Origin: Methylomonas montana
GTDB taxonomy: Bacteria; Pseudomonadota; Gammaproteobacteria; Methylococcales; Methylomonadaceae
NCBI RefSeq assembly: GCF_030490285.1
Contig: NZ_CP129884.1
Location: forward strand, 1,922,001 to 1,986,000
DNA: 64,000 nucleotides
Direction: 5' to 3'
A program made the translations under genes and the position numbers. Of this stretch, positions 1-64,000 are shown in pieces (the stretch's first letter is position 1; each line of letters starts with the position of its first letter). The notes below the pieces were generated by a model. It saw nothing but the letters and a program-made list of their open reading frames with translations, was not told the origin of the DNA and did not search any database.

Positions 1-390
1 CGCAGGCAGTAGCTTGTTTTCGATCAATGAGCGAATGTCCGATGGTAATTCATGATCCAGCAACGCTTTTTCATATTCTTCCGAGCCGGTTAATTCCCCC
101 TCGCGTAATACCTTTAGCGCGGTTTGTTTACCCATGCAATTAGCGCTGGCCATGACTATTTTTGCCAAAGTCCCCCAAGTTCCCGAGTCTTGAGCGGATG
201 TGCCTCCCAGTTGTTGAATTTTTCCCCGTAAACTGAAAACCGCTGCTTTATGATCCTCAAATGTTGACATTAAAAAATCCATTTCACCCAGCGCGGTCTG
301 TTTCCGGAACTTATCCAGTGCCTGTTGATACGTTTCTATTGCGGATAATTCATTTTGTAGCAAACTGTTGATTGATTGAATGTGATACAT
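1..390 (-). CDS. DUF2383-type four-helix protein (3' end beyond window)
   Basis: The gene enters from its start at 390 and runs off the left edge, leaving 130 codons. The product begins MYHIQSINSLLQNELSAIE and is an all-helical, ferritin-like DUF2383 protein. It is a clear paralogue of the protein at 12622-13089: both have a first helix of the form LLQNE.(A/S)A..TYQQ, then EDHK and LGGT motifs. ATG 390 is preferred over the adjacent ATG 393 because it aligns with the paralogue and gives better spacing to an upstream GGGG. No biochemical role is established for these proteins. They are often found with BON and CsbD stress proteins. A class II stress promoter lies at 461-503, giving a predicted leader of about 60 nt. 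Confidence 0.85.
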   Translation of the reverse strand, partial: MYHIQSINSLLQNELSAIETYQQALDKFRKQTALGEMDFLMSTFEDHKAAVFSLRGKIQQLGGTSAQDSGTWGTLAKIVMASANCMGKQTALKVLREGELTGSEEYEKALLDHELPSDIRSLIENKLLPA

Positions 391-460
391 CATGAAACCC
401 CATATGATTGATTGTGAGTATGGTTAACGAATAGTCGATCACTCGGTTGCGTGGATGAAT

Positions 461-503
461 ATTAAATAACAACGCTGGTTAAAAGTCGGTGCGGTACCGC
501 ACA
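461..503 (-). promoter_or_regulatory. Stress-regulon class II promoter, copy A
   Basis: Palindrome at 488-503 (inner 14 bases GTGCGGTACCGCAC perfect), GAC suffix at 485-487 in gene direction, 18-nt spacer, then -10 TTTAAT at 461-466. It points at the DUF2383 gene starting at 390. Confidence 0.8.
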
Positions 504-519
504 GCTGTTATCCAAACGG

Positions 520-1347
520 CTAGTGAATAGACTTATTCAAAATGGGATTGGCCGGCGGGTGTTTAGCGAATTTGTCCGAAATATCTAGTGCCAATTGTAT
601 GGGGGCATCGGCAACTTCGGCGAAAGCAGGTATTAGCCGATCAAATTCAGTGCTTATCACTTTGTAGCATTCGCAGACTTGTGCTTCCAAACCCGATCGA
701 TCCAACACACTAAGATGGCCTCTGCTGTAACTAATTATGCCTTTTTGTTGTAACTTCCCGGCGGCGTCGGTGATGCTTTCTCGGCGCACACCCAGCATAT
801 TGGCGATGTAATCATGAGTCACTAGCATCTGGTTTGACGCGTGCCGATCAAGGTTCAGCAGTAACCAACGGCATAGCTGCTGGTATATGGAATGGTGACG
901 GTTACAGGCTGCCGTCTGGGCTATTTGGGTAATCAGCGCCTGGATATAACGCAGCAACAACTGGAACAAGGACATATCGTTATCGCACCCATGCCGAGAT
1001 TCGATTTCTTTGATAAACAGATGCCGCTGCAGTCGATAAGCGTAGCCGGCACTACTGACCACGGCTTGATGCGGCATGGTTCGCCCGCCCATGAAAAGAC
1101 CCAGGCCGATGAAGCCTTCGTGACCGACCACGGCCAGTTCGCTCGATGTGCCGTTTTCAACGATGTAAACCTTGGACACGATGCAAGTCGTCGGGAAATA
1201 GGCGTAGCGCAATTCGCTTCCCGATTCGTAAAGAACTTTACCACTAGGCATCTGAACCAGTTCCAGATCGGATAAAAGGCGTTCGTATGTCTCTGCTGGA
1301 AGTGCTCCCAGCAAATGGTTTTGTCTAGGCGTATTCAGTTTAGTCAT
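520..1347 (-). CDS. Crp/Fnr-family transcriptional regulator (paralogue 1)
   Basis: A 275-residue regulator with an N-terminal cNMP-binding-like beta-roll (about residues 15-130), a dimerisation helix, and a C-terminal winged helix. The recognition helix reads LGVRRESITDAAGKLQ. Its Arg-Glu pair sits where E. coli CRP has R180-E181, while the CRP R185 position appears to be Asp. The phosphate-binding cassette does not match the usual CRP form, so cAMP binding should not be assumed. A conserved CECY pair follows the wing. GGAGAGGG precedes the ATG at 1347. Unlike the paralogue at 20693, it has no stress palindrome in its own promoter region, so it could act upstream of the other regulators. The last 35 or so residues extend beyond the paralogue. 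Confidence 0.9.
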   Translation of the reverse strand: MTKLNTPRQNHLLGALPAETYERLLSDLELVQMPSGKVLYESGSELRYAYFPTTCIVSKVYIVENGTSSELAVVGHEGFIGLGLFMGGRTMPHQAVVSSAGYAYRLQRHLFIKEIESRHGCDNDMSLFQLLLRYIQALITQIAQTAACNRHHSIYQQLCRWLLLNLDRHASNQMLVTHDYIANMLGVRRESITDAAGKLQQKGIISYSRGHLSVLDRSGLEAQVCECYKVISTEFDRLIPAFAEVADAPIQLALDISDKFAKHPPANPILNKSIH

Positions 1348-1534
1348 GAGCCCTCTCCATCTGTGTGGGGGCTGAACCTTTCTGCCGAGGTTAAAAATCT
1401 CTTTGTTAAGGGGGCCCCGAGAATTGTTTATTATTCTTAGATCATTTCGTAAATGGCATCTCCATTAAGATAAAAATAGCGAGTTTTCGCCGGTATATGA
1501 CTTGCAGGTAGCAGGTAGGTGCGGTCTATATGGG

Positions 1535-1681
1535 TTAGTGGGATTGGTGTTTATGGCGTTTCTTGGCATTATCAAAGCCGATTTCCAGCTCCATCTCGTC
1601 GTCCGATCGGTCGCTGAGCGCATTTTTGACCGTCTCTTCTTCGGTTTGATGAATTCGGTATTGCTGACGATCTTTGTTAAT
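1535..1681 (-). CDS. Small charged protein, probable ATT start codon
   Basis: An unbroken reading frame of 48 codons with a strong AAGGAGG at 1686-1692. Four nucleotides downstream comes ATT (1681-1679), followed by AAC AAA GAT. No ATG or GTG exists in frame before the upstream stop at 1753; the only near-cognate alternative is CTG at 1711. The product (I/M)NKDRQQYRIHQTEEET and onward is hydrophilic, acidic in the middle and His/Lys-rich at the end. I do not recognise the family. The gene has its own class II stress promoter (1748-1790) with a predicted leader of about 60 nt. The combination of promoter, ribosome site and open frame argues for a real gene initiated at ATT, a rare start known from infC. 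Confidence 0.65.
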   Translation of the reverse strand: MNKDRQQYRIHQTEEETVKNALSDRSDDEMELEIGFDNAKKRHKHQSH

Positions 1682-1747
1682 AACGCCTCCTTGATAAATT
1701 GTGATGGTCAGTAAAGTGCTGAGCGACTGTTTCGCTACGCGGTAAAA

Positions 1748-1790
1748 ACATTACAAACAAAAAGAAAATTGATCCGTACGGTAGCGCACA
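1748..1790 (-). promoter_or_regulatory. Stress-regulon class II promoter, copy B
   Basis: Palindrome at 1775-1790, suffix GAT instead of GAC, 18-nt spacer, -10 TAATGT at 1748-1753. It drives the 48-residue protein at 1535-1681. Confidence 0.75.
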
Positions 1791-1829
1791 TAGGCTTAAG
1801 GTTAGTGTGGAATGGTGGCGACCAATTTT

Positions 1830-1972
1830 TTGACGACAGGGCACCTCGAAAAACTTGGCGCTTCGACAGGCTCTGCGCTAACAGATATGCAGTATAATCA
1901 ATCAGTTACGTTTATGGTGAGCTTGTCGAACCATGAACACAACAGCTTTTCGAGTTGCCCGACCGTTGTCAG
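1830..1972. repeat. Nested imperfect palindrome (REP/MITE-like)
   Basis: Outer arms GGGCACCTCGAAAA (from 1839) and TTTTCGAGTTGCCC (to 1960) enclose inner arms CTTCGACAGGCTC (1861-1873) and GGTGAGCTTGTCGAACC (1916-1932). A further weaker pairing extends to TGACGACA/TGTCA outside. The arms are 80-90 percent complementary. No open frame crosses it. It resembles dispersed intergenic palindromes with a TTCGACAxGCTC core. Whether it is mobile cannot be told from one copy. Confidence 0.6.
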
Positions 1973-2259
1973 CCATTCAGCAAACTGCTTATGCATAGAC
2001 ATAACTATAGGATAAAAATAGAATTTTATAATAAAAATTATGTGTGTCACCGAACCGACATCATTAGTGGTGCAGGTTAGAATGCTACTAGCTTGATACA
2101 TTAACTATATACAAACTAATTTGTATGTATCGGCAAATTTCAAAGGTTTTGGTTGGCAGCAAATACGCTTATTAAAATCATGAAATTAAAACGATATTTT
2201 TTCAATATATTTTCAAAATGAAAATATACCTATCTAATCATTGGTCAAAATAAACTAAT

Positions 2260-2613
2260 ATGAAAACTAGAAAATATACAAGTAAAGCAACCGAAGGAAC
2301 GCATCGGATTTTTAAGATTATCGGGATAGCAACCATGATGGGGCTTGGCCTTGGAACGGTTGTTAGTCCAGTCAGTGCGGAAAATTCACAAATTAATCCC
2401 GCTAAAAAATCGGTGGATGGTAAGGGCAATCTGCCCACGTTTGATCAGGCCGATGTTAATGGCGATCACAACGTCACCAAAAGTGAATTGAAAAACTTTC
2501 CATACCTGCTGCAAACCTTCGACAAAGTCGATGCGGGAAATGACGGTAAGCTGGAACAGCATGAGTATCAAAATCTGAAAATGGAAACCAGACGGGAAGG
2601 CGAAGTTAAGTAA
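2260..2613 (+). CDS. Secreted EF-hand calcium-binding protein
   Basis: A 117-residue protein with an N-terminal hydrophobic segment (about residues 17-40, ending VSA) that reads as a signal peptide. The mature part holds two EF-hand loops. The first, at about residues 65-76 (DVNGDHNVTKSE), has Asp, Asn, Asp, Asn, Thr and Glu at the six ligand positions. The second, at about 91-102 (DAGNDGKLEQHE), has Gly at loop position 3, so it may bind more weakly. The protein probably binds Ca2+ in the periplasm; its partner is unknown. The upstream 500 bases are AT-rich and include the palindromic repeat at 1830-1972. It is convergent with glutathione reductase, 66 bases away. Confidence 0.8.
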   Translation: MKTRKYTSKATEGTHRIFKIIGIATMMGLGLGTVVSPVSAENSQINPAKKSVDGKGNLPTFDQADVNGDHNVTKSELKNFPYLLQTFDKVDAGNDGKLEQHEYQNLKMETRREGEVK

Positions 2614-2679
2614 GTTGATTTAAGCGCTATCCAAGGAGGCAATACTGTCTCCAAGGAGTAACGGGGGCGAGTCTTTGAG

Positions 2680-4071
2680 CTATTCGAATTTGCTAGAAGC
2701 TTTAGGCAGATAAACAAACTCTTCGGCAGCTGTTGGGTGGATGCCAATAGTCGAATCGAAGAGGGCTTTAGTCGCGCCGGCACGCATCGCAACAGCCATA
2801 CCCTGGATAATTTCCGGTGCATCGGCGCCTATCATATGCAGACCGATCACCCGGTCCGTGTCGCGCTCCACGATCATTTTCATCAAGGTGTTTTCAGCCT
2901 TTCCCGACAGCGTATTTTTGATGGGTTTGAATTCGGTTTTATAAATATCGATGTCCGCATATTTTTGACGCGCCTCGGCTTCGGTTAAGCCGACGCTGGC
3001 GATATTGGGCTGGCAAAACACCGCGGTGGGGATGTTGTGGTAATCCACCGGTCGCGCCTGCTTGGCATACAAACTATGCACCAGTGCCTCGCCTTCGGCT
3101 ATCGCTACCGGCGTCAGGTTGACCCGGTCGGTGACATCGCCCAGCGCATAAATTGACGGCAGATTGGTTTGATAGTGGCTGTCGACTATGATCGCGCCTT
3201 TGTCGTCCAATGCTACGCCAAGTTGTTCCAGGCCGAATCCGCGCGAATTGGGCGTTCTGCCGGTGGCGTACATCACCAGGTCGGTGGTTATGGTATTCCC
3301 GTCCAGCAAGCTGACGCTAAAGGCATTGCCATCCGCTTCAATTGCCTGGACATCGCAATTAAACAGAATCTTAATGCCTTGTTTAAGCATGGCAGCCGCC
3401 AGAAAGTCGCGAATATCATCGTCAAATCCTTCCAGCAGTTTTTCGCCGCGTTGGCAAATGGTGGTGTCTACTCCCAGCCCGTTAAGGATGCTGGCAAATT
3501 CGACAGCAATGTAGCCACCGCCGACAATCATAATGCGCTCGGGTAATTTATCCAGTGAAAACATATCGTTAGAGGTAACGATGTACTGCTTGCCGGCTAT
3601 ATCGGGCACAAACGGCCAGCCGCCGGTGGCCAGCAAAATGCGTTTGGCCGTGCATTGGCGGCCGGCCACCGCGACGGTATGCGCATCGAGCAATTGCGCC
3701 TTGCCATTGAAGACAGTGACTCGGGATTGTTGCAAGTGATTTTGGTAAACCGCTTGCAGGCGCTCGATTTCCCGATTTTTGTTGGCGATTAAACTGGGCC
3801 AATCGAAGGAGGCGTTGTCCAGCGTCCAACCGAAACCCGCAGCGGCGGCGAAGTCGTCTTTAAACTGCGAGGCGTAGACCAACAGTTTTTTCGGTACGCA
3901 GCCCAGGTTGACACAGGTGCCACCAAAATGACGCACTTCCGCTATTGCAACGCGCGCGCCTTGATTGGCTGCCATATTCGCGGCACGCACACCACCGGAG
4001 CCGGCGCCCACCACGAACAGATCATAGTCGTAATCAGTCATGGCTGGTCCTTGGGCACTATTTAGGCTCAT
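2680..4071 (-). CDS. gor: Glutathione-disulfide reductase
   Basis: A flavoprotein of the pyridine nucleotide-disulfide oxidoreductase family that reduces GSSG with NADPH in the cytoplasm. It has the N-terminal FAD Rossmann motif (VVGAGSGGVRAA), the redox-active disulfide in GGTCVNLGCVPKK, the NAD(P) Rossmann motif (IVGGGYIAVEFA), a second FAD motif (YALGDVTDR) and the C-terminal catalytic GIHPTAAEE. CVNLGCVPKK with KLLVYAS is typical of the plant/cyanobacterial-like class. The start at 4071 overlaps the stop of the upstream peroxiredoxin gene as ATGA, which implies translational coupling. An alternative start is ATG 4041 (MTDYDYD). With the peroxiredoxin it forms a glutathione-linked peroxide defence unit. 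Confidence 0.95.
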   Translation of the reverse strand: MSLNSAQGPAMTDYDYDLFVVGAGSGGVRAANMAANQGARVAIAEVRHFGGTCVNLGCVPKKLLVYASQFKDDFAAAAGFGWTLDNASFDWPSLIANKNREIERLQAVYQNHLQQSRVTVFNGKAQLLDAHTVAVAGRQCTAKRILLATGGWPFVPDIAGKQYIVTSNDMFSLDKLPERIMIVGGGYIAVEFASILNGLGVDTTICQRGEKLLEGFDDDIRDFLAAAMLKQGIKILFNCDVQAIEADGNAFSVSLLDGNTITTDLVMYATGRTPNSRGFGLEQLGVALDDKGAIIVDSHYQTNLPSIYALGDVTDRVNLTPVAIAEGEALVHSLYAKQARPVDYHNIPTAVFCQPNIASVGLTEAEARQKYADIDIYKTEFKPIKNTLSGKAENTLMKMIVERDTDRVIGLHMIGADAPEIIQGMAVAMRAGATKALFDSTIGIHPTAAEEFVYLPKASSKFE

Positions 4072-4595
4072 TTCTGTTGCTGCAGATAAGCCAGCAGGGT
4101 ATCCACGCCGCTCACGGTAAACGGGTCATCGGGGCAATTATCGACTTGACCGGGTTCGCTGAATAGTTTCAGAATCTTTTTGTCTTCGACCAACATTGAA
4201 TAACGCCAGGACCGGCTACCAAAACCCACATTGTGCTTTTTCACCAGCATGCCAAGTGCTTCGGTAAACTCGCCGTTGCCATCCGGCAGCATTTTTACAT
4301 GAGAAATCTGCAGGTGCTGACCCCATTGATACATCACAAAAGCATCGTTGACGCTTAAGCAATACACCTCATCGACGCCGTGCGCGATCAGTTCCTGGTA
4401 TTTTGCCTCGAAGCCCGGCAGATGCTTGTTCGAGCAAGTGGGGGTGTATGCACCGGGAAGCGCCAGAACCACGATTTTTTTGCCTTTGAAAATGTCGTCG
4501 CTGCTGACATCCTGCCAGCGAAATGGATTCTCGCCGCCGATACTTTCATCGCGAACGCGGGTTTTAAACGTGACATCAGGTACAGTTGAAAGCAT
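4068..4595 (-). CDS. Peroxiredoxin of the Prx5 type
   Basis: A 175-residue thiol peroxidase. The peroxidatic Cys lies in PGAYTPTCS, the active-site loop that defines the Prx5/AhpE-like group. The start at 4595 (MLSTVPDVTF) is chosen because AGGAG lies 7 bases upstream; a longer frame begins at 4622 without a ribosome site. Some bacteria carry this peroxiredoxin fused to glutaredoxin. Here there is no glutaredoxin domain, but glutathione reductase follows directly, so a separate glutaredoxin or GSH would be the reductant. Confidence 0.93.
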   Translation of the reverse strand: MLSTVPDVTFKTRVRDESIGGENPFRWQDVSSDDIFKGKKIVVLALPGAYTPTCSNKHLPGFEAKYQELIAHGVDEVYCLSVNDAFVMYQWGQHLQISHVKMLPDGNGEFTEALGMLVKKHNVGFGSRSWRYSMLVEDKKILKLFSEPGQVDNCPDDPFTVSGVDTLLAYLQQQK

Positions 4596-4693
4596 ATTGG
4601 GACTCCTTGGAGTTTCAAACATGGAATCGAGAAAACGGTTCCATTAATAAAAATTACAATGTGTTTGTTGATAGTGCGATGCGTACCGGCAAG

Positions 4694-5203
4694 TCAAACG
4701 ATGACCGATGCTTCCTCGGATGAGGAAATATCCTTTGCTTGGGCCTGCTGGAAAATATTGTTTGCGGTATCGCGCGCCTCGACGCTTGCTGTATTGACAG
4801 CAATCAAAGTGCGTCCACCCTTGATTTTCTCTTGATAGTGTTTGGCTTCATGCTCAGGAATGCCTACTCCAATCAATGCATTCATTAACTCTCCAAGGCT
4901 CCCGGTTTGGAGTGTTCGGCTCAATTCAACCATAATGGGGCCGGCGGCAATGAACCGGCCGACGCCAGGAATTTCCAGGCTACCAATTCCGGTGATCCAC
5001 TCAAGATCGACTCCGCCTGCCACAACAACATTGGCATTTTCGCCGGCGTTGTCCTGTGAGTTAACGACAGGGTTGTTGGGGTTGGACATGTCTGGGAATA
5101 GCACGGATATTTCGTTGTTTGAAAACCCTGCCATCTTCAGGTTATTAACAATAATCGTTGTCTGATCGATATCCTGGCTTATACAAAAAATAGGCTTATA
5201 CAT
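4694..5203 (-). CDS. YflT/DUF3341-like stress protein (divergent paralogue)
   Basis: A 169-residue protein that starts KPIFCISQDIDQTTIIVNNLKMAGFSNNEISVLFPD. This alpha/beta pattern is shared with its paralogue at 13129-13650 (SVFCIAQTIEQTESIVKQLK). Both contain a glycine-rich segment ending IPG.G.FIAAGPIM and a conserved ALIGVGIPE.EA..Y..KIKGG block. In this copy the glycine-rich membrane-like stretch is shortened: the paralogue's GAALGAAAGG is replaced by LQTGSLGELMN. Function unknown. The gene is probably induced by the class II stress promoter at 5373-5415, with a leader of about 160 nt. Confidence 0.8.
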   Translation of the reverse strand: MYKPIFCISQDIDQTTIIVNNLKMAGFSNNEISVLFPDMSNPNNPVVNSQDNAGENANVVVAGGVDLEWITGIGSLEIPGVGRFIAAGPIMVELSRTLQTGSLGELMNALIGVGIPEHEAKHYQEKIKGGRTLIAVNTASVEARDTANNIFQQAQAKDISSSEEASVIV

Positions 5204-5703
5204 AATATTCTCTTCGATCGGGATAACAGTTTTTTAAGGGTGTTATCCAGGTGCATTTTTCGGTTTTTTAATAAAAAATATTAATTATAAAATTAACCAT
5301 TGCGAGATAATAAATATTTATCGTGAATTTGGTATTTAATAATGGTCTAATTAATATCTTATTGGATCTTTCAATCTACAGTAAAACTTTGATTCAGTCG
5401 GTGCGTTGTCGCACATTCACGGTAAACAAAATTCGATCGAAGGCTATGAAAAGCGGATTTTAAAATATTAAACAATAATAAAGGCTGTGATTTTTAGCTA
5501 ATTATTTTTCGATACCAATGGATTGGATAGGTGAGTTAAAAATTGACTGAAAGTGGTGGTTTATTATTCAACTAGAGGATGGTTAAATGACCTAAAATAA
5601 ATTTGGCCGGTTTTTTCATTTTTGGTGGCAATCATGCTCATAATAGGTTTTCCTGATGTTGTATGAGTTAGCTTGATAGCTTGATAGCTTGGTGGCGTCG
5701 GCG
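5204..5703. other. AT-rich intergenic region
   Basis: About 500 bases with no convincing gene. It contains the class II promoter at 5373-5415 and a threefold 8-base tandem repeat TAGCTTGA at 5669-5692, next to the stop of the sorbosone dehydrogenase-type gene. Confidence 0.6.
5373..5415 (-). promoter_or_regulatory. Stress-regulon class II promoter, copy C
   Basis: Palindrome at 5400-5415, GAC suffix, 18-nt spacer, -10 TAGATT at 5373-5378. It points at the YflT/DUF3341-like gene starting at 5203. Confidence 0.85.
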
Positions 5704-7098
5704 TTAGCAGAAAGATTGATACCGGTAGGCGCGGCAACTGATTTTGCTGAGCAAATTTCTGTCGGTTGCGTCAGAGTCCGACCAGGAATAGGCGGTAGCA
5801 GCCGTCACGCGCCAGACGGTGTTACCCACGTCATCCGCGACCAGCAGCGCGGCTTGTTTGTCCAGAGCGACGCCCACGGGTCTGCCGAAGGCTTCACCAG
5901 TGTCGCTGACAAAACCTGTCAATATATCGACAGGTTCTCCGGAAGGTTTGCCTGCGCTGAAAGGCACAAAGATAACCCGGTAGCCACTGCGAGGCTCACG
6001 GTTCCACGAACCATGCTGACCGATGAAAACCCCGTTGTCGAACGGCGCCGGCCAGGTGGCACTCCGGGAATAAACCAAACCGAGCGACGCGGTATGCGGC
6101 CCCAATGCATAATCCGGTACCCTGGCCGTGGCGACCAGATCGGCTTGCTGAGGTTGAACACGATCATCCTGATGCTGGCCATAATAGCTGTAAGGCCAGC
6201 CGAAGAAGCTGCCGTCGGACACCGATGTCAGGTAATCCGGCACCAGATCGCTGCCAATCTCATCGCGTTCGTTGACCACGGTCCAAAGTGCTCCGTCGTC
6301 CGGTGCCCAGGCAAGGCCATTGGGGTTGCGCAGACCGGAGGCGTAAACTCGGTAACTGCCTTTTCGAGGATCGATCTCCCAAATAGCAGCACGTTCGAAT
6401 TCTTGTTCGATACCATTCTCGGCGACATTGCTGTTCGATCCCACCGTCACATAAAGCCGTGAGCCGTCCTGGCTGGCCAAAATGTTTTTGGTCCAGTGGT
6501 GATTGATTGGGCCTGCCGGCAGGTCAAGCACTTTGATTCCCGGTTGAGCGATTTGGGTTTCGCCATCGCTATAGTGAAATTTCAATAGTGCATCGGTGTT
6601 GGCCACATAAAAGTCGTGGCCGATCAATGCCATGCCAAAAGGCGAGTTGAGTCCCTCGATAAACGGCGTACGCGTTTCCGCTACACCGTCGCCATCGCTA
6701 TCCCGCAGCAAGGTGATGCGATTGGCGCTGGGCATACCTGCGCCAGCCTTGTTCATTGCCCACTTCATCAACCAGCCTTTGATGCCCTGTCCATCGTCTG
6801 GCCGTTGCGGAGCATTGGTCTCGGCCACGAGTACATCGCCATTGGGCAGCACATAAAGCCAGCGCGGATGATCGAGATTGCCGGCAAAGGCGTTAACCGT
6901 CATACCCGGCGCCGGTATCGGTTTAGAATTTGCCTGCCAACCCACGGCCTGGGCGATGTTGACTGTTGGCATCCAGCTTGGATTGGGCGGCGGCAGTTGG
7001 GGATGAGGGCCGATGCCGGCCGAAATCGGTAGTCGCGCCGATTCGCCGCAGGCCGACAGCACCAGCAGAGTGAATAACAACGAGGACCGTGGAAGCAT
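5704..7098 (-). CDS. L-sorbosone/PQQ-type sugar dehydrogenase-like lipoprotein
   Basis: The 464-residue product starts at ATG 7098 (MLPRSSLLF) with a lipobox LSAC at about residues 15-18, so it should be a periplasm-facing lipoprotein. The rest is a six-bladed beta-propeller of the GSDH/sorbosone dehydrogenase type. Visible blocks include [68 protein letters not shown] and [14 protein letters not shown], which are the usual PQQ and Ca2+ regions of the fold. The true substrate is unknown. The reading frame is open further upstream to 7203, but that would overlap the copper-storage gene and destroy the signal peptide. It lies 19 bases downstream of that gene and is probably co-transcribed. Confidence 0.85.
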
Positions 7099-7117
7099 GA
7101 CGTCGGGATATTTGGGT

Positions 7118-7468
7118 TTAATGCTGAGTGCTGAGCATTTGCCGGCAACTGTCGGCGCATTTCTGGCAGGCCACGACACAGTCGTCCATATCGCCGATTT
7201 CATCGCATTCGGCCGCGCAGGCTTCGCAGATCTCCGCGCAAAGCTCGTGAAGGCTATGTTGAAAATGAGAGCCGGTAAGTTGAAAATTAGCCGAAGTCTG
7301 GCAGATTTCGGCGCAGCTCATCATTAGTCGAAAATGTTTGGCCTTAATATGCTTGCCACCCGTTTCCAGGCAGTGGTTCATCGCGGTATGCAGGCAAATC
7401 TGATGGCAGGCGCTACAAGCTTCTATACAGGCTTGCGTGGCGTGTTCGGTGTGGGATGGGTGATGCAT
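7118..7468 (-). CDS. Cytosolic copper-storage protein, Csp3-like
   Basis: A 116-residue four-helix-bundle protein with 15 cysteines, at residues 14, 18, 21, 25, 33, 52, 56, 77, 81, 84, 88, 97, 101, 104 and 108, mostly in CxxxC and CxxC spacing. This is the pattern of the Csp family first described in the methanotroph Methylosinus trichosporium, where cysteines lining the bundle core bind many Cu(I) ions. There is no signal peptide or Tat motif, so it matches the cytosolic Csp3 type. AAGGAGAATCC precedes the ATG. Together with the adjacent lipoprotein gene it forms a two-gene unit. No stress palindrome lies upstream. Confidence 0.9.
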
Positions 7469-7606
7469 AGGATTCTCCTTTGAGTAGGGGCAATTCGACC
7501 TCGAAACAAATGCCGACGCAAAATGCGCTAGCTTTTGTTGCTAACAGTCAGATTGTGCTGTCGAGTGCCGCAACAATTTTTAATCGCTCTCACCTGGGCG
7601 GACATA

Positions 7607-7628
7607 GAGACGCAAAATATTGCGTCTC
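7607..7628. repeat. Perfect short hairpin
   Basis: GAGACGCAA and TTGCGTCTC pair perfectly around the four-base loop AATA, in the gap between the copper-storage and periplasmic CsbD genes. There is no T-run, so it is probably a small dispersed palindrome rather than a terminator. Confidence 0.5.
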
Positions 7629-7702
7629 GACAATGTTATGTGAGCAACTATCCAGCTAGCGTCAACACCAAGGGGAGGCGATAGATCGGTAGCTGCTTTT
7701 CC

Positions 7703-7981
7703 TCATTTTCCTTCCTTAATATCCTGCTTGATATCGCCATAGCCTTTCTGGGCTTTGCCGAGATTTTTTTGGACATTGCCTTCCACTTCCATTCCCTTGT
7801 CGTCAATGATTTTGCCGGTCATTTCCTTAACTTTGCCTTTGGTTTCCTCGACCCTGCCTTCTACTTGATCTTTGTTCATTGGCGGCTCAATTTTGCTATC
7901 TTCGGCATAAGCGCTTAACGAGCAGAGCGTCAAAAGAATACCCGCCCATATAGCGCTGAATTTGTTGTGAGTTTGGTTCAT
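7703..7981 (-). CDS. CsbD-like protein with a signal peptide
   Basis: A 92-residue protein. Residues 1-26 form a signal peptide (hydrophobic core AIWAGILLTLCSLSA, ending AYA). From about residue 35 the sequence is a full CsbD domain beginning MNKDQVEGRVEETKGKVKE, which keeps what looks like the ancestral start Met. CsbD proteins are normally short, hydrophilic cytosolic stress proteins. This one appears to have been redirected to the periplasm. The ordinary cytosolic copy sits just upstream (8066-8248) and the two share most of the domain, so tandem duplication followed by gain of an export signal is likely. It may be co-transcribed from the copy D promoter. Confidence 0.88.
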   Translation of the reverse strand: MNQTHNKFSAIWAGILLTLCSLSAYAEDSKIEPPMNKDQVEGRVEETKGKVKEMTGKIIDDKGMEVEGNVQKNLGKAQKGYGDIKQDIKEGK

Positions 7982-8065
7982 GATGATTACCTATAAATCT
8001 GTCGAATTTAACTGCCACATAACTGCAAGCCAGTCACTATGGGTAGGCGGTGCAACTCAGCACCA

Positions 8066-8248
8066 TTAATCTTCAGCAACCTTTTTGATGTCTTCTTTAA
8101 GGTCGCCAAACCCTGACTGAACTTTGCCGACGTTTTTTTGAACCGTGCCTTCTAGTTCCATGTCTTCGTCATCTAATATCTTGCCAGCAACTTCCTTGAT
8201 TTTGCCTTTGGTTTCTTGGACGCGGCCTTTTACTTGATCTTTGTTCAT
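8066..8248 (-). CDS. CsbD-like stress protein
   Basis: A 60-residue hydrophilic protein, MNKDQVKGRVQETKGKIKE and onward, with the CsbD signature of Lys/Glu-rich helices and GDLKEDIKK near the end. The open frame continues upstream to 8359 but would run through the stress promoter, so ATG 8248 is the start. E. coli YjbJ is the best-known abundant relative, and CsbD of Bacillus is under sigma-B. The molecular role is unknown. The class II promoter at 8316-8358 gives a leader of about 60 nt. Confidence 0.93.
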   Translation of the reverse strand: MNKDQVKGRVQETKGKIKEVAGKILDDEDMELEGTVQKNVGKVQSGFGDLKEDIKKVAED

Positions 8249-8315
8249 GATGATTCCCCGTTTTGTTTTAGTGGATGTTCGAGCAAATTCTGATGTTATT
8301 CGGTGCTCGGAATAG

Positions 8316-8358
8316 ACCATACTCGCAATGCTGAACAGGGTCGGTGCGTCAACGCACA
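8316..8358 (-). promoter_or_regulatory. Stress-regulon class II promoter, copy D
   Basis: Palindrome at 8343-8358, GAC suffix, 18-nt spacer, -10 TATGGT at 8316-8321. It drives the csbD-like gene at 8066-8248. Confidence 0.85.
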
Positions 8359-8447
8359 TTGATTCGGCATAAACCTGCTAAAACACTTAAGCATGCAACT
8401 AACGATTAGAAACATTTTTCGATCAGGAGCCAGCATTGCCGGTTGTT

Positions 8448-9221
8448 TTACAATCGTTTGGAATCAAAATGCACCAGTCGAAATCCCTGTTGCTGCAGAT
8501 GGGTAACAATTTCGCCGAGATGCAGGTAGGTGGTGGGACGATTATCGTGAAATATCAATAGGCAGGGGTAAGGCTTGTGCCATGCCGACAGAATGGCCTG
8601 AGTCTTTTTCTGAATCGCAGCAACCGTCATACCCGGTATCGCGTCGCCTACCGATTCGCCCATCACGATCTGATAACCTAATCGGTGTGCCGTTTCACGC
8701 ACAGTAGTGTTTAGAATAAAGTAGGGCGGCCGAAACAGGCGGATGTTTGACAAGCCTGAAATCGGGTTTGAAATGGTTTCCCACTGGGTGATTTCGTCCT
8801 GCACCGTCTCTGGCGTATCCAGCCAAGGCCAGCGGAACCAGGCGTGATGCGTCGAATGATTGCCGATAGTATGTCCGGCCTGCTTGATTCGGCGGACAAT
8901 ATTTGGGTATTTGGCGATACTGCCCTTATCGGTCCAGAGCTCGTATGGGGCGTAATAAAGCCGCCGCTGCCAAAATTCATCAGGCGCATCAGCCAGCAGG
9001 AAAAAGCCGGCTTTTACCGGTGTGCCGTCAATCGCTATCAGTGTTGCCAATATATCCAGCACCCGCTCGGTGGTATTAGGTAGCGGCCCATCATCAAAGC
9101 TGAGCATAAACTCGGCACTTTCCATTGTGGTTTGTCCTTGCGGATTACGCACATCAAGCCGATTAATACAGCCCGCCATCAGGCTCGTGAGCATGAGAAC
9201 AAGCCAGATAGAATGCTTCAT
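8448..9221 (-). CDS. Polysaccharide deacetylase-family lipoprotein (NodB domain)
   Basis: A carbohydrate esterase family 4 protein of about 257 residues. From ATG 9221 the N-terminus is MKHSIWLVLMLTSLMAGC, a classic lipoprotein signal. ATG 9248 or TTG 9254 would give a slightly longer leader. The NodB motifs are visible: LSFDDGP (catalytic Asp and metal Asp), HSTHH (metal His pair), and RPPYF. The family removes acetyl groups from N-acetylglucosamine polymers such as peptidoglycan or exopolysaccharide. The substrate here is unknown. The class II stress promoter at 9425-9467 lies upstream, which places it among the envelope-remodelling genes of the regulon. Confidence 0.88.
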   Translation of the reverse strand: MKHSIWLVLMLTSLMAGCINRLDVRNPQGQTTMESAEFMLSFDDGPLPNTTERVLDILATLIAIDGTPVKAGFFLLADAPDEFWQRRLYYAPYELWTDKGSIAKYPNIVRRIKQAGHTIGNHSTHHAWFRWPWLDTPETVQDEITQWETISNPISGLSNIRLFRPPYFILNTTVRETAHRLGYQIVMGESVGDAIPGMTVAAIQKKTQAILSAWHKPYPCLLIFHDNRPTTYLHLGEIVTHLQQQGFRLVHFDSKRL

Positions 9222-9254
9222 GGTCGCTGGGATTGTTAATAAGGTCATTTTCAA

Positions 9255-9840
9255 TTCAGTATTTTCCTCATTTATTCCTTAGGCCAGGCACGAATATTTC
9301 CTCAACAGTTTGGGCAGGATGCATGTAACTGTCGCCGGCGCGCGGATGGCGCCTTATGCCTTATCAGTGTGAGTGGTGTTGAATGCCTGGACTGTCAAAG
9401 ACGTATTGGCGTGGCGGTGCGACATAGTTACCCGGGACGCTGTTGTCGGTCGGTGCGCTTGCGTACAGACCGACAACAGATGCTGCTGTAGATTGGCTTT
9501 CGGGGTAGACCTATGGAATCAAGCGGGCAGTGTTTTCAGTTTTGTGTGCGGCAGTGTTGGCGGGCGCAACAGAAAGCAACGAACGCGAAACAAGGTGAAG
9601 ACCTAGAAAGCAGAAGGCCACATGCTAGGTCTGACCGTGTCTAAGAATCATTCGGTAATTACCTTGCCATGGCAGAGGGATGCCGACAAAAAAGGTCATG
9701 GAGCACTCTAATCACGGAACCAGTCAGGTTTTCAATTTTTTCTTAGGAGAAAGGAAAGCTGGTCTGGGAACCATTCAATAGAAATGGGCAATTGAGCTCA
9801 TTTTGAATTACTTAGTTTCTTTAGTTTTTGGAGTACAGCT
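9255..9840. other. Intergenic region with copy E promoter
   Basis: About 590 bases without a convincing gene. Its one clear element is the copy E promoter, nested in an 11-bp perfect inverted repeat (TGTTGTCGGTC at 9441-9451, GACCGACAACA at 9468-9478). Confidence 0.55.
9425..9467 (-). promoter_or_regulatory. Stress-regulon class II promoter, copy E
   Basis: Palindrome at 9452-9467, GAC suffix, 18-nt spacer, TAACTA at 9425-9430 as -10. It is framed by 11-bp inverted arms at 9441-9451 and 9468-9478, which could form a cruciform or a second dyad. It points at the deacetylase gene. Confidence 0.75.
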
Positions 9841-10275
9841 ATGACTTGGGATCAAATCGAGAGCACATCGGTAGAACTAATTGGGGTGAGGAAACGCGGT
9901 CTGGCAAACTCACTCAATCGAAGCGCAAAGCAAAAGCGGCTGACCATGAGAGCATTCTTGGCTCCTGGTTTGATAAGTGTTTTAGTTGGCCTCAGTGGTT
10001 GCATGATTGTTGATGCGCCAATCAAGGGGGTTCTGGGTACTGAGGTTTTCTGGGGAGATATTGCGACCGGAAAAACGGGTTCCGCTAACCCTGAGGCGTC
10101 GAAGGAAGGCAAAGCCTGTGCCGAATCCATCCTGGGTTTACTGGCGCGCGGTGATGCAAGTGTTCGTGCGGCAAAGGAAAACGGCAATATTTCAGAAGTC
10201 ACTTCAGTGGATCACTCGGCTAGGAACTTGCTCAACATCGTTGGCGAGTGGTGTACGATTGTGAAGGGCCATTAG
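9841..10275 (+). CDS. TRL-like family protein
   Basis: A 144-residue frame whose second half matches the TRL-like family pattern: MIVDAPIKGVLGTEVFWGDIATG, then GKACAESILGLLARGDASVRAAKENG and a C-terminal CTIVKGH. Two starts are possible. ATG 9841 has GGAG seven bases upstream but gives a 35-residue polar extension. ATG 9946 gives MRAFLAPGLISVLVGLSGC, a good lipoprotein signal, with no clear ribosome site. TRL proteins are small, often exported proteins of unknown function. The next frame overlaps its 3' end. Confidence 0.75.
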   Translation: MTWDQIESTSVELIGVRKRGLANSLNRSAKQKRLTMRAFLAPGLISVLVGLSGCMIVDAPIKGVLGTEVFWGDIATGKTGSANPEASKEGKACAESILGLLARGDASVRAAKENGNISEVTSVDHSARNLLNIVGEWCTIVKGH

Positions 10276-10508
10276 GCGCCGTAGCTCTCGATTTACAAAT
10301 TAGCAACGAAAGGGGAGAGTACGGTGTGCAGGTGATCAATGAATCATATATATCTACGCGAGGCAGGACTGGTGACGGTTCGCTAAGTTCGATTGTCTGT
10401 GCCAACACTTGCACCCTACGTATTGTGGGCGCCAAGTTCAAGGGGATATCTATGCAAGGACAGGGCTGCCGACCGGCCTTTGACCTCTTTTATATCCCAG
10501 TCCCATGA
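10248..10508 (+). CDS. Small unrecognised protein, coupled to the acyltransferase gene
   Basis: An open frame of 86 codons from a GTG that overlaps the 3' end of the TRL-like gene. It ends in TGA that overlaps the ATG of the next gene as ATGA. The product has four cysteines (YDCEG, VCANTCTL, GQGC) and no hydrophobic segment. I do not recognise it. The overlaps on both sides suggest a real, translationally coupled gene, but a chance frame is possible because the ribosome site is weak. Confidence 0.4.
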   Translation: MVYDCEGPLGAVALDLQISNERGEYGVQVINESYISTRGRTGDGSLSSIVCANTCTLRIVGAKFKGISMQGQGCRPAFDLFYIPVP

Positions 10509-11401
10509 GACAGGCCTGGTTGGAGTTACCGGAGCGGAGCAATCTATTCTGGTTGAACACGATCAACTGGATTGCTCTGCGAGGTGGGCGATGGCTATCC
10601 TGTCTCCTACTTTACCCAATTACGGCCTATTTCGTTGTTTTCTCGTGTCGCACCCATACAGCCTCCGTCGACTTTCTGAGGCGGGTTTTGGGTCGTGATT
10701 GCGGCTGGACAGAGGTGTTCCGGCATTACCATACTTTCGCCAGCACGCTACTGGATCGACTCTACATCTTTGCCGGGCAGGGCCAGAGACTGGATATTCG
10801 CATCCAAGGCCTGAAAGTGCTGGATAGTTATGCCCAATCCGGCCGTGGCTGTCTACTGGTAGGGGCTCATCTCGGCAGCTTCGAGATTGCTCGAGCAGTG
10901 GGGGCGTTGGGGAGTGGGTATCGTATCAAGGCTTTGGTTTACGGAGAGGGCACGCCCCGTATTGCTGGTGTATATAAGAAATTGAATCCATCGCTTTTCG
11001 AAGACATTATTTATATGGGCGATACAGGATCCTTGTTCGGACTCGATGAACACGCGCGCCAAGGCGGCATCATCGCGCTATTGGGAGACCGTAGTGTGAG
11101 TGCCTGTAAGCGGATTCGCTGCGAATTTTTCGGCGAACCGGCCTGGTTCCCTGAGGCTCCTGCCTTACTCTCTCAAATTCTCGATATGCCGCTGGTTTTG
11201 TTTTTCTGCCTGCACCTGGGCGACGGTCGCTACGAGGTGAGGTTCGAACACCTGGCTGATCCGCAGCGAGTTTCCAGACACGAGCGGGGCGCTGCCGTCC
11301 AACGCATCATGCAAGCCTATGCCACCCGTCTGGAACATTACTGCCGACTGGCACCTTACAACTGGTTTAATTTTTATGATTTTTGGCAGCCGGACGAATA
11401 G
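10505..11401 (+). CDS. LpxL/HtrB-like lipid acyltransferase
   Basis: A 298-residue member of the lysophospholipid acyltransferase superfamily related to lipid A acyltransferases. It has a membrane segment at about residues 30-50 (WLSCLLLYPITAYFVVF), the catalytic-type motif GAHLGSFEIAR (a variant of HxxxxE/D), IALLGDRSV and the FFGEPAWFPEAPALLS block. Standalone proteins of this type paired with a family 2 glycosyltransferase occur in aryl polyene and related polyketide-lipid clusters. None of the other enzymes of such a cluster is present here. The pair could acylate and glycosylate an envelope lipid; this is inference. Confidence 0.82.
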   Translation: MRQAWLELPERSNLFWLNTINWIALRGGRWLSCLLLYPITAYFVVFSCRTHTASVDFLRRVLGRDCGWTEVFRHYHTFASTLLDRLYIFAGQGQRLDIRIQGLKVLDSYAQSGRGCLLVGAHLGSFEIARAVGALGSGYRIKALVYGEGTPRIAGVYKKLNPSLFEDIIYMGDTGSLFGLDEHARQGGIIALLGDRSVSACKRIRCEFFGEPAWFPEAPALLSQILDMPLVLFFCLHLGDGRYEVRFEHLADPQRVSRHERGAAVQRIMQAYATRLEHYCRLAPYNWFNFYDFWQPDE

Positions 11402-11420
11402 AATCCAAGGCGACTATGGC

Positions 11421-12179
11421 ATGACCGGAACAGGCGAATACATATTGGTAATCCCGGCTTATAACGAATCCGCCACCATCCGCGAAGTGGTCCAGGGTGC
11501 TCTGGAATATTTCGGCACGGTGATTGTGGTTGACGACGGTTCCAGCGATGGCATGGTGGAAAAACTCTCTAATATGCCGGTGACCTTATTACAGCATCCC
11601 GAGAACATGGGGAAGGCGGCAAGCCTGTGGAGTGGCATGCAGGCGGCGCTGAATCTCGGCGCGAAGGGGGTCGTAACCATGGACGGGGATGGGCAGCACG
11701 ATCCGGCCGATATTCCGAAGCTCTTGATGGCCGCTCAAGCTCATCCGAACAGGCTGGTGATTGGTTCGCGTCTTTGGAATCGCGAGGTGATTCCAACGGC
11801 CCGCTATCGTGCAAACCGTTTCGCCAACTTCTGGATCGCCTGGGCGTCAGGCCAAGCAATTGAAGATAGCCAGTCAGGTTTCCGCGTATATCCGGCGCAA
11901 CTCATCCGGCTCTGCAGTTTCAATCCGAGCCGTAACCGAAGCTTCGTTTTTGAAAGCGAGATCATCATCGAAGCCGCCAGGCTTGGTTTTCTATGCACTT
12001 TCGTGCCGGTGCATACCGCTTATCCCGAAAATGCCCGGCCCAGCTATTTTCGCCCAGTGAAGGACATTGTCAGTATCACTCGTATGGTGGCTTGGCGTTT
12101 GTTTAGCCGAGGTTTTTTTCTGTCGGGATTGTGGCGGAGTCTAAGTGGGATTCAACGCCTAGAGCCTCGAAAATTGTAG
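11421..12179 (+). CDS. Family 2 glycosyltransferase
   Basis: A 252-residue inverting GT-A glycosyltransferase. Motifs: LVIPAYNESATI at the N-terminus, IVVDDGSSDG (nucleotide binding), the metal-binding MDGDGQHDP, and NRSFVFESEIIIEAARLG followed by PVHTAY, typical of dolichol-phosphate mannosyltransferase-like enzymes. There is no C-terminal membrane anchor. ATG 11421 is chosen with AAGG nine bases upstream; the open frame extends back to 11319 inside the acyltransferase gene. It lies 19 bases after that gene and is surely co-transcribed with it. Confidence 0.88.
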   Translation: MTGTGEYILVIPAYNESATIREVVQGALEYFGTVIVVDDGSSDGMVEKLSNMPVTLLQHPENMGKAASLWSGMQAALNLGAKGVVTMDGDGQHDPADIPKLLMAAQAHPNRLVIGSRLWNREVIPTARYRANRFANFWIAWASGQAIEDSQSGFRVYPAQLIRLCSFNPSRNRSFVFESEIIIEAARLGFLCTFVPVHTAYPENARPSYFRPVKDIVSITRMVAWRLFSRGFFLSGLWRSLSGIQRLEPRKL

Positions 12180-12621
12180 GAAGGGTCTATCTCCTTCATG
12201 TCCGATTCTGGAACCAGTCTCTGAATCAGAGAATCGTCTATGTAAATTACCTCAAGGGCGGGTAACGCGGGCAAGGTCAAACTGGATGGTCATTTATGCC
12301 GTTTCAGGGCATTAGGTATATTTATTGGTCGAATTAATAAAATTGGCGAAAGACAACGGCCACCGATGAGATTTGTCCTATTCGGACTGGCCGAAATATT
12401 TCTATGAAAAAGAATGCCCGGTCCGACTAGGCGGGGGGCATTTTGGAGGCACCGTGAGTTATATTTATTTCGTCGAATTACTACGAAAAAATTAAAATTT
12501 GATCGATCAAAAACAAGCCTGCTTTAAAAGGCCCAACGCTCGCGGCAGGTCTTTTAAGTCAGGATAATTTGGCTACCGATAGGTCAAGAAGCGCTGGGCT
12601 GTCTAACCAATCGGATCGCCA
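12180..12621. other. Intergenic region
   Basis: About 440 bases between converging genes. I see no gene, no stress palindrome and no strong terminator hairpin. Confidence 0.5.
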
Positions 12622-13089
12622 CTAGCCGGAAAAACTAATAGCAGGTGCCTCTGTCTCGCCCAATAATCGATCTAAAATCCGGGTATGCGAAATTTGGATA
12701 AGCAGTAACTTCCATTCAATTAAACAGCGAATCGATACAGGCAAATCGGCGTTCCCGAGTACCTTCAGATAATCCTCCGCGCCGCTTTTTTCGCCTTGCC
12801 ACAAAATGTCCAGGGCGGCTTGTTTACTCAGTTTATTCGCGCCACCATGAATTATTTTCGCCCACGCCTCCCTGACACCCGAGTATTTGGCGGGCGGTGT
12901 GCCGCCCAGTTTGCGGATATGGGTTTGTAAATCGGAAGCTGCGTTTTTATGGTCCTCGTAAATAGGGGTTAAAAACGCTGATTCGGTGAAACCGCCATCA
13001 TCTTGAAACTTATCGAGTAGCTGTTGATAAGTGGCTGCTGCGGCCATTTCATTTTGTAGCAATCTGCCGATTGTTTCAACGCTGTGCAT
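12622..13089 (-). CDS. DUF2383-type four-helix protein
   Basis: A 155-residue helical protein starting MHSVETIGRLLQNEMAAAATYQQL, paralogous to the gene at the left edge. It carries the EDHK and LGGTPP motifs of the DUF2383/ferritin-like group and a C-terminal extension (about residues 115-155) with W, H and R residues. ATG 13089 is preferred over a GTG at 13122 because it aligns with the paralogue. It is the last gene of a three-gene unit (14073 to 12622) headed by a BON protein. Confidence 0.85.
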   Translation of the reverse strand: MHSVETIGRLLQNEMAAAATYQQLLDKFQDDGGFTESAFLTPIYEDHKNAASDLQTHIRKLGGTPPAKYSGVREAWAKIIHGGANKLSKQAALDILWQGEKSGAEDYLKVLGNADLPVSIRCLIEWKLLLIQISHTRILDRLLGETEAPAISFSG

Positions 13090-13128
13090 ATTAAGGTCTC
13101 GATCGGGACTGTTAAGTAACACTCAACG

Positions 13129-13650
13129 TTAAGTGGGTACGGACGCTTCGTCGGTATAAGAAATATCCTCAGCATGCGCATGCCCGAAGATTTCTTTGAT
13201 CTGGTCAATCGCTTCGCTACTGGCGGCATGCACCGAGATTAATATACCGCCGCCCTTGATTTTGCCTTCGTAGCGCACGGCTTCATACTCCGGAATCCCC
13301 ACCCCAATCAAGGCGCCTGTCAACCCGCCGGCGGCCGCACCTAATGCCGCGCCGCTCAGGGTAGCCATAATCGGTCCGGCAGCGATAAACGGCCCTAAAC
13401 CAGGGATAGCCAGGGTGCCAATACCGGCCAGCCAGCCCAGCACCGCGCCGGTACCCATTCCTACGCTTCCGCCAACCGCCGCGCCTTCCGGTGCTTTGGT
13501 GTGTTTTTCATAAGCAAAATCCATGGTGGTGTTTTTATCGGGAAGCAGCACGGAAATATCGTTGTTGGCGAAGCTGGCCGCTTTCAACTGTTTCACAATG
13601 CTTTCGGTTTGTTCAATGGTTTGGGCGATACAAAAAACTGATTTAGTCAT
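13129..13650 (-). CDS. YflT/DUF3341-like glycine-rich stress protein
   Basis: A 173-residue protein. Residues 1-40 form an alpha/beta module (SVFCIAQTIEQTESIVKQLK, NNDISVLLPD). Residues of about 60-120 are a Gly/Ala-rich region with many small residues (VGGSVGMGTGAVLGWLAG, GAALGAAAGG), typical of glycine-zipper membrane-associating segments. The C-terminal part has GVGIPEYEA, GGGILISVHA and a final acidic tail. GGAG precedes the ATG. It is the middle gene between BON and DUF2383 genes. Function is unknown, but the same family recurs at 4694, again behind a stress promoter. Confidence 0.85.
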   Translation of the reverse strand: MTKSVFCIAQTIEQTESIVKQLKAASFANNDISVLLPDKNTTMDFAYEKHTKAPEGAAVGGSVGMGTGAVLGWLAGIGTLAIPGLGPFIAAGPIMATLSGAALGAAAGGLTGALIGVGIPEYEAVRYEGKIKGGGILISVHAASSEAIDQIKEIFGHAHAEDISYTDEASVPT

Positions 13651-13665
13651 GACTTGCTCCCACGC

Positions 13666-14073
13666 CTAAGGCGCTTTAATTTCGAGTTGGTTATCCACCT
13701 GCACCACACCTTTGGTTTGCTGGGTGATTAGTTGTAGTTTTAAACTTTCGGCTTCAGTTTCAACTGGGCCGCGCAAAGTCACCACGCCATCACGGGTAAT
13801 GATTTTTACGTTGTGCGCATCCATAGAGAGGGATTTGTCTTTGTGCACGGTTTTGCGAATATGCGCCGTGATATTTAGGTCGGCTTTGGATTCTTTTTGA
13901 TCCTCGGCCGTTAAGGTCATGTTGTCCTTATCGCGAAGGTTTTGCCGGGTATTGTCCAGCGCCGAGTTGTCGGTCAATTGGATTGAGGAAGATGGTTCGG
14001 CTTGAGCGGGGCTGGTCATAAAAACCAAACTGCCGCTTAAAGCCAGGGCAACGAACGATAATAGTTTTGGCAT
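13666..14073 (-). CDS. Periplasmic BON-domain protein (OsmY-like)
   Basis: A 135-residue protein with a signal peptide (MPKLLSFVALALSGSLVFMTSPAQA). A low-complexity linker is followed by one BON domain at about residues 65-133, ITAHIRKTVHKDKSLSMDAHNVKIITRDGVVTLRGPV. E. coli OsmY has two such domains and is an osmotically induced, RpoS-dependent periplasmic protein that binds phospholipid or outer-membrane clients. This one has a single domain. It is the first gene of the unit with 13129 and 12622, driven by copy F. Confidence 0.9.
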   Translation of the reverse strand: MPKLLSFVALALSGSLVFMTSPAQAEPSSSIQLTDNSALDNTRQNLRDKDNMTLTAEDQKESKADLNITAHIRKTVHKDKSLSMDAHNVKIITRDGVVTLRGPVETEAESLKLQLITQQTKGVVQVDNQLEIKAP

Positions 14074-14207
14074 AATCCCCTCCTTGAAAGGTGTTTTATT
14101 TTTGGAGCGTTAGCGCCGTATATAACTAAGCCTGGTATTTCGATAGACTGGCTTCGGCTAATGACGACAGCAGTTGCGATGAGCAGCAAAACGCTGTTGT
14201 GGGATGG

Positions 14208-14250
14208 AATTTACTGGAACAGATGAATGGTGTCGGTGCGCTATCAAACA
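14208..14250 (-). promoter_or_regulatory. Stress-regulon class II promoter, copy F
   Basis: Palindrome at 14235-14250 with a weaker distal half (AAACA), GAC suffix, 18-nt spacer, -10 TAAATT at 14208-14213. It drives the BON / YflT-like / DUF2383 operon, leader about 130 nt. Confidence 0.8.
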
Positions 14251-14451
14251 TTGCAGGTATTGCAAAATTGTCCGGCCGACTGGAGCGTATGGCTATTGTC
14301 TTTGCCGATAACTTCACCGCGACGCCGCCCCCGCGCTATGAAGATTATGTCGGTTGAGCAAATCATGGAAAATTTGCAAATCGACGCTAACGACTCTTCA
14401 ATCCAACCGAATCGGCTGAATTTTAGATGGCCATTTTTCACGACTGAATAG

Positions 14452-14483
14452 AAAAAAATGCCCACGCTATCTAACAGTGGGCA
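14452..14483 (-). terminator. Rho-independent terminator
   Basis: Read on the minus strand: stem TGCCCAC/GTGGGCA (14483-14477 with 14465-14459) and an 11-nt loop, followed directly by seven T (14458-14452). It lies 184 bases past the PRC-barrel gene and ends that transcript before the copy F promoter. Confidence 0.8.
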
Positions 14484-14666
14484 CTGGAGGACGCAAAAGA
14501 AAGCCTTTTTCAAGGCTGGCGCGACATATGGATTTTCATCGCCGACGATATGTAGCCAGACTCGCTACCCTGCCAACTGGCGTCAGCGCAGAGAATAACT
14601 CAGGCATGATTTGTTCTTGATAATGCCGTTAACTCGTAGGTTAATCAGTTGTCGACGCCGGGGCCA

Positions 14667-15227
14667 TTAAGGCGTCACGCGATAAAACTGACCGAGCGCC
14701 TCACGTTGTTCTTCCCATTTTTCGGAATTTTCCGGCCAATGCTTTTTGTCGAAACCCGGCGCCTTTTTCAAGGTGTCTTTATCCAAGTCGAGGACGTAAT
14801 AATCCTTGGGGCTGGTCCAATGCAGCGCTCTCCAGGGAATGGCAAACAGCTTGTCGCCCATGCCCATTAGGCCGCCGAAGGAAACCACAGCGTATACCAC
14901 TTGACCGTTCTCCGGATCGATCACCAAGTCTTTGATGTCGCCGAGACTGTCTCCCGTGGTGTTTTTTACCTTGGCACCGGTAATCTTGCTGGCTCGGCTG
15001 ACCTGCTGCATCGACTTGTTGGCCTCCTGCGCGCGTTCTATGGATACTTCTTTATTGGCTTGATTGAGTTCGATCTGTTTTTCATGGACTTCTTCTTGTG
15101 TTTTACTGAGTTCTTGTTGTTTTTCGAGAAGGTCTTTTTGTTTCTCTTTTACGTCATCCGCGTAGACAGGAACTACCATTGCCGCGCTTAGAAAAGGTAT
15201 GGCTACCATGGACATTAATGTTTTCAT
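14667..15227 (-). CDS. Exported coiled-coil protein with PRC-barrel domain
   Basis: A 186-residue protein. Residues 1-24 are a signal peptide ending YADD. Residues of about 25-75 are a Lys/Glu/Gln-rich coiled coil (KEKQKDLLEKQQELSKTQ and onward). From about residue 80 there is a PRC-barrel: ITGAKVKNTTGDSLGDIKDLVID, VVYAVVSFGG and LFAIPWRAL. GGAG lies six bases before ATG 15227. PRC-barrel proteins of this exported type occur near BON and CsbD genes and are thought to be structural stress proteins; the ligand is unknown. It has its own class II promoter (15309-15351) and terminator (14452-14483), so it is monocistronic. Confidence 0.87.
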   Translation of the reverse strand: MKTLMSMVAIPFLSAAMVVPVYADDVKEKQKDLLEKQQELSKTQEEVHEKQIELNQANKEVSIERAQEANKSMQQVSRASKITGAKVKNTTGDSLGDIKDLVIDPENGQVVYAVVSFGGLMGMGDKLFAIPWRALHWTSPKDYYVLDLDKDTLKKAPGFDKKHWPENSEKWEEQREALGQFYRVTP

Positions 15228-15308
15228 ACGATTCTCCAACTTTGTAAAAAGATAGGTGCGTTTCTAGTTTGGCTGGACATTTTGAAAGGTTCCGCAAACT
15301 CGGACCCG

Positions 15309-15351
15309 ACTTTATCCAACACTGCGGGCGCTGTCGGTGCGCTGTCGAACA
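15309..15351 (-). promoter_or_regulatory. Stress-regulon class II promoter, copy G
   Basis: Palindrome at 15336-15351, GAC suffix, 18-nt spacer, -10 TAAAGT at 15309-15314. It drives the PRC-barrel gene with a leader of about 75 nt. Confidence 0.85.
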
Positions 15352-15505
15352 TACTTGCTTTCGGGCTATGCCTGTGCGGTTAAAGTTGGTATGCGGTAAG
15401 TCGTTAGCCGATATTGGAATTGGGTGGCGCCCAGGTGGCGAGTGTGGAAAAGTGGGCAAGGTAAGCCCTGCAATGGGTCGCCATTTCGATGTATTGCCAA
15501 GTTCT

Positions 15506-18100
15506 TCAAATCAAGCGATGGTCGGCGCGGCGCGGTTTGCCGTATTTTTTATGCCAGCTATAAAAACCTCTTTTGGCCAGTTCCACTACCAGCAAATATG
15601 ACACCGCCATCGCCGCCAGGATTAAATAAAACTGGACGGGCGGCGGTACGAAGCCGAAGTAATGCCCCAACGGCGTATAGGGCAGAATGGCGCCGATCAG
15701 CATTACCGACAGGGAGGTGGCGACCAGAATCGGGTGGGCGCGGCTTTTGAACGGGTTGCCACGGGTGCGGATGATGAAAATCACCAACACCTGGGTGGAC
15801 AGCGATTCGACGAACCAGCCGGTCTGGAATAAGGCTTCGTCGGCTTTCAATACCGTTAGCAGAATGTAAAAGGTCAAAAAATCGAATGCCGAACTGATCG
15901 GGCCGATCACCAGCATGAAATTGCGAATGAAGTTCATGTCCAAGACCCGCGGCTTGCGCAGTTCTTCCGGATCGACCTGATCCAAGGGTATCGGCACTTC
16001 GGATACGTCGTACAGAATGTTGTTGAGCAGAATCTGGGTTGGCAGCATAGGCAGGAAAGGCAGAAACAACGCCGCGCCGGCCATGCTGAACATATTGCCG
16101 AAGTTGGAACTGGTGCCCATCATGATGTATTTCAGAATGTTGCCGAAGGTGCGGCGGCCTTCCAGCACGCCGTCGTGCAGAACCTGTAAATCCTGATCCA
16201 GCAGAATCATGTCGGCGGCTTCCTTGGCAACGTCCACCGCCGAATCCACCGACAAGCCGACATCCGCCGAATGCAGCGACGGCGCATCGTTGATGCCGTC
16301 GCCCAGATAGCCGACCACATGGCCGCGCGCTTTCAAGGCCAGGATCACCCGGTTCTTTTCGGCCGGGTTGACCCGGCAGAATAGATTAGCTTTTTCCACG
16401 CGGATACGCAGGGCGTGGTCATCCATCTCGGCGATGTCCTTGCCGGTCAGCACGCCAGTGACCGGAATGTTCAATTGCGCGCAGACATGCTGGGTCACCA
16501 AGTCGCTATCGCCGGTGACGATTTTCACTGTCACGCCGCTATCCTTGAGTGCCGCCAGCGCAGCGCCGGCACTTTGTTTGGGTGGATCGAGAAAGCCGGC
16601 AAAACCGGCGAAGATCAGTTCGCTTTCGTCGCCGACCACCGCATGCGGATGATCCAGCGGTACTTCGCGCCAGGCGATGCCCAAGACCCGGAAGCCCTCT
16701 CTTTCCAGGGCATTGTGTTGTTCGTGTATCCGGGCTCGGCTGTCCTTGTCGAGCGGAAGCTGGGCATCACTGCCTTGTTGCTCATAACGGGTACAGAGGG
16801 TGATGATTTCTTCGGATGCACCTTTCACCACCAGCAAGCGGCCATTGCCTTTATCCAGCAACACCGACACCCGTCGCCGCTCGAAATCGAACGGTACTTC
16901 GTCGATCTTTTTCCAGGCACTGACGTCGATGCTTTCGTGCGCCAGAATCGCTTCGTCGAGTGGACTTTTCAGGCCGGTTTCGAAGAAGCTGTTCAGATAT
17001 GCCAGTTCCAGCACCCGGGCGCTGGGCTGGCCTTGTGGGTCGACATGCTGTTCCAGTCTGATCTTGGCCTCGGTTAGCGTGCCGGTCTTGTCTGTGCAAA
17101 GCACGTCCATCGAGCCGAGATTCTGGATGGCTGCCAGACGTTTGACGATCACCCGTTTCTTGGCCATGTGCATCGCGCCGCGCGACAGGGTGACAGAGAC
17201 TACCATCGGCAGCAGTTCCGGCGTCAGGCCCACCGCCAATGCCACCGCAAACAGAAATGATTCCAGCCACGGCTTGCCTTGTAGCGCATTCACTAACAGC
17301 ACGAACAGCACCAGTAACACGGTGAGACGCATGATCAGCAAGCCGAAGCGGTGGGTGCCTGTCTCGAATGCCGTTGGCGGCGGTTGCCGGGTCAGACTGT
17401 CGGCGATGGTGCCGATTGCAGTAGCGGTGCCGGTTTTAATCACGCGCATTTTGGCGCTGCCGCTGATCACCGTGGTACCCATAAACACCGCATTGGTGGC
17501 ATCCTGCAGATCGGTAGCGGTGGTCGGTAATTCGCCAGTATGTTTCTCGATAGGATAGGCTTCCCCGGTCAACAGCGCCTGCTTGACGAACAGATCGCAG
17601 GCTTCGATTAGCAATCCGTCTGCCGGCACCATATCGCCCGCGGAGAGCAGGGCGATGTCGCCAGGCACCACTTCAGTCACCGGTACGTCCAACGGTTTGC
17701 CGTCGCGCATCACTCTGGCCTTGACCGAAACCGAATGTCGGAGGCTTTCCGCGGCCTTGCCGGCTCGGTGCTCCTGGACAAAATCCAGGGTAACGCTAAA
17801 TAGCACCATGACTGAAATGATCACAAAATTGGTGATTTCGCCGGTAAATGCCGAAATCGCGCTGGCTACCAGCAACAGAATTACCAACGGGTTTTTGAAG
17901 CGGGACAGAAATTGCAGCAGTAACGATTGTTGCTGGCGATCGCGGAACAGATTGGGGCCAAACTCGGCGAGCTTGGTACGGGCATCGGTACTGGATAAGC
18001 CGTCGGTATCGTTGGCGCGAGCCGTACTCAGGTGCGAAGCGGAACAAAGCCACCAAGCTGTGTCGCCCGCAGCGGGTTTAGTTGGGATTGATTTGTTCAT
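15506..18100 (-). CDS. mgtA: Mg2+-importing P-type ATPase
   Basis: An 864-residue P3B-type ATPase that imports Mg2+ into the cytoplasm at the cost of ATP. The phosphorylation site is DKTGTLT. The actuator motif is TGEAYPIEK, a variant of TGES. The fourth membrane helix reads VGLTPELLPM, typical of MgtA/MgtB. VKGASEE and the hinge GDGINDAPSL are present, along with ten predicted membrane segments and a C-terminal block of six. The length is slightly short of E. coli MgtA, with the difference at the N-terminus. Upstream is the copy H promoter with a weak -10, so part of its regulation may be independent of it. No MgtA-type leader peptide was identified. Confidence 0.93.
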   Translation of the reverse strand: MNKSIPTKPAAGDTAWWLCSASHLSTARANDTDGLSSTDARTKLAEFGPNLFRDRQQQSLLLQFLSRFKNPLVILLLVASAISAFTGEITNFVIISVMVLFSVTLDFVQEHRAGKAAESLRHSVSVKARVMRDGKPLDVPVTEVVPGDIALLSAGDMVPADGLLIEACDLFVKQALLTGEAYPIEKHTGELPTTATDLQDATNAVFMGTTVISGSAKMRVIKTGTATAIGTIADSLTRQPPPTAFETGTHRFGLLIMRLTVLLVLFVLLVNALQGKPWLESFLFAVALAVGLTPELLPMVVSVTLSRGAMHMAKKRVIVKRLAAIQNLGSMDVLCTDKTGTLTEAKIRLEQHVDPQGQPSARVLELAYLNSFFETGLKSPLDEAILAHESIDVSAWKKIDEVPFDFERRRVSVLLDKGNGRLLVVKGASEEIITLCTRYEQQGSDAQLPLDKDSRARIHEQHNALEREGFRVLGIAWREVPLDHPHAVVGDESELIFAGFAGFLDPPKQSAGAALAALKDSGVTVKIVTGDSDLVTQHVCAQLNIPVTGVLTGKDIAEMDDHALRIRVEKANLFCRVNPAEKNRVILALKARGHVVGYLGDGINDAPSLHSADVGLSVDSAVDVAKEAADMILLDQDLQVLHDGVLEGRRTFGNILKYIMMGTSSNFGNMFSMAGAALFLPFLPMLPTQILLNNILYDVSEVPIPLDQVDPEELRKPRVLDMNFIRNFMLVIGPISSAFDFLTFYILLTVLKADEALFQTGWFVESLSTQVLVIFIIRTRGNPFKSRAHPILVATSLSVMLIGAILPYTPLGHYFGFVPPPVQFYLILAAMAVSYLLVVELAKRGFYSWHKKYGKPRRADHRLI

Positions 18101-18246
18101 AAATGTTATCGCTGGGTTGGCAACGGGTTCCGTGAAATTACAGGAAATGGACTTAGTCAGGCCTTTGTCATTGGCAGCGTGCAGTCAGAGCACAATCTAA
18201 GGATAACGATTTGCGCCTTGAACCGACAGCCTTCTGATCTGCCAAA

Positions 18247-18289
18247 CGTTAACGCGACTCGCTGAATCGGGTCTGTGCGTTAGCGTACG
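18247..18289 (-). promoter_or_regulatory. Stress-regulon palindrome, copy H (weak -10)
   Basis: Palindrome at 18274-18289 and GAC suffix are good. The hexamer at the standard distance is TTAACG (18247-18252), poorer than the others. It points at mgtA and is paired with copy I, which faces the other way. Confidence 0.65.
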
Positions 18290-18341
18290 CGCTTTCGCGA
18301 TAAATTATTATCGGCCCTAATCCCTGATCTGTGGGGGTGCA

Positions 18342-18384
18342 TGTTCGCTAGCGTACAGACGAGTAAGCCTTTTGGGGCTAGAGT
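18342..18384 (+). promoter_or_regulatory. Stress-regulon class II promoter, copy I
   Basis: Palindrome TGTTCGCTAGCGTACA at 18342-18357, GAC suffix, 18-nt spacer, -10 TAGAGT at 18379-18384. It drives the membrane protein at 18480. Confidence 0.88.
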
Positions 18385-18479
18385 TCGGGATAGAGTTTGG
18401 CGCCGCCGAACGCGGGTTCTGATTGGAGAGACTCCATAATAGAGCCAAAGATAAATTCTTCACGATGAGGTAAGTATCC

Positions 18480-18848
18480 ATGAACACCAGAGTCACCAAC
18501 GAAAAACCCAGCGACGATTTTGCCGCACTGAAAAAGCTGACCGCGACGGTTTATCTATGCCAGGTATTGACCTTTGCGTTTGCCGGTTTGCCCTTATTAG
18601 TCGGGGTGGCCATTAATTTTTTCTATCGCAGCAATGTGAAAGGCACTTGGCTGGAATCGCATTTCAACTGGCAGATTAAAACCGTATGGGTGACCTTGGC
18701 GGGTTTTGCGTTGTCCGGTTTGGTATTGATGCTCGATATTCAGTTGAGCTTGATCGTTTTGGTTCCAACACTGTTGCTGCTGATTTACAGAATCGTCATC
18801 GGTTGGACCAATTTGACTGCCGAGAAGTCTTTACAGGATTTGAGTTAA
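18480..18848 (+). CDS. Small integral membrane protein (DUF4870-like)
   Basis: A 122-residue protein with about three membrane helices (about residues 27-48, 67-86 and 90-108) and the pattern ESHFNWQIKTVW between them, as in small DUF4870/YIP1-like membrane proteins. GAGG lies nine bases before the ATG at 18480. No function is known. The class II promoter at 18342-18384 makes it a regulon member divergent from mgtA. Confidence 0.8.
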   Translation: MNTRVTNEKPSDDFAALKKLTATVYLCQVLTFAFAGLPLLVGVAINFFYRSNVKGTWLESHFNWQIKTVWVTLAGFALSGLVLMLDIQLSLIVLVPTLLLLIYRIVIGWTNLTAEKSLQDLS

Positions 18849-18876
18849 GGGGATCTTTAAAAATTAAAGAAATCTC

Positions 18877-18940
18877 GAAGGTTGGTCTGAATACAATGAA
18901 GCCCAACATTTTGATTTTGTTGGGCTCTGCCTAACCTACA
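18877..18940. repeat. Dispersed-type palindrome with GCCCAAC core
   Basis: A perfect 9-bp stem AGCCCAACA (18900-18908) / TGTTGGGCT (18918-18926) sits inside outer pieces AGGTTGG and CCTAACCTA. It resembles widely dispersed proteobacterial intergenic palindromes built on the GGTTGGG theme. There is no T-run, so it is not a standard terminator. Confidence 0.55.
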
Positions 18941-19000
18941 TTTGACTTTTGCGACAGCCTCCGCAAGGAGAGGGGATTTTTAGAAATTCACTTAAACCGT

Positions 19001-19855
19001 TCAGGAATGGCTTAGCCCTCGGCGTTTATAAGCGTCGGCTAAGTTTTTCGGCTCGCCGCCTAAGATACGTTCGTAAGTTTCTCTCTCTGTTTGGTAACAT
19101 CCACAAGCAGCGGCTTCCAGGCCAATGCGATCCAGAATCGTAATGTCTCCGCGCCGATAGCTGATCAGTTTTTGTTCCTGCAGGGAAAGCGCAGCTTTAG
19201 TAATGCCGACTCGCCGCACGCCCAGAATATAAGCCAGAAAGATATGGGTGACATGAAAGGTGTCGGCGTGAGCACGGTCGTGCGTCATTAATAGCCAGCG
19301 TGCCAGGCGTGCTTCTACCAAATGAAAGCGGTTACACGCCGCCGTTTGCGCGAGCTGGCTCATCGAGACATACAAATAGCGCTTCAATTCCAGCTGTAAT
19401 GGTCTGCTGCGTTCCAGTTCCTGCAAAAACAAGGGTACTGCTATTCGTAACGCGGAACCCGCGCCTTGCACCAGCGCTTGAAACGGCGCGACTTCTACTC
19501 CCAGTGTTAGGGTGATACCCAGCATACCTTCATTGCCAATCAAGCCCACTTCCAAACCGCTATCGCCATCCATTGGCGTTACCAGGGAAATAAAACTGCC
19601 TGTCGGAAAATAAACATGCGGAATTCGTGCACCGGCAAGATAGAGCACTTCGGCAAAGGCGAGTTCGACTGGCTCGCAGCGTTCGAGCAAACGTGTTTGA
19701 TCCGAAGCGGGTAGGGCGTCAAGGAGACGGTTGGCCGCGGGAACTGCTGGTATGGACGACACGGGCGCTCTCCGGCGAGGTTTTTGTAATGCCAGGCAGG
19801 CTAAAAGGTTTGAAAAACTGCTCATTGCGATGCTGGCGGCGGTCCAGAGAGACAT
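19001..19855 (-). CDS. Crp/Fnr-family transcriptional regulator (paralogue 2, divergent)
   Basis: A 284-residue regulator with the same layout as the other two: beta-roll (VLYLAGARIPHVYFPTGSFISLV), dimer helix with SQLAQTAACNRFH, and winged helix. The recognition helix is LGVRRVGITKAALSLQ: the Glu found in the other two is Val here, so DNA specificity may differ. The C-terminal cysteine pair is CGCY. The start is uncertain. ATG 19855 leaves only about 15 nt after the predicted transcription start; ATG 19825 leaves about 45 nt. The copy J promoter overlaps its upstream region, suggesting control by this circuit. Confidence 0.88.
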   Translation of the reverse strand: MSLWTAASIAMSSFSNLLACLALQKPRRRAPVSSIPAVPAANRLLDALPASDQTRLLERCEPVELAFAEVLYLAGARIPHVYFPTGSFISLVTPMDGDSGLEVGLIGNEGMLGITLTLGVEVAPFQALVQGAGSALRIAVPLFLQELERSRPLQLELKRYLYVSMSQLAQTAACNRFHLVEARLARWLLMTHDRAHADTFHVTHIFLAYILGVRRVGITKAALSLQEQKLISYRRGDITILDRIGLEAAACGCYQTERETYERILGGEPKNLADAYKRRGLSHS

Positions 19856-19876
19856 GCGCCCACTGGTTTGGTTGTC

Positions 19877-19919
19877 AGATTAGCGAATCAGGCTGTTATT
19901 GTCTGTATGTTAGCGCACT
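19877..19919 (-). promoter_or_regulatory. Stress-regulon class II promoter, copy J
   Basis: Palindrome at 19904-19919, GAC suffix, 18-nt spacer, -10 TAATCT at 19877-19882. It lies directly before the Crp/Fnr gene at 19001 and predicts auto- or cross-regulation. Confidence 0.82.
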
Positions 19920-20008
19920 TAGGCGATACTTCGCGGGCCATGCCGAATCATTGCCCTGCCTGGCAACTGATAGGGCCCGCAAGATAAATTTGGGATGGGC
20001 TAAGCCTA

Positions 20009-20051
20009 TGTGCTCTGGCGTACAGACTAGGGCGATGCATTTCCGTAAGCT
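20009..20051 (+). promoter_or_regulatory. Stress-regulon class II promoter, copy K
   Basis: Half-degenerate palindrome TGTGCTCTGGCGTACA at 20009-20024, GAC suffix, 18-nt spacer, -10 TAAGCT at 20046-20051. It drives the exported helical protein at 20221 with a leader of about 160 nt. Confidence 0.8.
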
Positions 20052-20220
20052 AGCAACAGCTTAGGTGAAATCACCCAGCAACCGGGATGAGGGCTTTTAT
20101 TAATGATAGTTCGATCGTCGCGGTTTCAGAGCGCAATGCCAATTCTAGAACAGCTTTTTTGTAAGCCACCGACATTTGCCATATTGCGCCTTTTATAGAA
20201 CTTATACACAGGGTAAATTT

Positions 20221-20571
20221 ATGAAAATTAGACACTTTTTAATGGCATTGCTGTTGTCTTTCGGCTCCTTCGCCGCGCATGCCGCCGGCAGTCCGATGAA
20301 CGAAAGCTTCACTAATCTGATTGCCTTATCCAACAATGCGTTGGAGATAGGTAAAAAAGGCGACACCCAAGCCTTTATTGATAGTACGACTATTGCCTGG
20401 GAAGCATTGAAAGAACAAAACGAGAAAGGCAGCTCCATTCGTCTGCAACGGGCTAACGCCAAGCTAAAAGCCGCGATAAAAGCCGCTAAAGCCGGCAATC
20501 TGCCAGAAGGCATAGCCAATGTTGAGCAAGGTATAGTGGAAATGCAGCTGGAAAAGGTCAACGGGCAATAG
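20221..20571 (+). CDS. Exported helical protein, SmbP-like
   Basis: A 116-residue protein with a signal peptide (cleavage after AHA, about residue 21). The rest is two helical repeats of the form N..L..GKKGD...F and AIKAAKAGNLPEGIANVEQGI. This is the repeat pattern of the small metal-binding protein SmbP of Nitrosomonas, but without its many histidines, so metal binding is doubtful. AGGG lies seven bases before ATG 20221. A terminator follows at 20616-20638, so it is a single-gene unit under copy K. Confidence 0.75.
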   Translation: MKIRHFLMALLLSFGSFAAHAAGSPMNESFTNLIALSNNALEIGKKGDTQAFIDSTTIAWEALKEQNEKGSSIRLQRANAKLKAAIKAAKAGNLPEGIANVEQGIVEMQLEKVNGQ

Positions 20572-20615
20572 GAAATCGCTAAAAATAAAGGACTATTTTG
20601 TAAACACATCAGTAA

Positions 20616-20638
20616 AGCCGGTAACAACCGGCTTTTTT
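20616..20638 (+). terminator. Rho-independent terminator
   Basis: Stem AGCCGG/CCGGCT (20616-20621 and 20628-20633), six-base loop, followed by TTTTTT. It ends the transcript of the gene at 20221-20571. Confidence 0.88.
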
Positions 20639-20692
20639 GGCCTGATGGCAGCCTCTAAAAATCACCTCTCTTACTAGCTGCCTTGATGTTCA

Positions 20693-21415
20693 TTAACTAA
20701 TTCCGGGGGGGGGGGGGAGAAGTCTGTCGGCTTCGGCTTTGACCACGTGGTAGCATTCGCAAACCCTTTCTTCCAGGCCGCTCCTGTTGAGTATGGTAAT
20801 GCGGCCGCGACTGTAATGTATCAATCCGGCTAGCTGTAATTTGCCGGCGGCCTCGGTGACGCCTTCGCGGCGCACGCCCAGCATGTTGGCGATCAACTCC
20901 TGGGTCATTTTCAATTCGTTTGTTGGTAGTCGATCCAGGCTCAGTAGTAGCCAGCGGCACAGTTGTTGATCCACCGAATGATGCCGATTGCATACAGCCG
21001 TCTGCGCCATTTGCGTAATTAAGGCTTGGGTATAGCGCAGCAACAGGTGTAACAAAGCGTCGTAACGATTGAACTCCTGCATCAATAGTTGGCCGCGCAA
21101 GCGATAAGCATGACCGGCACTTTGCACCACTGCACGATTCGGCATGCTGCCGCCGCCCATGAACAATGCCACACCGATGATACCGTCGTTGCCGACCACG
21201 GCAATTTCCGCCGATGCACCGTTTTCCATGACATACAGCAATGAAATGATGCAATTGGTGGGGAAATAGACGTAGCGCAGTTCGTCGCCGGATTCGTAAA
21301 TCACTTCTCCCAGCAGCATATCGACGCACTCCAAATGCGGTAATAATCGCTCGTACTCGGCTATCGGCAAAGCGTTTAGCAAATGGTTTTGTTGCGGATG
21401 GTCGAGGTCGGTCAT
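20693..21415 (-). CDS. Crp/Fnr-family transcriptional regulator (paralogue 3)
   Basis: A 240-residue regulator starting MTDLDHPQQNHLLNALP at ATG 21415 (AAGG six to seven bases upstream). Beta-roll (VIYESGDELRYVYFPTNCIISLLYVMENG), AQTAVCNRHHSVDQQLCRWLLL in the dimerisation region, and winged helix with LGVRREGVTEAAGKLQ. It shares the Arg-Glu pair with paralogue 1. A CECY cysteine pair lies near the end. The last codons contain a run of 13 C on the coding strand (20705-20717), giving LLPPPPGIS. Length changes in the run would alter only the C-terminal tail. The copy L promoter is in its upstream region. Confidence 0.92.
   Translation of the reverse strand: MTDLDHPQQNHLLNALPIAEYERLLPHLECVDMLLGEVIYESGDELRYVYFPTNCIISLLYVMENGASAEIAVVGNDGIIGVALFMGGGSMPNRAVVQSAGHAYRLRGQLLMQEFNRYDALLHLLLRYTQALITQMAQTAVCNRHHSVDQQLCRWLLLSLDRLPTNELKMTQELIANMLGVRREGVTEAAGKLQLAGLIHYSRGRITILNRSGLEERVCECYHVVKAEADRLLPPPPGIS
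20705..20717. repeat. Homopolymer of 13 G (13 C in coding strand)
   Basis: The run lies in the last codons of the Crp/Fnr gene at 20693-21415. With one C fewer the tail would read PPPPELVNEHQGS before a stop; with one C more it would read PPPPRN before a stop. Confidence 0.9.
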
Positions 21416-21482
21416 CGGCTGCCTTTGCAATTATCGGGAAACACGGATTGGCTCCATCAATTAGGGGCTAGTTTATACCCAA

Positions 21483-21525
21483 ACTGTACTGATAAATAAA
21501 ATTACGCTCTGTGCGTTATGGAACA
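21483..21525 (-). promoter_or_regulatory. Stress-regulon class II promoter, copy L
   Basis: Palindrome at 21510-21525 flanked by CTC/GAG (suffix GAG), 18-nt spacer, -10 TACAGT at 21483-21488. It drives the Crp/Fnr gene starting at 21415 with a leader of about 60 nt. Confidence 0.78.
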
Positions 21526-21574
21526 GAGCAATAGGGCCTTACATGATAAGGCCGACCAGTAATAAACAGGCTTA

Positions 21575-21617
21575 TGTTCGATAACGTACAGACCAGGATT
21601 GGGGCGGCTATTAAGCT
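21575..21617 (+). promoter_or_regulatory. Stress-regulon class II promoter, copy M
   Basis: Palindrome TGTTCGATAACGTACA at 21575-21590, GAC suffix, 18-nt spacer, -10 TAAGCT at 21612-21617. It points toward shc, with a terminator-like hairpin in between. Confidence 0.85.
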
Positions 21618-21623
21618 GTCCAT

Positions 21624-21745
21624 TTACGATCCGGGTAAAAAGGCTATTTAGCTAAACCCTCGGATCAATCTTCACTTTCCAGGGCCTCCATGACCATGCG
21701 TGCCACTCGCCGCAGCAACCTTTTTAAGTTGCGGCGGTTTTTTTT
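21624..21745 (+). ncRNA. Candidate short RNA or attenuated leader before shc
   Basis: From the predicted transcription start of copy M (about 21624) to the T-run at 21745 is about 120 nt, ending in a strong intrinsic terminator. A short frame from ATG 21690 (MTMRATRRSNLFKLRRFF and onward) runs through the hairpin to a stop at about 21812, just before the shc start. It could be a leader peptide. The element could therefore be a small RNA or an attenuator controlling shc. Confidence 0.4.
21709..21745 (+). terminator. Intrinsic terminator upstream of shc
   Basis: GCCGCAGCAAC (21709-21719) pairs with GTTGCGGCGG (21728-21737) with one mismatch, followed by eight T. It lies 70 bases before the shc start codon. 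Confidence 0.75.
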
Positions 21746-21816
21746 AATCGTCTTTGAACCCATTCAGACGCCTATTGCAAATCCTACCAGAGCAGTGAAA
21801 CCAGGGACCTGAAATC

Positions 21817-23781
21817 ATGCTAATAGAAAACTCCTCACTGTCCAGTTCGGATGTTGGCGATACCGCTACGAACTCTGTTACCTTAAGTCTGGACAGGGCG
21901 ATTGATTTAGCCAAAGCTCAGCTTCTGGGTTTACAAAACCAGGCGGGGTATTGGGTATTCGAGCTGGAAGCAGATTGTACGATTCCAGCCGAGTACATCC
22001 TGATGATGCACTATATGGCCGAAATCGATACGCCGTTGGAAGCTAAAATCGCCAATTTCCTGCGCAGCCAAGCCAGCGTCGACGGCAGTTACCCACTTTA
22101 CAAAGGCGGTGCGGGCGACCTTAGTTGCACCATAAAAGCCTATTATGCGTTGAAATTGGCCGGCGACAGCCAGCATGCACCGCATATGCGGAAAGCCTGC
22201 GAGTGGATACTAGCACAGGGCGGCGCGGCCAAGGCTAACGTGTTTACGCGCATCATGCTGGCTATGTTTCAGCAAGTGCCATGGCGCGCAGTGCCGTTTA
22301 TTCCGGTGGAAATCATGCTGCTACCGCAGTGGTTTCCGTTTCATCTGGATAAAGTCTCCTATTGGTCGCGCACGGTGATAGTGCCATTGTCGATACTCTG
22401 CACTTACCGGGTCAAAGCGCGCAACCCGCATAAAATTGGCATTGCCGAATTGTTCGTAACCGCGCCCGACCAGGAGAAGCAGTATTTCTCCCACGTCAAA
22501 ACGCCGCTAGGCAAGGCCGTTCTGATGCTGGATCAGGTTGGCCGATTGATGGAAGCTCTGATACCCGGCTTTGTCCGGCGCAAGGCCACCGCCAAAGCGA
22601 CTGCATGGTTTATGGCCCGTTTGAATGGTTATGATGGGCTGGGAGCAATATTTACTGCGATGGTCAATGCTTATGAGGCGATGGATTACCTCGGCATCCC
22701 GGTCGACAACGAAAAACGGCAAATCGCCAGAGCGGCTATCGATAAATTGCTAGTGGTGAAAGACGATACCGTCTACTGCCAGCCATGCGTGTCGCCGATT
22801 TGGGATACCGGTTTGGCCGTACTGGCTCTGCAAGAAGTCGATATCCATGATCATGATAGTCGCAGCCGCCAAGCCACTCAATTGGCCTTGAGGTGGTTGG
22901 CGGACAAACAGTTACGCGACGAGCCGGGCGATTGGCAAATTCAGCGTCCCGGTCTGGCTGGCGGCGGTTGGGCTTTCCAGTTCGGCAATAGCTATTATCC
23001 CGATGTCGACGATACCGCCGTGGTGGCATACGCGATGCTGCAAGCCAACACGCCGGCGTTTGCCGAGAATATCCAGCGGGCCGCGAACTGGATTGCCGGC
23101 ATGCAATCGCGTAACGGCGGCTATGGCGCTTTCGATGCCGACAACGATCATTATTATTTAAACCAAATTCCGTTTGCCGATCATGGCGCGCTGCTCGATC
23201 CGCCAACTGCCGATGTTAGCGGCCGTTGCATCATGCTATTGGGCAAATTGGGCGCGCAGCAGTTGGAGTACAGCGACGTAATCGACAGCTGTGTTGCCTA
23301 TTTGCGCGCTGAGCAGGAAGCCGATGGTTCCTGGTTCGGGCGCTGGGGCACCAATTACATCTACGGTACCTGGTCGGTATTACTCGGATTTGCAGCGGCT
23401 GGCGTTGCCGCGGACGACGCCAGCGTGCGTCGCGCGGTGGCTTGGTTGAAATCCAAACAACGTGCCGATGGCGGCTGGGGTGAGGGCAATTTTAGTTATC
23501 ACGATTCTAAGATTCGCGGTGAATTTGAATCCAGTACCGCATTTCATACGGCTTTGGCCGTGCTGGCATTGTTGGCGGCAGAAGAAATGGGTTGTCAGGA
23601 AGTCGCCGACGGCGTGAGTTATCTGCTAAAAAATCAACAAGCGGATGGTTTCTGGCACGACGACTGTTTCAACGCGCCAGGTTTTCCGAAGTTTTTTTAC
23701 CTGAAATACCACGGTTACGACAAATTCTTCCCGCTGTGGGCCTTGGGGCGTTATCGTAACGCCCAAAAATCCTCAGCCTAG
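21817..23781 (+). CDS. shc: Squalene-hopene cyclase
   Basis: A 654-residue class II terpene cyclase that converts squalene to hopene and hopanol, the first committed step of hopanoid synthesis at the inner membrane. The catalytic acid motif DVDDTA is present (around residue 392), with several QW repeats such as QEADGSWFGRWG, QRADGGWGEGNF and QQADGFWHDD. AGGGA precedes ATG 21817. No other hopanoid gene is nearby. The copy M promoter and an intervening terminator suggest stress-linked control, consistent with a role of hopanoids in membrane rigidity. Confidence 0.96.
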   Translation: MLIENSSLSSSDVGDTATNSVTLSLDRAIDLAKAQLLGLQNQAGYWVFELEADCTIPAEYILMMHYMAEIDTPLEAKIANFLRSQASVDGSYPLYKGGAGDLSCTIKAYYALKLAGDSQHAPHMRKACEWILAQGGAAKANVFTRIMLAMFQQVPWRAVPFIPVEIMLLPQWFPFHLDKVSYWSRTVIVPLSILCTYRVKARNPHKIGIAELFVTAPDQEKQYFSHVKTPLGKAVLMLDQVGRLMEALIPGFVRRKATAKATAWFMARLNGYDGLGAIFTAMVNAYEAMDYLGIPVDNEKRQIARAAIDKLLVVKDDTVYCQPCVSPIWDTGLAVLALQEVDIHDHDSRSRQATQLALRWLADKQLRDEPGDWQIQRPGLAGGGWAFQFGNSYYPDVDDTAVVAYAMLQANTPAFAENIQRAANWIAGMQSRNGGYGAFDADNDHYYLNQIPFADHGALLDPPTADVSGRCIMLLGKLGAQQLEYSDVIDSCVAYLRAEQEADGSWFGRWGTNYIYGTWSVLLGFAAAGVAADDASVRRAVAWLKSKQRADGGWGEGNFSYHDSKIRGEFESSTAFHTALAVLALLAAEEMGCQEVADGVSYLLKNQQADGFWHDDCFNAPGFPKFFYLKYHGYDKFFPLWALGRYRNAQKSSA

Positions 23782-23856
23782 TTGCGCTTGTGCTCCCTTA
23801 TTCATAGCCACAACGTGGGGAGAAAAATTCTACCCTCGGAACAACGAATTTTCGAT

Positions 23857-24345
23857 TTAAGGAATTGACGCCAATTTGGCTTTGCCGGTGGTCGACGGTT
23901 TTTTCTTGGCAGTTTTAGTCTCGATTTTGACTTGGGCCGTGCCGTCTTTTTTCATATCAAGCTTGTTTGCCGCAGCGCTGGAAAGGTCGATGGCTCTATC
24001 CTCTTTCGCTGCCGGGCCTCTGTCGTTGATGGTGACTTCGACTTTTTTGCCATTGTCCAGGTTGGTGACGGTGGCTTTGGTGCCCATCGGCAAACTAGGG
24101 TGGGCGGCGGTCAGCTTTTTTTGGTTGAAGGTCTCGCCGCTGGCGGTCTCCTGACCATGGAAGCCCGGCCCATACCATGAGGCCTCGCCGACTTCCTTGC
24201 GAGTGTTTGTGCTGGCAGCCTTTTCTTGCGCCGGTGCTTCTTGTCTGTTTTGCTCGGGCGAGCGATCCGAATCACAGCCGAAAACCGCCAGTAAAGTGGC
24301 CATCATAACGGCTAAAAAACCTAAATAACTTTGTTGTAGGATCAT
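23857..24345 (-). CDS. RlpA-family lipoprotein (double-psi beta-barrel)
   Basis: A 162-residue lipoprotein: signal ending LAVFGC (Cys about residue 24), a polar linker, and then the RlpA-like double-psi beta-barrel at about residues 52-130. Motifs are GEASWYGPGFHGQETASGETF, LPMGTKATVTNL and VTINDRGP, with the Asp of the RlpA catalytic region. The C-terminus is Lys-rich; there is no SPOR domain. RlpA of Pseudomonas is a lytic transglycosylase acting on denuded glycan; activity here is inferred. The copy N promoter lies so close that the leader is only about 22 nt and contains the AGGAG. Confidence 0.87.
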   Translation of the reverse strand: MILQQSYLGFLAVMMATLLAVFGCDSDRSPEQNRQEAPAQEKAASTNTRKEVGEASWYGPGFHGQETASGETFNQKKLTAAHPSLPMGTKATVTNLDNGKKVEVTINDRGPAAKEDRAIDLSSAAANKLDMKKDGTAQVKIETKTAKKKPSTTGKAKLASIP

Positions 24346-24373
24346 AGCGATTCTCCTGGCTGATTCCGTGTTA

Positions 24374-24416
24374 AAGATGCGCTGAATCCCTGTTCAGGTC
24401 TGTACGCTAGCGCACT
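24374..24416 (-). promoter_or_regulatory. Stress-regulon class II promoter, copy N
   Basis: Palindrome TGTACGCTAGCGCACT at 24401-24416, GAC suffix in gene direction, 18-nt spacer, -10 CATCTT at 24374-24379. It drives the RlpA-family gene at 24345. Confidence 0.75.
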
Positions 24417-24435
24417 AATCGCTAGTTGCCGCTAA

Positions 24436-24451
24436 TGTGCTCTGGCGTACA
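24436..24451 (+). promoter_or_regulatory. Stress-regulon palindrome, copy O
   Basis: TGTGCTCTGGCGTACA, identical to copy K. The suffix is GAAC and the hexamer at the usual distance (CACGAT) is poor; TAAACA lies five bases further. It faces the small gene at 24660. Confidence 0.6.
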
Positions 24452-24540
24452 GAACCACGCGCGCGAAGTGAGCACGATAAACAAATAAGACGATGCCGCC
24501 TGATTTCGATTTACGAGGCCTCGAGGCTTTTAGCAAATAC

Positions 24541-24636
24541 AGGAAAGGAGCGGAGATGAATACCCATGAATCACGAACAGCATCGCGCCGGTCGTCCTTT
24601 TAAGCCGGCGTTTAGCCGATAGGGGGCAAATCCCCT
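24541..24636 (+). other. Leader region with strong ribosome site and short frames
   Basis: AGGAAAGGAGCGGAG directly precedes ATG 24556, which opens a 15-codon frame to 24603. An overlapping 18-codon frame runs from ATG 24566 to 24622 (MNHEQHRAGRPFKPAFSR). A hairpin with arms AGGGG/CCCCT follows at about 24624-24636. It could be a leader peptide for the downstream small gene or a degraded gene start. Confidence 0.3.
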
Positions 24637-24659
24637 AGCCATTCGGTTCACGGGAATGG

Positions 24660-24875
24660 GTGGAAAATATCAAGCATGCATATTTGGCCTGGCCGAACAG
24701 CGATAGGAGAGACGATATTAGACGCGCGAAAGAAAGACGCCTGTCCGATCGGCGCCTGGCACGGCTATCCGAACAGCGCCGTTCCGCACAAAAATATTCC
24801 TGGATACTGCTTACCCAAGACGAAAGAAAGCTGATTGAAAGCTTGTATTCGGGTGAAGCCGAAAAGCAAGTTTAG
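24660..24875 (+). CDS. Small basic hypothetical protein
   Basis: A 71-residue frame from GTG 24660. The product is Arg-rich (SDRRDDIRRAKERRLSDRRLARLSEQRR), followed by YSWILLTQDERKLIESLY. It looks like a helical, nucleic-acid-binding or membrane-peripheral peptide. I do not recognise a family. It lies upstream of the YihY-family gene and downstream of copy O. The start is uncertain because no ATG is in frame. Confidence 0.55.
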   Translation: MENIKHAYLAWPNSDRRDDIRRAKERRLSDRRLARLSEQRRSAQKYSWILLTQDERKLIESLYSGEAEKQV

Positions 24876-24979
24876 CAGGTGGCTAATTTTATTATCCATA
24901 AATCCAGTATTTTCAACATATACTGTTGGTAGGGAACCTATTTTTAATTAGCTGTTATTTCGATCTTCCGGATCAAGCC

Positions 24980-26293
24980 ATGGGACATAAATTATTTAAT
25001 TTTATTCAAGAAGATATTTGGCTGTTACACGAGAACAAACTGCCGCTATTTCAAGAAAAAATAATCAAGGCCATAAAAATAACGCTGTTGTCTTTGCAGG
25101 GATTCCGCCGTGATCTGTGCCCGTTGCGAGCATCGGCGTTAACTTTGTATAGCGTATTATCGATAGTACCGGTTATTTCCATGTTATTCGGAATTTCCAA
25201 GGGTTTTGGGTTAGAAACCATGCTGGAGCAACAATTGCTGGAGCGCGCCCCAAATCAGGACTCTCTGATATTGCAGTTAATCGGTTTTGCCCAAAATCTG
25301 TTGGAAAATACCAAAGGCGAAGTGGTTGCCGGTATCGGTATTGTGGTGTTGTTTTGGACGGTTATCAGCTTGATCGGCAATATCGAAGAGTCGTTTAATT
25401 ACATCTGGAAAATCGCGCAAGGCCGTGCGCTGGGGCGAAAATTTAGCGATTATTTGTCGCTGATGTTGCTGGCGCCGGTGTTACTGATAGCTGCCAGCAG
25501 TATTACCGTATTTGTGGAAACGCAGATAACCTGGTTGATCACCGCGATAGAATTACCGGAATTCGGTACCTGGCTGGTGATTAAGGCGCTGAGTTTTTCG
25601 CCGGTATTGCTGATGACAGGCTTGTTTGCCTTTACCTTTATTTTTATGCCAAATCATAAAATAAACTACCGGGCCGGCATCGTCGCCGGGATGGTTACCG
25701 GGGTAAGCTACCATCTTTTGCAGTGGGCTTATTTAAGTTTACAGATTGGCGTATCCAGTTATAACGCCATTTACGGCAGTTTTGCCGCCTTACCTTTATT
25801 TGTGGTTTGGTTGCAAAGCTGTTGGATGATAGTGTTATTCGGTTGCGAGCTGGCTTTTTTTATCCAGAACTATCAAACCTACCGAAATAATAACCGATTT
25901 TCAAATTTAAGTTTTTATCTGAAAAAAGTCATTGCATTACAAATCATGCATTTGATTGCTAAAAACTTTAGTCGATTGAATACGCCTTTAAGCGCTGTGG
26001 AAATTGCCGAGAAATTGGCGATACCCATCGAGATTATCCAGGATGTCTTATTGAAATTAATCGCCAGCCAGCTTATTGTCGAGTTGAAAGATCAATATAA
26101 TTTCTATGAAGTGTATTTGCCGGCAATGGATATCAATATATTGACGATTAGTTTTGTGCTTAATGCGCTTGAGCAGTGCGGGCAAAATCAATTGCCGGAT
26201 AGCCATCAAGAACCGTTGATAATCGCTGCGGTCGATAATTTTACAAAAAACCGGGAAGCTTCCGAACACAACTGTTTGTTAAAGGACATATAG
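24980..26293 (+). CDS. YihY/BrkB-family membrane protein
   Basis: A 437-residue protein from ATG 24980 (MGHKLFNFIQED); a TTG at 24926 is a possible longer start. It has six membrane segments of the YihY/UPF0761 family with the motifs FRRDLCPLRASALTLYSVLSIVPV, ESFNYIWKI, NHKINYRAGIVAG and SSYNAIYGSFAALPLFVVWLQ. The last 120 or so residues form a winged-helix-like domain (AVEIAEKLAIPIEIIQDVLLKLI). Despite the old name tRNA-processing RNase BN, this family is an inner-membrane protein of unresolved function. It is convergent with the PAS gene five bases away. Confidence 0.87.
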   Translation: MGHKLFNFIQEDIWLLHENKLPLFQEKIIKAIKITLLSLQGFRRDLCPLRASALTLYSVLSIVPVISMLFGISKGFGLETMLEQQLLERAPNQDSLILQLIGFAQNLLENTKGEVVAGIGIVVLFWTVISLIGNIEESFNYIWKIAQGRALGRKFSDYLSLMLLAPVLLIAASSITVFVETQITWLITAIELPEFGTWLVIKALSFSPVLLMTGLFAFTFIFMPNHKINYRAGIVAGMVTGVSYHLLQWAYLSLQIGVSSYNAIYGSFAALPLFVVWLQSCWMIVLFGCELAFFIQNYQTYRNNNRFSNLSFYLKKVIALQIMHLIAKNFSRLNTPLSAVEIAEKLAIPIEIIQDVLLKLIASQLIVELKDQYNFYEVYLPAMDINILTISFVLNALEQCGQNQLPDSHQEPLIIAAVDNFTKNREASEHNCLLKDI

Positions 26294-26297
26294 ACTT

Positions 26298-26849
26298 TCA
26301 GGATTGCTTAATCTCGATCAGGGATACCAACAGCTTAGGCGGCGTATCGGTATGCTTTTGGCGTCGGCAGTCGAGATGGGCATGAAAATGCGATCCGTCG
26401 GGGCGAGTCATCTCTAAATCGAACGATAGGCTTTCGGTATTGGCTGCATCCATCATCTGCCGGAATTGCCGATACCAGTCGTCGCGGTGTTCGGCCGCGA
26501 CCAGTTTCGAGAACCGAAACTTGATCGTTTGATCGCGAACCACGCCCAACAGTGCGGCACCAGTCAAATTGATTTCGTCGATTCGATCTTCGGCATCGAT
26601 GACGAGGTAGCCGACCGGGCCAAACTCAAAGAAATCCCAATAGCGGTCCCGCGCTTCCGCCAATGAGCTATGGGTTCTTTGTAACTCCTCGTTCTGCATC
26701 TCCAGTTCGATTTTGTGTACCAGCAGTTCGTGCAGCAGCATTTCGGCAGGTTGGGTATTTATTGCCTCGGGCGATAAACTGGACACCATCGCTTCGGCTT
26801 TTTTTCTCAGTGATTTGCGCCGCTCGATTCCATCCCATTTTTGCTTCAT
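26298..26849 (-). CDS. Stand-alone PAS-domain protein
   Basis: A 183-residue protein. Residues 1-70 are helical with a basic start (MKQKWDGIERRKSLRKKAEA) and a coiled-coil stretch (LLVHKIELEMQNEELQRTH). Residues of about 70-180 form one PAS domain (RYWDFFEFGPVGYLVIDAEDRIDEINLTGAALLG). No kinase, GGDEF, EAL or HTH output domain follows, so it may be a partner for a separate sensor. The helix-PAS head resembles the N-termini of hybrid histidine kinases and may be a detached module. No membrane segment. Confidence 0.8.
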   Translation of the reverse strand: MKQKWDGIERRKSLRKKAEAMVSSLSPEAINTQPAEMLLHELLVHKIELEMQNEELQRTHSSLAEARDRYWDFFEFGPVGYLVIDAEDRIDEINLTGAALLGVVRDQTIKFRFSKLVAAEHRDDWYRQFRQMMDAANTESLSFDLEMTRPDGSHFHAHLDCRRQKHTDTPPKLLVSLIEIKQS

Positions 26850-26930
26850 ACCGCAGTGTCTCCAGGTCGATGTGCCGACCGTTTATGTTGTCATTAACGC
26901 GGCGCCAATCAGCCCGCCATGTCGGGCCTA

Positions 26931-26973
26931 TGTACGCTAACGAACTGTGTTGCATCGCACAAAGGCGTCTAAT
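26931..26973 (+). promoter_or_regulatory. Stress-regulon class II promoter, copy P
   Basis: Palindrome TGTACGCTAACGAACT at 26931-26946, suffix GTG, 18-nt spacer, -10 TCTAAT at 26968-26973. The geometry fits the lipoprotein/OmpA operon starting at 27134. A second, overlapping imperfect dyad TGTGTTGCATCGCACA is at 26946-26961. Confidence 0.68.
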
Positions 26974-27133
26974 CAATCTCGACGCTTTCCTAGCCCAATT
27001 CTCTGCTAATCCTACCATCCGTTTTAGGGCAGAGCCTGAAAATTTACAGGGTCGATCCTAATCGATCGCAAGGGCATAGACGGGAAGGCCAGGTAGCAAT
27101 GCTATTCGATGTTTAACTCACAGGACAAAAATC

Positions 27134-27520
27134 ATGACAACCATTAAATACCCCGGAACGTCTCGGACGATATACGGCATCGGCTTGGCTGCGGCGGTGT
27201 TTGTCGCTGGCTGCGCCAGCATTCCGGCGCCTACCGAACAAATGGCCGTTTCCAAGGCCGCAGTGAACAGTGCCAGCAGCGCCGGCGGCAACGAGTATGC
27301 GCCGATACCGCTGAAAGCCGCCATGCAGAAAATGGAGGCCGCCGAGCGGGCGATGACCCAGGAAAATTATCTGCAAGCCAGGCAATTAGCCGAACAAGCC
27401 CAGGTCGACGCCCAACTTGCCGCCGCGACGGCGCGTTCCGCCAAAGCACAGAAAGCGGCGCGCGAGTTGCAGGAAAGCAATCGCGTGCTGCGCGAAGAAA
27501 TCGACCGTAAAGCCCAATAA
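27134..27520 (+). CDS. DUF4398 lipoprotein
   Basis: A 128-residue lipoprotein with lipobox VAGC (Cys about residue 27) and then a helical DUF4398 domain (AAMQKMEAAERAMTQENYLQARQLAEQAQVDAQ), which resembles a tetratricopeptide-like hairpin, and a final coiled coil. AGGAC lies seven bases before ATG 27134. It is followed 18 bases later by an OmpA-family lipoprotein with a similar helical region; the two are probably periplasmic partners in one operon. Confidence 0.87.
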   Translation: MTTIKYPGTSRTIYGIGLAAAVFVAGCASIPAPTEQMAVSKAAVNSASSAGGNEYAPIPLKAAMQKMEAAERAMTQENYLQARQLAEQAQVDAQLAAATARSAKAQKAARELQESNRVLREEIDRKAQ

Positions 27521-27538
27521 TTTTTAATGGAGTTCATT

Positions 27539-28423
27539 ATGCAAACCTATCGAGTTTTACCGCTAACACTGATCGCTGCCGCCATCATTTCCGGCTGCAG
27601 TTCAGTGCCCAATGCATCGTTGATCGATGCACATAACACCTTCAACAACGCTCGCATCAATTCCGAAGTGGGCACGCTGGCGGAACTGGAAATGAAGCAG
27701 GCCGACGATACCTTGAAAAAAGCCGACCGTGCCTACGCCGAAGACGATGAGGACGAATCCGTTACCCATCTAGCTTATATAGCGACTCAGCAAGTCGCCA
27801 TCGCACAGGCAACCGCCAAGCGCAAAACTGCCGAAACCGCCGTGAATAGCGCGGAAGGCAAACGCAACCAAGTACGTCTCGACGCCAGAACGGCGGAAGC
27901 CGACGCGGCAAATCGGCAAGCAGAGCTTAGTCAACAAACCGTGGATCGCCAAGCGACCGAACTAGTGCGGGCCGGCATCAATAGCGAACGCGACGAAGCC
28001 CTGATTGCCCAACAGAACATCTTGATCAACGAATTGAATGCGAAAAAAACCGCGCGCGGTCTGGTGATCACATTGGGCGACGTGTTGTTCCGAACCAATA
28101 AGGCCCAATTGCAATCTGGCGGCCTGCGCAACATCGATAAGTTGGGCGAATTTCTGATGCAATATCCGGACTACAAGGTATTGGTCGAAGGTTATACCGA
28201 CAGCCGGGGCAGCGACGAACTGAACCAGGAATTATCCGATCGCCGCGCCTATGCGGTGCGTACGGCTTTGGTCGATGGTGGCGTGAACAGCGACCGGATC
28301 AGAACTCGTGGTTACGGCGAGGAGTATCCGGTAGCCGACAACGATACGGCGGCTAGTCGACAATTGAATCGCCGGGTGGAAATCATCCTGTCCGACGAAA
28401 AGGGCAATATCGCAACGCGCTAG
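27539..28423 (+). CDS. OmpA-family lipoprotein with DUF4398 region
   Basis: A 294-residue lipoprotein: lipobox ISGC (Cys about residue 20), a long helical/DUF4398 region (residues of about 25-170) rich in Ala and Glu, and a C-terminal OmpA-like peptidoglycan-binding domain. Diagnostic motifs are FRTNKAQLQSGG, VLVEGYTDSRGSDELNQELSDRRA and RTRGYGEEYPVADN, ending LNRRVEIIL. GGAG sits six bases before ATG 27539. It should link the outer membrane to the cell wall. It forms an operon with the DUF4398 gene before it. Confidence 0.92.
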   Translation: MQTYRVLPLTLIAAAIISGCSSVPNASLIDAHNTFNNARINSEVGTLAELEMKQADDTLKKADRAYAEDDEDESVTHLAYIATQQVAIAQATAKRKTAETAVNSAEGKRNQVRLDARTAEADAANRQAELSQQTVDRQATELVRAGINSERDEALIAQQNILINELNAKKTARGLVITLGDVLFRTNKAQLQSGGLRNIDKLGEFLMQYPDYKVLVEGYTDSRGSDELNQELSDRRAYAVRTALVDGGVNSDRIRTRGYGEEYPVADNDTAASRQLNRRVEIILSDEKGNIATR

Positions 28424-28468
28424 CATGATTCGCAATTTGACGATTTGAACGCTGAACCTTAAAACAGG

Positions 28469-28492
28469 CGGGGCTTAAGTTAGTCCCGTTTT
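28469..28492 (+). terminator. Probable intrinsic terminator
   Basis: CGGGGC (28469-28474) pairs with GTCCCG (28483-28488), including one G-T pair, followed by TTTT. It lies 45 bases after the OmpA-family gene. Confidence 0.5.
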
Positions 28493-28516
28493 GCCAAGCA
28501 CCCAGGAGCAACGAGT

Positions 28517-28930
28517 ATGAAACGAAGACATTTAGCGCATATTTTGCCGTGGATTCTATACAGCTTTTCAGCCATCGCCGATTCTTCCATGATTAAGCAA
28601 CAGAGCCAAGGCGATGTGACTTTTATCAGCGGCGGCATAGGCGGCGATGAACGCGACGCTCTGCAAGCAGTGCGCGCCGATTACAATTTGGCATTGCTGT
28701 TTTCGATGCAAGGCACCGGCGAGTATTTCAGCGATGTGACCGTCAGCATTAGCGACGCAAAACGCCAGAGCGTGCTGGATACCGTATCCGACGGTCCCAT
28801 GTTATTTGCCAAACTCAAGCCCGGCCGTTATCGGGTTAGTGCCGATCATGAAGGCCAAGTGATTAACAAAAACGTAACGGTTGACCGCAAACACCGCTCG
28901 GCGCTGTCGTTTACTTGGTCTGGCCAATAA
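28517..28930 (+). CDS. Exported protein with carboxypeptidase regulatory-like fold
   Basis: A 137-residue protein with a signal peptide (about residues 1-21, ending AIA). The C-terminal half (about residues 75-130, DVTVSISDAKRQSVLDTVSDGPMLFAKLKPGRYRVSADHEGQ) fits the small beta-sandwich of carboxypeptidase regulatory-like domains. AGGAG precedes ATG 28517. A conserved GGIGGDERDA stretch lies before it. Function unknown, probably periplasmic. It is separated from the preceding gene by a probable terminator. Confidence 0.75.
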   Translation: MKRRHLAHILPWILYSFSAIADSSMIKQQSQGDVTFISGGIGGDERDALQAVRADYNLALLFSMQGTGEYFSDVTVSISDAKRQSVLDTVSDGPMLFAKLKPGRYRVSADHEGQVINKNVTVDRKHRSALSFTWSGQ

Positions 28931-28941
28931 GCTTAACGGTA

Positions 28942-28957
28942 TGTTCGTCAACGTACC
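28942..28957 (+). promoter_or_regulatory. Stress-regulon palindrome, copy Q (degenerate)
   Basis: TGTTCGTCAACGTACC with suffix GGC. No good hexamer at the standard distance; TACACT starts three bases early at 28976. It lies 70 bases upstream of copy R and may be a decaying or auxiliary site. Confidence 0.5.
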
Positions 28958-29011
28958 GGCGCCGCCGACCGTCGCTACACTGCCGAAGTTGACGGTTAAA
29001 GCCGGTAAGTG

Positions 29012-29054
29012 TGTACGATAGCGTACAGACTACGTGGCCTCGTGTCGCTAAGCT
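29012..29054 (+). promoter_or_regulatory. Stress-regulon class II promoter, copy R
   Basis: Palindrome TGTACGATAGCGTACA at 29012-29027 (one mismatch from perfect), GAC suffix, 18-nt spacer, -10 TAAGCT at 29049-29054. The predicted start near 29061 leaves a 23-nt leader containing GAGGAG before ATG 29084. Confidence 0.9.
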
Positions 29055-29083
29055 GTGATCTCAACTAGTCGAGGAGAATAATA

Positions 29084-29215
29084 ATGAACCTGGCAATCGA
29101 ACCCTTATTGGCGCTGGTGATCGGCATCTTGATTTTAATAGTGCCCCGATTTTTAAATTATTTCGTGGCGGTGTATTTGATTGTCGTCGGGGTATTGGGG
29201 TTGATACACCGTTAA
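29084..29215 (+). CDS. DUF3096 small membrane protein
   Basis: A 43-residue protein, MNLAIEPLLALVIGILILI and onward, almost wholly two membrane segments around PRFLNYFVAVYL. This matches the DUF3096 family. GAGGAGAATA lies before the ATG. Function unknown; such proteins are found with DUF3309 and other short membrane proteins in stress-gene regions. It is directly under copy R. Confidence 0.85.
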   Translation: MNLAIEPLLALVIGILILIVPRFLNYFVAVYLIVVGVLGLIHR

Positions 29216-29284
29216 GAGGCATGACCAATCCAAGCTGTTCATAACCTTTCAAAGCAACGTCCTCATTCCATCAGGAGAACTACC

Positions 29285-29443
29285 ATGTCACTTAGCACAC
29301 TTATTCTTATCATACTGATCCTTATGCTACTGGGCGTAATCCCGGTTTGGCCGCATAGCCGTTCTTGGGGTTATGGACCCAGCGGCGGCTTAGGGTTGGT
29401 ATTGGTCATCATTCTGATTCTATTAGTACTCGGCAAAATCTAG
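29285..29443 (+). CDS. DUF3309 small membrane protein
   Basis: A 52-residue protein with two hydrophobic segments around the family signature PVWPHSRSWGYGPSGG. AGGAG precedes the ATG at 29285. It lies 69 bases after the DUF3096 gene and 142 bases before the glucan synthase gene, so all three may share the copy R promoter. Confidence 0.87.
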   Translation: MSLSTLILIILILMLLGVIPVWPHSRSWGYGPSGGLGLVLVIILILLVLGKI

Positions 29444-29585
29444 TTACACCTCGCCCAAGAAACGTTGGGTTCGATTCGGTTCGGCCCAACCTCTCTTTTT
29501 GTCACACCCCGCCTCCTTGCGAGGACTTATTCAACGTTGCCGACACGCGATGCGCGACAACGCTCAAGATTCGGAGCATTAATCC

Positions 29586-32500
29586 ATGGCCAAACGGCGA
29601 GAACAAAGGCGGCATGTCAGAAGCGAGCATCCCGGCGGCGAGGAAGCACCGATTCGTTTTGAATTGTTCAACACGGAACGGCTGGAACAGCACGCGGTCA
29701 GTCTGGCGCAAGCGCAAAAAATCACCACGCTGAAGAAAGGCCGCAAACTGATTCCACGGGTGCGAGAGAATGCCCAGGTATTGTTGGAAGCTTATAAATC
29801 CGTGGCCAAGGCGGTAAAAGAGCAACACGCCATCACTCCGGCTGCGGAATGGCTGCTGGATAATTTTCATGTCATCGAAGAGCAGGTTAGCGATATTCAT
29901 GTCGATCTGCCGGAAAGCTATTCGCGGGAGTTGCCGAAACTCGCCGAAGGCGTGTTGGCTGGTTATCCGCGTGTCTATGGTATCGCCTGGGCCTTGGTGG
30001 CTCATACCGATAGCCGCTTCGCGCCGGACTTGCTGACCTTGTTCGTGAAAGCCTATCAAAACGTCGATCCGCTGACCCTGGGCGAACTGTGGGCTATCCC
30101 GATTACTTTGCGGGTGTTGCTGGTCGAAAATCTGCGCCGTTTGGCTGTTAGCATCATGCGCTCACAAAACGGCCGGCGCTTGGCAGATCAGTTTGTGGAT
30201 CGCGTCGAACAAATCGTGGCGCGCAGTGATAGCCCGGAGCTGACCATTCCGGCCGGTGTGTTGCCGGCAGAGCCGTTGCGGCAAGCCTATGCCGTGCAAA
30301 TTTTACAGCGTTCGCACGATCCGCATCCGGCGGTTGCGCTGTCCTTGGAATTCCTGAACGACTGGCTCGGCGAGCAAGGCCTCAGCCTGGACGACATAGT
30401 GCACCGGGAACATGCCGCGCAAATCGCCGACAATATGACGGTGCGCAATATCATCACCAGCATGCGCGCTATCTCTGCTTTCGATTGGCCGCAATTTGTC
30501 GAGGATGTCAGCCTGGTGGATGCCTGTCTGCGCGCGCATGACGGTTACTTGGCCATGGATTTTCTAACCCGCGACCGTTACCGGCATGCGATTGAAGAGC
30601 TGGCCAAACGCTCCCCGGTCTCGGAAGTCGAGATCGCTCGGCGGGCGATAGTCGAGGTACAGATCGCCATCGATCAAGATAGTGGCGATGAACGGCAAAT
30701 GGAGCCAGGATACTACCTGATCGGCGCCGGCCGTTATGCCTTCGAAGCAAAAGTGGCTTATCGGCCGACCTTCAAACAACGGCTGTTGCGCACTTATGTC
30801 AGTCACGCCGGATTGGCTTATGTCGGCAGCGTGGGGCTCTTAACGTTGCTGTTGCTGACCTTGCCTTTGAGCATATCCAGTGTCGCCGGGCTGAACGGCT
30901 TTCAGTTGTGCCTGCTAGCTTTGGTTTTGGTGTTTCCGGCATCGGATATCGCCGTTGGCCTGATGAATCATTTCATCGTGGCCGGTTTGCCGCCCAATCA
31001 TTTACCGCGCCTGGAACTGAAAGAAGGCGTGCCGGAAGCGTTGAGCACATTTGTGGTGGTGCCGACCATGTTCGTCAGCGAAGCCGGGGTACGCCAACAA
31101 ATCGCACAAATGGAAATCCGCTATCTGGCTAATCCTGACGGCGCGGTGCGCTTTGCATTGTTGTCGGATTGGGCGGATGCCGAGCAGGAAACCCAAGCCA
31201 ACGATGACGACCTATTGAGTGTTGCCGTAAGCGCGGTTAACGCGTTGAACGCCAAGTACGACCAGCAGCGTTTTTTTGTGTTTCATCGCAAACGCTTATG
31301 GAACGCCAGCGAAGGCAAATGGATGGGTTGGGAACGTAAGCGCGGCAAGTTGCAGGAATTCAATCGCCTGCTGCGCGGTGCTACCGATACTTCGTTTTTG
31401 CCGATTGCCGGTCAGCCGGCCGCCGCGCCAGCAGGCGTCTGTTATGTAATCACACTGGATGCCGATACTAAGCTGCCGATGGGTGTGGTGGCGCAACTGG
31501 TCGGAGTGGCAGCGCATCCACTCAATAAGCCGGTCTTCGATGCCGACAGCCAAACCATTGTGGATGGCTACGGCATCTTGCAGCCCAGAGTCACGCCGAC
31601 GCTGCCGCAACGCCAGGAACGTTCGATGTTCCATCAAATTTTTGCGGGCGCCTCCGGCACCGATGCCTATTCCAGCTCGGTATCCGAGCTTTATCAGGAT
31701 CTGTTCGGGTTGGGCACCTATAGCGGCAAGGGCTTGTATCATGTCGACAGTTTCGAGGCCGCGTTGGCTGGGCGGGTGCCCGACAATACCCAGCTCAGTC
31801 ACGATTTATTCGAGAGCGTCTATGTACGTTGTGGTCTGGTCAGCGATATCGAGTTTTTCGAGGAGTTTCCGTCGCACACTGAAGTCGCCGCCTCGCGCGG
31901 ACACCGTTGGGCGCGTGGCGATTGGCAGTTGATACCCTGGATTTTCGGCGCGCTCGGCAAAGGCATGCCGATGATAGGCCGCTGGAAGATGCTGGATAAT
32001 CTGCGCCGCTCGCTGTCGGCGCCGGCGGCGTTTTCCGCATTGGTAGCAAGCTGGGCCATGCCGCATGCGCCGTTGATAACTCTGATAGGTTTCGTGTTGA
32101 CGGCTTTGGCTTTTCCGGCCATTTTAGCCGTCACTGCTGGATTTACCGCGCCCCGGCGCGGCATTTCCTTTGCAACGCATGTGCGCGGTGTGCTGGAGAA
32201 CGTGGCTTGGGCGCTATGTAATAGTCTGGTGGCGCTGACGCTGTTGGCGCAACAAGCCTGGTTGATGACTGACGCCATCGTCACCACCTTGGTGCGGCTG
32301 TTCATCACCCGCCGCAAACTGCTGAAGTGGGTAACGGCTTTGCAGGCCAAAGCCGGCGCAGGGCATGCCTTGAAGAATTTGATCCGCCCGCTCAGTCATT
32401 CGTCCTCGGTGGTATTTGGCGCTGGCGCGCTGGTAGTGCTGTTCAACCCGAACGCGATTGTGGCGGCCGCGCCGTTTTTAGTGTTGTGGTGGCTGGCGCC

Positions 32501-35500
32501 AGTGGTGGCGCGGGCCTTGAGTCTGCCGCCCAAAATCGATAGCGCCGAAGCCTTATTACCGGCCGATAGTGTGCAATTGCGTTTGTACGGCCGGCGCATC
32601 TGGCGGTTTTTTACCACTTTCGTGACCGCCGAAGAACACTATCTGCCGCCGGATAATTTTCAGGAAGATCCGCTGCCGGTGATCGCCCATCGCAGTTCGC
32701 CGACCAATTTCGGGCTTTATTTACTGTCGGTGGTTTCTGCGCGGGACTTTGGTTGGTTGGGTTTGACCGATACTGTCGAGCGCTTGGAAGCCACACTGGC
32801 AACCCTTGCCGCCTTACCTAGATTGCACGGCCATTTTTATAACTGGTACGACACCCGCGATTTGCAGATGCTGGAGCCGCGCTATGTGTCCACCGTCGAT
32901 AGCGGTAATCTGGCCGGGCATCTGCTGACGCTGGCGCAAGCCTGTCGGGAAATGGCTAGCCGGCCGCTGGATTTAAACAACGCTCTGAGCGGACTCGCCG
33001 ACACGCATCGCTTATTACTGAATGCCTTGGCCAATAGCAAAGACGACCGGCGCACCCTGACGGTAACCTTAAAAGAATTGCGGCAAAAAACCGACTTCTT
33101 AGGTGAACTGTTGGCCAGTCGTCCCGTCGACGCTGTTGCCTGGAGCTCGCTGTGGCGGCAATTGACGGTTTGCGCCAACGCCTTGCACGATCTGGCCAAC
33201 GCGCATGCCGTCGAACGCGGCGATAGCCAGGACAACGAAGTGCTGGCTTGGGCCGGTCAGTTATGCGACGACATCCGTTCGCATGCCCGCGATGTGGCCA
33301 ATTTGATTCCCTGGATTCATTTTCCCGACCGGTACGCATCAGTGTGCGCACATTGTGCCGAGTTAAGTCATCAATTTGGACTGGAAACACCTTTATGCGA
33401 TTTGCCTGACAATTATGCGCTTTGGGCAACTCACGAAGAATGTTCGCAACCGGAACCGGCCAGGTCCGCTCAAAAAGCCCTGATTATTCTGTTACGTCGG
33501 GCTGGCGACCAAGTCGAAACCTTGCACAAACGCCTTGAATTGATAGCCGAGCAGTTTGAAGGTTTGTTCCGGGAGATGGACTTTCGGTTTTTATACGATG
33601 CCAATCGGCACATGTTCGCCATCGGTTATCGGGTCGCGGAAGGCGCCATTGATCCCAGTTATTACGACTTGCTGGCGTCCGAGGCCAGGCTGTCCAGTAT
33701 TATCGCCATTGCCAAACGCGATGTGCCGAGCACCCACTGGTTCCATCTGGGCCGGCGGGTGACTCGCGTGGCGCATGGCACGGTATTGCTGTCCTGGTCG
33801 GGATCGATGTTCGAATATCTGATGCCGTCGCTGGTGACGTTTACGCCGCGCTACAGTCTGCTCGATCAGACTTGCCGTCTGGTGGTAAAGCGGCAGATCG
33901 AATACGGCAAGGAACGCGGTGTGCCCTGGGGCGTGTCCGAGTCGGCGTTCAACGGTCGGGATTTGTATTTGACCTATCAATATTCCGCCTTCGGCGTGCC
34001 CGGTCTGGGCATGAAACGCGGCTTGGGCGAAGAACTGGTAATTGCGCCTTACGCCACAGCCTTGGCGGCGATGTATCTACCGCATGCCGCGGTGGAAAAC
34101 TTCGCACGCCTGGAACGGGAAGGGGCGCTGGGGCGTTATGGTTTCTACGAAGCTTTGGATTTCACACCGATCCGCTTGGCGGAAGGTCAGCGGGTGGCCA
34201 TGGTGCGTTGCTATATGGCGCATCATCAAGGCATGTCGCTGGTGGCGTTTGCCAACGTGATACACGATGGATCGATGCGGCATCGCTTCCACCGCGCCGC
34301 GCTGATTCAGTCTGCGGATTTGTTATTGCAGGAACGCATCCCGCACGGCGCCGACACCAGCGTGCTGCCTTTGTTGCAAGAACTGTCCGATGTGAAGGAA
34401 ACCGTGCAACCGCCGGTGCGCCGCGTACCGTCGCCGATGTCGGCGGTGCCTTCCACTCTGTTGTTGTCCAATGGCCGTTACGCGGTGATGATGACCGCCG
34501 CCGGTTCGGGCTATAGCCTGTGGCGGAATCTGGCGGTGACCCGTTGGCGGGAAGATGCCACCCGCGATGCCTGGGGCAGTTATTTATATCTGCGCGATGT
34601 CGATAGCGGCCAGGTCTGGTCGGCAGGTTACCAGCCGACTACGGCCATTCCGGAACACTACGAAGTGGTGTTTGTCGAGGATCGGGCCCGCATTACCCGC
34701 ACCGACGGGGCGATAGTCACTACTTTAGAAATCGTGGTATCGCCGGAAGACGACGCCGAAATCAGGCGGCTGAGCTTGACCAATAACAGCATGCACGAGC
34801 GGGAAATCGAAGTGACGTCTTATGCCGAAATCGTGCTGGCGACCATGCAGGCCGATATTGCCCACCCGGCTTTTTCCAATCTATTCGTACAGACCGAATA
34901 CTTGCCGCAGACCAGAACATTGCTCGCGCATCGCCGGCAACGCTCCGCAGACGACCCGCAACTGTGGGCCGCGCATGTGCTGGCCGACCGGCAGCAAGCC
35001 GGCGACGGTTTGCAATACGAAACCGAACGGGCCCGTTTCATCGGCCGAGGCCAAACCCTGCGCGCTCCCTTGGCGGTGATGGATGGCCGGCCCTTGAGTA
35101 ACACCGTCGGCTCGGTGCTCGATCCGATATTTAGTTTGCGTACCCGAATTAAAGTGGCGGCCGGCGCCACCGAACATTTGACCTTCACCACGCTGGTTGC
35201 TGCGTCAAGGCAGGCCGCAGCGGATTTGGCCGATAAGTATCACAATCTAATGGCCTGGGAACGCGTGTCGGCCTTGGCCTGGACCCATGCCCATGTGCAA
35301 CTGCATCATTTGCGCACCAAACCGGACGAGGCGCAGTTGTTTCAGATGCTGGCCAATCGCTTGATCTATGTCGATCCGTCGCTTAGGCCGGCCGGTAAAA
35401 CGCTGCAGATGAATACCCTAAATGTCACTAATTTGTGGCGCTACGGTATATCCGGCGATAGACCCATCTTGTTACTGCGGGTCAGCGAGCTGGAAGATCG

Positions 35501-38288
35501 GGGCATCGTCGAGCAATTGCTGCGCGCCCACGAGTATTGGCGGATTAAAGGCCTGGCCGTAGACCTGCTGATTCTGAATGAAAAGGAAGTCTCTTATGTC
35601 GAGGACTTGCAGAATTTGCTGGAAAACCTGGTGCGGGAAAATCAGGCCCGTTCGGCTTCGTCGGAGCATGAACCGCAGGGCGCTATTTTTGTGCTGCAAA
35701 CCGGTCTGTTGTCCATGGAAGAACGCCGCTTGCTGCAAACCTCGGCAAGAGCGATGCTGGTTGGCAATCGCGGCACCTTGGCCGAACAATTGTTGCGGCA
35801 TCCGCGGCCAGCCACGGCGTTTATCGCCAAGCATATCTTACCGCCGGAAACCGACGCGCCGGCCTTGGCGCTGCCGGAACTGGAGTTCTTCAACGGCCTG
35901 GGCGGCTTTGCCGAGGATGGCCGCGAATATGTCATCGTGCTGGATAAGGGTCAGTGCACGCCCGCACCGTGGATCAATGTGATCGCCAATCCCGAATTCG
36001 GTTTCACGGTCTCCGAGTTGGGCAGCGGCTGCACCTGGTGCGGCAATAGCCGCGAGAACCAATTGACGCCTTGGTCGAACGATCCGGTCAGCGATGCGCC
36101 GGGCGAAGTGTTTTATTTGCAAGACGATGAAAGTAACGCGTTGTGGACGCCGACCGTGCTGCCGATCCGGGTCGATAATGCCAGCTATTTGATTCGGCAC
36201 GGTCAGGGTTATAGCCGTTTCGAGCATGTCTCACATGGTATCCATAGCGAATTGTTGCAATTCGTTAGCAAAGACGATCCGGTCAAAATTTCCTCATTGA
36301 CCTTGACCAATGTCTCGGGCCGCCGCCGTCGCTTGACCGTGACGGCCTATCTGGAATGGGTGCTTGGTGCCTCGCGTAGCGTTACCGCGCCGCATATCGT
36401 CACGGAATTAGACCAAGATACCGGCGCAATGTTGGCTTACAACCCTTGGGATAAAGAGTTCGGCGCACGCATCGCCTTTGCCGATCTAGCGGGTCGGCAG
36501 ACCGCCTGGACCGCCAATCGCACCGAATTCATCGGCCGTAACGGCAGCCTGGATGCGCCGGCCGGCTTGTTGAACCGCAAACCACTGAAAAACCGGGTTG
36601 GTGCCGGCATGGACCCGTGTGCGGCTTTGCAAACCACCATAGACTTGGCGCCCGATGAACGGATCGAAATTGTATTTTTACTGGGGCAAGGTAAGGACAA
36701 ACAACACGCTGCCGAGTTAATCCACCGGCATCGAATGGTTGACGTAGCCACTACGTTTGCCGAGGTAACGCAGTCTTGGCAGGCGATATTGGGCAAGGTG
36801 CAAGTCAAAACCCCGGACCGCGAGCTGGATCTGCTGTTGAACAGTTGGTTGTTGTATCAAACCTTGAGTTGCCGGATGTGGGCGAGGGCGGCGTTCTATC
36901 AGGTGGGCGGCGCATTTGGCTTTCGAGATCAGTTGCAGGACAGCATGGCCTTGGCGGTGACCAGGCCCGATTTGACTCGCGCGCATATCCTGCGTGCCGC
37001 CGCCCGTCAGTTCGAGCCGGGCGACGTGCAACATTGGTGGCATCCGCCTACCGGTCGTGGCGTGCGCACCCGTTTTTCCGATGATCGGGTTTGGCTGCCG
37101 TTTGTGGTTGCCCATTATCTCAAGGTCAGCGGCGATAACGCTGTACTGGAGGAGTCATTGCCGTTTCTGGAAGGCCCGGAGTTGGCGGCGGAACAGGACG
37201 ATGCCTATTTTCATCCTACCGAAACCTTGCGCCTAGCCAGCCTGTTCGAGCATTGCGCGCGTACGCTGGATTTAAGCCTGGCCACCGGTGTGCACGGTTT
37301 GCCGTTGATCGGTAGCGGCGACTGGAACGACGGCATGAATCGGGTCGGCAATCGGGGGCAGGGCGAGAGCGTCTGGCTGGCCTGGTTCCTGATCGCGACG
37401 TTGTCGGAGTTTGCCGATGTCGCCGAAAGCCGTGGAGACAATGAGCGAGCCGAACGCTGGCGCCAGCATGCCGAACAACTGCGGGTCGCCGTCGAAGCGG
37501 AAGGCTGGGACGGCGCCTGGTATCGGCGCGCCTATTTCGACGACGGTTCGCCGCTGGGCTCGGCGACCAACGCCGAATGTCGGATCGACTCCATTGCGCA
37601 GAGTTGGGGGGTAATCTCAGGCGCTGCCGACCCGGAACGAGCACGACGGGCGATGGAGTCGGTACGCGAGTATTTGGTGCGCTACGGCGACGATCTGCTG
37701 TTGCTGTTCACGCCGCCGTTCGACAAGACCGAGCGCGATCCAGGCTATATCAAAAGTTATCCGCCCGGCATACGGGAGAACGGCGGCCAATACACCCATG
37801 CGGCGATCTGGTCGGTGATGGCTTACGCGATGCTGGGCGAAGGCGATCAGGTCGCCGAGCTGATGCGGATGCTGAATCCGATCAAGCGCACCGCCAGCCG
37901 CACCGGGATTTATGCCTATAAGGTCGAGCCTTATGTGTTGGCGGCGGACATCTATTCGGAAGCACCGCACGCTCGGCGCGGTGGCTGGACTTGGTATACC
38001 GGCGCGGCCGGTTGGTTTTACCGGGCCGGCGTGGAGTCCATGCTCGGTTTGCAAGTGCGTGGTGGCTACTTGCTGTTCGATCCTTGTATTCCGCGAGCCT
38101 GGCGCGGTTACGGCATGGTGTATCGGCATGGTGCCAGCGTTTATGAAATTACGTTTGAAAACCCGAATGGCGCGACGCGCGGAGTTACCAGTGTCGAACT
38201 GGACGGGGTAGTGCAGACAAATGGCAACGGCATAGGCTTGATTGACGACGGGCAAACTCACCAGGTGCTGGTGGTGTTGGGCGTTTAA
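29586..38288 (+). CDS. Cyclic beta-1,2-glucan synthase
   Basis: A 2900-residue giant membrane enzyme of the NdvB/Cgs family. It makes cyclic beta-1,2-glucan from UDP-glucose; the polymer goes to the periplasm and acts in osmotic adaptation. In order: a cytosolic N-terminal region; membrane segments at about residues 405-465; the GT84 glycosyltransferase core (ITLDADTKLPMG at about 623, RGHRWARGDWQL at about 773); further membrane segments at about 810-980; a glucoamylase-like domain (GVSESAFNGRDLYLTYQYSAFG at about 1440); and C-terminal glycoside hydrolase 94 phosphorylase modules with SGDWNDGMNRVG at about 2576. Length and domain order match rhizobial and Brucella enzymes. GGAG lies nine bases before ATG 29586. 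No ndvA-type exporter is in the window. Confidence 0.95.
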   Translation: MAKRREQRRHVRSEHPGGEEAPIRFELFNTERLEQHAVSLAQAQKITTLKKGRKLIPRVRENAQVLLEAYKSVAKAVKEQHAITPAAEWLLDNFHVIEEQVSDIHVDLPESYSRELPKLAEGVLAGYPRVYGIAWALVAHTDSRFAPDLLTLFVKAYQNVDPLTLGELWAIPITLRVLLVENLRRLAVSIMRSQNGRRLADQFVDRVEQIVARSDSPELTIPAGVLPAEPLRQAYAVQILQRSHDPHPAVALSLEFLNDWLGEQGLSLDDIVHREHAAQIADNMTVRNIITSMRAISAFDWPQFVEDVSLVDACLRAHDGYLAMDFLTRDRYRHAIEELAKRSPVSEVEIARRAIVEVQIAIDQDSGDERQMEPGYYLIGAGRYAFEAKVAYRPTFKQRLLRTYVSHAGLAYVGSVGLLTLLLLTLPLSISSVAGLNGFQLCLLALVLVFPASDIAVGLMNHFIVAGLPPNHLPRLELKEGVPEALSTFVVVPTMFVSEAGVRQQIAQMEIRYLANPDGAVRFALLSDWADAEQETQANDDDLLSVAVSAVNALNAKYDQQRFFVFHRKRLWNASEGKWMGWERKRGKLQEFNRLLRGATDTSFLPIAGQPAAAPAGVCYVITLDADTKLPMGVVAQLVGVAAHPLNKPVFDADSQTIVDGYGILQPRVTPTLPQRQERSMFHQIFAGASGTDAYSSSVSELYQDLFGLGTYSGKGLYHVDSFEAALAGRVPDNTQLSHDLFESVYVRCGLVSDIEFFEEFPSHTEVAASRGHRWARGDWQLIPWIFGALGKGMPMIGRWKMLDNLRRSLSAPAAFSALVASWAMPHAPLITLIGFVLTALAFPAILAVTAGFTAPRRGISFATHVRGVLENVAWALCNSLVALTLLAQQAWLMTDAIVTTLVRLFITRRKLLKWVTALQAKAGAGHALKNLIRPLSHSSSVVFGAGALVVLFNPNAIVAAAPFLVLWWLAPVVARALSLPPKIDSAEALLPADSVQLRLYGRRIWRFFTTFVTAEEHYLPPDNFQEDPLPVIAHRSSPTNFGLYLLSVVSARDFGWLGLTDTVERLEATLATLAALPRLHGHFYNWYDTRDLQMLEPRYVSTVDSGNLAGHLLTLAQACREMASRPLDLNNALSGLADTHRLLLNALANSKDDRRTLTVTLKELRQKTDFLGELLASRPVDAVAWSSLWRQLTVCANALHDLANAHAVERGDSQDNEVLAWAGQLCDDIRSHARDVANLIPWIHFPDRYASVCAHCAELSHQFGLETPLCDLPDNYALWATHEECSQPEPARSAQKALIILLRRAGDQVETLHKRLELIAEQFEGLFREMDFRFLYDANRHMFAIGYRVAEGAIDPSYYDLLASEARLSSIIAIAKRDVPSTHWFHLGRRVTRVAHGTVLLSWSGSMFEYLMPSLVTFTPRYSLLDQTCRLVVKRQIEYGKERGVPWGVSESAFNGRDLYLTYQYSAFGVPGLGMKRGLGEELVIAPYATALAAMYLPHAAVENFARLEREGALGRYGFYEALDFTPIRLAEGQRVAMVRCYMAHHQGMSLVAFANVIHDGSMRHRFHRAALIQSADLLLQERIPHGADTSVLPLLQELSDVKETVQPPVRRVPSPMSAVPSTLLLSNGRYAVMMTAAGSGYSLWRNLAVTRWREDATRDAWGSYLYLRDVDSGQVWSAGYQPTTAIPEHYEVVFVEDRARITRTDGAIVTTLEIVVSPEDDAEIRRLSLTNNSMHEREIEVTSYAEIVLATMQADIAHPAFSNLFVQTEYLPQTRTLLAHRRQRSADDPQLWAAHVLADRQQAGDGLQYETERARFIGRGQTLRAPLAVMDGRPLSNTVGSVLDPIFSLRTRIKVAAGATEHLTFTTLVAASRQAAADLADKYHNLMAWERVSALAWTHAHVQLHHLRTKPDEAQLFQMLANRLIYVDPSLRPAGKTLQMNTLNVTNLWRYGISGDRPILLLRVSELEDRGIVEQLLRAHEYWRIKGLAVDLLILNEKEVSYVEDLQNLLENLVRENQARSASSEHEPQGAIFVLQTGLLSMEERRLLQTSARAMLVGNRGTLAEQLLRHPRPATAFIAKHILPPETDAPALALPELEFFNGLGGFAEDGREYVIVLDKGQCTPAPWINVIANPEFGFTVSELGSGCTWCGNSRENQLTPWSNDPVSDAPGEVFYLQDDESNALWTPTVLPIRVDNASYLIRHGQGYSRFEHVSHGIHSELLQFVSKDDPVKISSLTLTNVSGRRRRLTVTAYLEWVLGASRSVTAPHIVTELDQDTGAMLAYNPWDKEFGARIAFADLAGRQTAWTANRTEFIGRNGSLDAPAGLLNRKPLKNRVGAGMDPCAALQTTIDLAPDERIEIVFLLGQGKDKQHAAELIHRHRMVDVATTFAEVTQSWQAILGKVQVKTPDRELDLLLNSWLLYQTLSCRMWARAAFYQVGGAFGFRDQLQDSMALAVTRPDLTRAHILRAAARQFEPGDVQHWWHPPTGRGVRTRFSDDRVWLPFVVAHYLKVSGDNAVLEESLPFLEGPELAAEQDDAYFHPTETLRLASLFEHCARTLDLSLATGVHGLPLIGSGDWNDGMNRVGNRGQGESVWLAWFLIATLSEFADVAESRGDNERAERWRQHAEQLRVAVEAEGWDGAWYRRAYFDDGSPLGSATNAECRIDSIAQSWGVISGAADPERARRAMESVREYLVRYGDDLLLLFTPPFDKTERDPGYIKSYPPGIRENGGQYTHAAIWSVMAYAMLGEGDQVAELMRMLNPIKRTASRTGIYAYKVEPYVLAADIYSEAPHARRGGWTWYTGAAGWFYRAGVESMLGLQVRGGYLLFDPCIPRAWRGYGMVYRHGASVYEITFENPNGATRGVTSVELDGVVQTNGNGIGLIDDGQTHQVLVVLGV

Positions 38289-38438
38289 GCACAAACTGCC
38301 GGCGTGTACTGTATCTGTTCGTTGCCGTACCGACTGTATTGGGATTTGCGAGTAGCATGGCGACTAAGCGTTGATACAGATTATTCCGCGCTTCGATCAT
38401 GGCCAATTCGGTTACGGTCGACATTTCAGGAGATCAGT

Positions 38439-38630
38439 ATGGATATACAAGCAATCAAAGGTCGTGTCGAATTCGACAAAGACAAACTGGTAGAGATTGC
38501 CGGCAATAGACGCAATGAAATGCTGACGGATGCGGAAGACGATGTGCAGATGCATGCCGGCCGGGATCGGGTCGGATTTGTGGCTGTCAGGCGCAATACC
38601 AAAAAAGGTGGTAAAGACGATCGCTATTGA
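38439..38630 (+). CDS. Small hydrophilic hypothetical protein
   Basis: A 63-residue protein starting MDIQAIKGRVEFDKDKLVEIAG with CAGGAGATCAGT before ATG 38439. It is charged and probably helical, with a basic tail (RRNTKKGGKDDRY). The start IKGRVEFDKDKL recalls CsbD proteins but the rest does not. I do not recognise the family. It sits between the glucan synthase and a CsbD gene and ends in a UUCG terminator that overlaps the next promoter. Confidence 0.65.
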   Translation: MDIQAIKGRVEFDKDKLVEIAGNRRNEMLTDAEDDVQMHAGRDRVGFVAVRRNTKKGGKDDRY

Positions 38631-38728
38631 TTAACGGCGGTTGGTTTGTATACCGCGCGTAGCCAGCCGACAAGCCAATTCGAGGTAAAGTCCGCCGTCT
38701 GATTACAAAACCGCGCAACGCCAATTTG

Positions 38729-38771
38729 TGTACGCTAGCGTACCGACTTCGGTCGGTTTTGCTTGTATTCT
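38729..38771 (+). promoter_or_regulatory. Stress-regulon class II promoter, copy S
   Basis: Palindrome TGTACGCTAGCGTACC at 38729-38744, GAC suffix, 18-nt spacer, -10 TATTCT at 38766-38771. It drives the CsbD gene at 38851, leader about 73 nt. Confidence 0.88.
38743..38760 (+). terminator. UUCG-tetraloop terminator inside promoter copy S
   Basis: CCGAC-TTCG-GTCGG followed by TTTT. The 5-bp stem with an extra-stable C(UUCG)G loop uses the last bases of the palindrome and the GAC suffix, so terminator and promoter share sequence. Confidence 0.65.
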
Positions 38772-38850
38772 TTTAAACAGGCGCTGGGAGACTGTTCCAC
38801 GCTAGACCATGGCCGATGGGTGATGGTTAACGCATTCGGGGGAGAGCATT

Positions 38851-39027
38851 ATGAACAAAGAACAAGTGAAGGGCCGTATCGAAGAAGTCAAAGGTAAAGT
38901 CAAAGAAGCCACCGGGGTATTACTCGACGACAAGGCGTTGGAGGTAGAAGGTAATCTTCAAAAGAATGTCGGCAAGGTTCAGGCCGGATTTGGCGATCTG
39001 AAGCAGGATCTAAAAGATAAGCTGTAA
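38851..39027 (+). CDS. CsbD-like stress protein
   Basis: A 58-residue CsbD protein, MNKEQVKGRIEEVKGKVKE and onward, ending GFGDLKQDLKDKL. It is the third CsbD of the window. GGGGGAGAGC lies before ATG 38851. Under copy S. A 49-residue membrane protein follows 74 bases later. Confidence 0.93.
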   Translation: MNKEQVKGRIEEVKGKVKEATGVLLDDKALEVEGNLQKNVGKVQAGFGDLKQDLKDKL

Positions 39028-39101
39028 ATCGAAATTAGGTTTGACGGGTTTATCCGGGGTTTGTGTTGCCGGCTATGGTCGGCGTTTAGCGGAGAAAGAT
39101 C

Positions 39102-39251
39102 ATGCTTGAAACTATCGCGATCCTGTTAGTCATTCTTTGGGTGTTGGGTCTGGTATCCTCATACACCCTTGGCGGCTTCATTCATCTTTTATTGGTTGTC
39201 GCTGTTATTGTGGTTGTGCTGCGTATTATTCAAGGCCGAAAAGTGCTGTGA
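39102..39251 (+). CDS. lmo0937-type small membrane protein
   Basis: A 49-residue protein, MLETIAILLVILWVLGLVS and onward, with two membrane segments around SSYTLGGFIHLLLVVAVI, matching the lmo0937/DUF5670 family of tiny membrane proteins. GGAG lies seven bases before ATG 39102. Probably co-transcribed with the CsbD gene before it. Function unknown. Confidence 0.82.
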   Translation: MLETIAILLVILWVLGLVSSYTLGGFIHLLLVVAVIVVVLRIIQGRKVL

Positions 39252-39281
39252 CAGGGAATTGTAGTGGGGGGCGACAGCCGA

Positions 39282-39647
39282 TTAATTCGGCTGTTGGCTT
39301 GAGCTTATGGATTGAGTGACGCGTTTTATTAACCAAGCCACGGGTAAGGTCGTATACAAAGTGTGAGCCATCAACATCAGTTGGATGGCGTTGCTTGCCC
39401 CAGTGGCGACAGCCGGTTCAGCTGATTCGCGCTTGGGACATTTGCTGAGTTCGCCGGCAATAAAACCCATGCCGCCCGCCAGTATCAAACTGGCTGGAGC
39501 GGTCATCTGCCTGTGCATATTCCCGATCAATTCATTGCTGCGAATCTTTACCAACTGTTGACGATTCAACACCTGCCGTTCCGCGTCGCGAATTTGCGCG
39601 TGCAAGGAATTGGAGGTGTATTTGTGGCCAAGCCAAGCCGGTATCAT
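39282..39647 (-). CDS. YqjK-position hypothetical protein
   Basis: A 121-residue protein with a polar, helical N-terminus (RDAERQVLNRQQLVKIRSNELIG) and two weak membrane segments (about residues 50-65 and 88-105). Its start overlaps the stop of the YqjE-like gene as ATGA. In E. coli the third gene of the yqjDEK operon encodes a small protein at this position; I can see the position match but only weak sequence resemblance. Confidence 0.7.
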   Translation of the reverse strand: MIPAWLGHKYTSNSLHAQIRDAERQVLNRQQLVKIRSNELIGNMHRQMTAPASLILAGGMGFIAGELSKCPKRESAEPAVATGASNAIQLMLMAHTLYTTLPVAWLIKRVTQSISSSQQPN

Positions 39648-40087
39648 CGCGGTTCCTGATTCGAACGCTGCTTGGGCCGAGGCTCAAGGCTACGCAGCGT
39701 GGCTGGAAATTGCAGGTAACGGCTGCGACGACGGATTAAGCCGCACAGCATTAGCGCCAACAGTAAATTAAAAGCCACCGCAATCAGTATCGCGCTGCTG
39801 GCCGGCAGACCGTTCTCCAGCTGCCATTGCACAGCGGCGGCCAGCAGGCCCAGCCAGGCGGCGCTGAGTAATAATGCCAGCATGGCGCCCGCGACGACCA
39901 TCGTCACCAAACTTTGGCCCGCCCGGCGGATTTCCAAGCCGACGAGCCGGAAGCGCTCGTGACTCAAACCCTGCAGTTCATCCCATAGACTTTGGATATC
40001 TTCCAGCACACCGGCCTCGCTTTGAGGTTCGGTGGGTATGGAGGAAGGGCCAGAGTCATGTTTTTGCGCAATCACGTCCGGGTTCAC
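39644..40087 (-). CDS. YqjE-like holin-superfamily membrane protein
   Basis: A 147-residue protein with a polar N-terminus, an amphipathic stretch (SHERFRLVGLEIRRAGQSLV) and two membrane helices at about residues 60-85 and 92-118. This is the layout of the phage holin superfamily 3.6 / YqjE. It lies 12 bases after the YqjD-like gene and overlaps the next gene by four bases. E. coli YqjE partners with YqjD and ribosome-associated membrane proteins in stationary phase. Confidence 0.83.
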   Translation of the reverse strand: MNPDVIAQKHDSGPSSIPTEPQSEAGVLEDIQSLWDELQGLSHERFRLVGLEIRRAGQSLVTMVVAGAMLALLLSAAWLGLLAAAVQWQLENGLPASSAILIAVAFNLLLALMLCGLIRRRSRYLQFPATLRSLEPRPKQRSNQEPR

Positions 40088-40099
40088 GAGCTTGGCGGT

Positions 40100-40330
40100 T
40101 TAACGGCTGCTCAATAAGCGGCTGAGTAAAAAACCCGTGGCGACCGCTATGCCTAACGAGGTCACCGGGTTATCGCGGATATAGCCTTGGCAGTTTTTCA
40201 CGAGCCGTTGCTCGGCGGTCTTTAGTTGCTCGCTTTTTTGATCCAGCGTTTCCGAGGCGTGATGAGAGGCACTGGCGATTTTGTCTACCGCTTCGTGCGC
40301 ATAATTGGATGCTTTATCGATAGTTTCCAT
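40100..40330 (-). CDS. YqjD/ElaB-like DUF883 protein
   Basis: A 76-residue protein with a helical, charged N-terminal region (SNYAHEAVDKIASASHHASETLDQKSEQLKTAEQ, read here in pieces) and a C-terminal tail anchor after the family motif YIRDNPVTSLGIAVATGFLLSRLL. YqjD and ElaB of E. coli are C-tail-anchored, RpoS-dependent proteins that bind ribosomes in stationary phase. The operon order BON, YqjD, YqjE, small protein is consistent with that group. Confidence 0.9.
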   Translation of the reverse strand: METIDKASNYAHEAVDKIASASHHASETLDQKSEQLKTAEQRLVKNCQGYIRDNPVTSLGIAVATGFLLSRLLSSR

Positions 40331-40344
40331 AATGGTTTCCTTGT

Positions 40345-40659
40345 TTATTTAAGACGCATGTCGTTTTTAACGGACTCTACGCCTTTGACGGTGCGGGCAA
40401 TTGCCACGGCTTTATTGATATCAGCCTGAGTGCCGACGAAACCGCTCAATTGCACGACGCCTTTGAAGGTTTCGACATTGATTTGGCCGGATCGCAGGTT
40501 GGGTTCGTCGAATAACATCGCTTTTACTTTGGTAGTGATCACGCTGTCGTCGACGTATTCGCCGGTGCCTTCGTGTTTATTAGTCGATGCGCAACCCGTT
40601 GCGACCAGTAAGGTCAGGGCCATAACAGATGCGGAAAATAATTTAGTCAGATTTTTCAT
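40345..40659 (-). CDS. BON-domain lipoprotein
   Basis: A 104-residue lipoprotein: signal ending VATGC (Cys about residue 23), then one BON domain (DDSVITTKVKAMLFDEPNLRSGQINVETFKGVVQLSGFV). GGAGAG lies before ATG 40659; the open frame continues to 40707 without a ribosome site. It heads a four-gene operon to 39282 under copy T. BON lipoproteins are thought to sit at the outer-membrane inner leaflet. Confidence 0.92.
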   Translation of the reverse strand: MKNLTKLFSASVMALTLLVATGCASTNKHEGTGEYVDDSVITTKVKAMLFDEPNLRSGQINVETFKGVVQLSGFVGTQADINKAVAIARTVKGVESVKNDMRLK

Positions 40660-40783
40660 GGGTAACTCTCCGGAATTGGAAGATAAATACGCTGCTTTAC
40701 GGCCCATGTTTAGTCAGCATCATCATGCGACTAACAGATTGCGACACGCTTGAGCGGGATTGGGGTTCTGAAACCTTGAAAGC

Positions 40784-40826
40784 ACTCTAAGCGTAAATCC
40801 GGAATCAGTCGGTGCGCTAGCGTACA
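40784..40826 (-). promoter_or_regulatory. Stress-regulon class II promoter, copy T
   Basis: Palindrome GGTGCGCTAGCGTACA at 40811-40826, GAC suffix, 18-nt spacer, -10 TAGAGT at 40784-40789. It drives the BON/YqjD/YqjE operon. Confidence 0.88.
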
Positions 40827-40910
40827 TAAATTGCTAAGGTGGTGACGCCAGGATAAATAGGCGGGTGGTTGATTGGAATTTGCATAGAAATATCCAGATA
40901 CCTGTGCTTA

Positions 40911-40954
40911 TGTGCGTTATCGCACCGACAGCCCATCTCTGTTGCGAATAAGCT
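40911..40954 (+). promoter_or_regulatory. Stress-regulon class II promoter, copy U
   Basis: Palindrome TGTGCGTTATCGCACC at 40911-40926, GAC suffix, 19-nt spacer (one longer than usual), -10 TAAGCT at 40949-40954. It drives the OmpA-family porin gene at 41066. Confidence 0.82.
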
Positions 40955-41065
40955 ACTTAACAGCTTTTTTACAACAGGTCGTCGGGAAAGTTAAGCGAGT
41001 CGGGATGACTGGTTCGAACGGCGACATGTTTTATGAATCCCCATTTTTTAATTAAAGGAAAGATT

Positions 41066-42118
41066 ATGCTTAATAAACACTTACTGCCTTTCGCCTCCCT
41101 CGTCGGTATGGCAATGGTGCCGCAGGTGCACGCTGCGGATCAATATCAAGATAATCGCTGGTATGTGGCACCGTTTGCGACTTTCATCAACAGCGGTGGG
41201 GATCGGCACGCCGCCGACGGTTGGGGCGGCGGTGTCGGGGTCGGCAAAATCATCGATCAACATTTCAATGTTGAATTAAAAGGTTTTTATCAAGGCTTTG
41301 GCGGCGATAATGGCCCCTGGGATCTGGCCGGCGGTAGCGCCGATGTGCAGTACTATTTGTTCCGCGATAAATTCTCGCCCTATGCGGTGGTAGGTTTGGG
41401 CGGCATGAACACCTGCGCATCCGCCAATTGCGGTATCGGCTTTATCGGCGAGGCCGGTGTTGGCGCCAGTTATGAAGTTAACGATCATTTATCGATACGC
41501 AGCGATGTGCGTTACCGGTACAACAATAATTTCAATGCCCAAGTACAACCTGGTACCGACGAATTTCACGACATGACCGTCAATCTTGGCGTGGTGATTC
41601 CGTTTGGCGACAAACCGAAATATGCTGCAAAATCCGAGACTCGTGTAGCGCCGGTTGCCGTGGCGGCCAAACCCGATTGCAGCACACTCGATGCGGATGC
41701 GGACGGTGTCAACGATTGTCTGGATAAATGCCCCGGCACCATTAAAGGCGCCACGGTTGATCTGAAAGGATGTGCGGTCCGATTGATACTAAAAGGTCAG
41801 CATTTTAAATACGATTCCGCTGAGTTGAGTTTGAATGCCAAGGAACTGCTGGATGGCGTCGCCAAGGACTTGATCGCTTTCCCGCAGAAAAATGAAATCG
41901 AAGTGCAAGGGCACGCCAGCAGCGAAGGCAGCGATTCCTATAATATGAAACTGTCGCAACGGCGGGCGCATTCGGTAGTTGAATATCTGAAGATGAAAGG
42001 TGTTGCCAACAAGCTGTCAGCAAAAGGTTACGGCGAAACTCAGCCTATCGCCGACAATGCTACCGAAGCGGGTAAATCCGAAAACCGTCGGGTCGAATTG
42101 ATCTGGATCGAGGAGTGA
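41066..42118 (+). CDS. OmpA-family outer-membrane protein
   Basis: A 350-residue protein with a signal peptide (cleavage after VHA, about residue 23), an N-terminal eight-stranded beta-barrel (about residues 27-190), a Cys-containing TSP3-like Ca2+ linker (DADADGVNDCLDKCPGT), and a C-terminal OmpA peptidoglycan-binding domain (IEVQGHASSEGSDSYNMKLSQRRA, ending ENRRVELIW). AAAGGAAAGATT precedes ATG 41066; the open frame starts at 41033. It ties outer membrane to cell wall and resembles OprF-like proteins. It is divergent from the BON operon, each with its own stress promoter. Confidence 0.94.
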   Translation: MLNKHLLPFASLVGMAMVPQVHAADQYQDNRWYVAPFATFINSGGDRHAADGWGGGVGVGKIIDQHFNVELKGFYQGFGGDNGPWDLAGGSADVQYYLFRDKFSPYAVVGLGGMNTCASANCGIGFIGEAGVGASYEVNDHLSIRSDVRYRYNNNFNAQVQPGTDEFHDMTVNLGVVIPFGDKPKYAAKSETRVAPVAVAAKPDCSTLDADADGVNDCLDKCPGTIKGATVDLKGCAVRLILKGQHFKYDSAELSLNAKELLDGVAKDLIAFPQKNEIEVQGHASSEGSDSYNMKLSQRRAHSVVEYLKMKGVANKLSAKGYGETQPIADNATEAGKSENRRVELIWIEE

Positions 42119-42730
42119 TTACCGCTTATTTCAAAATGGCTTAATCAATGTCTAACTACAGGACAGAAACCGCCGCGTAGTAAAAATGTAGTACTACAAA
42201 ATAGAAATGACGTTGATGTCGCTATCAATGTAGTAGGGTTTGATATTGCGAGTTATACAAGTCATTGACTTTATTGATTTATAAAAAGTTATGTGTGTCT
42301 GGGGGCAAGTGGCCGTGGGTTCAAGCTCAGCGGTCCCGATCAATATTTTCAATAATTTGCGCCACTTTTAACTAGGCCTGTTTTTTTGAAGTGTAGTATT
42401 TTTGTCTCAAGAGGTTTTGAGTTCGCGGCATGAGCTTTAAGATGCTCGTTTGAAAGAAGAGCATAATTTAAAACCATGTCGTGACTTGCCCTCCCTCAAA
42501 TTCTTGTAACACGGTTAAAGGGGGCTGCCTGAACAAGTGTTCGGTTTTGGTTGACCATTACACTGTTATGCGGCATCTGTTTCACGAGGCAAGAGATAAA
42601 AGTGTTGACACATCATCCTTCGCAGCCTCTGAAGAGAACCCTTTACCCCAGTCCGGTTTACAGGCTCTGTATCTAAGTTACCCATCAAACCAGCCAGCTG
42701 ATTTGGCGCCTTATTTTCACCCTGTTTTGA

Positions 42731-42802
42731 CCTGCTTTTAGCCTGAAATCGCCATTTTTGACGATTTCAGGCGCACTATGCCTGTCAGCAGGCAAAAGCA
42801 GG
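42731..42802. repeat. Nested inverted repeats
   Basis: Outer arms CCTGCTTTT (42731-42739) and AAAAGCAGG (42794-42802) enclose an inner perfect 11-bp stem GCCTGAAATCG (42741-42751) / CGATTTCAGGC (42762-42772). The structure lies about 125 bases upstream of the truncated fumC and could be the end of a lost mobile element. Confidence 0.65.
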
Positions 42803-42926
42803 CTGAACGCCGCCGGTCCTTCGAAGTCCACCCAAATCAAATTGTTGACTGGAAAAGTTGAGCGAAGAGGCGGCCGAGGTGTTTGGCAAATCCGGAAACC
42901 GTCTCCGCCGGTCGATCTGCACGCTT

Positions 42927-43188
42927 GGTGAGGCGGCAAACAGCTTTTCCGATCATTGCGTCGTTGGCTCAGACGAAATATTCAGCGTATTGTCGAGCTG
43001 ATGGAAAAATCGCTGATGTTGGTCACCGCGCTGAAGCCTGATATCGGCACGACCATGCTGCGCAGATTGCCAAAATGGCATTGAATCATGGCAGTACGCT
43101 ACGCGAAGCTGCTGTTGCCAGCGGCTTAATCGATGAAGCAACGTTCGATGTCATCGTTAGACCGGAAAAGATGGTCTCACCCGGATGA
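42927..43188 (+). pseudogene. fumC: C-terminal remnant of fumarase C, frameshifted
   Basis: Translating the plus strand in pieces gives the end of a class II fumarate hydratase: GEAANSFSDHCVVG, then after a shift RNIQRIVELMEKSLMLVTAL and KPDIG, then after a second shift DHAAQIAKMALNHGST, LREAAVASGLIDEATFD and VIVRPEKMVSPG to a TGA at 43186. This matches the C-terminal helices of E. coli-type FumC (MLVTAL...IGYDKAA...TLREAA...PE.MV). At least two single-base losses break the frame (near 42968 and 43053) and the N-terminal 380 or so residues are missing. It cannot make an active enzyme. Confidence 0.88.
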
Positions 43189-43393
43189 TACGGAAACGAC
43201 TGACCGGGTCAGCGGCAGTCGCTGGAGCTTTTAGGCTGTTCAAGACTAGGTAAGAAATTAGATGGCGGCGACAGGCATTCGGGATAATACTGTCTATAAA
43301 AGATTCTTTTAAGAATCGCTGCCAATTAAGTGATATTTAAGCCAATTGGAGAACAATAACTTGCAACTGAAATGATCCAAAAAAGGAGGATTT

Positions 43394-43675
43394 ATGTTCA
43401 GGCTTTTTACAATATTGGTATTCAGTATTTTCGTTTCGAGTGCTGCATTTGCGCACGATAATGAGTGGCGTAATAGGCATTATCATCGGCACAATATTGA
43501 ACAATTTGGCTATCGCTACAACAACCCACACTATAGAGCTTATGCGCGTCCGCCAGCTGTGGGATATTACCGGGCACCAGCAGAGTATTATGGCCTGCCT
43601 CCGGTGCGTGGGTTTGTTTATCAACGACCAATCCCAATGCCGCGTTACGATCGAAATAACAGGCGAGACTGGTAG
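43394..43675 (+). CDS. Small secreted Tyr/Arg/His-rich protein
   Basis: A 93-residue protein with a signal peptide (MFRLFTILVFSIFVSSAAFA). The mature chain is rich in Tyr, Arg, Asn, His and Pro (NRHYHRHN, YRYNNPHYRAYARPPAVGYY). AAAGGAGGATTT gives an excellent ribosome site. I do not recognise a family. It is followed two bases later by a Gly/Tyr/His-rich lipoprotein, so the two form an operon of low-complexity envelope proteins, perhaps adhesive or metal-binding. Confidence 0.75.
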   Translation: MFRLFTILVFSIFVSSAAFAHDNEWRNRHYHRHNIEQFGYRYNNPHYRAYARPPAVGYYRAPAEYYGLPPVRGFVYQRPIPMPRYDRNNRRDW

Positions 43676-43677
43676 CC

Positions 43678-43920
43678 ATGAGTGCGAAAATTCAATCGGC
43701 GGTTATTTTGATCGGATTGACACTACTGAGCGGTTGCGTGGCCTACGCACCATATGCTGAGCCATATTCGGCGACTTACTCCCCATACGGTTACGGCTAT
43801 TCATCGCCAGTCGTGCCGATTCCGGCGCCGATGTTTTATGGTGGCTGGGGATATGGAGGATATAGGGGCTACGGTGGTCATAGAGGTTTTGGGCATCACG
43901 GCCACCATAGGCATCATTAA
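43678..43920 (+). CDS. Small Gly/Tyr/His-rich lipoprotein
   Basis: An 80-residue lipoprotein with lipobox LSGC (Cys about residue 20). The mature part is low complexity: AYAPYAEPYSATYSPYGYGY, then repeated GGWGYGGYRGYGGHRGFG and a final GHHGHHRHH. The His tail suggests metal binding; this is inference. Its start lies two bases after the previous stop, so translation is coupled. Confidence 0.72.
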   Translation: MSAKIQSAVILIGLTLLSGCVAYAPYAEPYSATYSPYGYGYSSPVVPIPAPMFYGGWGYGGYRGYGGHRGFGHHGHHRHH

Positions 43921-44002
43921 TCATCCTTTTTGTCAGGCACTGACATTATATTGTTAAGGGTATTAAACACGTACTTATCCAAATCTAAGTCCGTTTAACA
44001 AT

Positions 44003-45310
44003 CTATGAATCGGTCGTATTGGCAATGATTTTATGAATCCGCCTGGTGCTGATGGCGATGATGACCAAAATAAAGGGAATCGATACACCTTCAACCAATT
44101 CGGCATTGATATGCCAACCCAGGTTATGCAGCGCTTCGGCAATTTTACCGATCAGGCTCGCGGCATAGTAGGTAATGGCGACCATCGAGATGCCTTCAAC
44201 CATTTGCTGCATACGCAGCTGCATCTTTGCCCGCAAGGCCATGGATGACAGCAAGCCCTGATTTTGCCGTTCGATAATAATGTCGACTTTGGTGCGTAAT
44301 AACTGGCTGGCGTTACTGACTCTTTCCGAAACCAGCGTGAAGCGGTGCGATACGGAATTGCAGGTATGCATAGCCGGCTCCAGGCGTCGCTTCATGAACT
44401 CTCCCAAGGTTTGAATGCCTTGAATACGCACTTCACGCAAATCCACCAAGCGTTGCCCGACCAGTTGATAGTAAGCGCTGGCGGCGGCAAAACGGAATTG
44501 ATGCGTTGAAATCTGGTTTTCGACTTCAGCTGCCAATGCCGTTAATTCATCCAATAATTGCGCATCGTCATTATCCGGCTGCGTCATCGAATTGGTGATG
44601 GTATATAACTGTCTATCGGCTTTCTTCAGTGCCGGATAGAGTTTGCGTGCAATCGGGAACGCCAGCAGTGCCATCACCCGATAGACTTCAATATCAAACA
44701 AGCGGTGCAACAAGCGTCCGGCCTGAGCGGTTCTTAAGTTTTGATTGATCACCAGAAAACGGCTGAATCCATCCACATGAATCCGAAAATCGGTGAAAAC
44801 GGCGGCGGCACCGCCTGTCACTTTAGAGCCGACAATCGGATTGCCGGCAAAGTAAGCGGATAAAGGCGATAAATCCATTTCATCTTGGTAATTAATGTCA
44901 TCAGCAGACACCACACTGGCATGTGCCGCAACGATCACTTGTCCGTTAATCTGCGACAGCCAATCGACGGGAACTTTTTTTAAAGCGGGATCTGCAAACG
45001 GTTCTTGCATCGAATCGTAGGCATAAAAACTATAGGTACTGAATTCTCCGTGTTGCTCCCAACTCATCTGAAATGAATCGAAGCTAGCGCTAAAGTGATC
45101 CGCGTCGTTGTCGGGCGGAGTGGCGCCGAATCTTTCGCATAGGGTTTTCAGATGTCTGCGTTCCTGGGCCTTTTCATCGCTTGACAGCGATAATGCCAGA
45201 TAACTGGCTCTAACCGGCAAACTCAGAATAGACGATGCCCTGGCATGGACTTCGTTATGTAAGACAAACCGTTGCGGATGATTGGGGGGAATTTGAAATA
45301 AGGTGGTCAC
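44003..45310 (-). CDS. DUF3422 membrane-associated protein
   Basis: A 435-residue protein that begins with the DUF3422 hallmark HPQRFVLHNEVHARASSILSLPVRASYLAL, has a central helical domain and the motif IQTLGEFMKRRLEPAMHTC, and ends with two membrane segments (about residues 375-395 and 403-425). The family is widespread in proteobacteria with no established function. No neighbour suggests a role. Confidence 0.9.
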   Translation of the reverse strand: MTTLFQIPPNHPQRFVLHNEVHARASSILSLPVRASYLALSLSSDEKAQERRHLKTLCERFGATPPDNDADHFSASFDSFQMSWEQHGEFSTYSFYAYDSMQEPFADPALKKVPVDWLSQINGQVIVAAHASVVSADDINYQDEMDLSPLSAYFAGNPIVGSKVTGGAAAVFTDFRIHVDGFSRFLVINQNLRTAQAGRLLHRLFDIEVYRVMALLAFPIARKLYPALKKADRQLYTITNSMTQPDNDDAQLLDELTALAAEVENQISTHQFRFAAASAYYQLVGQRLVDLREVRIQGIQTLGEFMKRRLEPAMHTCNSVSHRFTLVSERVSNASQLLRTKVDIIIERQNQGLLSSMALRAKMQLRMQQMVEGISMVAITYYAASLIGKIAEALHNLGWHINAELVEGVSIPFILVIIAISTRRIHKIIANTTDS

Positions 45311-45364
45311 GGTTATTCTGGTAAATGTAAAGACTATGCTTGAACGATAATATGGTTCAGCATT

Positions 45365-45613
45365 TTACTCGGAATTATGCAGCAACTGGACAAACCAGCG
45401 ATAGGGCTTAATTAAAATCCTAACCCGATGATTGCTTGAAAGGGTAATAGCTGGATGGCCTGGGGTAGTTGGCTTGGTCGACAAACAATCGCAATCGGTC
45501 GCATGATTGAGCAGCAGTAAGGTGTGATTCCGACTCAAATCCGCCCACGCCCCATTTTCCTCATTTGAATCTTGAGGTAGCCGTTTAAAGTCTTGGACCT
45601 GGTTATTCCCCAC
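45365..45613 (-). CDS. Doubtful small ORF
   Basis: An 82-codon frame with a GTG start and a poorly spaced ribosome site. The product has no signal peptide, membrane segment or motif I recognise. It may be a chance frame or a gene fragment. Confidence 0.25.
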   Translation of the reverse strand: MGNNQVQDFKRLPQDSNEENGAWADLSRNHTLLLLNHATDCDCLSTKPTTPGHPAITLSSNHRVRILIKPYRWFVQLLHNSE

Positions 45614-45691
45614 TTCCCTGTTGGGGGACTAATCCTACCCACGACTTAAGGCCGCTCGAGCGAGCTTTGAAATGCTTTTGTCGATGCGTTG

Positions 45692-45916
45692 CTAAGCGCC
45701 AGCAGCATCCAATACATTTAAAACGTCCGGTCGTTGTTGCACGAATACTTCGGATCTTTTCAGAATTCGATGCCAATTCCGGCGAGTCATTTGTTCAATC
45801 CAGTTTAATACTTCATCAAACTCCTCCTCGCTCCACGATTCGACAATCGTTAAGGTGACGGGAGGTGCATATAGAAACTCAAGCGCACTTTTCATATTGG
45901 CGTAACGTAAATTCAT
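45692..45916 (-). CDS. Small hypothetical protein
   Basis: A 74-residue protein, MNLRYANMKSALEFLYAPPVTLTIVESWSEEEFDEVLNWIEQMTRR read in parts, acidic in the middle and ending in a hydrophobic tail (VLNVLDAAGA). GGGAGAG lies five bases before ATG 45916, a good ribosome site. No family recognised. Confidence 0.6.
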   Translation of the reverse strand: MNLRYANMKSALEFLYAPPVTLTIVESWSEEEFDEVLNWIEQMTRRNWHRILKRSEVFVQQRPDVLNVLDAAGA

Positions 45917-46225
45917 AATATCTCTCCCATGGTGTTACCTGCACGTGAGAACCCTCAGGTGCGCCGAAATTTACAATCGCTTTTATGACTTTTGGTAAAA
46001 AATGAAGTTCCTATTACCTACTAAAATAGTCGACATTTTTCTGAATCAGTGTTTAATTTCGTAAATTAGTTATGGTATTTTTAAGCTGGTCTGGGAATTG
46101 GGGGAAAGATCATTGCGAAAGGATCATTTGTCATTGGACAAGGCTGTATGTAGAGCTAAGTGCGTAATTAAAGTAAAATCGTAAAAACTTACGCCCAATT
46201 ACTTAAAATTCCTCTGAGGTTCACT

Positions 46226-48079
46226 ATGCCCGATTACCGTTCCCGCACCACTACCCACGGCCGCAACATGGCCGGCGCAAGAGCACTGTGGCGTGCGACA
46301 GGCATGAAAGAAGAGGACTTCACCAAGCCTATCATTGCCATTGCCAACTCCTTTACCCAATTTGTTCCGGGTCATGTTCATTTAAAGGATATGGGGCAAT
46401 TGGTGGCCGGCGAGATCGAAAAAGCCGGCGGTGTGGCTAAGGAATTCAATACGATCGCCGTGGATGACGGCATCGCGATGGGACATTCCGGCATGCTGTA
46501 TTCACTGCCCAGTCGCGATCTGATCGCAGACAGCGTGGAATACATGGTCAATGCCCATTGTGCCGACGCTCTGGTGTGTATTTCCAATTGCGACAAGATT
46601 ACACCTGGCATGTTGATGGCGGCTCTACGCCTGAATATTCCCGTGATCTTCGTGTCGGGCGGTCCGATGGAGGCCGGCAAGGTCAATTGGAACGGTCAAA
46701 CTCGCGCATTGGATTTGGTCGATGCCATGGTGGAAGCTGCCGACGACAGAATCAGCGACGAACAAGTCTCGGCCGTGGAACGCTCGGCTTGTCCGACCTG
46801 CGGGTCTTGCTCCGGCATGTTCACGGCCAATTCGATGAACTGCTTGACCGAAGCACTGGGCTTATCGTTGCCGGGCAATGGCTCTCTGGTTGCCACGCAT
46901 GCCGATAGAAAACAGCTGTTTTTGCGCGCTGGCCGCACCATTGTTGAATTGGCCAAGCGCTATTATGAACAGGACGATAGCTCGGTCCTACCCAGAGCCA
47001 TTGCAACGTTTGAAGCATTCCAGAACGCCATGAGTCTGGATGTTGCGATGGGCGGATCCACCAACACTGTTCTGCACTTGCTGGCGGCAGCCCGGGAAGC
47101 GGGAGTGGATTTCACCATGGCCGACATCGACCAGATCTCACGCCGTGTACCCTGTCTGTCGAAAGTGGCGCCTGCAACGCAGAAATACCACATGGAGGAC
47201 GTGCATCGGGCGGGCGGCGTAATGGCCATTCTGGGCGAACTGGATCGCAGCGGGTTGATTGCGCGTGAAGTGCCTACCGTACATACGCCGACGATGGGGG
47301 CGGCCCTGGATCAATGGGACATTCAGCGTACTAGCGATGAAAACGTTAAAGATTTTTATCGCGCAGCGCCAGGCGGCATTCCAACCACCATCGCCTTTTC
47401 ACAATCAGTGCGCTACCCGACGCTGGACGATGACCGGGCCGAAGGCTGCATTCGCGACAAGGCGCACGCTTACTCGCAGGACGGCGGCTTGGCCGTGCTG
47501 CACGGCAATATCGCGCTGGATGGCTGCATCGTCAAGACCGCCGGAGTAGACGATAGCGCCCTCAGGTTCACCGGTCGTGCTCGTATTTTCGAGAGCCAGG
47601 ACGCTGCCGTGGCCGGCATCCTGAATAACGGAATCGTCGCCGGCGACGTCGTGGTGATCCGTTACGAAGGTCCCAAGGGCGGTCCCGGCATGCAGGAAAT
47701 GTTATATCCGACCAGTTATCTCAAGTCTAAAGGCTTAGGCAAAGTGTGCGCGTTGCTGACTGACGGGCGTTTCTCCGGAGGCACATCGGGGCTTTCGATT
47801 GGCCATGCTTCGCCGGAAGCCGCCGAAGGTGGTGCGATTGGATTGGTCGAAGAAGGCGATACCATCGAGATCGATATCCCCAACCGACGTATCCACTTGG
47901 CCGTAAGCGTTGAAGAACTCGAACAACGTCGGGCGGCAATGGAAGCCAAGGGCGCTCAGGCCTGGAAACCGGTTAATCGTCAAAGAACCGTATCGGCCGC
48001 GCTGAGGGCGTATGCCGCAATGACCACCTCTGCCGCCAAAGGAGCGGTGCGAGACGTTTCGCAAGTCGAGCGAAAGTAA
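46226..48079 (+). CDS. ilvD: Dihydroxy-acid dehydratase
   Basis: A 617-residue iron-sulfur enzyme of branched-chain amino acid synthesis that dehydrates 2,3-dihydroxy-isovalerate and -methylvalerate in the cytoplasm. It has the N-terminal [16 protein letters not shown], the cluster cysteines in [10 protein letters not shown] and [36 protein letters not shown], and the C-terminal [20 protein letters not shown] lies six bases before ATG 46226. The length fits the E. coli-type, oxygen-sensitive [4Fe-4S] form. It stands alone; no other ilv genes are near. Confidence 0.97.
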
Positions 48080-48092
48080 AGTTGTTAATCTT

Positions 48093-48127
48093 GCCAGGAT
48101 TCGTAGCGGTTCAGTGCGAATCCTGGC
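48093..48127. terminator. Hairpin after ilvD
   Basis: Perfect 11-bp stem GCCAGGATTCG (48093-48103) / CGAATCCTGGC (48117-48127) with a 13-nt loop. The following sequence (GGATTTACC) has only short T-runs, so termination strength is uncertain. Confidence 0.55.
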
Positions 48128-48244
48128 GGATTTACCGATTTTGCTTGTCGCAATTCCTTCAAGTTGTAGGGCCACATGAAGAATGGCTTGGTTTCCCTAT
48201 TCCTACTATCGCCGTTCACTGCTAGCCACGGCGTTTCTCCCTAG

Positions 48245-50305
48245 TCAGCTTTTTGCTATCAGCATCACGACTGATCTGGCCTCGGCACGATACTGACTAC
48301 TGTCAATTTTGGTGGTACTGTCCATCGCATGGCAATCGTTTGGCGTGGGTAATGCCGTATCGAGAACACGCTCCCAGTTCAATCGAGTATTTTTAATTTT
48401 CTTGGGAAGTTCGAATTCAAGCGCTTCCCAATAACTATTGAAAATAAAATAAATCACATAAGGCCGATGCGGCATAGCCACCAGAATCGCCAAGCTGTGA
48501 GAATCCATTCCCCAGTCGACTTGATTCAATTTGACGCCGTGGTATTCGATATGCAGTTGCTGAAACAACTGATTAAGCGTTGGCGACGGTTTTTGATCCC
48601 AGCGATATAAATTGCGACGCAGACGAATCAGCTGTTTTACAAAACGGTGAATATCGGCATGTTTGCTCAGCAAAGACCAGTCGAACCAACTCAGTTCGTT
48701 GTCCTGGCAATAGGCATTATTGTTGCCCATTTGGGTTCGGCGCACCTCGTCGCCCATGGTTAACATTGGTGTGCCGGCGGCGAACATGGTCAGCGTCAAA
48801 CAGTTTTTGATTTGGCGTTGCCGTAAGGCGTTGATTGACGCATTTTCGCTTGGGCCTTCGGCGCCGCAATTCCAGCTATAGTTGTTGTAACAGCCATCCT
48901 GGTTGTTTTCGTTGTTTCGTTCGTTATGCTTGCCGTTATAGGAAACCAGGTCGTTCAGTGTGAATCCATCATGGCAGGTAATGAAGTTGATGCTGGTTTC
49001 GGCTTCTTGTTCGGCATGGCCAAAGATGTCCGGACTGGCGAACAACCGGTTCGGTAATTTGGCGACACTGCCGGCATCGGCTCGGATGAAGGCGCGGATG
49101 TCATCACGAAACTGACCATTCCATTCTTTCCAAAGATCGCCAAAACCGCCTAACTGATAAAGCCCTGCCGCATCCCAGGCTTCCGCAATCAGTTTGCTGC
49201 CCGATAGTACCGGGTCGGTGATAATGTCCCAGAGGATAGGCGGTGTCGGCATCGGGTTGCCGTTTTCATCGCGCGATAAGATCGATGCCAAATCGAAACG
49301 GAAACCGTCCACATGCATTTCCGTGACCCAATAGCGCAAGCTGTCCAGTATTAGTCGCCGAACCACCGAATGATTGGCTTTAAGGGTATTGCCGGTTCCT
49401 GAGTAATTGTGATAGTTGCCGTTATTGGGATCGAGAATGTAATAGACATTGTTGGCTAAGCCTTTAAAACAAAACATAGGGCCGCGATCATCGCCCTCGG
49501 CAGTGTGGTTGAATACCACGTCGAGAATGACCTCGATACCAGCCTGATGTAAGGCTTTGACCATGTCCCTAAATTCGGCTATCGCGCCAAGCGGGGTTGG
49601 GTCGGAACTATAGCCGCTATGTGGCGCGAAAAAACAAATAGGCGAATAACCCCAATAATTGCTCAATCCCTGCGGCGCGTCTTGGACGTCGAACTGAAAT
49701 ATCGGCAACAATTCCACGGCCGTCACACCAAGATCTTTGAGATAAGGTATTTTTTCGATCAGCCCGGCATAAGTGCCTCTTTTTTCCGGCGTGACGCCGG
49801 ATTGAGGATGCGCGGTAAAGCCGCGCACATGCATTTCGTAGATGACGGTGTCGCGGAACGGGGTTCTTAACGGTGCATCGCCTTCCCAGTCGTAGCCGCG
49901 ATAATCCACCAGCACGCTTTTCATCGCCGAACCGAAATGACAGCCGGGTTTGCAAGCAGCACCCCTGTCGTACTTTGAGCTGACGGCAATGCCGCGAGCA
50001 TAGGGATCGATCAACAGTTTGTCGGGATCGAAGCGTAAGCCGCGCGCCGGATTGTTAGGCCCGTAGACGCGATAACCGTATAGTTGTCCCGCCTGAACAT
50101 TGTCAACGTAAATGTGCCAGTAATGAAATGTGCAATTGTCGATCGGTTCTAAATGGATGATGCGAGTCGGTGTATCGGAATCGACAGTATCGAAAAGTAA
50201 CAATTCGACGGCCGAGGCATTTTTGGCATAGACGCTAAAATTCGCGCCACCCGGACGTAAAGTCGAGCCTAAGGGATACGATCTTCCGGGCATTTTGTTC
50301 CTCAT
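48245..50305 (-). CDS. glgX: Glycogen debranching enzyme (isoamylase type)
   Basis: A 686-residue GH13_11 enzyme that hydrolyses alpha-1,6 branches of glycogen in the cytoplasm. An N-terminal CBM48 (SYPLGSTLRPGGANFSVYAKNA) is followed by the (beta/alpha)8 barrel with the four conserved regions: ILDVVFNHT, GFRFDLASIL (nucleophile Asp), IAEAWDAAG (acid Glu) and CHDGFTLNDLVSY. A C-terminal beta-domain ends the protein. ATG 50293 (MPGRSYPLG) is an alternative start. No other glycogen genes are adjacent. Many methanotrophs store glycogen, which fits. Confidence 0.94.
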   Translation of the reverse strand: MRNKMPGRSYPLGSTLRPGGANFSVYAKNASAVELLLFDTVDSDTPTRIIHLEPIDNCTFHYWHIYVDNVQAGQLYGYRVYGPNNPARGLRFDPDKLLIDPYARGIAVSSKYDRGAACKPGCHFGSAMKSVLVDYRGYDWEGDAPLRTPFRDTVIYEMHVRGFTAHPQSGVTPEKRGTYAGLIEKIPYLKDLGVTAVELLPIFQFDVQDAPQGLSNYWGYSPICFFAPHSGYSSDPTPLGAIAEFRDMVKALHQAGIEVILDVVFNHTAEGDDRGPMFCFKGLANNVYYILDPNNGNYHNYSGTGNTLKANHSVVRRLILDSLRYWVTEMHVDGFRFDLASILSRDENGNPMPTPPILWDIITDPVLSGSKLIAEAWDAAGLYQLGGFGDLWKEWNGQFRDDIRAFIRADAGSVAKLPNRLFASPDIFGHAEQEAETSINFITCHDGFTLNDLVSYNGKHNERNNENNQDGCYNNYSWNCGAEGPSENASINALRQRQIKNCLTLTMFAAGTPMLTMGDEVRRTQMGNNNAYCQDNELSWFDWSLLSKHADIHRFVKQLIRLRRNLYRWDQKPSPTLNQLFQQLHIEYHGVKLNQVDWGMDSHSLAILVAMPHRPYVIYFIFNSYWEALEFELPKKIKNTRLNWERVLDTALPTPNDCHAMDSTTKIDSSQYRAEARSVVMLIAKS

Positions 50306-50601
50306 GCCAAAGTTATTGGTGTGGAAATGGCGTGGAAATATCGGTTGCTATGTATTGGATCCATTATTTGCCAGCGAGGGTGGTAGATTTTCGATTGATC
50401 AACAGTTTACCGGATTACTGGTGTGTCGGTGAAAACCGAGACTATATCCCAGCCAATCCGCAGCGTTCGAGTCTCTCCCGCCTGCAAAAGATGGACGCCA
50501 CTTGCCGGATAGCCGGTCAATAAAGCCACAATCCAGGATCAAGGCTTGCATCATAAATACCGTCGTTCAAAGAAAAAGATTATCTAGGAACGGACGTGGC
50601 A

Positions 50602-51312
50602 CTATTTAGCCGGCTTGCGATAACTATCAAATAAGTAGCGGATTTCCTCCAGTCCGTCTTCTATCGACCAGGTCACCGTTTTGGAAAGTAAATCCAACAA
50701 GATGACGCCATTGACGGCCGCGTCTTCACTGATGGCTGTTTTTAGGCGTTGAGTTAAATGTAAGTTAATAATCTGTAAATTCTTATAAATGGACAGTAAT
50801 TCGTCTAGTTCCAGGGAATAGGGCAAGTCGTCTTTGTAGCGAAAATATTGCGCCAACAGGAACATGGTTGTCACGCGGTAGATGGTTTCGTCTTGGTCGG
50901 CCAGGGGTAAATGAAAGCGAGCCATCGGTTTTAAAAACTCGGTATGCGGACAAGGACTGGTGGCCATGATCAAGCCGAGAATTGAACTGGCAATGTGTTG
51001 AGCGGTGGTTTCGCCGCGGATGGTTCTTCTGTCGGTGAGTACTTCGACAGTCATTGGCTTATGGGAAACCAAATGGCCGCATAAATCCAGCAATGGCACC
51101 AAATTGATCGCCACTGGACAGTGCGGCCACTGTTGCGGGTTTAGCGGGCAATTCCGGCATTGCTGATAAGAAAGCTCGGTCCAAAACGGGTAGGGTGGTT
51201 TCGTGGGCGAAATCAGCGTCATGCTTTGTTTGTCGACCTCTATTAAGAAATCGGTGCTGTCGTACTCCGCCGCCGTTAGCCGGTAGGTAAAGTGCAAGAT
51301 GTCTTTCGGCAT
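50602..51312 (-). CDS. Hypothetical protein with a cysteine cluster
   Basis: A 236-residue soluble protein from ATG 51312 (MPKDILHFTYRLTAAEYDST); the open frame extends to 51393. The N-terminal 45 or so residues look like a small beta domain. Cys52, Cys55 and Cys65 (CRNCPLNPQQWPHCP) form a possible metal or cluster site. The rest is mainly helical. I do not recognise a characterised family. It has no operon partner. Confidence 0.75.
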   Translation of the reverse strand: MPKDILHFTYRLTAAEYDSTDFLIEVDKQSMTLISPTKPPYPFWTELSYQQCRNCPLNPQQWPHCPVAINLVPLLDLCGHLVSHKPMTVEVLTDRRTIRGETTAQHIASSILGLIMATSPCPHTEFLKPMARFHLPLADQDETIYRVTTMFLLAQYFRYKDDLPYSLELDELLSIYKNLQIINLHLTQRLKTAISEDAAVNGVILLDLLSKTVTWSIEDGLEEIRYLFDSYRKPAK

Positions 51313-51601
51313 AGTTTTCTTCGCAAACTGGCTGTGTTTCGATGACGACAAAAGCCTCAGAGGCCTACCTGATTTGTCACTTGGCACGCTCATCCGCGGC
51401 CGGCGGCGTTCCGAACCGATTGTAGGGCGTGGCAGTGATGATTGTAAATGGCTGGTGGGACGGGCATATTACCAGCCAATCAGGCAGCGGCAATGGATAC
51501 AAAGCAGCCGAATTCTCGGTGAGGTCTAACTTAACCCGTATGCTTCTGTCGCCATGCTACAATCCCATGCTCTTAACAATGAAACTATAAGGCTTTTTAT
51601 C

Positions 51602-51991
51602 ATGCAATTTAATAAACTTTCGGCGGCTACTCTGATGCTTTTATCATTTTCCGCGACAGCGGAAGTGCAGTTGACTAAAGCCGATCTGCTGGGCACTTGG
51701 CAAATCGATAAAGAATCGAATAGTAGCGACGGTAGCAAAGCGCGCAGCTCGAACACCACCTGGGCTTTCAAGGAGGACGGCACCATAGAAGGCATGACGC
51801 ATGAGTCCGACGCCCACGCCCGCATCGATCAAATGCGCGCGGTACTGAATTATTCGATAGAAAACGGCAAAATCGTCAAGCAGGCAGCGCCGGGCCGTTC
51901 GAAAATGGAAACTTGCGAGGCGATCGAAAAAACCGGCAACAGCATGGTCTTGAAATGCCAAACGGTTTATTTTTTCATGACTAAAAAGTAA
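51602..51991 (+). CDS. Small exported lipocalin-like protein
   Basis: A 129-residue protein with a signal peptide (MQFNKLSAATLMLLSFSATA). The mature part opens LTKADLLGTWQIDKES, then WAFKEDGTIEGM, a pattern seen in small lipocalin-like or DUF4488-type beta-barrels. Two cysteines (ETCEA, LKCQT) may form a disulfide. ATG 51602 has AAGG nine bases upstream. Function unknown. Confidence 0.72.
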   Translation: MQFNKLSAATLMLLSFSATAEVQLTKADLLGTWQIDKESNSSDGSKARSSNTTWAFKEDGTIEGMTHESDAHARIDQMRAVLNYSIENGKIVKQAAPGRSKMETCEAIEKTGNSMVLKCQTVYFFMTKK

Positions 51992-52087
51992 GAATTGACA
52001 GAATAAAGTTTCAGTTCGCGGTGAGCGGATCGTCTTCTATTGAGTGATTCGCTCCGCTTGTGTTGATAAGCGCTCAGGTTCGCCAGC

Positions 52088-52933
52088 TTGAGCCCGAGGA
52101 CGCAACGATCTTGGTTTTTGGAAAAGCAAGTGCAACAGATATTCGATTTCGCCGAGCGCTGTTTATTCGATAGCGGTATCGAGCGAAAACGCGCTTTAAC
52201 CCATCAAGCTCGGCAATTGTTGGGCGACAATAGCTTGTCGTTGCAAGCGTGCGGCGAGGTGTTGCCGATCAGCAATACCATTTTTCCGAGTAAACCCCAA
52301 TTGCTGATGCCGCGCGACATGCCGAAGCGGCGGTTGGACACACCGGAAGGTAAGGCCGCGTTTTTTCACGCGTTGGCCCATATCGAGTTCGTGGCGATTT
52401 ATCTGGCTTGGGACATTATTTATCGGTTTCGCGGCTTGCCGGACGACTTTTATCGCGATTGGCTGATGATTGCCGATGAGGAAGCGCTGCATTTTGCGAT
52501 GATTCGCGAGCATTTGCTGACTCTGGGCGCCGATTACGGCGATTTGCCCGCGCATCGAGGCCTTTGGTCGCATGCCGAGGATACTGCCGATGATATTCTG
52601 GCTCGCTTGGCGGTGGTGCCGCGTTGCATGGAGGCGCGTGGTTTGGATGTGACACCAGCGATGATAGACAAGCTGAAAGCCATGGGCGACGACGCGGGCG
52701 TGGCGATTTTGACCCGGATTTACCAAGACGAAATCGGCCACGTGGAGCGTGGTTCATATTGGTTCAATACCTTGGCAAGGCAGCGCGGCTTGGAGCCGGA
52801 AGCCTGTTACCGGGAATTGATTTTGAGCTATTACAAGGGCAAACCCAAAGGCCCATTTAACCGAGAAGTGCGTATAATCGCCGGCTTCTCGAATAACGAA
52901 ATCGATTGGCTGGAGGAGCGCTTGCATGAATAA
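52088..52933 (+). CDS. DUF455 ferritin-like protein
   Basis: A ferritin-like di-metal-type protein of up to 281 residues. Conserved pieces are FFHALAHIEFVAIYLAWD, DWLMIADEEALHFAMIREHL and IYQDEIGHVERGSYWF: the Glu and ExxH residues that would bind two metals. The start is uncertain (TTG 52088 gives the full frame; another TTG lies at 52118). A role in tRNA hydroxylation or metal handling has been proposed for relatives, but none is established here. It overlaps nnrS by eight bases. Confidence 0.85.
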   Translation: MSPRTQRSWFLEKQVQQIFDFAERCLFDSGIERKRALTHQARQLLGDNSLSLQACGEVLPISNTIFPSKPQLLMPRDMPKRRLDTPEGKAAFFHALAHIEFVAIYLAWDIIYRFRGLPDDFYRDWLMIADEEALHFAMIREHLLTLGADYGDLPAHRGLWSHAEDTADDILARLAVVPRCMEARGLDVTPAMIDKLKAMGDDAGVAILTRIYQDEIGHVERGSYWFNTLARQRGLEPEACYRELILSYYKGKPKGPFNREVRIIAGFSNNEIDWLEERLHE

Positions 52934-54101
52934 CAAACCGGTTTTTGATTACCCGCTGTTTGCCATGGGCTTTAGGGCTTTTTTCGCGCTGGCGGGTTTA
53001 TCGGCGCTGGCTTTGATCGCGCTATGGAACTCGATGTCCAATGGTTCGCTACATATCGATAATTACTTTGCCGGTAGTACCTGGCACGCGCATGAAATGC
53101 TGCTTGGCTACACCACGGCAGTGATTGCCGGGTTTCTGTTGACGGCGGTTAGAAACTGGACCGGCTTGCAGACGGTGAATCCCGACCAATTGGCCTCGCT
53201 TTGTTTTTTGTGGATTTATGGCCGCGTACTGCCGTTTTATTCGGAATTACTGCCGGACGTATTGATCGCCGGCGTCGATTTTGCTTTTTTACCTGTGTTG
53301 GCTTATTTCGTTAGTAAGCCCATTTTGCAAACCGCTAACTACAAAAATCTGGTTTTTATAGCATTGTTGCTGTTGTTGGCTTTGGGTAACGGTTTGATTC
53401 ACGCTCAAGTTCTGGGTGTTTCAAGTCATAGTGCCGGGTTTGGTCTTATCCTGGTGGTCACGGTGATCGTCGCGATGATTTTGGTCATCGCCGGCCGAGT
53501 GTTTCCGTTTTTCACCGAACGCGGCTTGTCCGGCGTGATTTGTATTCGCAATCCGCTATTGGATGTTGCGGCTGTTGCGGTGAGCTTGGCGGTATTTGTG
53601 CTGCTGATGCTGAATATGTCTGGTGCCTTATTGGCTGTCGTCGCCGTCGCGGCGATTGTGATTAATATCGTCAGGGTCGCTGCTTGGTATAACGCGCGGA
53701 TCTGGTTTGTGCCCTTGCTGTGGGTTTTGTATATCGGCTACGGCTGGTTGATCCTGGGTTTTGGCTTGGTATCTTTGGCTGCTTTTGGTGTCGTGCCGCA
53801 GACCTTGGCTTTGCACGCCTTTACCGTGGGCGGTATCGGTATTTTGACTCTGGGTATGATGGCGCGGGTAGCCTTGGGGCATACCGGCAGGGCATTGAAA
53901 ACCTCGAACGTGATGGCGCTGGCGTTTGTGCTGATCAATGTCGCGGCGCTGTTTAGGGTTTTGTTTCCGGCTATATTGCCGGCCTGGTATGGTGGCTTGG
54001 TGATGGTGTCCACTTACTGCTGGCTGGCGGCGTTTTCCTTATTTGCATTTTATTACGCACCGATACTGACTTCGCCTAGGTTGGACGGTCAGCCGGGTTA
54101 A
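52926..54101 (+). CDS. nnrS: NnrS-family membrane protein
   Basis: A 391-residue polytopic membrane protein with about 12 helices. Family marks: FDYPLFAMGFRAFFALAG, STWHAHEMLLGYTTAVIAGFLLTAVRNWTG, RVFPFFTERG and LHAFTVGGIGILTLGMMARVALGHTGR. NnrS is a haem- and copper-containing protein linked to nitric oxide tolerance in other proteobacteria. It overlaps the DUF455 gene and ends at a bidirectional terminator. No NO reductase is in the window. Confidence 0.92.
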   Translation: MNNKPVFDYPLFAMGFRAFFALAGLSALALIALWNSMSNGSLHIDNYFAGSTWHAHEMLLGYTTAVIAGFLLTAVRNWTGLQTVNPDQLASLCFLWIYGRVLPFYSELLPDVLIAGVDFAFLPVLAYFVSKPILQTANYKNLVFIALLLLLALGNGLIHAQVLGVSSHSAGFGLILVVTVIVAMILVIAGRVFPFFTERGLSGVICIRNPLLDVAAVAVSLAVFVLLMLNMSGALLAVVAVAAIVINIVRVAAWYNARIWFVPLLWVLYIGYGWLILGFGLVSLAAFGVVPQTLALHAFTVGGIGILTLGMMARVALGHTGRALKTSNVMALAFVLINVAALFRVLFPAILPAWYGGLVMVSTYCWLAAFSLFAFYYAPILTSPRLDGQPG

Positions 54102-54103
54102 AG

Positions 54104-54141
54104 CCACAAAAAAGGCGGCTTGTAAGCCGCCTTTTTTGTGG
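54104..54141. terminator. Bidirectional terminator
   Basis: Perfect 17-bp stem CCACAAAAAAGGCGGCT / AGCCGCCTTTTTTGTGG around TGTA. T-runs exist on both strands, so it serves nnrS (plus) and ispG (minus). Confidence 0.93.
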
Positions 54142-54151
54142 GGACAGGTTT

Positions 54152-55372
54152 TTAATGAACGCTGTAATGCGATTCGATATAGCGCTCGACCAGTTCCTGG
54201 AATTCGCCGGCGATATTGTCACCTTTTAAGGTCACGGTTTTTACGCCGTCTTCAAAGACTGGTGCCACCGGCGATTCTCCGCTACCCGGCAGACTGATGC
54301 CGATATTGGCGTTTTTGCTTTCGCCTGGACCGTTGACCACGCAGCCCATGACCGCGACTTCCATGGTTTCCACGCCTTTGTATTTGTCTTTCCAAACCGG
54401 CATCTGATCGCGCAAGTAAGCTTGGATGTCTTGCGCCAGTCTTTGGAAGTAGTCGCTTGTGGTGCGGCCACAGCCGGGGCAAGCGATAACCATTGGCGTG
54501 AATGAGCGGAAACCCATGGTTTGCAAAATTTCCTGGCCAACGATGACTTCTTTAGTCCTGGCGGCGCCGGGTTCCGGCGTTAATGAAATTCGAATCGTGT
54601 CGCCGATGCCTTGCTGCATCAATACACCCAATGCGGCGGCGGACGAAACGATGCCTTTCGAGCCCATGCCGGCTTCGGTCAAGCCTAGATGCAGTGCGTA
54701 ATCGCAACGGTTAGACAGGTCTTCGTAGATGCTGATCAATTCCTGCACGTTGCTGATTTTGCAAGACAGGATGATTTTATCTTTACCCAGGCCAATCTCT
54801 TGAGCTTTAGCGGCGCTTTCCAGCGCGGATAAGACAATAGCTTCGCGAGTAATGGCCGGCAATTCCTTGGGGTTGGCTAGCTGGCGATTTTCGTCAAGCA
54901 GACGTGTCAGAACCGCTTGGTCCAGACTGCCGCCGTTAACGCCGATTCGCACCGGTTTATTATATTTGCAGGCAAATTCGATCATTTGCTGGAATTGCGG
55001 ATCGCGTGCTTTGCCTTTGCCAACGTTGCCGGGATTGATGCGGTATTTGGACAGCGCTTGCGCGCAGTCCGGATATTTTTCCAGCAATTTGTGGCCGTTA
55101 AAATGGAAGTCGCCGATAATCGGCACCGAGAAACCTTTTTGGGTGAGTTGATTGACGATTTCCGGCACGGCTTTGGCGGCTTCCTCGGTATTGACCGTGA
55201 CTCTAACCATTTCAGAACCGGCGGTTGATAATTCCATGATCTGTTGAACGCTTCCTGCAACATCAGCTGTGTCGGTATTGGTCATGGATTGGACTACAAT
55301 CGGGGCACCGCCACCGACTTGAATATTTCCTACCAAAACTTGTTGGGTGTGTTTTCTGGGGCTAATCGACAT
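54152..55372 (-). CDS. ispG: 4-hydroxy-3-methylbut-2-enyl diphosphate synthase
   Basis: A 406-residue [4Fe-4S] enzyme of the MEP pathway that reduces MEcPP to HMBPP in the cytoplasm, supplying isoprenoid units, including those for the squalene-hopene cyclase at 21817. Motifs: [17 protein letters not shown] at the N-terminus, [22 protein letters not shown], and the cluster cysteines in [15 protein letters not shown] and [11 protein letters not shown]. The length fits the short bacterial form. Monocistronic by position. Confidence 0.96.
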
Positions 55373-55475
55373 AGAATTGTAGTTTGCAAAAAATCAAAGT
55401 TATCTGAAAAAATACCAAGTAAATCACTTAGGATATAAATTATACCTCCATAGTTATGAGACGAAAGAGCAAATT

Positions 55476-56204
55476 GTGCGGATAAATTATTTTTCTGATG
55501 TGCATTTAGAGTTCGGCGAACAGAGTTTGCCGGAAACGGATGCTGATATTGTGGTGGCAGCGGGCGATATTGGGATTTTCAAACAGGGTGTTGAATGGCT
55601 AAAGTCTATCGATAAGCCGATTATTTATGTGGCTGGCAACCATGAGTTCTATGGTTATGAATATCAACAAGTGGTCAGTATGCTGCGCAATGAATGCGCG
55701 GGCACTCAAATCCATTTTTTGGAAAAAGATCAGTTTATCTATCAAGGCGTGCGCTTTCTGGGTTGCACGCTGTGGGCCGATATTTTTGCCGAGGGTGAGA
55801 AAAAGGCCGAGGTGTTGGGCAAGACCTTAAACGATTTTCGTAAAGTGCGGTTTGGGAACGAAGGATTTAACCAAAAGCATTTTGCCGCATTACACCAAGA
55901 GGCGAAAACATGGCTGCAAAGTCAGTTAGCACAACCCTTCGACGGCCAGACCGTGGTGGTTACGCATCATGCGCCCACCGAATGGAGCTGGATCGAAACG
56001 CCGAATTCACTGAAAAAGCTGGCTTATTGCAACGATTTAAAGCCTTTATTTCACGAGTATGAGATCGCCGCCTGGTTTCACGGGCATGTGCATAACATGG
56101 GCGATTACCGGATAGCGGATGCCCGGATTTTGAGTAACACTCGAGGCTATGTCGGGCGTAAAACTGTGAGTGGTTTCGACATTAACAAAGTCGTTGATAT
56201 TTGA
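55476..56204 (+). CDS. Metallophosphoesterase
   Basis: A 242-residue calcineurin-like phosphoesterase starting at GTG 55476. The di-metal motifs are all present: SDVHLEF (DxH), VVAAGDIG (GD), VAGNHEFYG (GNHE), VTHHAP and WFHGHVHN. Substrate unknown. A short AT-rich gap separates it from divergent ispG. Confidence 0.87.
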   Translation: MRINYFSDVHLEFGEQSLPETDADIVVAAGDIGIFKQGVEWLKSIDKPIIYVAGNHEFYGYEYQQVVSMLRNECAGTQIHFLEKDQFIYQGVRFLGCTLWADIFAEGEKKAEVLGKTLNDFRKVRFGNEGFNQKHFAALHQEAKTWLQSQLAQPFDGQTVVVTHHAPTEWSWIETPNSLKKLAYCNDLKPLFHEYEIAAWFHGHVHNMGDYRIADARILSNTRGYVGRKTVSGFDINKVVDI

Positions 56205-56294
56205 TCGCTATTTCCGCTTAAGCTGGGTGTTATCAACTGGTCTGCCGGCCGGCTAGGCTCAGGATTTCTCGTTGAGAAAGCCGATAACTTGTGA

Positions 56295-57739
<1,445 letters not shown>

Positions 57740-57740
<1 letters not shown>

Positions 57741-58939
57741 TGTCGGCTAGAGATTTATTAGATAGCATAGAGCCGCATTTTACAAAGGGTGGCAAGCTCG
57801 AGAAGTATTACGGTCTCTATGAGATGGTGGATACTTTTATCTACACGCCATCCGATGTAACGCGCGGTAAAACTCATGTTCGCGACGGCAACGACCTGAA
57901 GCGCACCATGACCTTCGTGGTGATCGCCACGGCGTTTTGTATCTTGATGGCCTGGTACAACACCGGTTACCAAGCTAACTTGGCAATGAAAGGCATGGGG
58001 CTGGAAGAGACCAACGGTTGGCGCAGTCTGATCATGGCTTTGTTCGGTTACAACCCTTACAACCCGATCTCATGCCTAGTGCATGGCATGCTGTATTTCT
58101 TCCCGATTTACATCACTACTTTGGCTGTTGGTGGCGTTTGGGAAGTATTGTTCGCCACCGTACGCAAACACGAAGTCAACGAAGGCTTCCTGGTATCTTC
58201 GATGCTGTATACCTTGATCCTGCCGCCCGACATGCCTTTGTGGCAAGTGGCGCTGGGTATCTCTTTCGGTATCGTGTTGGGCAAGGAAGTGTTCGGTGGT
58301 ACCGGTAAAAACTTTTTGAATCCCGCGCTGACCGGTCGTGCCTTCCTGTTCTTCGCTTATCCGGCCTCGATTTCCGGTGATGCGGTTTGGGTAGCTGTAG
58401 ATGGTTTCAGCGGCGCGACTGCTCTGTCATTGGCTTCCGCCGGTGGTTTGGAAGCGATCCAAGCCAGCTTTGGTTGGTTCCAGGCATTTTTCGGATTCAT
58501 TCCGGGTTCCATGGGCGAGACTTCGACTCTGGCTTGTTTGTTGGGCGCGGCATTCCTGCTGTATACCCGCGTGGCTTCTTACCGGATCATGGCCGGCGTG
58601 TTGATCGGCATGATTAGCTTCTCGACCCTGTTGAATGTGATCGGTAGCGACACCAACCCGATGTTCGCGATTCCCTGGTACTGGCATATGGTATTGGGCG
58701 GCTTTGCCTTCGGTACCGTGTTCATGGCGACCGATCCGGTTTCCGCTGCGGTGACCGACACCGGTCGCTGGATTTACGGTGCCATGATCGGCGTGATGAT
58801 CGTCATCATTCGGGTTATCAATCCGGCTTTCCCTGAAGGTGTGATGCTTGCCATTCTTTTCTCAAACATGTTTGCACCATTGATTGATTACTTTGTTGTT
58901 CAAGCAAATATTAGAAGAAGGATCAAACGCCATGCTTAA
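57740..58939 (+). CDS. nqrB: Na+-translocating NADH:quinone reductase subunit B
   Basis: A 399-residue membrane subunit with about ten helices. The covalent FMN attachment threonine is in GFSGATALS, Thr227 by count from the start. NqrB also binds riboflavin and carries part of the Na+ path. AAGGATA overlaps the nqrA stop. Its last eight bases overlap nqrC. Confidence 0.97.
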
Positions 58940-59795
58940 TGCCGAGAAAAAAACCTGCAGCTATAACGAGCAGCTCTGCAAATATTACGAACAGTTCAGA
59001 GCTTATGCCGATCGAATTCTGGCTTTAAGTAACGACAGCCTGGAAAAAACCGTCAATGTAGCACTGGCCTTGTGCTTGGTGTGTGCAGTGCTGGTATCGC
59101 TTGCTACCGTGGCTTTGCGACCTCTGCAAGGCTACAACAAAGCGTTGGATATGAAGAAAAATATTCTGGATGTCGCCGGTTTGCTGGAAGAGGGTACCGA
59201 TATCGATCAGGCGTTTAGCGAAAGAATCGAAAGCAAAATCGTCGATCTGAAAACCGGTGATTATGTTGACAATATCAATGTCGATGAATTCGATCAACGC
59301 AAAGCGGCTAAAGATCCTGCTCAAAACGAAGCCATTCCGGTCGAGAAAGATATTGCCAGCATCCGCTTCAAAGCCAAATACACCAAAGTGTTTTTGGTTA
59401 AGAAAGGCGATCAGTTGCAATCGATCATTCTGCCGATCAACGGTTATGGTCTGTGGTCAACTATGTATGGTTTTCTGGCTTTAGAGCCCGATGCGCAAAC
59501 CGTGCAAAGCATCAACCTGTATGATCAAGGCGAAACCCCTGGTCTGGGTGGCGAAGTGGTTAATCCGAACTGGCGCGCATTGTGGAAAGGCAAGAAAGTC
59601 TATTCCGACAAAGGCGAGGTAGCCTTGGCTTTGGTCAAAGGCGGCGTTGATGCCAGTCGTCCCGATTCGGTCTATAAAGTTGACGGTCTGGCCGGTGCAA
59701 CATTAACCAGTCGTGGTGTCAGCAACCTGATCCAATACTGGATGGGCGCTGAAGGTTTCGCTACCTATCTGAGCAAAATTAGAACAAACGGTTAG
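58932..59795 (+). CDS. nqrC: Na+-translocating NADH:quinone reductase subunit C with N-terminal extension
   Basis: A 287-residue subunit with one N-terminal membrane helix ([22 protein letters not shown]) and a periplasmic FMN-binding domain. The covalent FMN threonine lies in GLAGATLTS, near residue 258. Before the helix is an unusual tail of about 38 residues with two cysteines ([13 protein letters not shown]); typical NqrC starts only about 10 residues before the helix. No in-frame ATG or GTG exists that would remove it, and AAGG precedes ATG 58932. Confidence 0.95.
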
Positions 59796-59803
59796 GACTT
59801 ATC

Positions 59804-60472
59804 ATGGATAAAGAAACTAAAAAAGTGTTATTCGAACCGTTGGTCGATAACAACCCGATCACCTTGCAGGTGCTCGGCGTGTGTTCGGCGCTGGCGGTGA
59901 CTTCGCAAATGTCGACCTCGCTGATCATGGCGCTGGCCTTGACTTCCGTAACGGCTTGTTCGAGTGCGGCGATTAGTGCCGTGCGTCAACATACACCCAG
60001 CAGCATTCGGATCATCGTACAAATGATCATCATCGCTTCGCTGGTTATCGTGGTCGATCAGTTGTTGAAAGCGTTTGCGTTTGATGTCAGCAAAAAACTG
60101 TCGGTATTCGTCGGTTTGATCATTACCAACTGTATCGTGATGGGGCGCGCCGAAGCCTATGCGATGAAAAACCCGCCACTGAAAAGCTTTATCGATGGTA
60201 TCGGTAACGGTCTCGGCTACAGCTTGATTCTGGTGATAGTCGCGCTGTTCAGAGAAACCTTGGGTTCAGGCAAGTTACTGGGCTTTGATGTGTTGCCATT
60301 GGTCAAAGACGGCGGCTGGTATGTGCCAAATGGCATGATGTTGCTACCACCAAGCGCGTTTTTCATCATCGGCTTGATTATCTGGGGTTTCCGTACCTGG
60401 AAACCTAAACAGGTTGAACATAACGAGTTCAAAATCATGTCGATTGCTCACGGTGAAGGAGGGCACCACTAA
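59804..60472 (+). CDS. nqrD: Na+-translocating NADH:quinone reductase subunit D
   Basis: A 222-residue six-helix membrane subunit. Cys27 (VLGVCSAL) and Cys110 ([14 protein letters not shown]) match the paired cysteines that bind the intramembrane 2Fe-2S centre together with NqrE. Its last base is shared with the nqrE start. Confidence 0.97.
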
Positions 60473-61080
60473 TGGAAGCCTATATCAGTCTGTTTGTTAA
60501 AGCGGTTTTCATCGAAAACCTGGCGCTGTCGTTCTTCCTGGGAATGTGTACATTCCTGGCGGTTTCCAAGAAGATTTCCACGGCAATGGGTTTGGGTATT
60601 GCGGTGATGGTGGTGCAAACCTTGACGGTGCCTGCCAATAACTTCATCTATCAAACCCTGCTGAAAGAAGATGCGTTGGCCTGGCTGGGTATTACCGGTG
60701 TTGACTTGAGCTTCCTGAGCTTGCTCAGCTGTATCGGCATGATCGCTGCGATCGTGCAGATTCTGGAGATGATCCTGGATAAGTTCTTTCCTGCTTTGTA
60801 TCAAGCCTTGGGTATCTTCCTGCCGCTGATTACCGTGAACTGCGCAATTCTGGCTGGTAGTCTGTTCATGATCGAACGCGACTACAACTTCAGCGAAAGT
60901 GCGGTTTACGGCATCGGTTCCGGTTTCGGCTGGGCTTTGGCGATTACCGTCATGGCCGGCGTGCGCGAGAAACTCAAATACAGTGATATTCCCGCCGCTT
61001 TGCAAGGCTTAGGGATCACTTTTATCACAGCCGGCTTGATGTCTCTGGGCTTCATGGCTTTCTCTGGAATTCAATTATAA
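60472..61080 (+). CDS. nqrE: Na+-translocating NADH:quinone reductase subunit E
   Basis: A 202-residue six-helix membrane subunit, inverted pseudo-symmetrical partner of NqrD. Cys26 ([10 protein letters not shown]) and Cys124 (TVNCAILAG) are the matching iron-sulfur ligands. GAGGG precedes the start, which overlaps nqrD by one base. Confidence 0.97.
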
Positions 61081-61090
61081 GGGTATCGTA

Positions 61091-62311
61091 ATGCTGGAAA
61101 TTGCATTAGGTGTTATTTTCTTCACGGTCATCGTGATTGCGCTGGTGTTTATGATCATCGGCGCCAAGAGCAAATTGGTGGCCTCCGGAGATGTGGAAAT
61201 TCTGATCAACCATGAAAAGAAAATCCATGTACCGGTAGGTTCTAAATTATTGACGGCGCTGGCTGATAACCAGTTGTTCGTATCTTCCGCCTGCGGTGGC
61301 GGTGGTACTTGCGGACAATGCAAAGTCAAAGTACACAGCGGCGGCGGCGATATTTTGCCGACCGAGCAGTCTCACATTACTAAACGCGAAGCTGCGCACG
61401 GCGAGCGTCTGGCTTGTCAGGTATCCATCAAACAAAACATGGATATCGAAGTCGAAGACAGCGTATTCGGCGTTAAAAAATGGGAATGCACCGTTAAGTC
61501 TAACGACAACGTCGCAACTTTCATTAAAGAACTGGTGTTACAGTTGCCGGAAGGCGAAGCCATTAACTACCGTGCCGGTGGTTATATTCAAATCGAATGT
61601 CCGCCGCACGTTTCCAAATATGCGGATATGGATATCGCCGAGGAATATCGTCCGGATTGGGATAAATTCAATCTGTGGCGCTATGTGTCTGAGGTGAACG
61701 AGCCTGTGCTGCGTGCGTATTCGATGGCGTCTTATCCCGAAGAAAAGGAAATCATGCTGAACGTACGGGTGGCATCGCCACCTCCCGGTGCGCCGGATGG
61801 TATTCCGCCAGGCAAGATGTCTTCGTTCATCTTTAATCTGAAACCAGGTGACAAAGTGTTCGTTTCCGGCCCTTACGGTGAGTTCTTTGCCAAGGATACC
61901 GACAACGAAATGGTCTTCATCGGCGGCGGTGCCGGTATGGCGCCGATGCGTTCGCATATCTTCGATCAATTACGCAGACTGAAGTCCAAACGTAAAATGA
62001 CCTTCTGGTATGGCGCACGCAGCAAACGCGAAATGTTCTATGTTGAAGATTTCGATATGCTGGCCAAGGAAAACGATAACTTCGAATGGCATGTGGCCTT
62101 GTCCGATCCGTTACCTGAAGATAACTGGAAAGGCTACACTGGCTTTATCCACAACGTGTTGTTCGAAGAGTTCTTGAAAAAACATCCGAATCCTGAAGAT
62201 TGTGAATATTACATGTGCGGACCTCCAATCATGAACTCCTCAGTGATCAATATGTTGATCGCCAACGGTGTTGATCCGGAAAATATTTTCCTCGACGATT
62301 TCGGCGGTTAA
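61091..62311 (+). CDS. nqrF: Na+-translocating NADH:quinone reductase subunit F
   Basis: A 406-residue NADH-oxidising subunit: an N-terminal membrane helix (about residues 4-24), a 2Fe-2S ferredoxin domain with [14 protein letters not shown] and a later RLACQV cysteine, an FAD domain (RAYSMASYP) and an NADH domain ([17 protein letters not shown], ending [11 protein letters not shown]). It feeds electrons from NADH into the complex. Confidence 0.97.
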
Positions 62312-62398
62312 ATTAAGTAGGCTGAGATGAATACGGGGGGCGATTTTCGAATTGCTCCTCGTTTTTTCGTTTTAGCGATTAGCAAACAGGAGAACGAA

Positions 62399-62599
62399 AT
62401 GGGTTATTTTTTAGCAACGTTTTTATTTATGTTGATCGTGATTGCCGTGATGGCGATAGGCGTGATATTCGGTAGAAATGCGATTAAAGGATCGTGCGGC
62501 GGTACCGGTAACTGCATATGTACCGAAAAGTGCGACAAAAGAAAGAAATTCGAAGCCGACCAGGCTCAAGCCAATACCATGTCCGTCGAACAGCCTTAA
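62399..62599 (+). CDS. nqrM: NqrM, Na+-NQR maturation protein
   Basis: A 66-residue protein with one membrane helix (about residues 3-25) and a cysteine-rich motif CGGTGNCICTEKCDKR, the NqrM (DUF539) signature. NqrM is needed to load iron into the NqrD/E centre. AGGAG lies six bases before ATG 62399. In many genomes apbE, the FMN transferase for NqrB and NqrC, sits between nqrF and nqrM; here it is absent from the window. Confidence 0.93.
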   Translation: MGYFLATFLFMLIVIAVMAIGVIFGRNAIKGSCGGTGNCICTEKCDKRKKFEADQAQANTMSVEQP

Positions 62600-62647
62600 G
62601 CGGAATTGCCGAGTTAAATGGATCGAATCCAACCCTTGGCTGATTAC

Positions 62648-63217
62648 TTAGGGGGCGATCACTTTGCGAAAGGTTAAATTAATTCGACCTTCAGTCAGTT
62701 TATCAACGATCGGAACACTATGTAGCCAATGGTGCTGAAAATTCGGTCGCATGATCAACAACGCACCACTGGGCAATAACGCACTGTCATGTTGCGAAGA
62801 CTTTTTATGCCGGAACGCGAACGGCCGTTCCGCGCCGAATGTCAACGAGACAATAAAAGGCTGGGCGCCGAGTTCCGGCTCATCGTCGGCGTGCCAACCG
62901 ACATAATCCTTGCCGTTTCGATATAGATTCACCAAAACCGAGTTGAACGAATATTTCAAGTAACTCTCAACTTTGCTTCGAATGTCGGATAGCAACGGCG
63001 ACCATGAACGCGTTTCCAATAGGTTGTTGCTGTAGCTGTAACGGATGCCAGGATCGGCGTGCCAAGTCTGTAAGCGCGGTAAGGTGAATTGCCGACCGCC
63101 GACCTCATATCGGTTATCCGGCCAGCCCTGCTCACGCAGCAGGCGTTGGTAGAAGTATTCGCTTTCGGCGGGTTCGTAGAATCCTTCGATAACCTCAATC
63201 TCAGCGCAAAGCGTCAT
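62648..63217 (-). CDS. AlkB-type 2-oxoglutarate/Fe(II) dioxygenase
   Basis: A 189-residue AlkB-homologue dioxygenase, of the ALKBH2/3-like short type, that repairs alkylated bases in DNA or RNA. The iron ligands are in WHADDEP (His, Asp) and HSVP (His), and the 2-oxoglutarate Arg lies in RINLTFR. NLYRNGKDYVGWHADDE and SLTFGAERPFAFRHK are typical. It sits 13 bases downstream of the bacteriohemerythrin gene. Confidence 0.9.
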   Translation of the reverse strand: MTLCAEIEVIEGFYEPAESEYFYQRLLREQGWPDNRYEVGGRQFTLPRLQTWHADPGIRYSYSNNLLETRSWSPLLSDIRSKVESYLKYSFNSVLVNLYRNGKDYVGWHADDEPELGAQPFIVSLTFGAERPFAFRHKKSSQHDSALLPSGALLIMRPNFQHHWLHSVPIVDKLTEGRINLTFRKVIAP

Positions 63218-63230
63218 CGTACGCTCCGTA

Positions 63231-63626
63231 TTACACTTGATTCTGGCTTTTTATATACGCCGCTAAGGCGCTGTCCATTGTCGCGGTATGCAGGATAAAC
63301 CAGCTAGGCAGGCGTTCCCGGACAAACGAACGGCCGAATGTGAGCAGACCTTTATCGACCCGGCTTTTGAATTGTTTGAATTCCCCCAAAACCCGCTGAT
63401 GCTCGCCTTTATGTTCGGTTTCAGCCGGAAACCCGAATTGCGCCATCAACTGATTTTCGCACTCGAAATGCTGTTCGGTATGAGCACATAAATGCTGGAA
63501 CAATACCGGAAAGTCGGCATTGCTGGCGTTATCCAATTGATTGACAAGGCTAATAAACTCGTCATGGTCATTGTCGATTAGAGCATGGCCGACGGCTGGG
63601 ATATGGGTTTTTTCGATTAATGTCAT
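63231..63626 (-). CDS. Bacteriohemerythrin
   Basis: A 131-residue four-helix hemerythrin domain. Ligand motifs: NDHDEFI in the first helix region, HTEQHFECE, and HKGEHQRVL, supplying the His, Glu and Asp residues for the non-haem di-iron site that binds O2. In Methylococcus a related protein supplies oxygen to membrane methane monooxygenase; the role here is inferred. It is followed closely by the AlkB-type gene. Confidence 0.88.
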   Translation of the reverse strand: MTLIEKTHIPAVGHALIDNDHDEFISLVNQLDNASNADFPVLFQHLCAHTEQHFECENQLMAQFGFPAETEHKGEHQRVLGEFKQFKSRVDKGLLTFGRSFVRERLPSWFILHTATMDSALAAYIKSQNQV

Positions 63627-63807
63627 ATACGTTTAGCTAATTATTTTTTACAAGTTCGTAGGCAACGTATAAGGGAAGCAGATTTTATGCCTCAATGCTA
63701 GATGTGAATAGGGTGGCCTGTAAGCAGGCCTTCGCGCGGCATAATTGTCTGCATACAGAGCCTTCCTAACGAATGAGAAGTTACTTTAGCGAGTAAATTC
63801 CTTATTA

Positions 63808-64000
63808 TCAATAAACGTCCCTAACGTAACGTTTGTCTTTTTTCAGCTGATTGACGTAGTCGACGGCCTCGACTAATGATTTATTGCCGTGTACCCGAAT
63901 CACATCATGTAAAGCCTGGTCGACGTCTTTCGCCATCCGGTAGGCATCGCCGCAGACGAAGAAATAGCCTCCTTGTTCCAGCCAAGCATACATCTCCGCG
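63808..64000 (-). CDS. 3' end of a CysJ-type diflavin reductase (runs off right edge)
   Basis: The last 63 codons of a gene that continues beyond 64000. The product end, GGYFFVCGDAYRMAKDVDQ then KKDKRYVRDVY, matches the C-terminal NADPH-binding end of sulfite reductase flavoprotein alpha (CysJ) and related diflavin reductases (E. coli ends RYQRDVY). The exact partner cannot be told from this piece. Confidence 0.85.
   Translation of the reverse strand, partial: AEMYAWLEQGGYFFVCGDAYRMAKDVDQALHDVIRVHGNKSLVEAVDYVNQLKKDKRYVRDVY

Follow-up and report, generated by a model that had tools for sequence, protein, structure and literature searches.

The closest described systems are CRP, which binds TGTGA-N6-TCACA, NtcA of cyanobacteria, which binds GTA-N8-TAC, and FNR, which acts by class II activation from TTGAT-N4-ATCAA sites. 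In the 64,000-nucleotide stretch of Methylomonas montana DNA analysed here (the window; contig NZ_CP129884.1, positions 1,922,001 to 1,986,000), a 16-bp palindrome, TGTNCGNTANCGNACA, recurs alongside three genes for Crp/Fnr-type regulators (Table 1). The arms of this palindrome, hereafter the box, lie the same distance apart as those of the CRP site, and it is unlike the FNR site. We suggest that the box is probably an operator-like site bound by a Crp/Fnr regulator of the P0002 type, likely a class II activator, at a position that overlaps the -35 element. No description of the box or of its regulon was found in the open-licence literature, in keeping with the first-pass annotation of this DNA, which knew of none; papers that contain fragments of the consensus have titles that look unrelated, and in the part of PMC9201469 that holds the letters they belong to a primer.

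Table 1. Box copies and Crp/Fnr-type regulator genes, in window coordinates.
Feature	Position	Strand	Context
Box	488..503	-	TTTAAT at 18, not TANNNT; before DUF2383-like ORF (below cut-off) running off window start
Crp/Fnr regulator P0003	520..1347	-	P0002 paralogue, 63% identity; HTH_Crp_2 50.8 bits; cNMP_binding 27.6 vs cut-off 27.5
Box + GAT + TAATGT at 18	1775..1790	-	about 430 nt before P0003 gene
Box (3 mismatches) + GAC + TAGAAT	2041..2056	+	before EF-hand protein 2260-2613
Box + GAC + TAGATT	5400..5415	-	before ORF 4694-5203, no Pfam match
Box + GAC + TATGGT	8343..8358	-	before CsbD gene 8066-8248
Bidirectional box, GAC on both flanks	9452..9467	.	+ side TAGATT, toward TRL-like gene 9841; - side TAACTA (not TANNNT), toward polysaccharide deacetylase 8448-9125
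Box + GAC + TAAATT	14235..14250	-	before BON protein 13666-14073, then 13129-13650, then DUF2383-like (below cut-off) 12622-13122
Box + GAC + TAAAGT	15336..15351	-	before PRC-barrel protein 14667-15227
Box + GAC, weak hexamer TTAACG	18274..18289	-	before P-type ATPase 15506-18100
Perfect box + GAC + TAGAGT	18342..18357	+	before ORF 18480-18848, no Pfam match
Crp/Fnr-type regulator P0001	19001..19762	-	longer ORF to 19855; divergent paralogue; HTH_Crp_2 45.7 bits
Box + GAC + TAATCT	19904..19919	-	before P0001 regulator gene
Box + GAC + TAAGCT	20009..20024	+	before ORF 20221-20571, weak SMBP match below cut-off
Crp/Fnr regulator P0002	20693..21415	-	ORF to 21430, start codon uncertain; HTH_Crp_2 57.0 bits, cNMP_binding 33.9 bits, both over cut-off
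Box + GAG + TACAGT	21510..21525	-	before P0002 regulator gene
Perfect box + GAC + TAAGCT	21575..21590	+	before squalene-hopene cyclase 21817-23781
Box + GAC, weak hexamer CATCTT	24401..24416	-	before RlpA-like protein (DPBB_1) 23857-24345
Perfect box + GAC + TAAGCT	29012..29027	+	before DUF3096 protein 29084-29215, ahead of GH94/glycoamylase giant ORF 29586-38288
Box + GAC + TAGCAT	38316..38331	+	before ORF 38439-38630, no Pfam match
Box + GAC + TATTCT	38729..38744	+	before CsbD gene 38851-39027
Box + GAC + TAGAGT	40811..40826	-	before BON protein 40345-40659 (or 40707)
Box + GAC + TAAGCT at 19, not 18	40911..40926	+	before OmpA-family protein 41033-42118

The box and its promoter geometry

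With up to two mismatches allowed, the palindrome occurs 25 times in the window, against 2.36 expected (none of 100 shuffles reached 25), which bears out the recurrence reported in the first-pass annotation; its count of 21 is replaced by 25 at this limit, the number varying with the mismatches allowed. That annotation placed every copy in intergenic DNA of the first 41 kb, with none in the last 23 kb. This description largely stands, since 24 of the 25 lie within the first 41 kb and 22 are intergenic by our own gene list (which makes 22% of those 41 kb non-coding), and fails for three copies in coding DNA, at 26273, 28325 and 58149; only the copy at 58149 lies past 41 kb.

The genome scan that had been proposed as a check gave a divided answer. 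The palindrome alone was rejected as a genome-wide marker, with 274 matches at up to two mismatches and 199 for a reversed control. The composite of palindrome, GAC, 18 nt and TANNNT, in contrast, occurs at 0-1 mismatch only 13 times in the 4.63-Mb genome, and all 13 matches fall inside one 51-kb locus; it is specific enough for candidate targets to be predicted from sequence in this genome. The locus starts 10 kb ahead of the window, with two further oriented sites at genome positions 1911798 and 1918581, so the regulon does not begin at position 461, where it had been thought to start. A logo of 123 sites, for which the palindrome at up to two mismatches was the search pattern, is symmetric (TGT..CG.TA.CG.ACA). 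Position 4 is mixed (G 53%, T 25%, A 20%) and position 5 is C in 92% of sites, a base already present in the search pattern; the box is thus not a CRP-type TGTGA-N6-TCACA site.

The distance from box to hexamer is often fixed. TANNNT begins exactly 18 nt past the three-base suffix at 16 oriented sites in the window, where 14 had been counted before. Within the unbroken 124 kb surrounding the locus, 27 palindromes are GA-flanked; TANNNT stands at offset 18 in 17 of them, and at any other offset from 0 to 35 in two at most. The same peak appears in 80 named loci fetched by regulator protein, with spacing not a criterion: 124 of 285 GA-flanked palindromes have the hexamer at offset 18, compared with 16 at offset 19 and 0-9 at each of the remaining offsets of 0-37. 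It is present both in the 60 loci grouped by record name as non-methanotroph (50/188) and in the remaining 20 (73/96). The majority of those 285 palindromes lack TANNNT at 18. The fixed distance across unrelated promoters claimed at the outset is upheld by the peak at this one offset.

Counted without any condition on the suffix, the bases after the palindrome are G, A and C in 88%, 95% and 66% of sites with the 18-nt hexamer and in 39%, 73% and 28% of those without it. GAC and TANNNT are 17 bp apart, as the two elements of an ordinary promoter would be, which puts the palindrome centre at about -41.5 from the start predicted from the hexamer. Within the hexamer, A is conserved at neither -9 nor -8; position -30 is free, and -35 and -34 are fixed by the operator. 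In the aligned sites C stands at -8 in 52% and at -13 in 23%; a separate count found C at -8 in 77 of 146 sites, against 74 of 288 control hexamers at other offsets. The C at -8 may recall the sigma-S consensus, whose extended -10 also has C at -13.

The regulators and their co-occurrence with the sites

All three window regulators score over the cut-off for the Crp-type helix-turn-helix (PF13545). The cyclic-nucleotide-binding beta-roll (PF00027) is over its cut-off in P0002 and barely so in P0003, and the Pfam search gave no such match for P0001 at E <= 0.001. The AF2 model of P0002 (pLDDT 82.7) is Crp/Fnr-like; its nearest solved structures include FNR, CRP, GlxR and NtcA, and its top Foldseek match is FNR of A. 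fischeri. No NCBIfam model exceeds its cut-off for any of the three, the best for P0002 being TIGR03697 (NtcA) at 31.0 bits against a cut-off of 244.95. P0002-family regulators share a strongly conserved recognition helix, RREGVTEAA, from which that of CRP differs, and four invariant or near-invariant cysteines, from which one may reasonably guess that the signal is redox or metal. P0002 itself has cysteines at 35, 60, 147, 158, 224 and 226, those at 35 and 60 not being conserved; a check of these positions found no FNR-type N-terminal Fe-S cysteine cluster.

Across genomes, the regulator tracks the site closely. It is found in 60 of 65 site-rich genomes of the family and in 3 of 86 others (Fisher 4e-32), and in the class minus this family in 24 of 25 against 18 of 342 (Fisher 3e-25, relatedness uncorrected). 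Many relatives within the family carry the composite, as do other families here and there in the class; at up to one mismatch, a phylum scan found it in 13 of 299 genomes, of which five lie outside the class. The regulator subfamily occurs in methanotrophs, in ammonia-oxidising Nitrosomonas, and in Pseudomonas, Paraburkholderia, Aeromonas and others. The earlier focus on methanotrophs is too narrow, because other families of the class carry the composite and many genera the regulator. Among class genomes with the regulator, 18 of 44 have fewer than three sites. Clustering in a single island was rejected as a general rule: among the matches listed, sites are confined to 132 kb in G084 (12/12), 80 kb in G136 (7/7) and 90 kb in G232 (9/9), and are also scattered in G027, G053, G074, G090, G094 and G110; G286 has two groups and G257 six scattered sites, all with two mismatches.

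This distribution also bears on whether some other protein, such as a P0001-type paralogue, an ECF sigma factor or an unrelated factor, binds the box while the P0002 type merely travels with it. The P0001 gene lies near that of P0002 here and carries a site, and no regulator was detectable in five genomes with at least three sites each (G034, with nine, G085, G106 and G141 in the family, and G472 in the class), while in G129, where there are 20 sites, the regulator is represented by a fragment only, seemingly where a contig stops. Twenty-nine family genomes with the regulator nevertheless lack close P0001 orthologues, and 26 of them keep at least five sites, which makes the P0002 type the likelier binder; across the class it is the P0002 family that the sites accompany, and RpoS, matched by its profile in 151 of 151 family genomes and over cut-off in 119, does not discriminate. 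Since two-fold symmetry and the 16-bp TGT...ACA spacing also fit a Crp/Fnr dimer, we consider another binder quite improbable on these comparisons with P0001 and RpoS, and predict P0002 as the most likely one.

Palindromes are also frequent at the regulator genes. One with at most one mismatch lies within 350 bp upstream at 38 of 75 regulator loci, compared with 97 of 2743 random stretches. Autoregulation through the full composite facing the regulator gene is weak by comparison (13/75 against 96/3436 controls at up to three mismatches, and 0/75 at 0-1), and many of these palindromes have the GA flank on the opposite side. Feedback is likely, as sites precede the genes of two of the three window regulators.

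Targets, mechanism and rival readings

In 20 regions from seven other genomes, 43 of 82 sites precede a gene of a family in a reference set that combines the window proteins, two proteins encoded a little ahead of the window and seven families drawn from the named loci. Random positions gave 377 of 4000; as these took in coding DNA as well as intergenic DNA, a further control, which looked from the same palindromes the other way, was added and gave 18 of 82 (40 against 18 at E 1e-10). The target families (CsbD, BON, PRC, OmpA, RlpA, hopanoid synthesis and small membrane proteins) suggest a programme that serves the envelope and stationary phase or stress. For the "stress" label proposed at first, this gene content speaks in favour, as do two families whose homologues, YjbJ (CsbD) and YtjA (DUF1328), stand in a table of sigma-S-controlled small proteins of Salmonella (PMC5437024). 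CsbD, DUF3096, DUF2383 and BON proteins, whose function is unclear, would be grouped in one programme, in which squalene-hopene cyclase is also placed in this genome.

We propose that a P0002-type dimer would bind the palindrome centred near -41.5, its RREGVTEAA helices contacting the TGT and CG half-sites, and that the bound dimer would recruit RNA polymerase to the weak -35 element GAC at -33 to -31, which would overlap the operator edge, and to TAnnnT at -12 to -7. Sites before two of the three regulator genes would provide feedback.

The main rival has the same regulator acting as a repressor, its operator covering the -35 of sigma-70-type promoters until a signal releases the genes. The two elements have the layout of a normal 17-bp-spacer promoter whose -35 region the box would block, an operator at -41.5 would hinder polymerase as well, and many palindromes at regulator genes lack GAC in the gene direction, which could fit negative feedback. 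Against this, the promoters are weak where unselected, with A conserved at neither -9 nor -8, -30 free and -35/-34 set by the operator, and a single register is kept across unrelated promoters and lineages, as expected of an activator that makes contacts; repressor sites are usually variable in position. We therefore regard repression as unlikely. That the box is a REP-like mobile or structural palindrome spread locally through the island, as its clustering in 51 kb of one genome might suggest, is hardly credible: flanks and spacer vary by copy while the hexamer distance is fixed, and the same layout faces the same gene families in other bacterial families. On this spacing and recurrence a REP-like repeat was rejected.

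A class II Crp/Fnr regulon, as first supposed, remains the best-supported reading, given the fixed spacing, the regulator co-occurrence, the palindromes at regulator genes and the recurring target families. It would give a Crp/Fnr subfamily, for whose three members here every NCBIfam model stays under its cut-off, an operator of its own, a defined promoter layout and a likely regulon. More tentatively, and with some doubt, this may be a general envelope-stress system of gammaproteobacteria in which a dedicated Crp/Fnr activator takes the place of an alternative sigma factor. Its four-cysteine sensor, close to the hinge and the C-terminus, might read a redox or metal signal, and the regulator might then switch on a CsbD, BON, PRC, OmpA and hopanoid regulon, whose genes lie together in some genomes. 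It would act through an operator with bases in common with the -35 element, possibly with RpoS polymerase.

Comparison with described systems

The predicted system is like class II CRP activation in its Crp/Fnr fold, its 16-bp TGT...ACA site and a centre about -41.5 from the predicted start, and differs in its half-site (TGTNCG, where CRP has TGTGA) and in keeping GAC at -33 to -31. NtcA supplies the nearest NCBIfam model and a near PDB match of P0002, and the box can take the form TGTA-N8-TACA; P0002 nonetheless falls far below the NtcA cut-off, and position 4 of the box is mostly G or T, followed by CG at 5-6. FNR, DNR and HcpR belong to the same superfamily as P0002, FNR being the Foldseek top match. 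EcfG/PhyR, the general stress response of alphaproteobacteria, controls similar kinds of target by a switch of sigma factor, which brings a -35 particular to that factor and no palindromic operator. The enteric RpoS regulon, so far as the small-protein table in PMC5437024 covers it, overlaps the box targets in families (CsbD as YjbJ, DUF1328 as YtjA); RpoS is encoded here too, but the box promoters mostly lack C at -13 and are defined by a dedicated operator.

Spacing and clustering of the operator-like site

At up to two mismatches, the window has 25 copies of the 16-bp palindrome TGTNCGNTANCGNACA (the box) where 2.36 would be expected, and 22 of these copies are intergenic. The first-pass annotation had reported 21 copies in the first 41 kb and none after; the clustering stands, but the count is higher at this threshold and one copy, inside coding DNA, lies beyond 41 kb. 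We searched the host genome (4,634,080 bases in one contig, the window being bases 1922001-1986000) for a composite of box, GAC, 18 nt and a TANNNT hexamer. The 6 perfect composites and the 7 with one mismatch all fall between 1911798 and 1962826; the binomial chance of 13/13 in 51 kb, 4e-26, is a guide only, since the sites themselves defined the stretch. This locus holds 8 of the 11 composites at two mismatches and 4 of the 9 at three genome-wide, and the total at up to three mismatches is 33, versus 9 for the reversed control pattern. Because composites begin at 1911798, the locus reaches about 10 kb upstream of the window; the locus proposed earlier is retained and its left edge at 461 is not.

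The spacing could be assessed where it was unselected, in 80 loci of named organisms picked by regulator protein alone (the best 80 of at least 579 confirmed). Of 285 GA-flanked boxes there (up to two mismatches), 124 have the first base of TANNNT at offset 18 and 16 have it at offset 19, with 0-9 at each remaining offset from 0 to 37; for boxes without GA, offset 18 is occupied in 23/383. A division of the loci by record name, made with slightly narrower edges and 284 sites in total, gives 20 loci of methanotroph type and 60 others; the hexamer lies at 18 in 73/96 and 50/188 of their GA-flanked boxes, respectively. With 17/27 such boxes in 124 kb of the own genome following the same rule, the fixed 18-nt distance originally claimed is borne out.

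A logo built from 123 sites gives the consensus (C/T)TA-TGTRCGNTANCGYACA-GAC-N18-TAnnCT, where palindrome, GA and TANNNT were selected beforehand and the remaining positions were not. With the suffix left unselected, G, A and C follow the box in 88%, 95% and 66% of the 146 sites whose hexamer lies at 18, versus 39%, 73% and 28% of 518 other box orientations. The A belongs to the symmetry of the operator, with T at 82% in the mirror position; the G and C are unmirrored and for this reason look like promoter bases. GAC aligns with the GAC of TTGACA, leaving a 17-bp spacer to the hexamer. The fifth hexamer base, at -8, is C in 77/146 sites versus 74/288 control hexamers at other offsets; C at this position is favoured in sigma-S promoters.

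Features of the locus and related elements (plain coordinates are window positions; G000 is the own genome, G009 and G010 are sampled genomes)
Feature	Position	Observation
P0003	520-1347	Crp/Fnr-type; site about 430 nt upstream
P0001	19001-19762	Crp/Fnr-type; promoter-geometry site ahead of gene
P0002	20693-21415	Crp/Fnr-type; promoter-geometry site ahead of gene
Box with GAC on both flanks	9452-9467	hexamer-like TAGATT on one side, TAACTA on the other; possibly serves two divergent promoters
2,900-aa ORF	29586-38288	glycoamylase and GH94 domains, a combination seen in cyclic beta-1,2-glucan synthases; follows the DUF3096 gene within the island
Pre-window site		before CheB/CheR-like ORF (from reading the ORF sequence, not a family search)
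Pre-window site		before BON protein gene
Window sites		before CsbD (two), BON (two), PRC, P-type ATPase, Shc, RlpA-like, DUF3096, OmpA-family, EF-hand and TRL-like genes, two regulators, and several ORFs without Pfam match
Composite distant from the island	G000:C1:20416-20458	resembles G010:C1:4475626-4475668 and G009 C169:191-233 over full length; possible conserved distant target
RpoS	G000:C1:3001314-3002159	encoded in own genome

A regulator family that accompanies the sites

The composite (up to two mismatches) and the regulators were searched in identical samples of 151 family and 369 class genomes. In the family sample, where 83 genomes have at least one composite and 63 have the P0002 family (the regulator) at E 1e-20, the regulator is present in 60/65 genomes with at least three sites versus 3/86 with fewer (not corrected for relatedness). 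In the class sample, 27 genomes have at least three sites, 44 have the regulator and 26 have both, leaving 18 with the regulator and fewer sites. Excluding two own-family members, the regulator occurs in 24/25 site-rich genomes versus 18/342 (again not corrected for relatedness), and these 24 span 23 families. Co-occurrence in both samples supports the Crp/Fnr link proposed for the palindrome. The pattern also holds inside the own genus, where 7/12 genomes have 15-25 sites and regulators and 5/12 have 0-3 sites and one regulator or none; regulator and sites are thus patchy even among these 12.

Sites occur with no regulator detected, profile search included, in family genomes G034, G085, G106 and G141 and class genome G472. 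In G129 the regulator is a fragment, apparently at a contig end because its 1,663-base locus (a 162-base match and a 1,500-base flank) has one flank only. Outside the class, the composite is seen at one mismatch in five genomes (G556, G570, G574, G610 and G711), so that further classes of the phylum may share the system.

Among family genomes bearing the regulator family, 29 have no close orthologue of P0001 (identity of 53% or more), and 26 of these still have at least 5 sites. Since sites persist where P0001 is missing, the P0002 type is the likelier predicted binder of the box. Its top named relatives, among the matches listed, are from Methylomonas species (82-90% identity). Close relatives of the regulator occur in M. 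koyamae and M. methanica. Across the 80 named loci there is strong conservation of the recognition helix (usual sequence LGVRREGVTEAAGKLQ), with R188 in 81/81 sequences and E189 in 74/81. An AF2 model of P0002 (12-sequence alignment, pLDDT 82.7) places a helix, predicted to be this one, at 188-200, and matches structures of FNR, CRP, GlxR and NtcA at about 15-22% identity. Cysteines 147, 158 and 224 are conserved in 81/81 sequences and 226 in 80/81, the last two forming part of a CECY motif C-terminal to the HTH; the second of the four is absent from P0001. From this conservation we would guess at a redox or metal site that senses such a signal.

The regulator genes themselves are often preceded by a box. 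In 75 of the 80 named loci (five had too little upstream DNA), a box with at most one mismatch lies within 350 bp upstream in 38, versus 97/2743 random stretches of the same loci. A full composite faces the regulator in 13/75 at up to three mismatches versus 96/3436 controls, and in 0/75 at 0-1 mismatch versus 31/3436. Because many of these boxes carry the GA flank on the side far from the regulator gene, feedback may work in either direction.

Recurrent target families

We examined 20 regions of 20 kb, picked for holding sites, from seven other genomes, two of which (G232 and G426) are from other families. The reference set comprised 33 proteins of the window, two encoded shortly before it and seven families of the named loci. 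A gene of this set follows 43/82 sites (42 distinct genes), versus 18/82 in the opposite direction from the same palindromes and 377/4000 random positions in the same regions; at E 1e-10 the first two figures are 40 versus 18. At the standard limit 39/82 sites have no reference-set gene behind them. CsbD accounts for 12 of the 43 (9 at E 1e-10), BON for 10, DUF3096 for 3 and PRC for two, with Shc, RlpA and OmpA once each. Of the regulon membership put forward in the first-pass annotation, sites do precede CsbD, BON, PRC, RlpA-like, OmpA and Shc genes and two Crp/Fnr genes. A Salmonella table of sigma-S controlled small proteins includes YjbJ (CsbD) and YtjA (DUF1328) (PMC5437024), and because two families of this type have homologues there, we infer that the regulon is a stress programme.

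Proposed mechanism and known systems

Directly seen are an operator-like site, its geometry, its clustering in the own genome, its co-occurrence with a regulator and its recurrent target families. The most likely reading of these sequences is that the P0002 type is a class II activator, whose dimer would sit on the box at about -41.5 and touch RNA polymerase on a weak GAC/TAnnnT promoter. A box-bound regulator that blocks the -35 region, with opposite sign, needs no other parts than activation does; however, the core promoter is poor at unselected positions and a single register is retained across lineages, which makes repression less likely than activation.

The activator model is assembled from known kinds of parts (Crp/Fnr, class II). 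In the open-licence literature we found no description of this operator class, regulator subfamily or regulon. CRP and FNR occupy about -41.5 at class II promoters, and the predicted P0002-type dimer would be placed alike; the four cysteines of the P0002 family are positioned differently from those of FNR.
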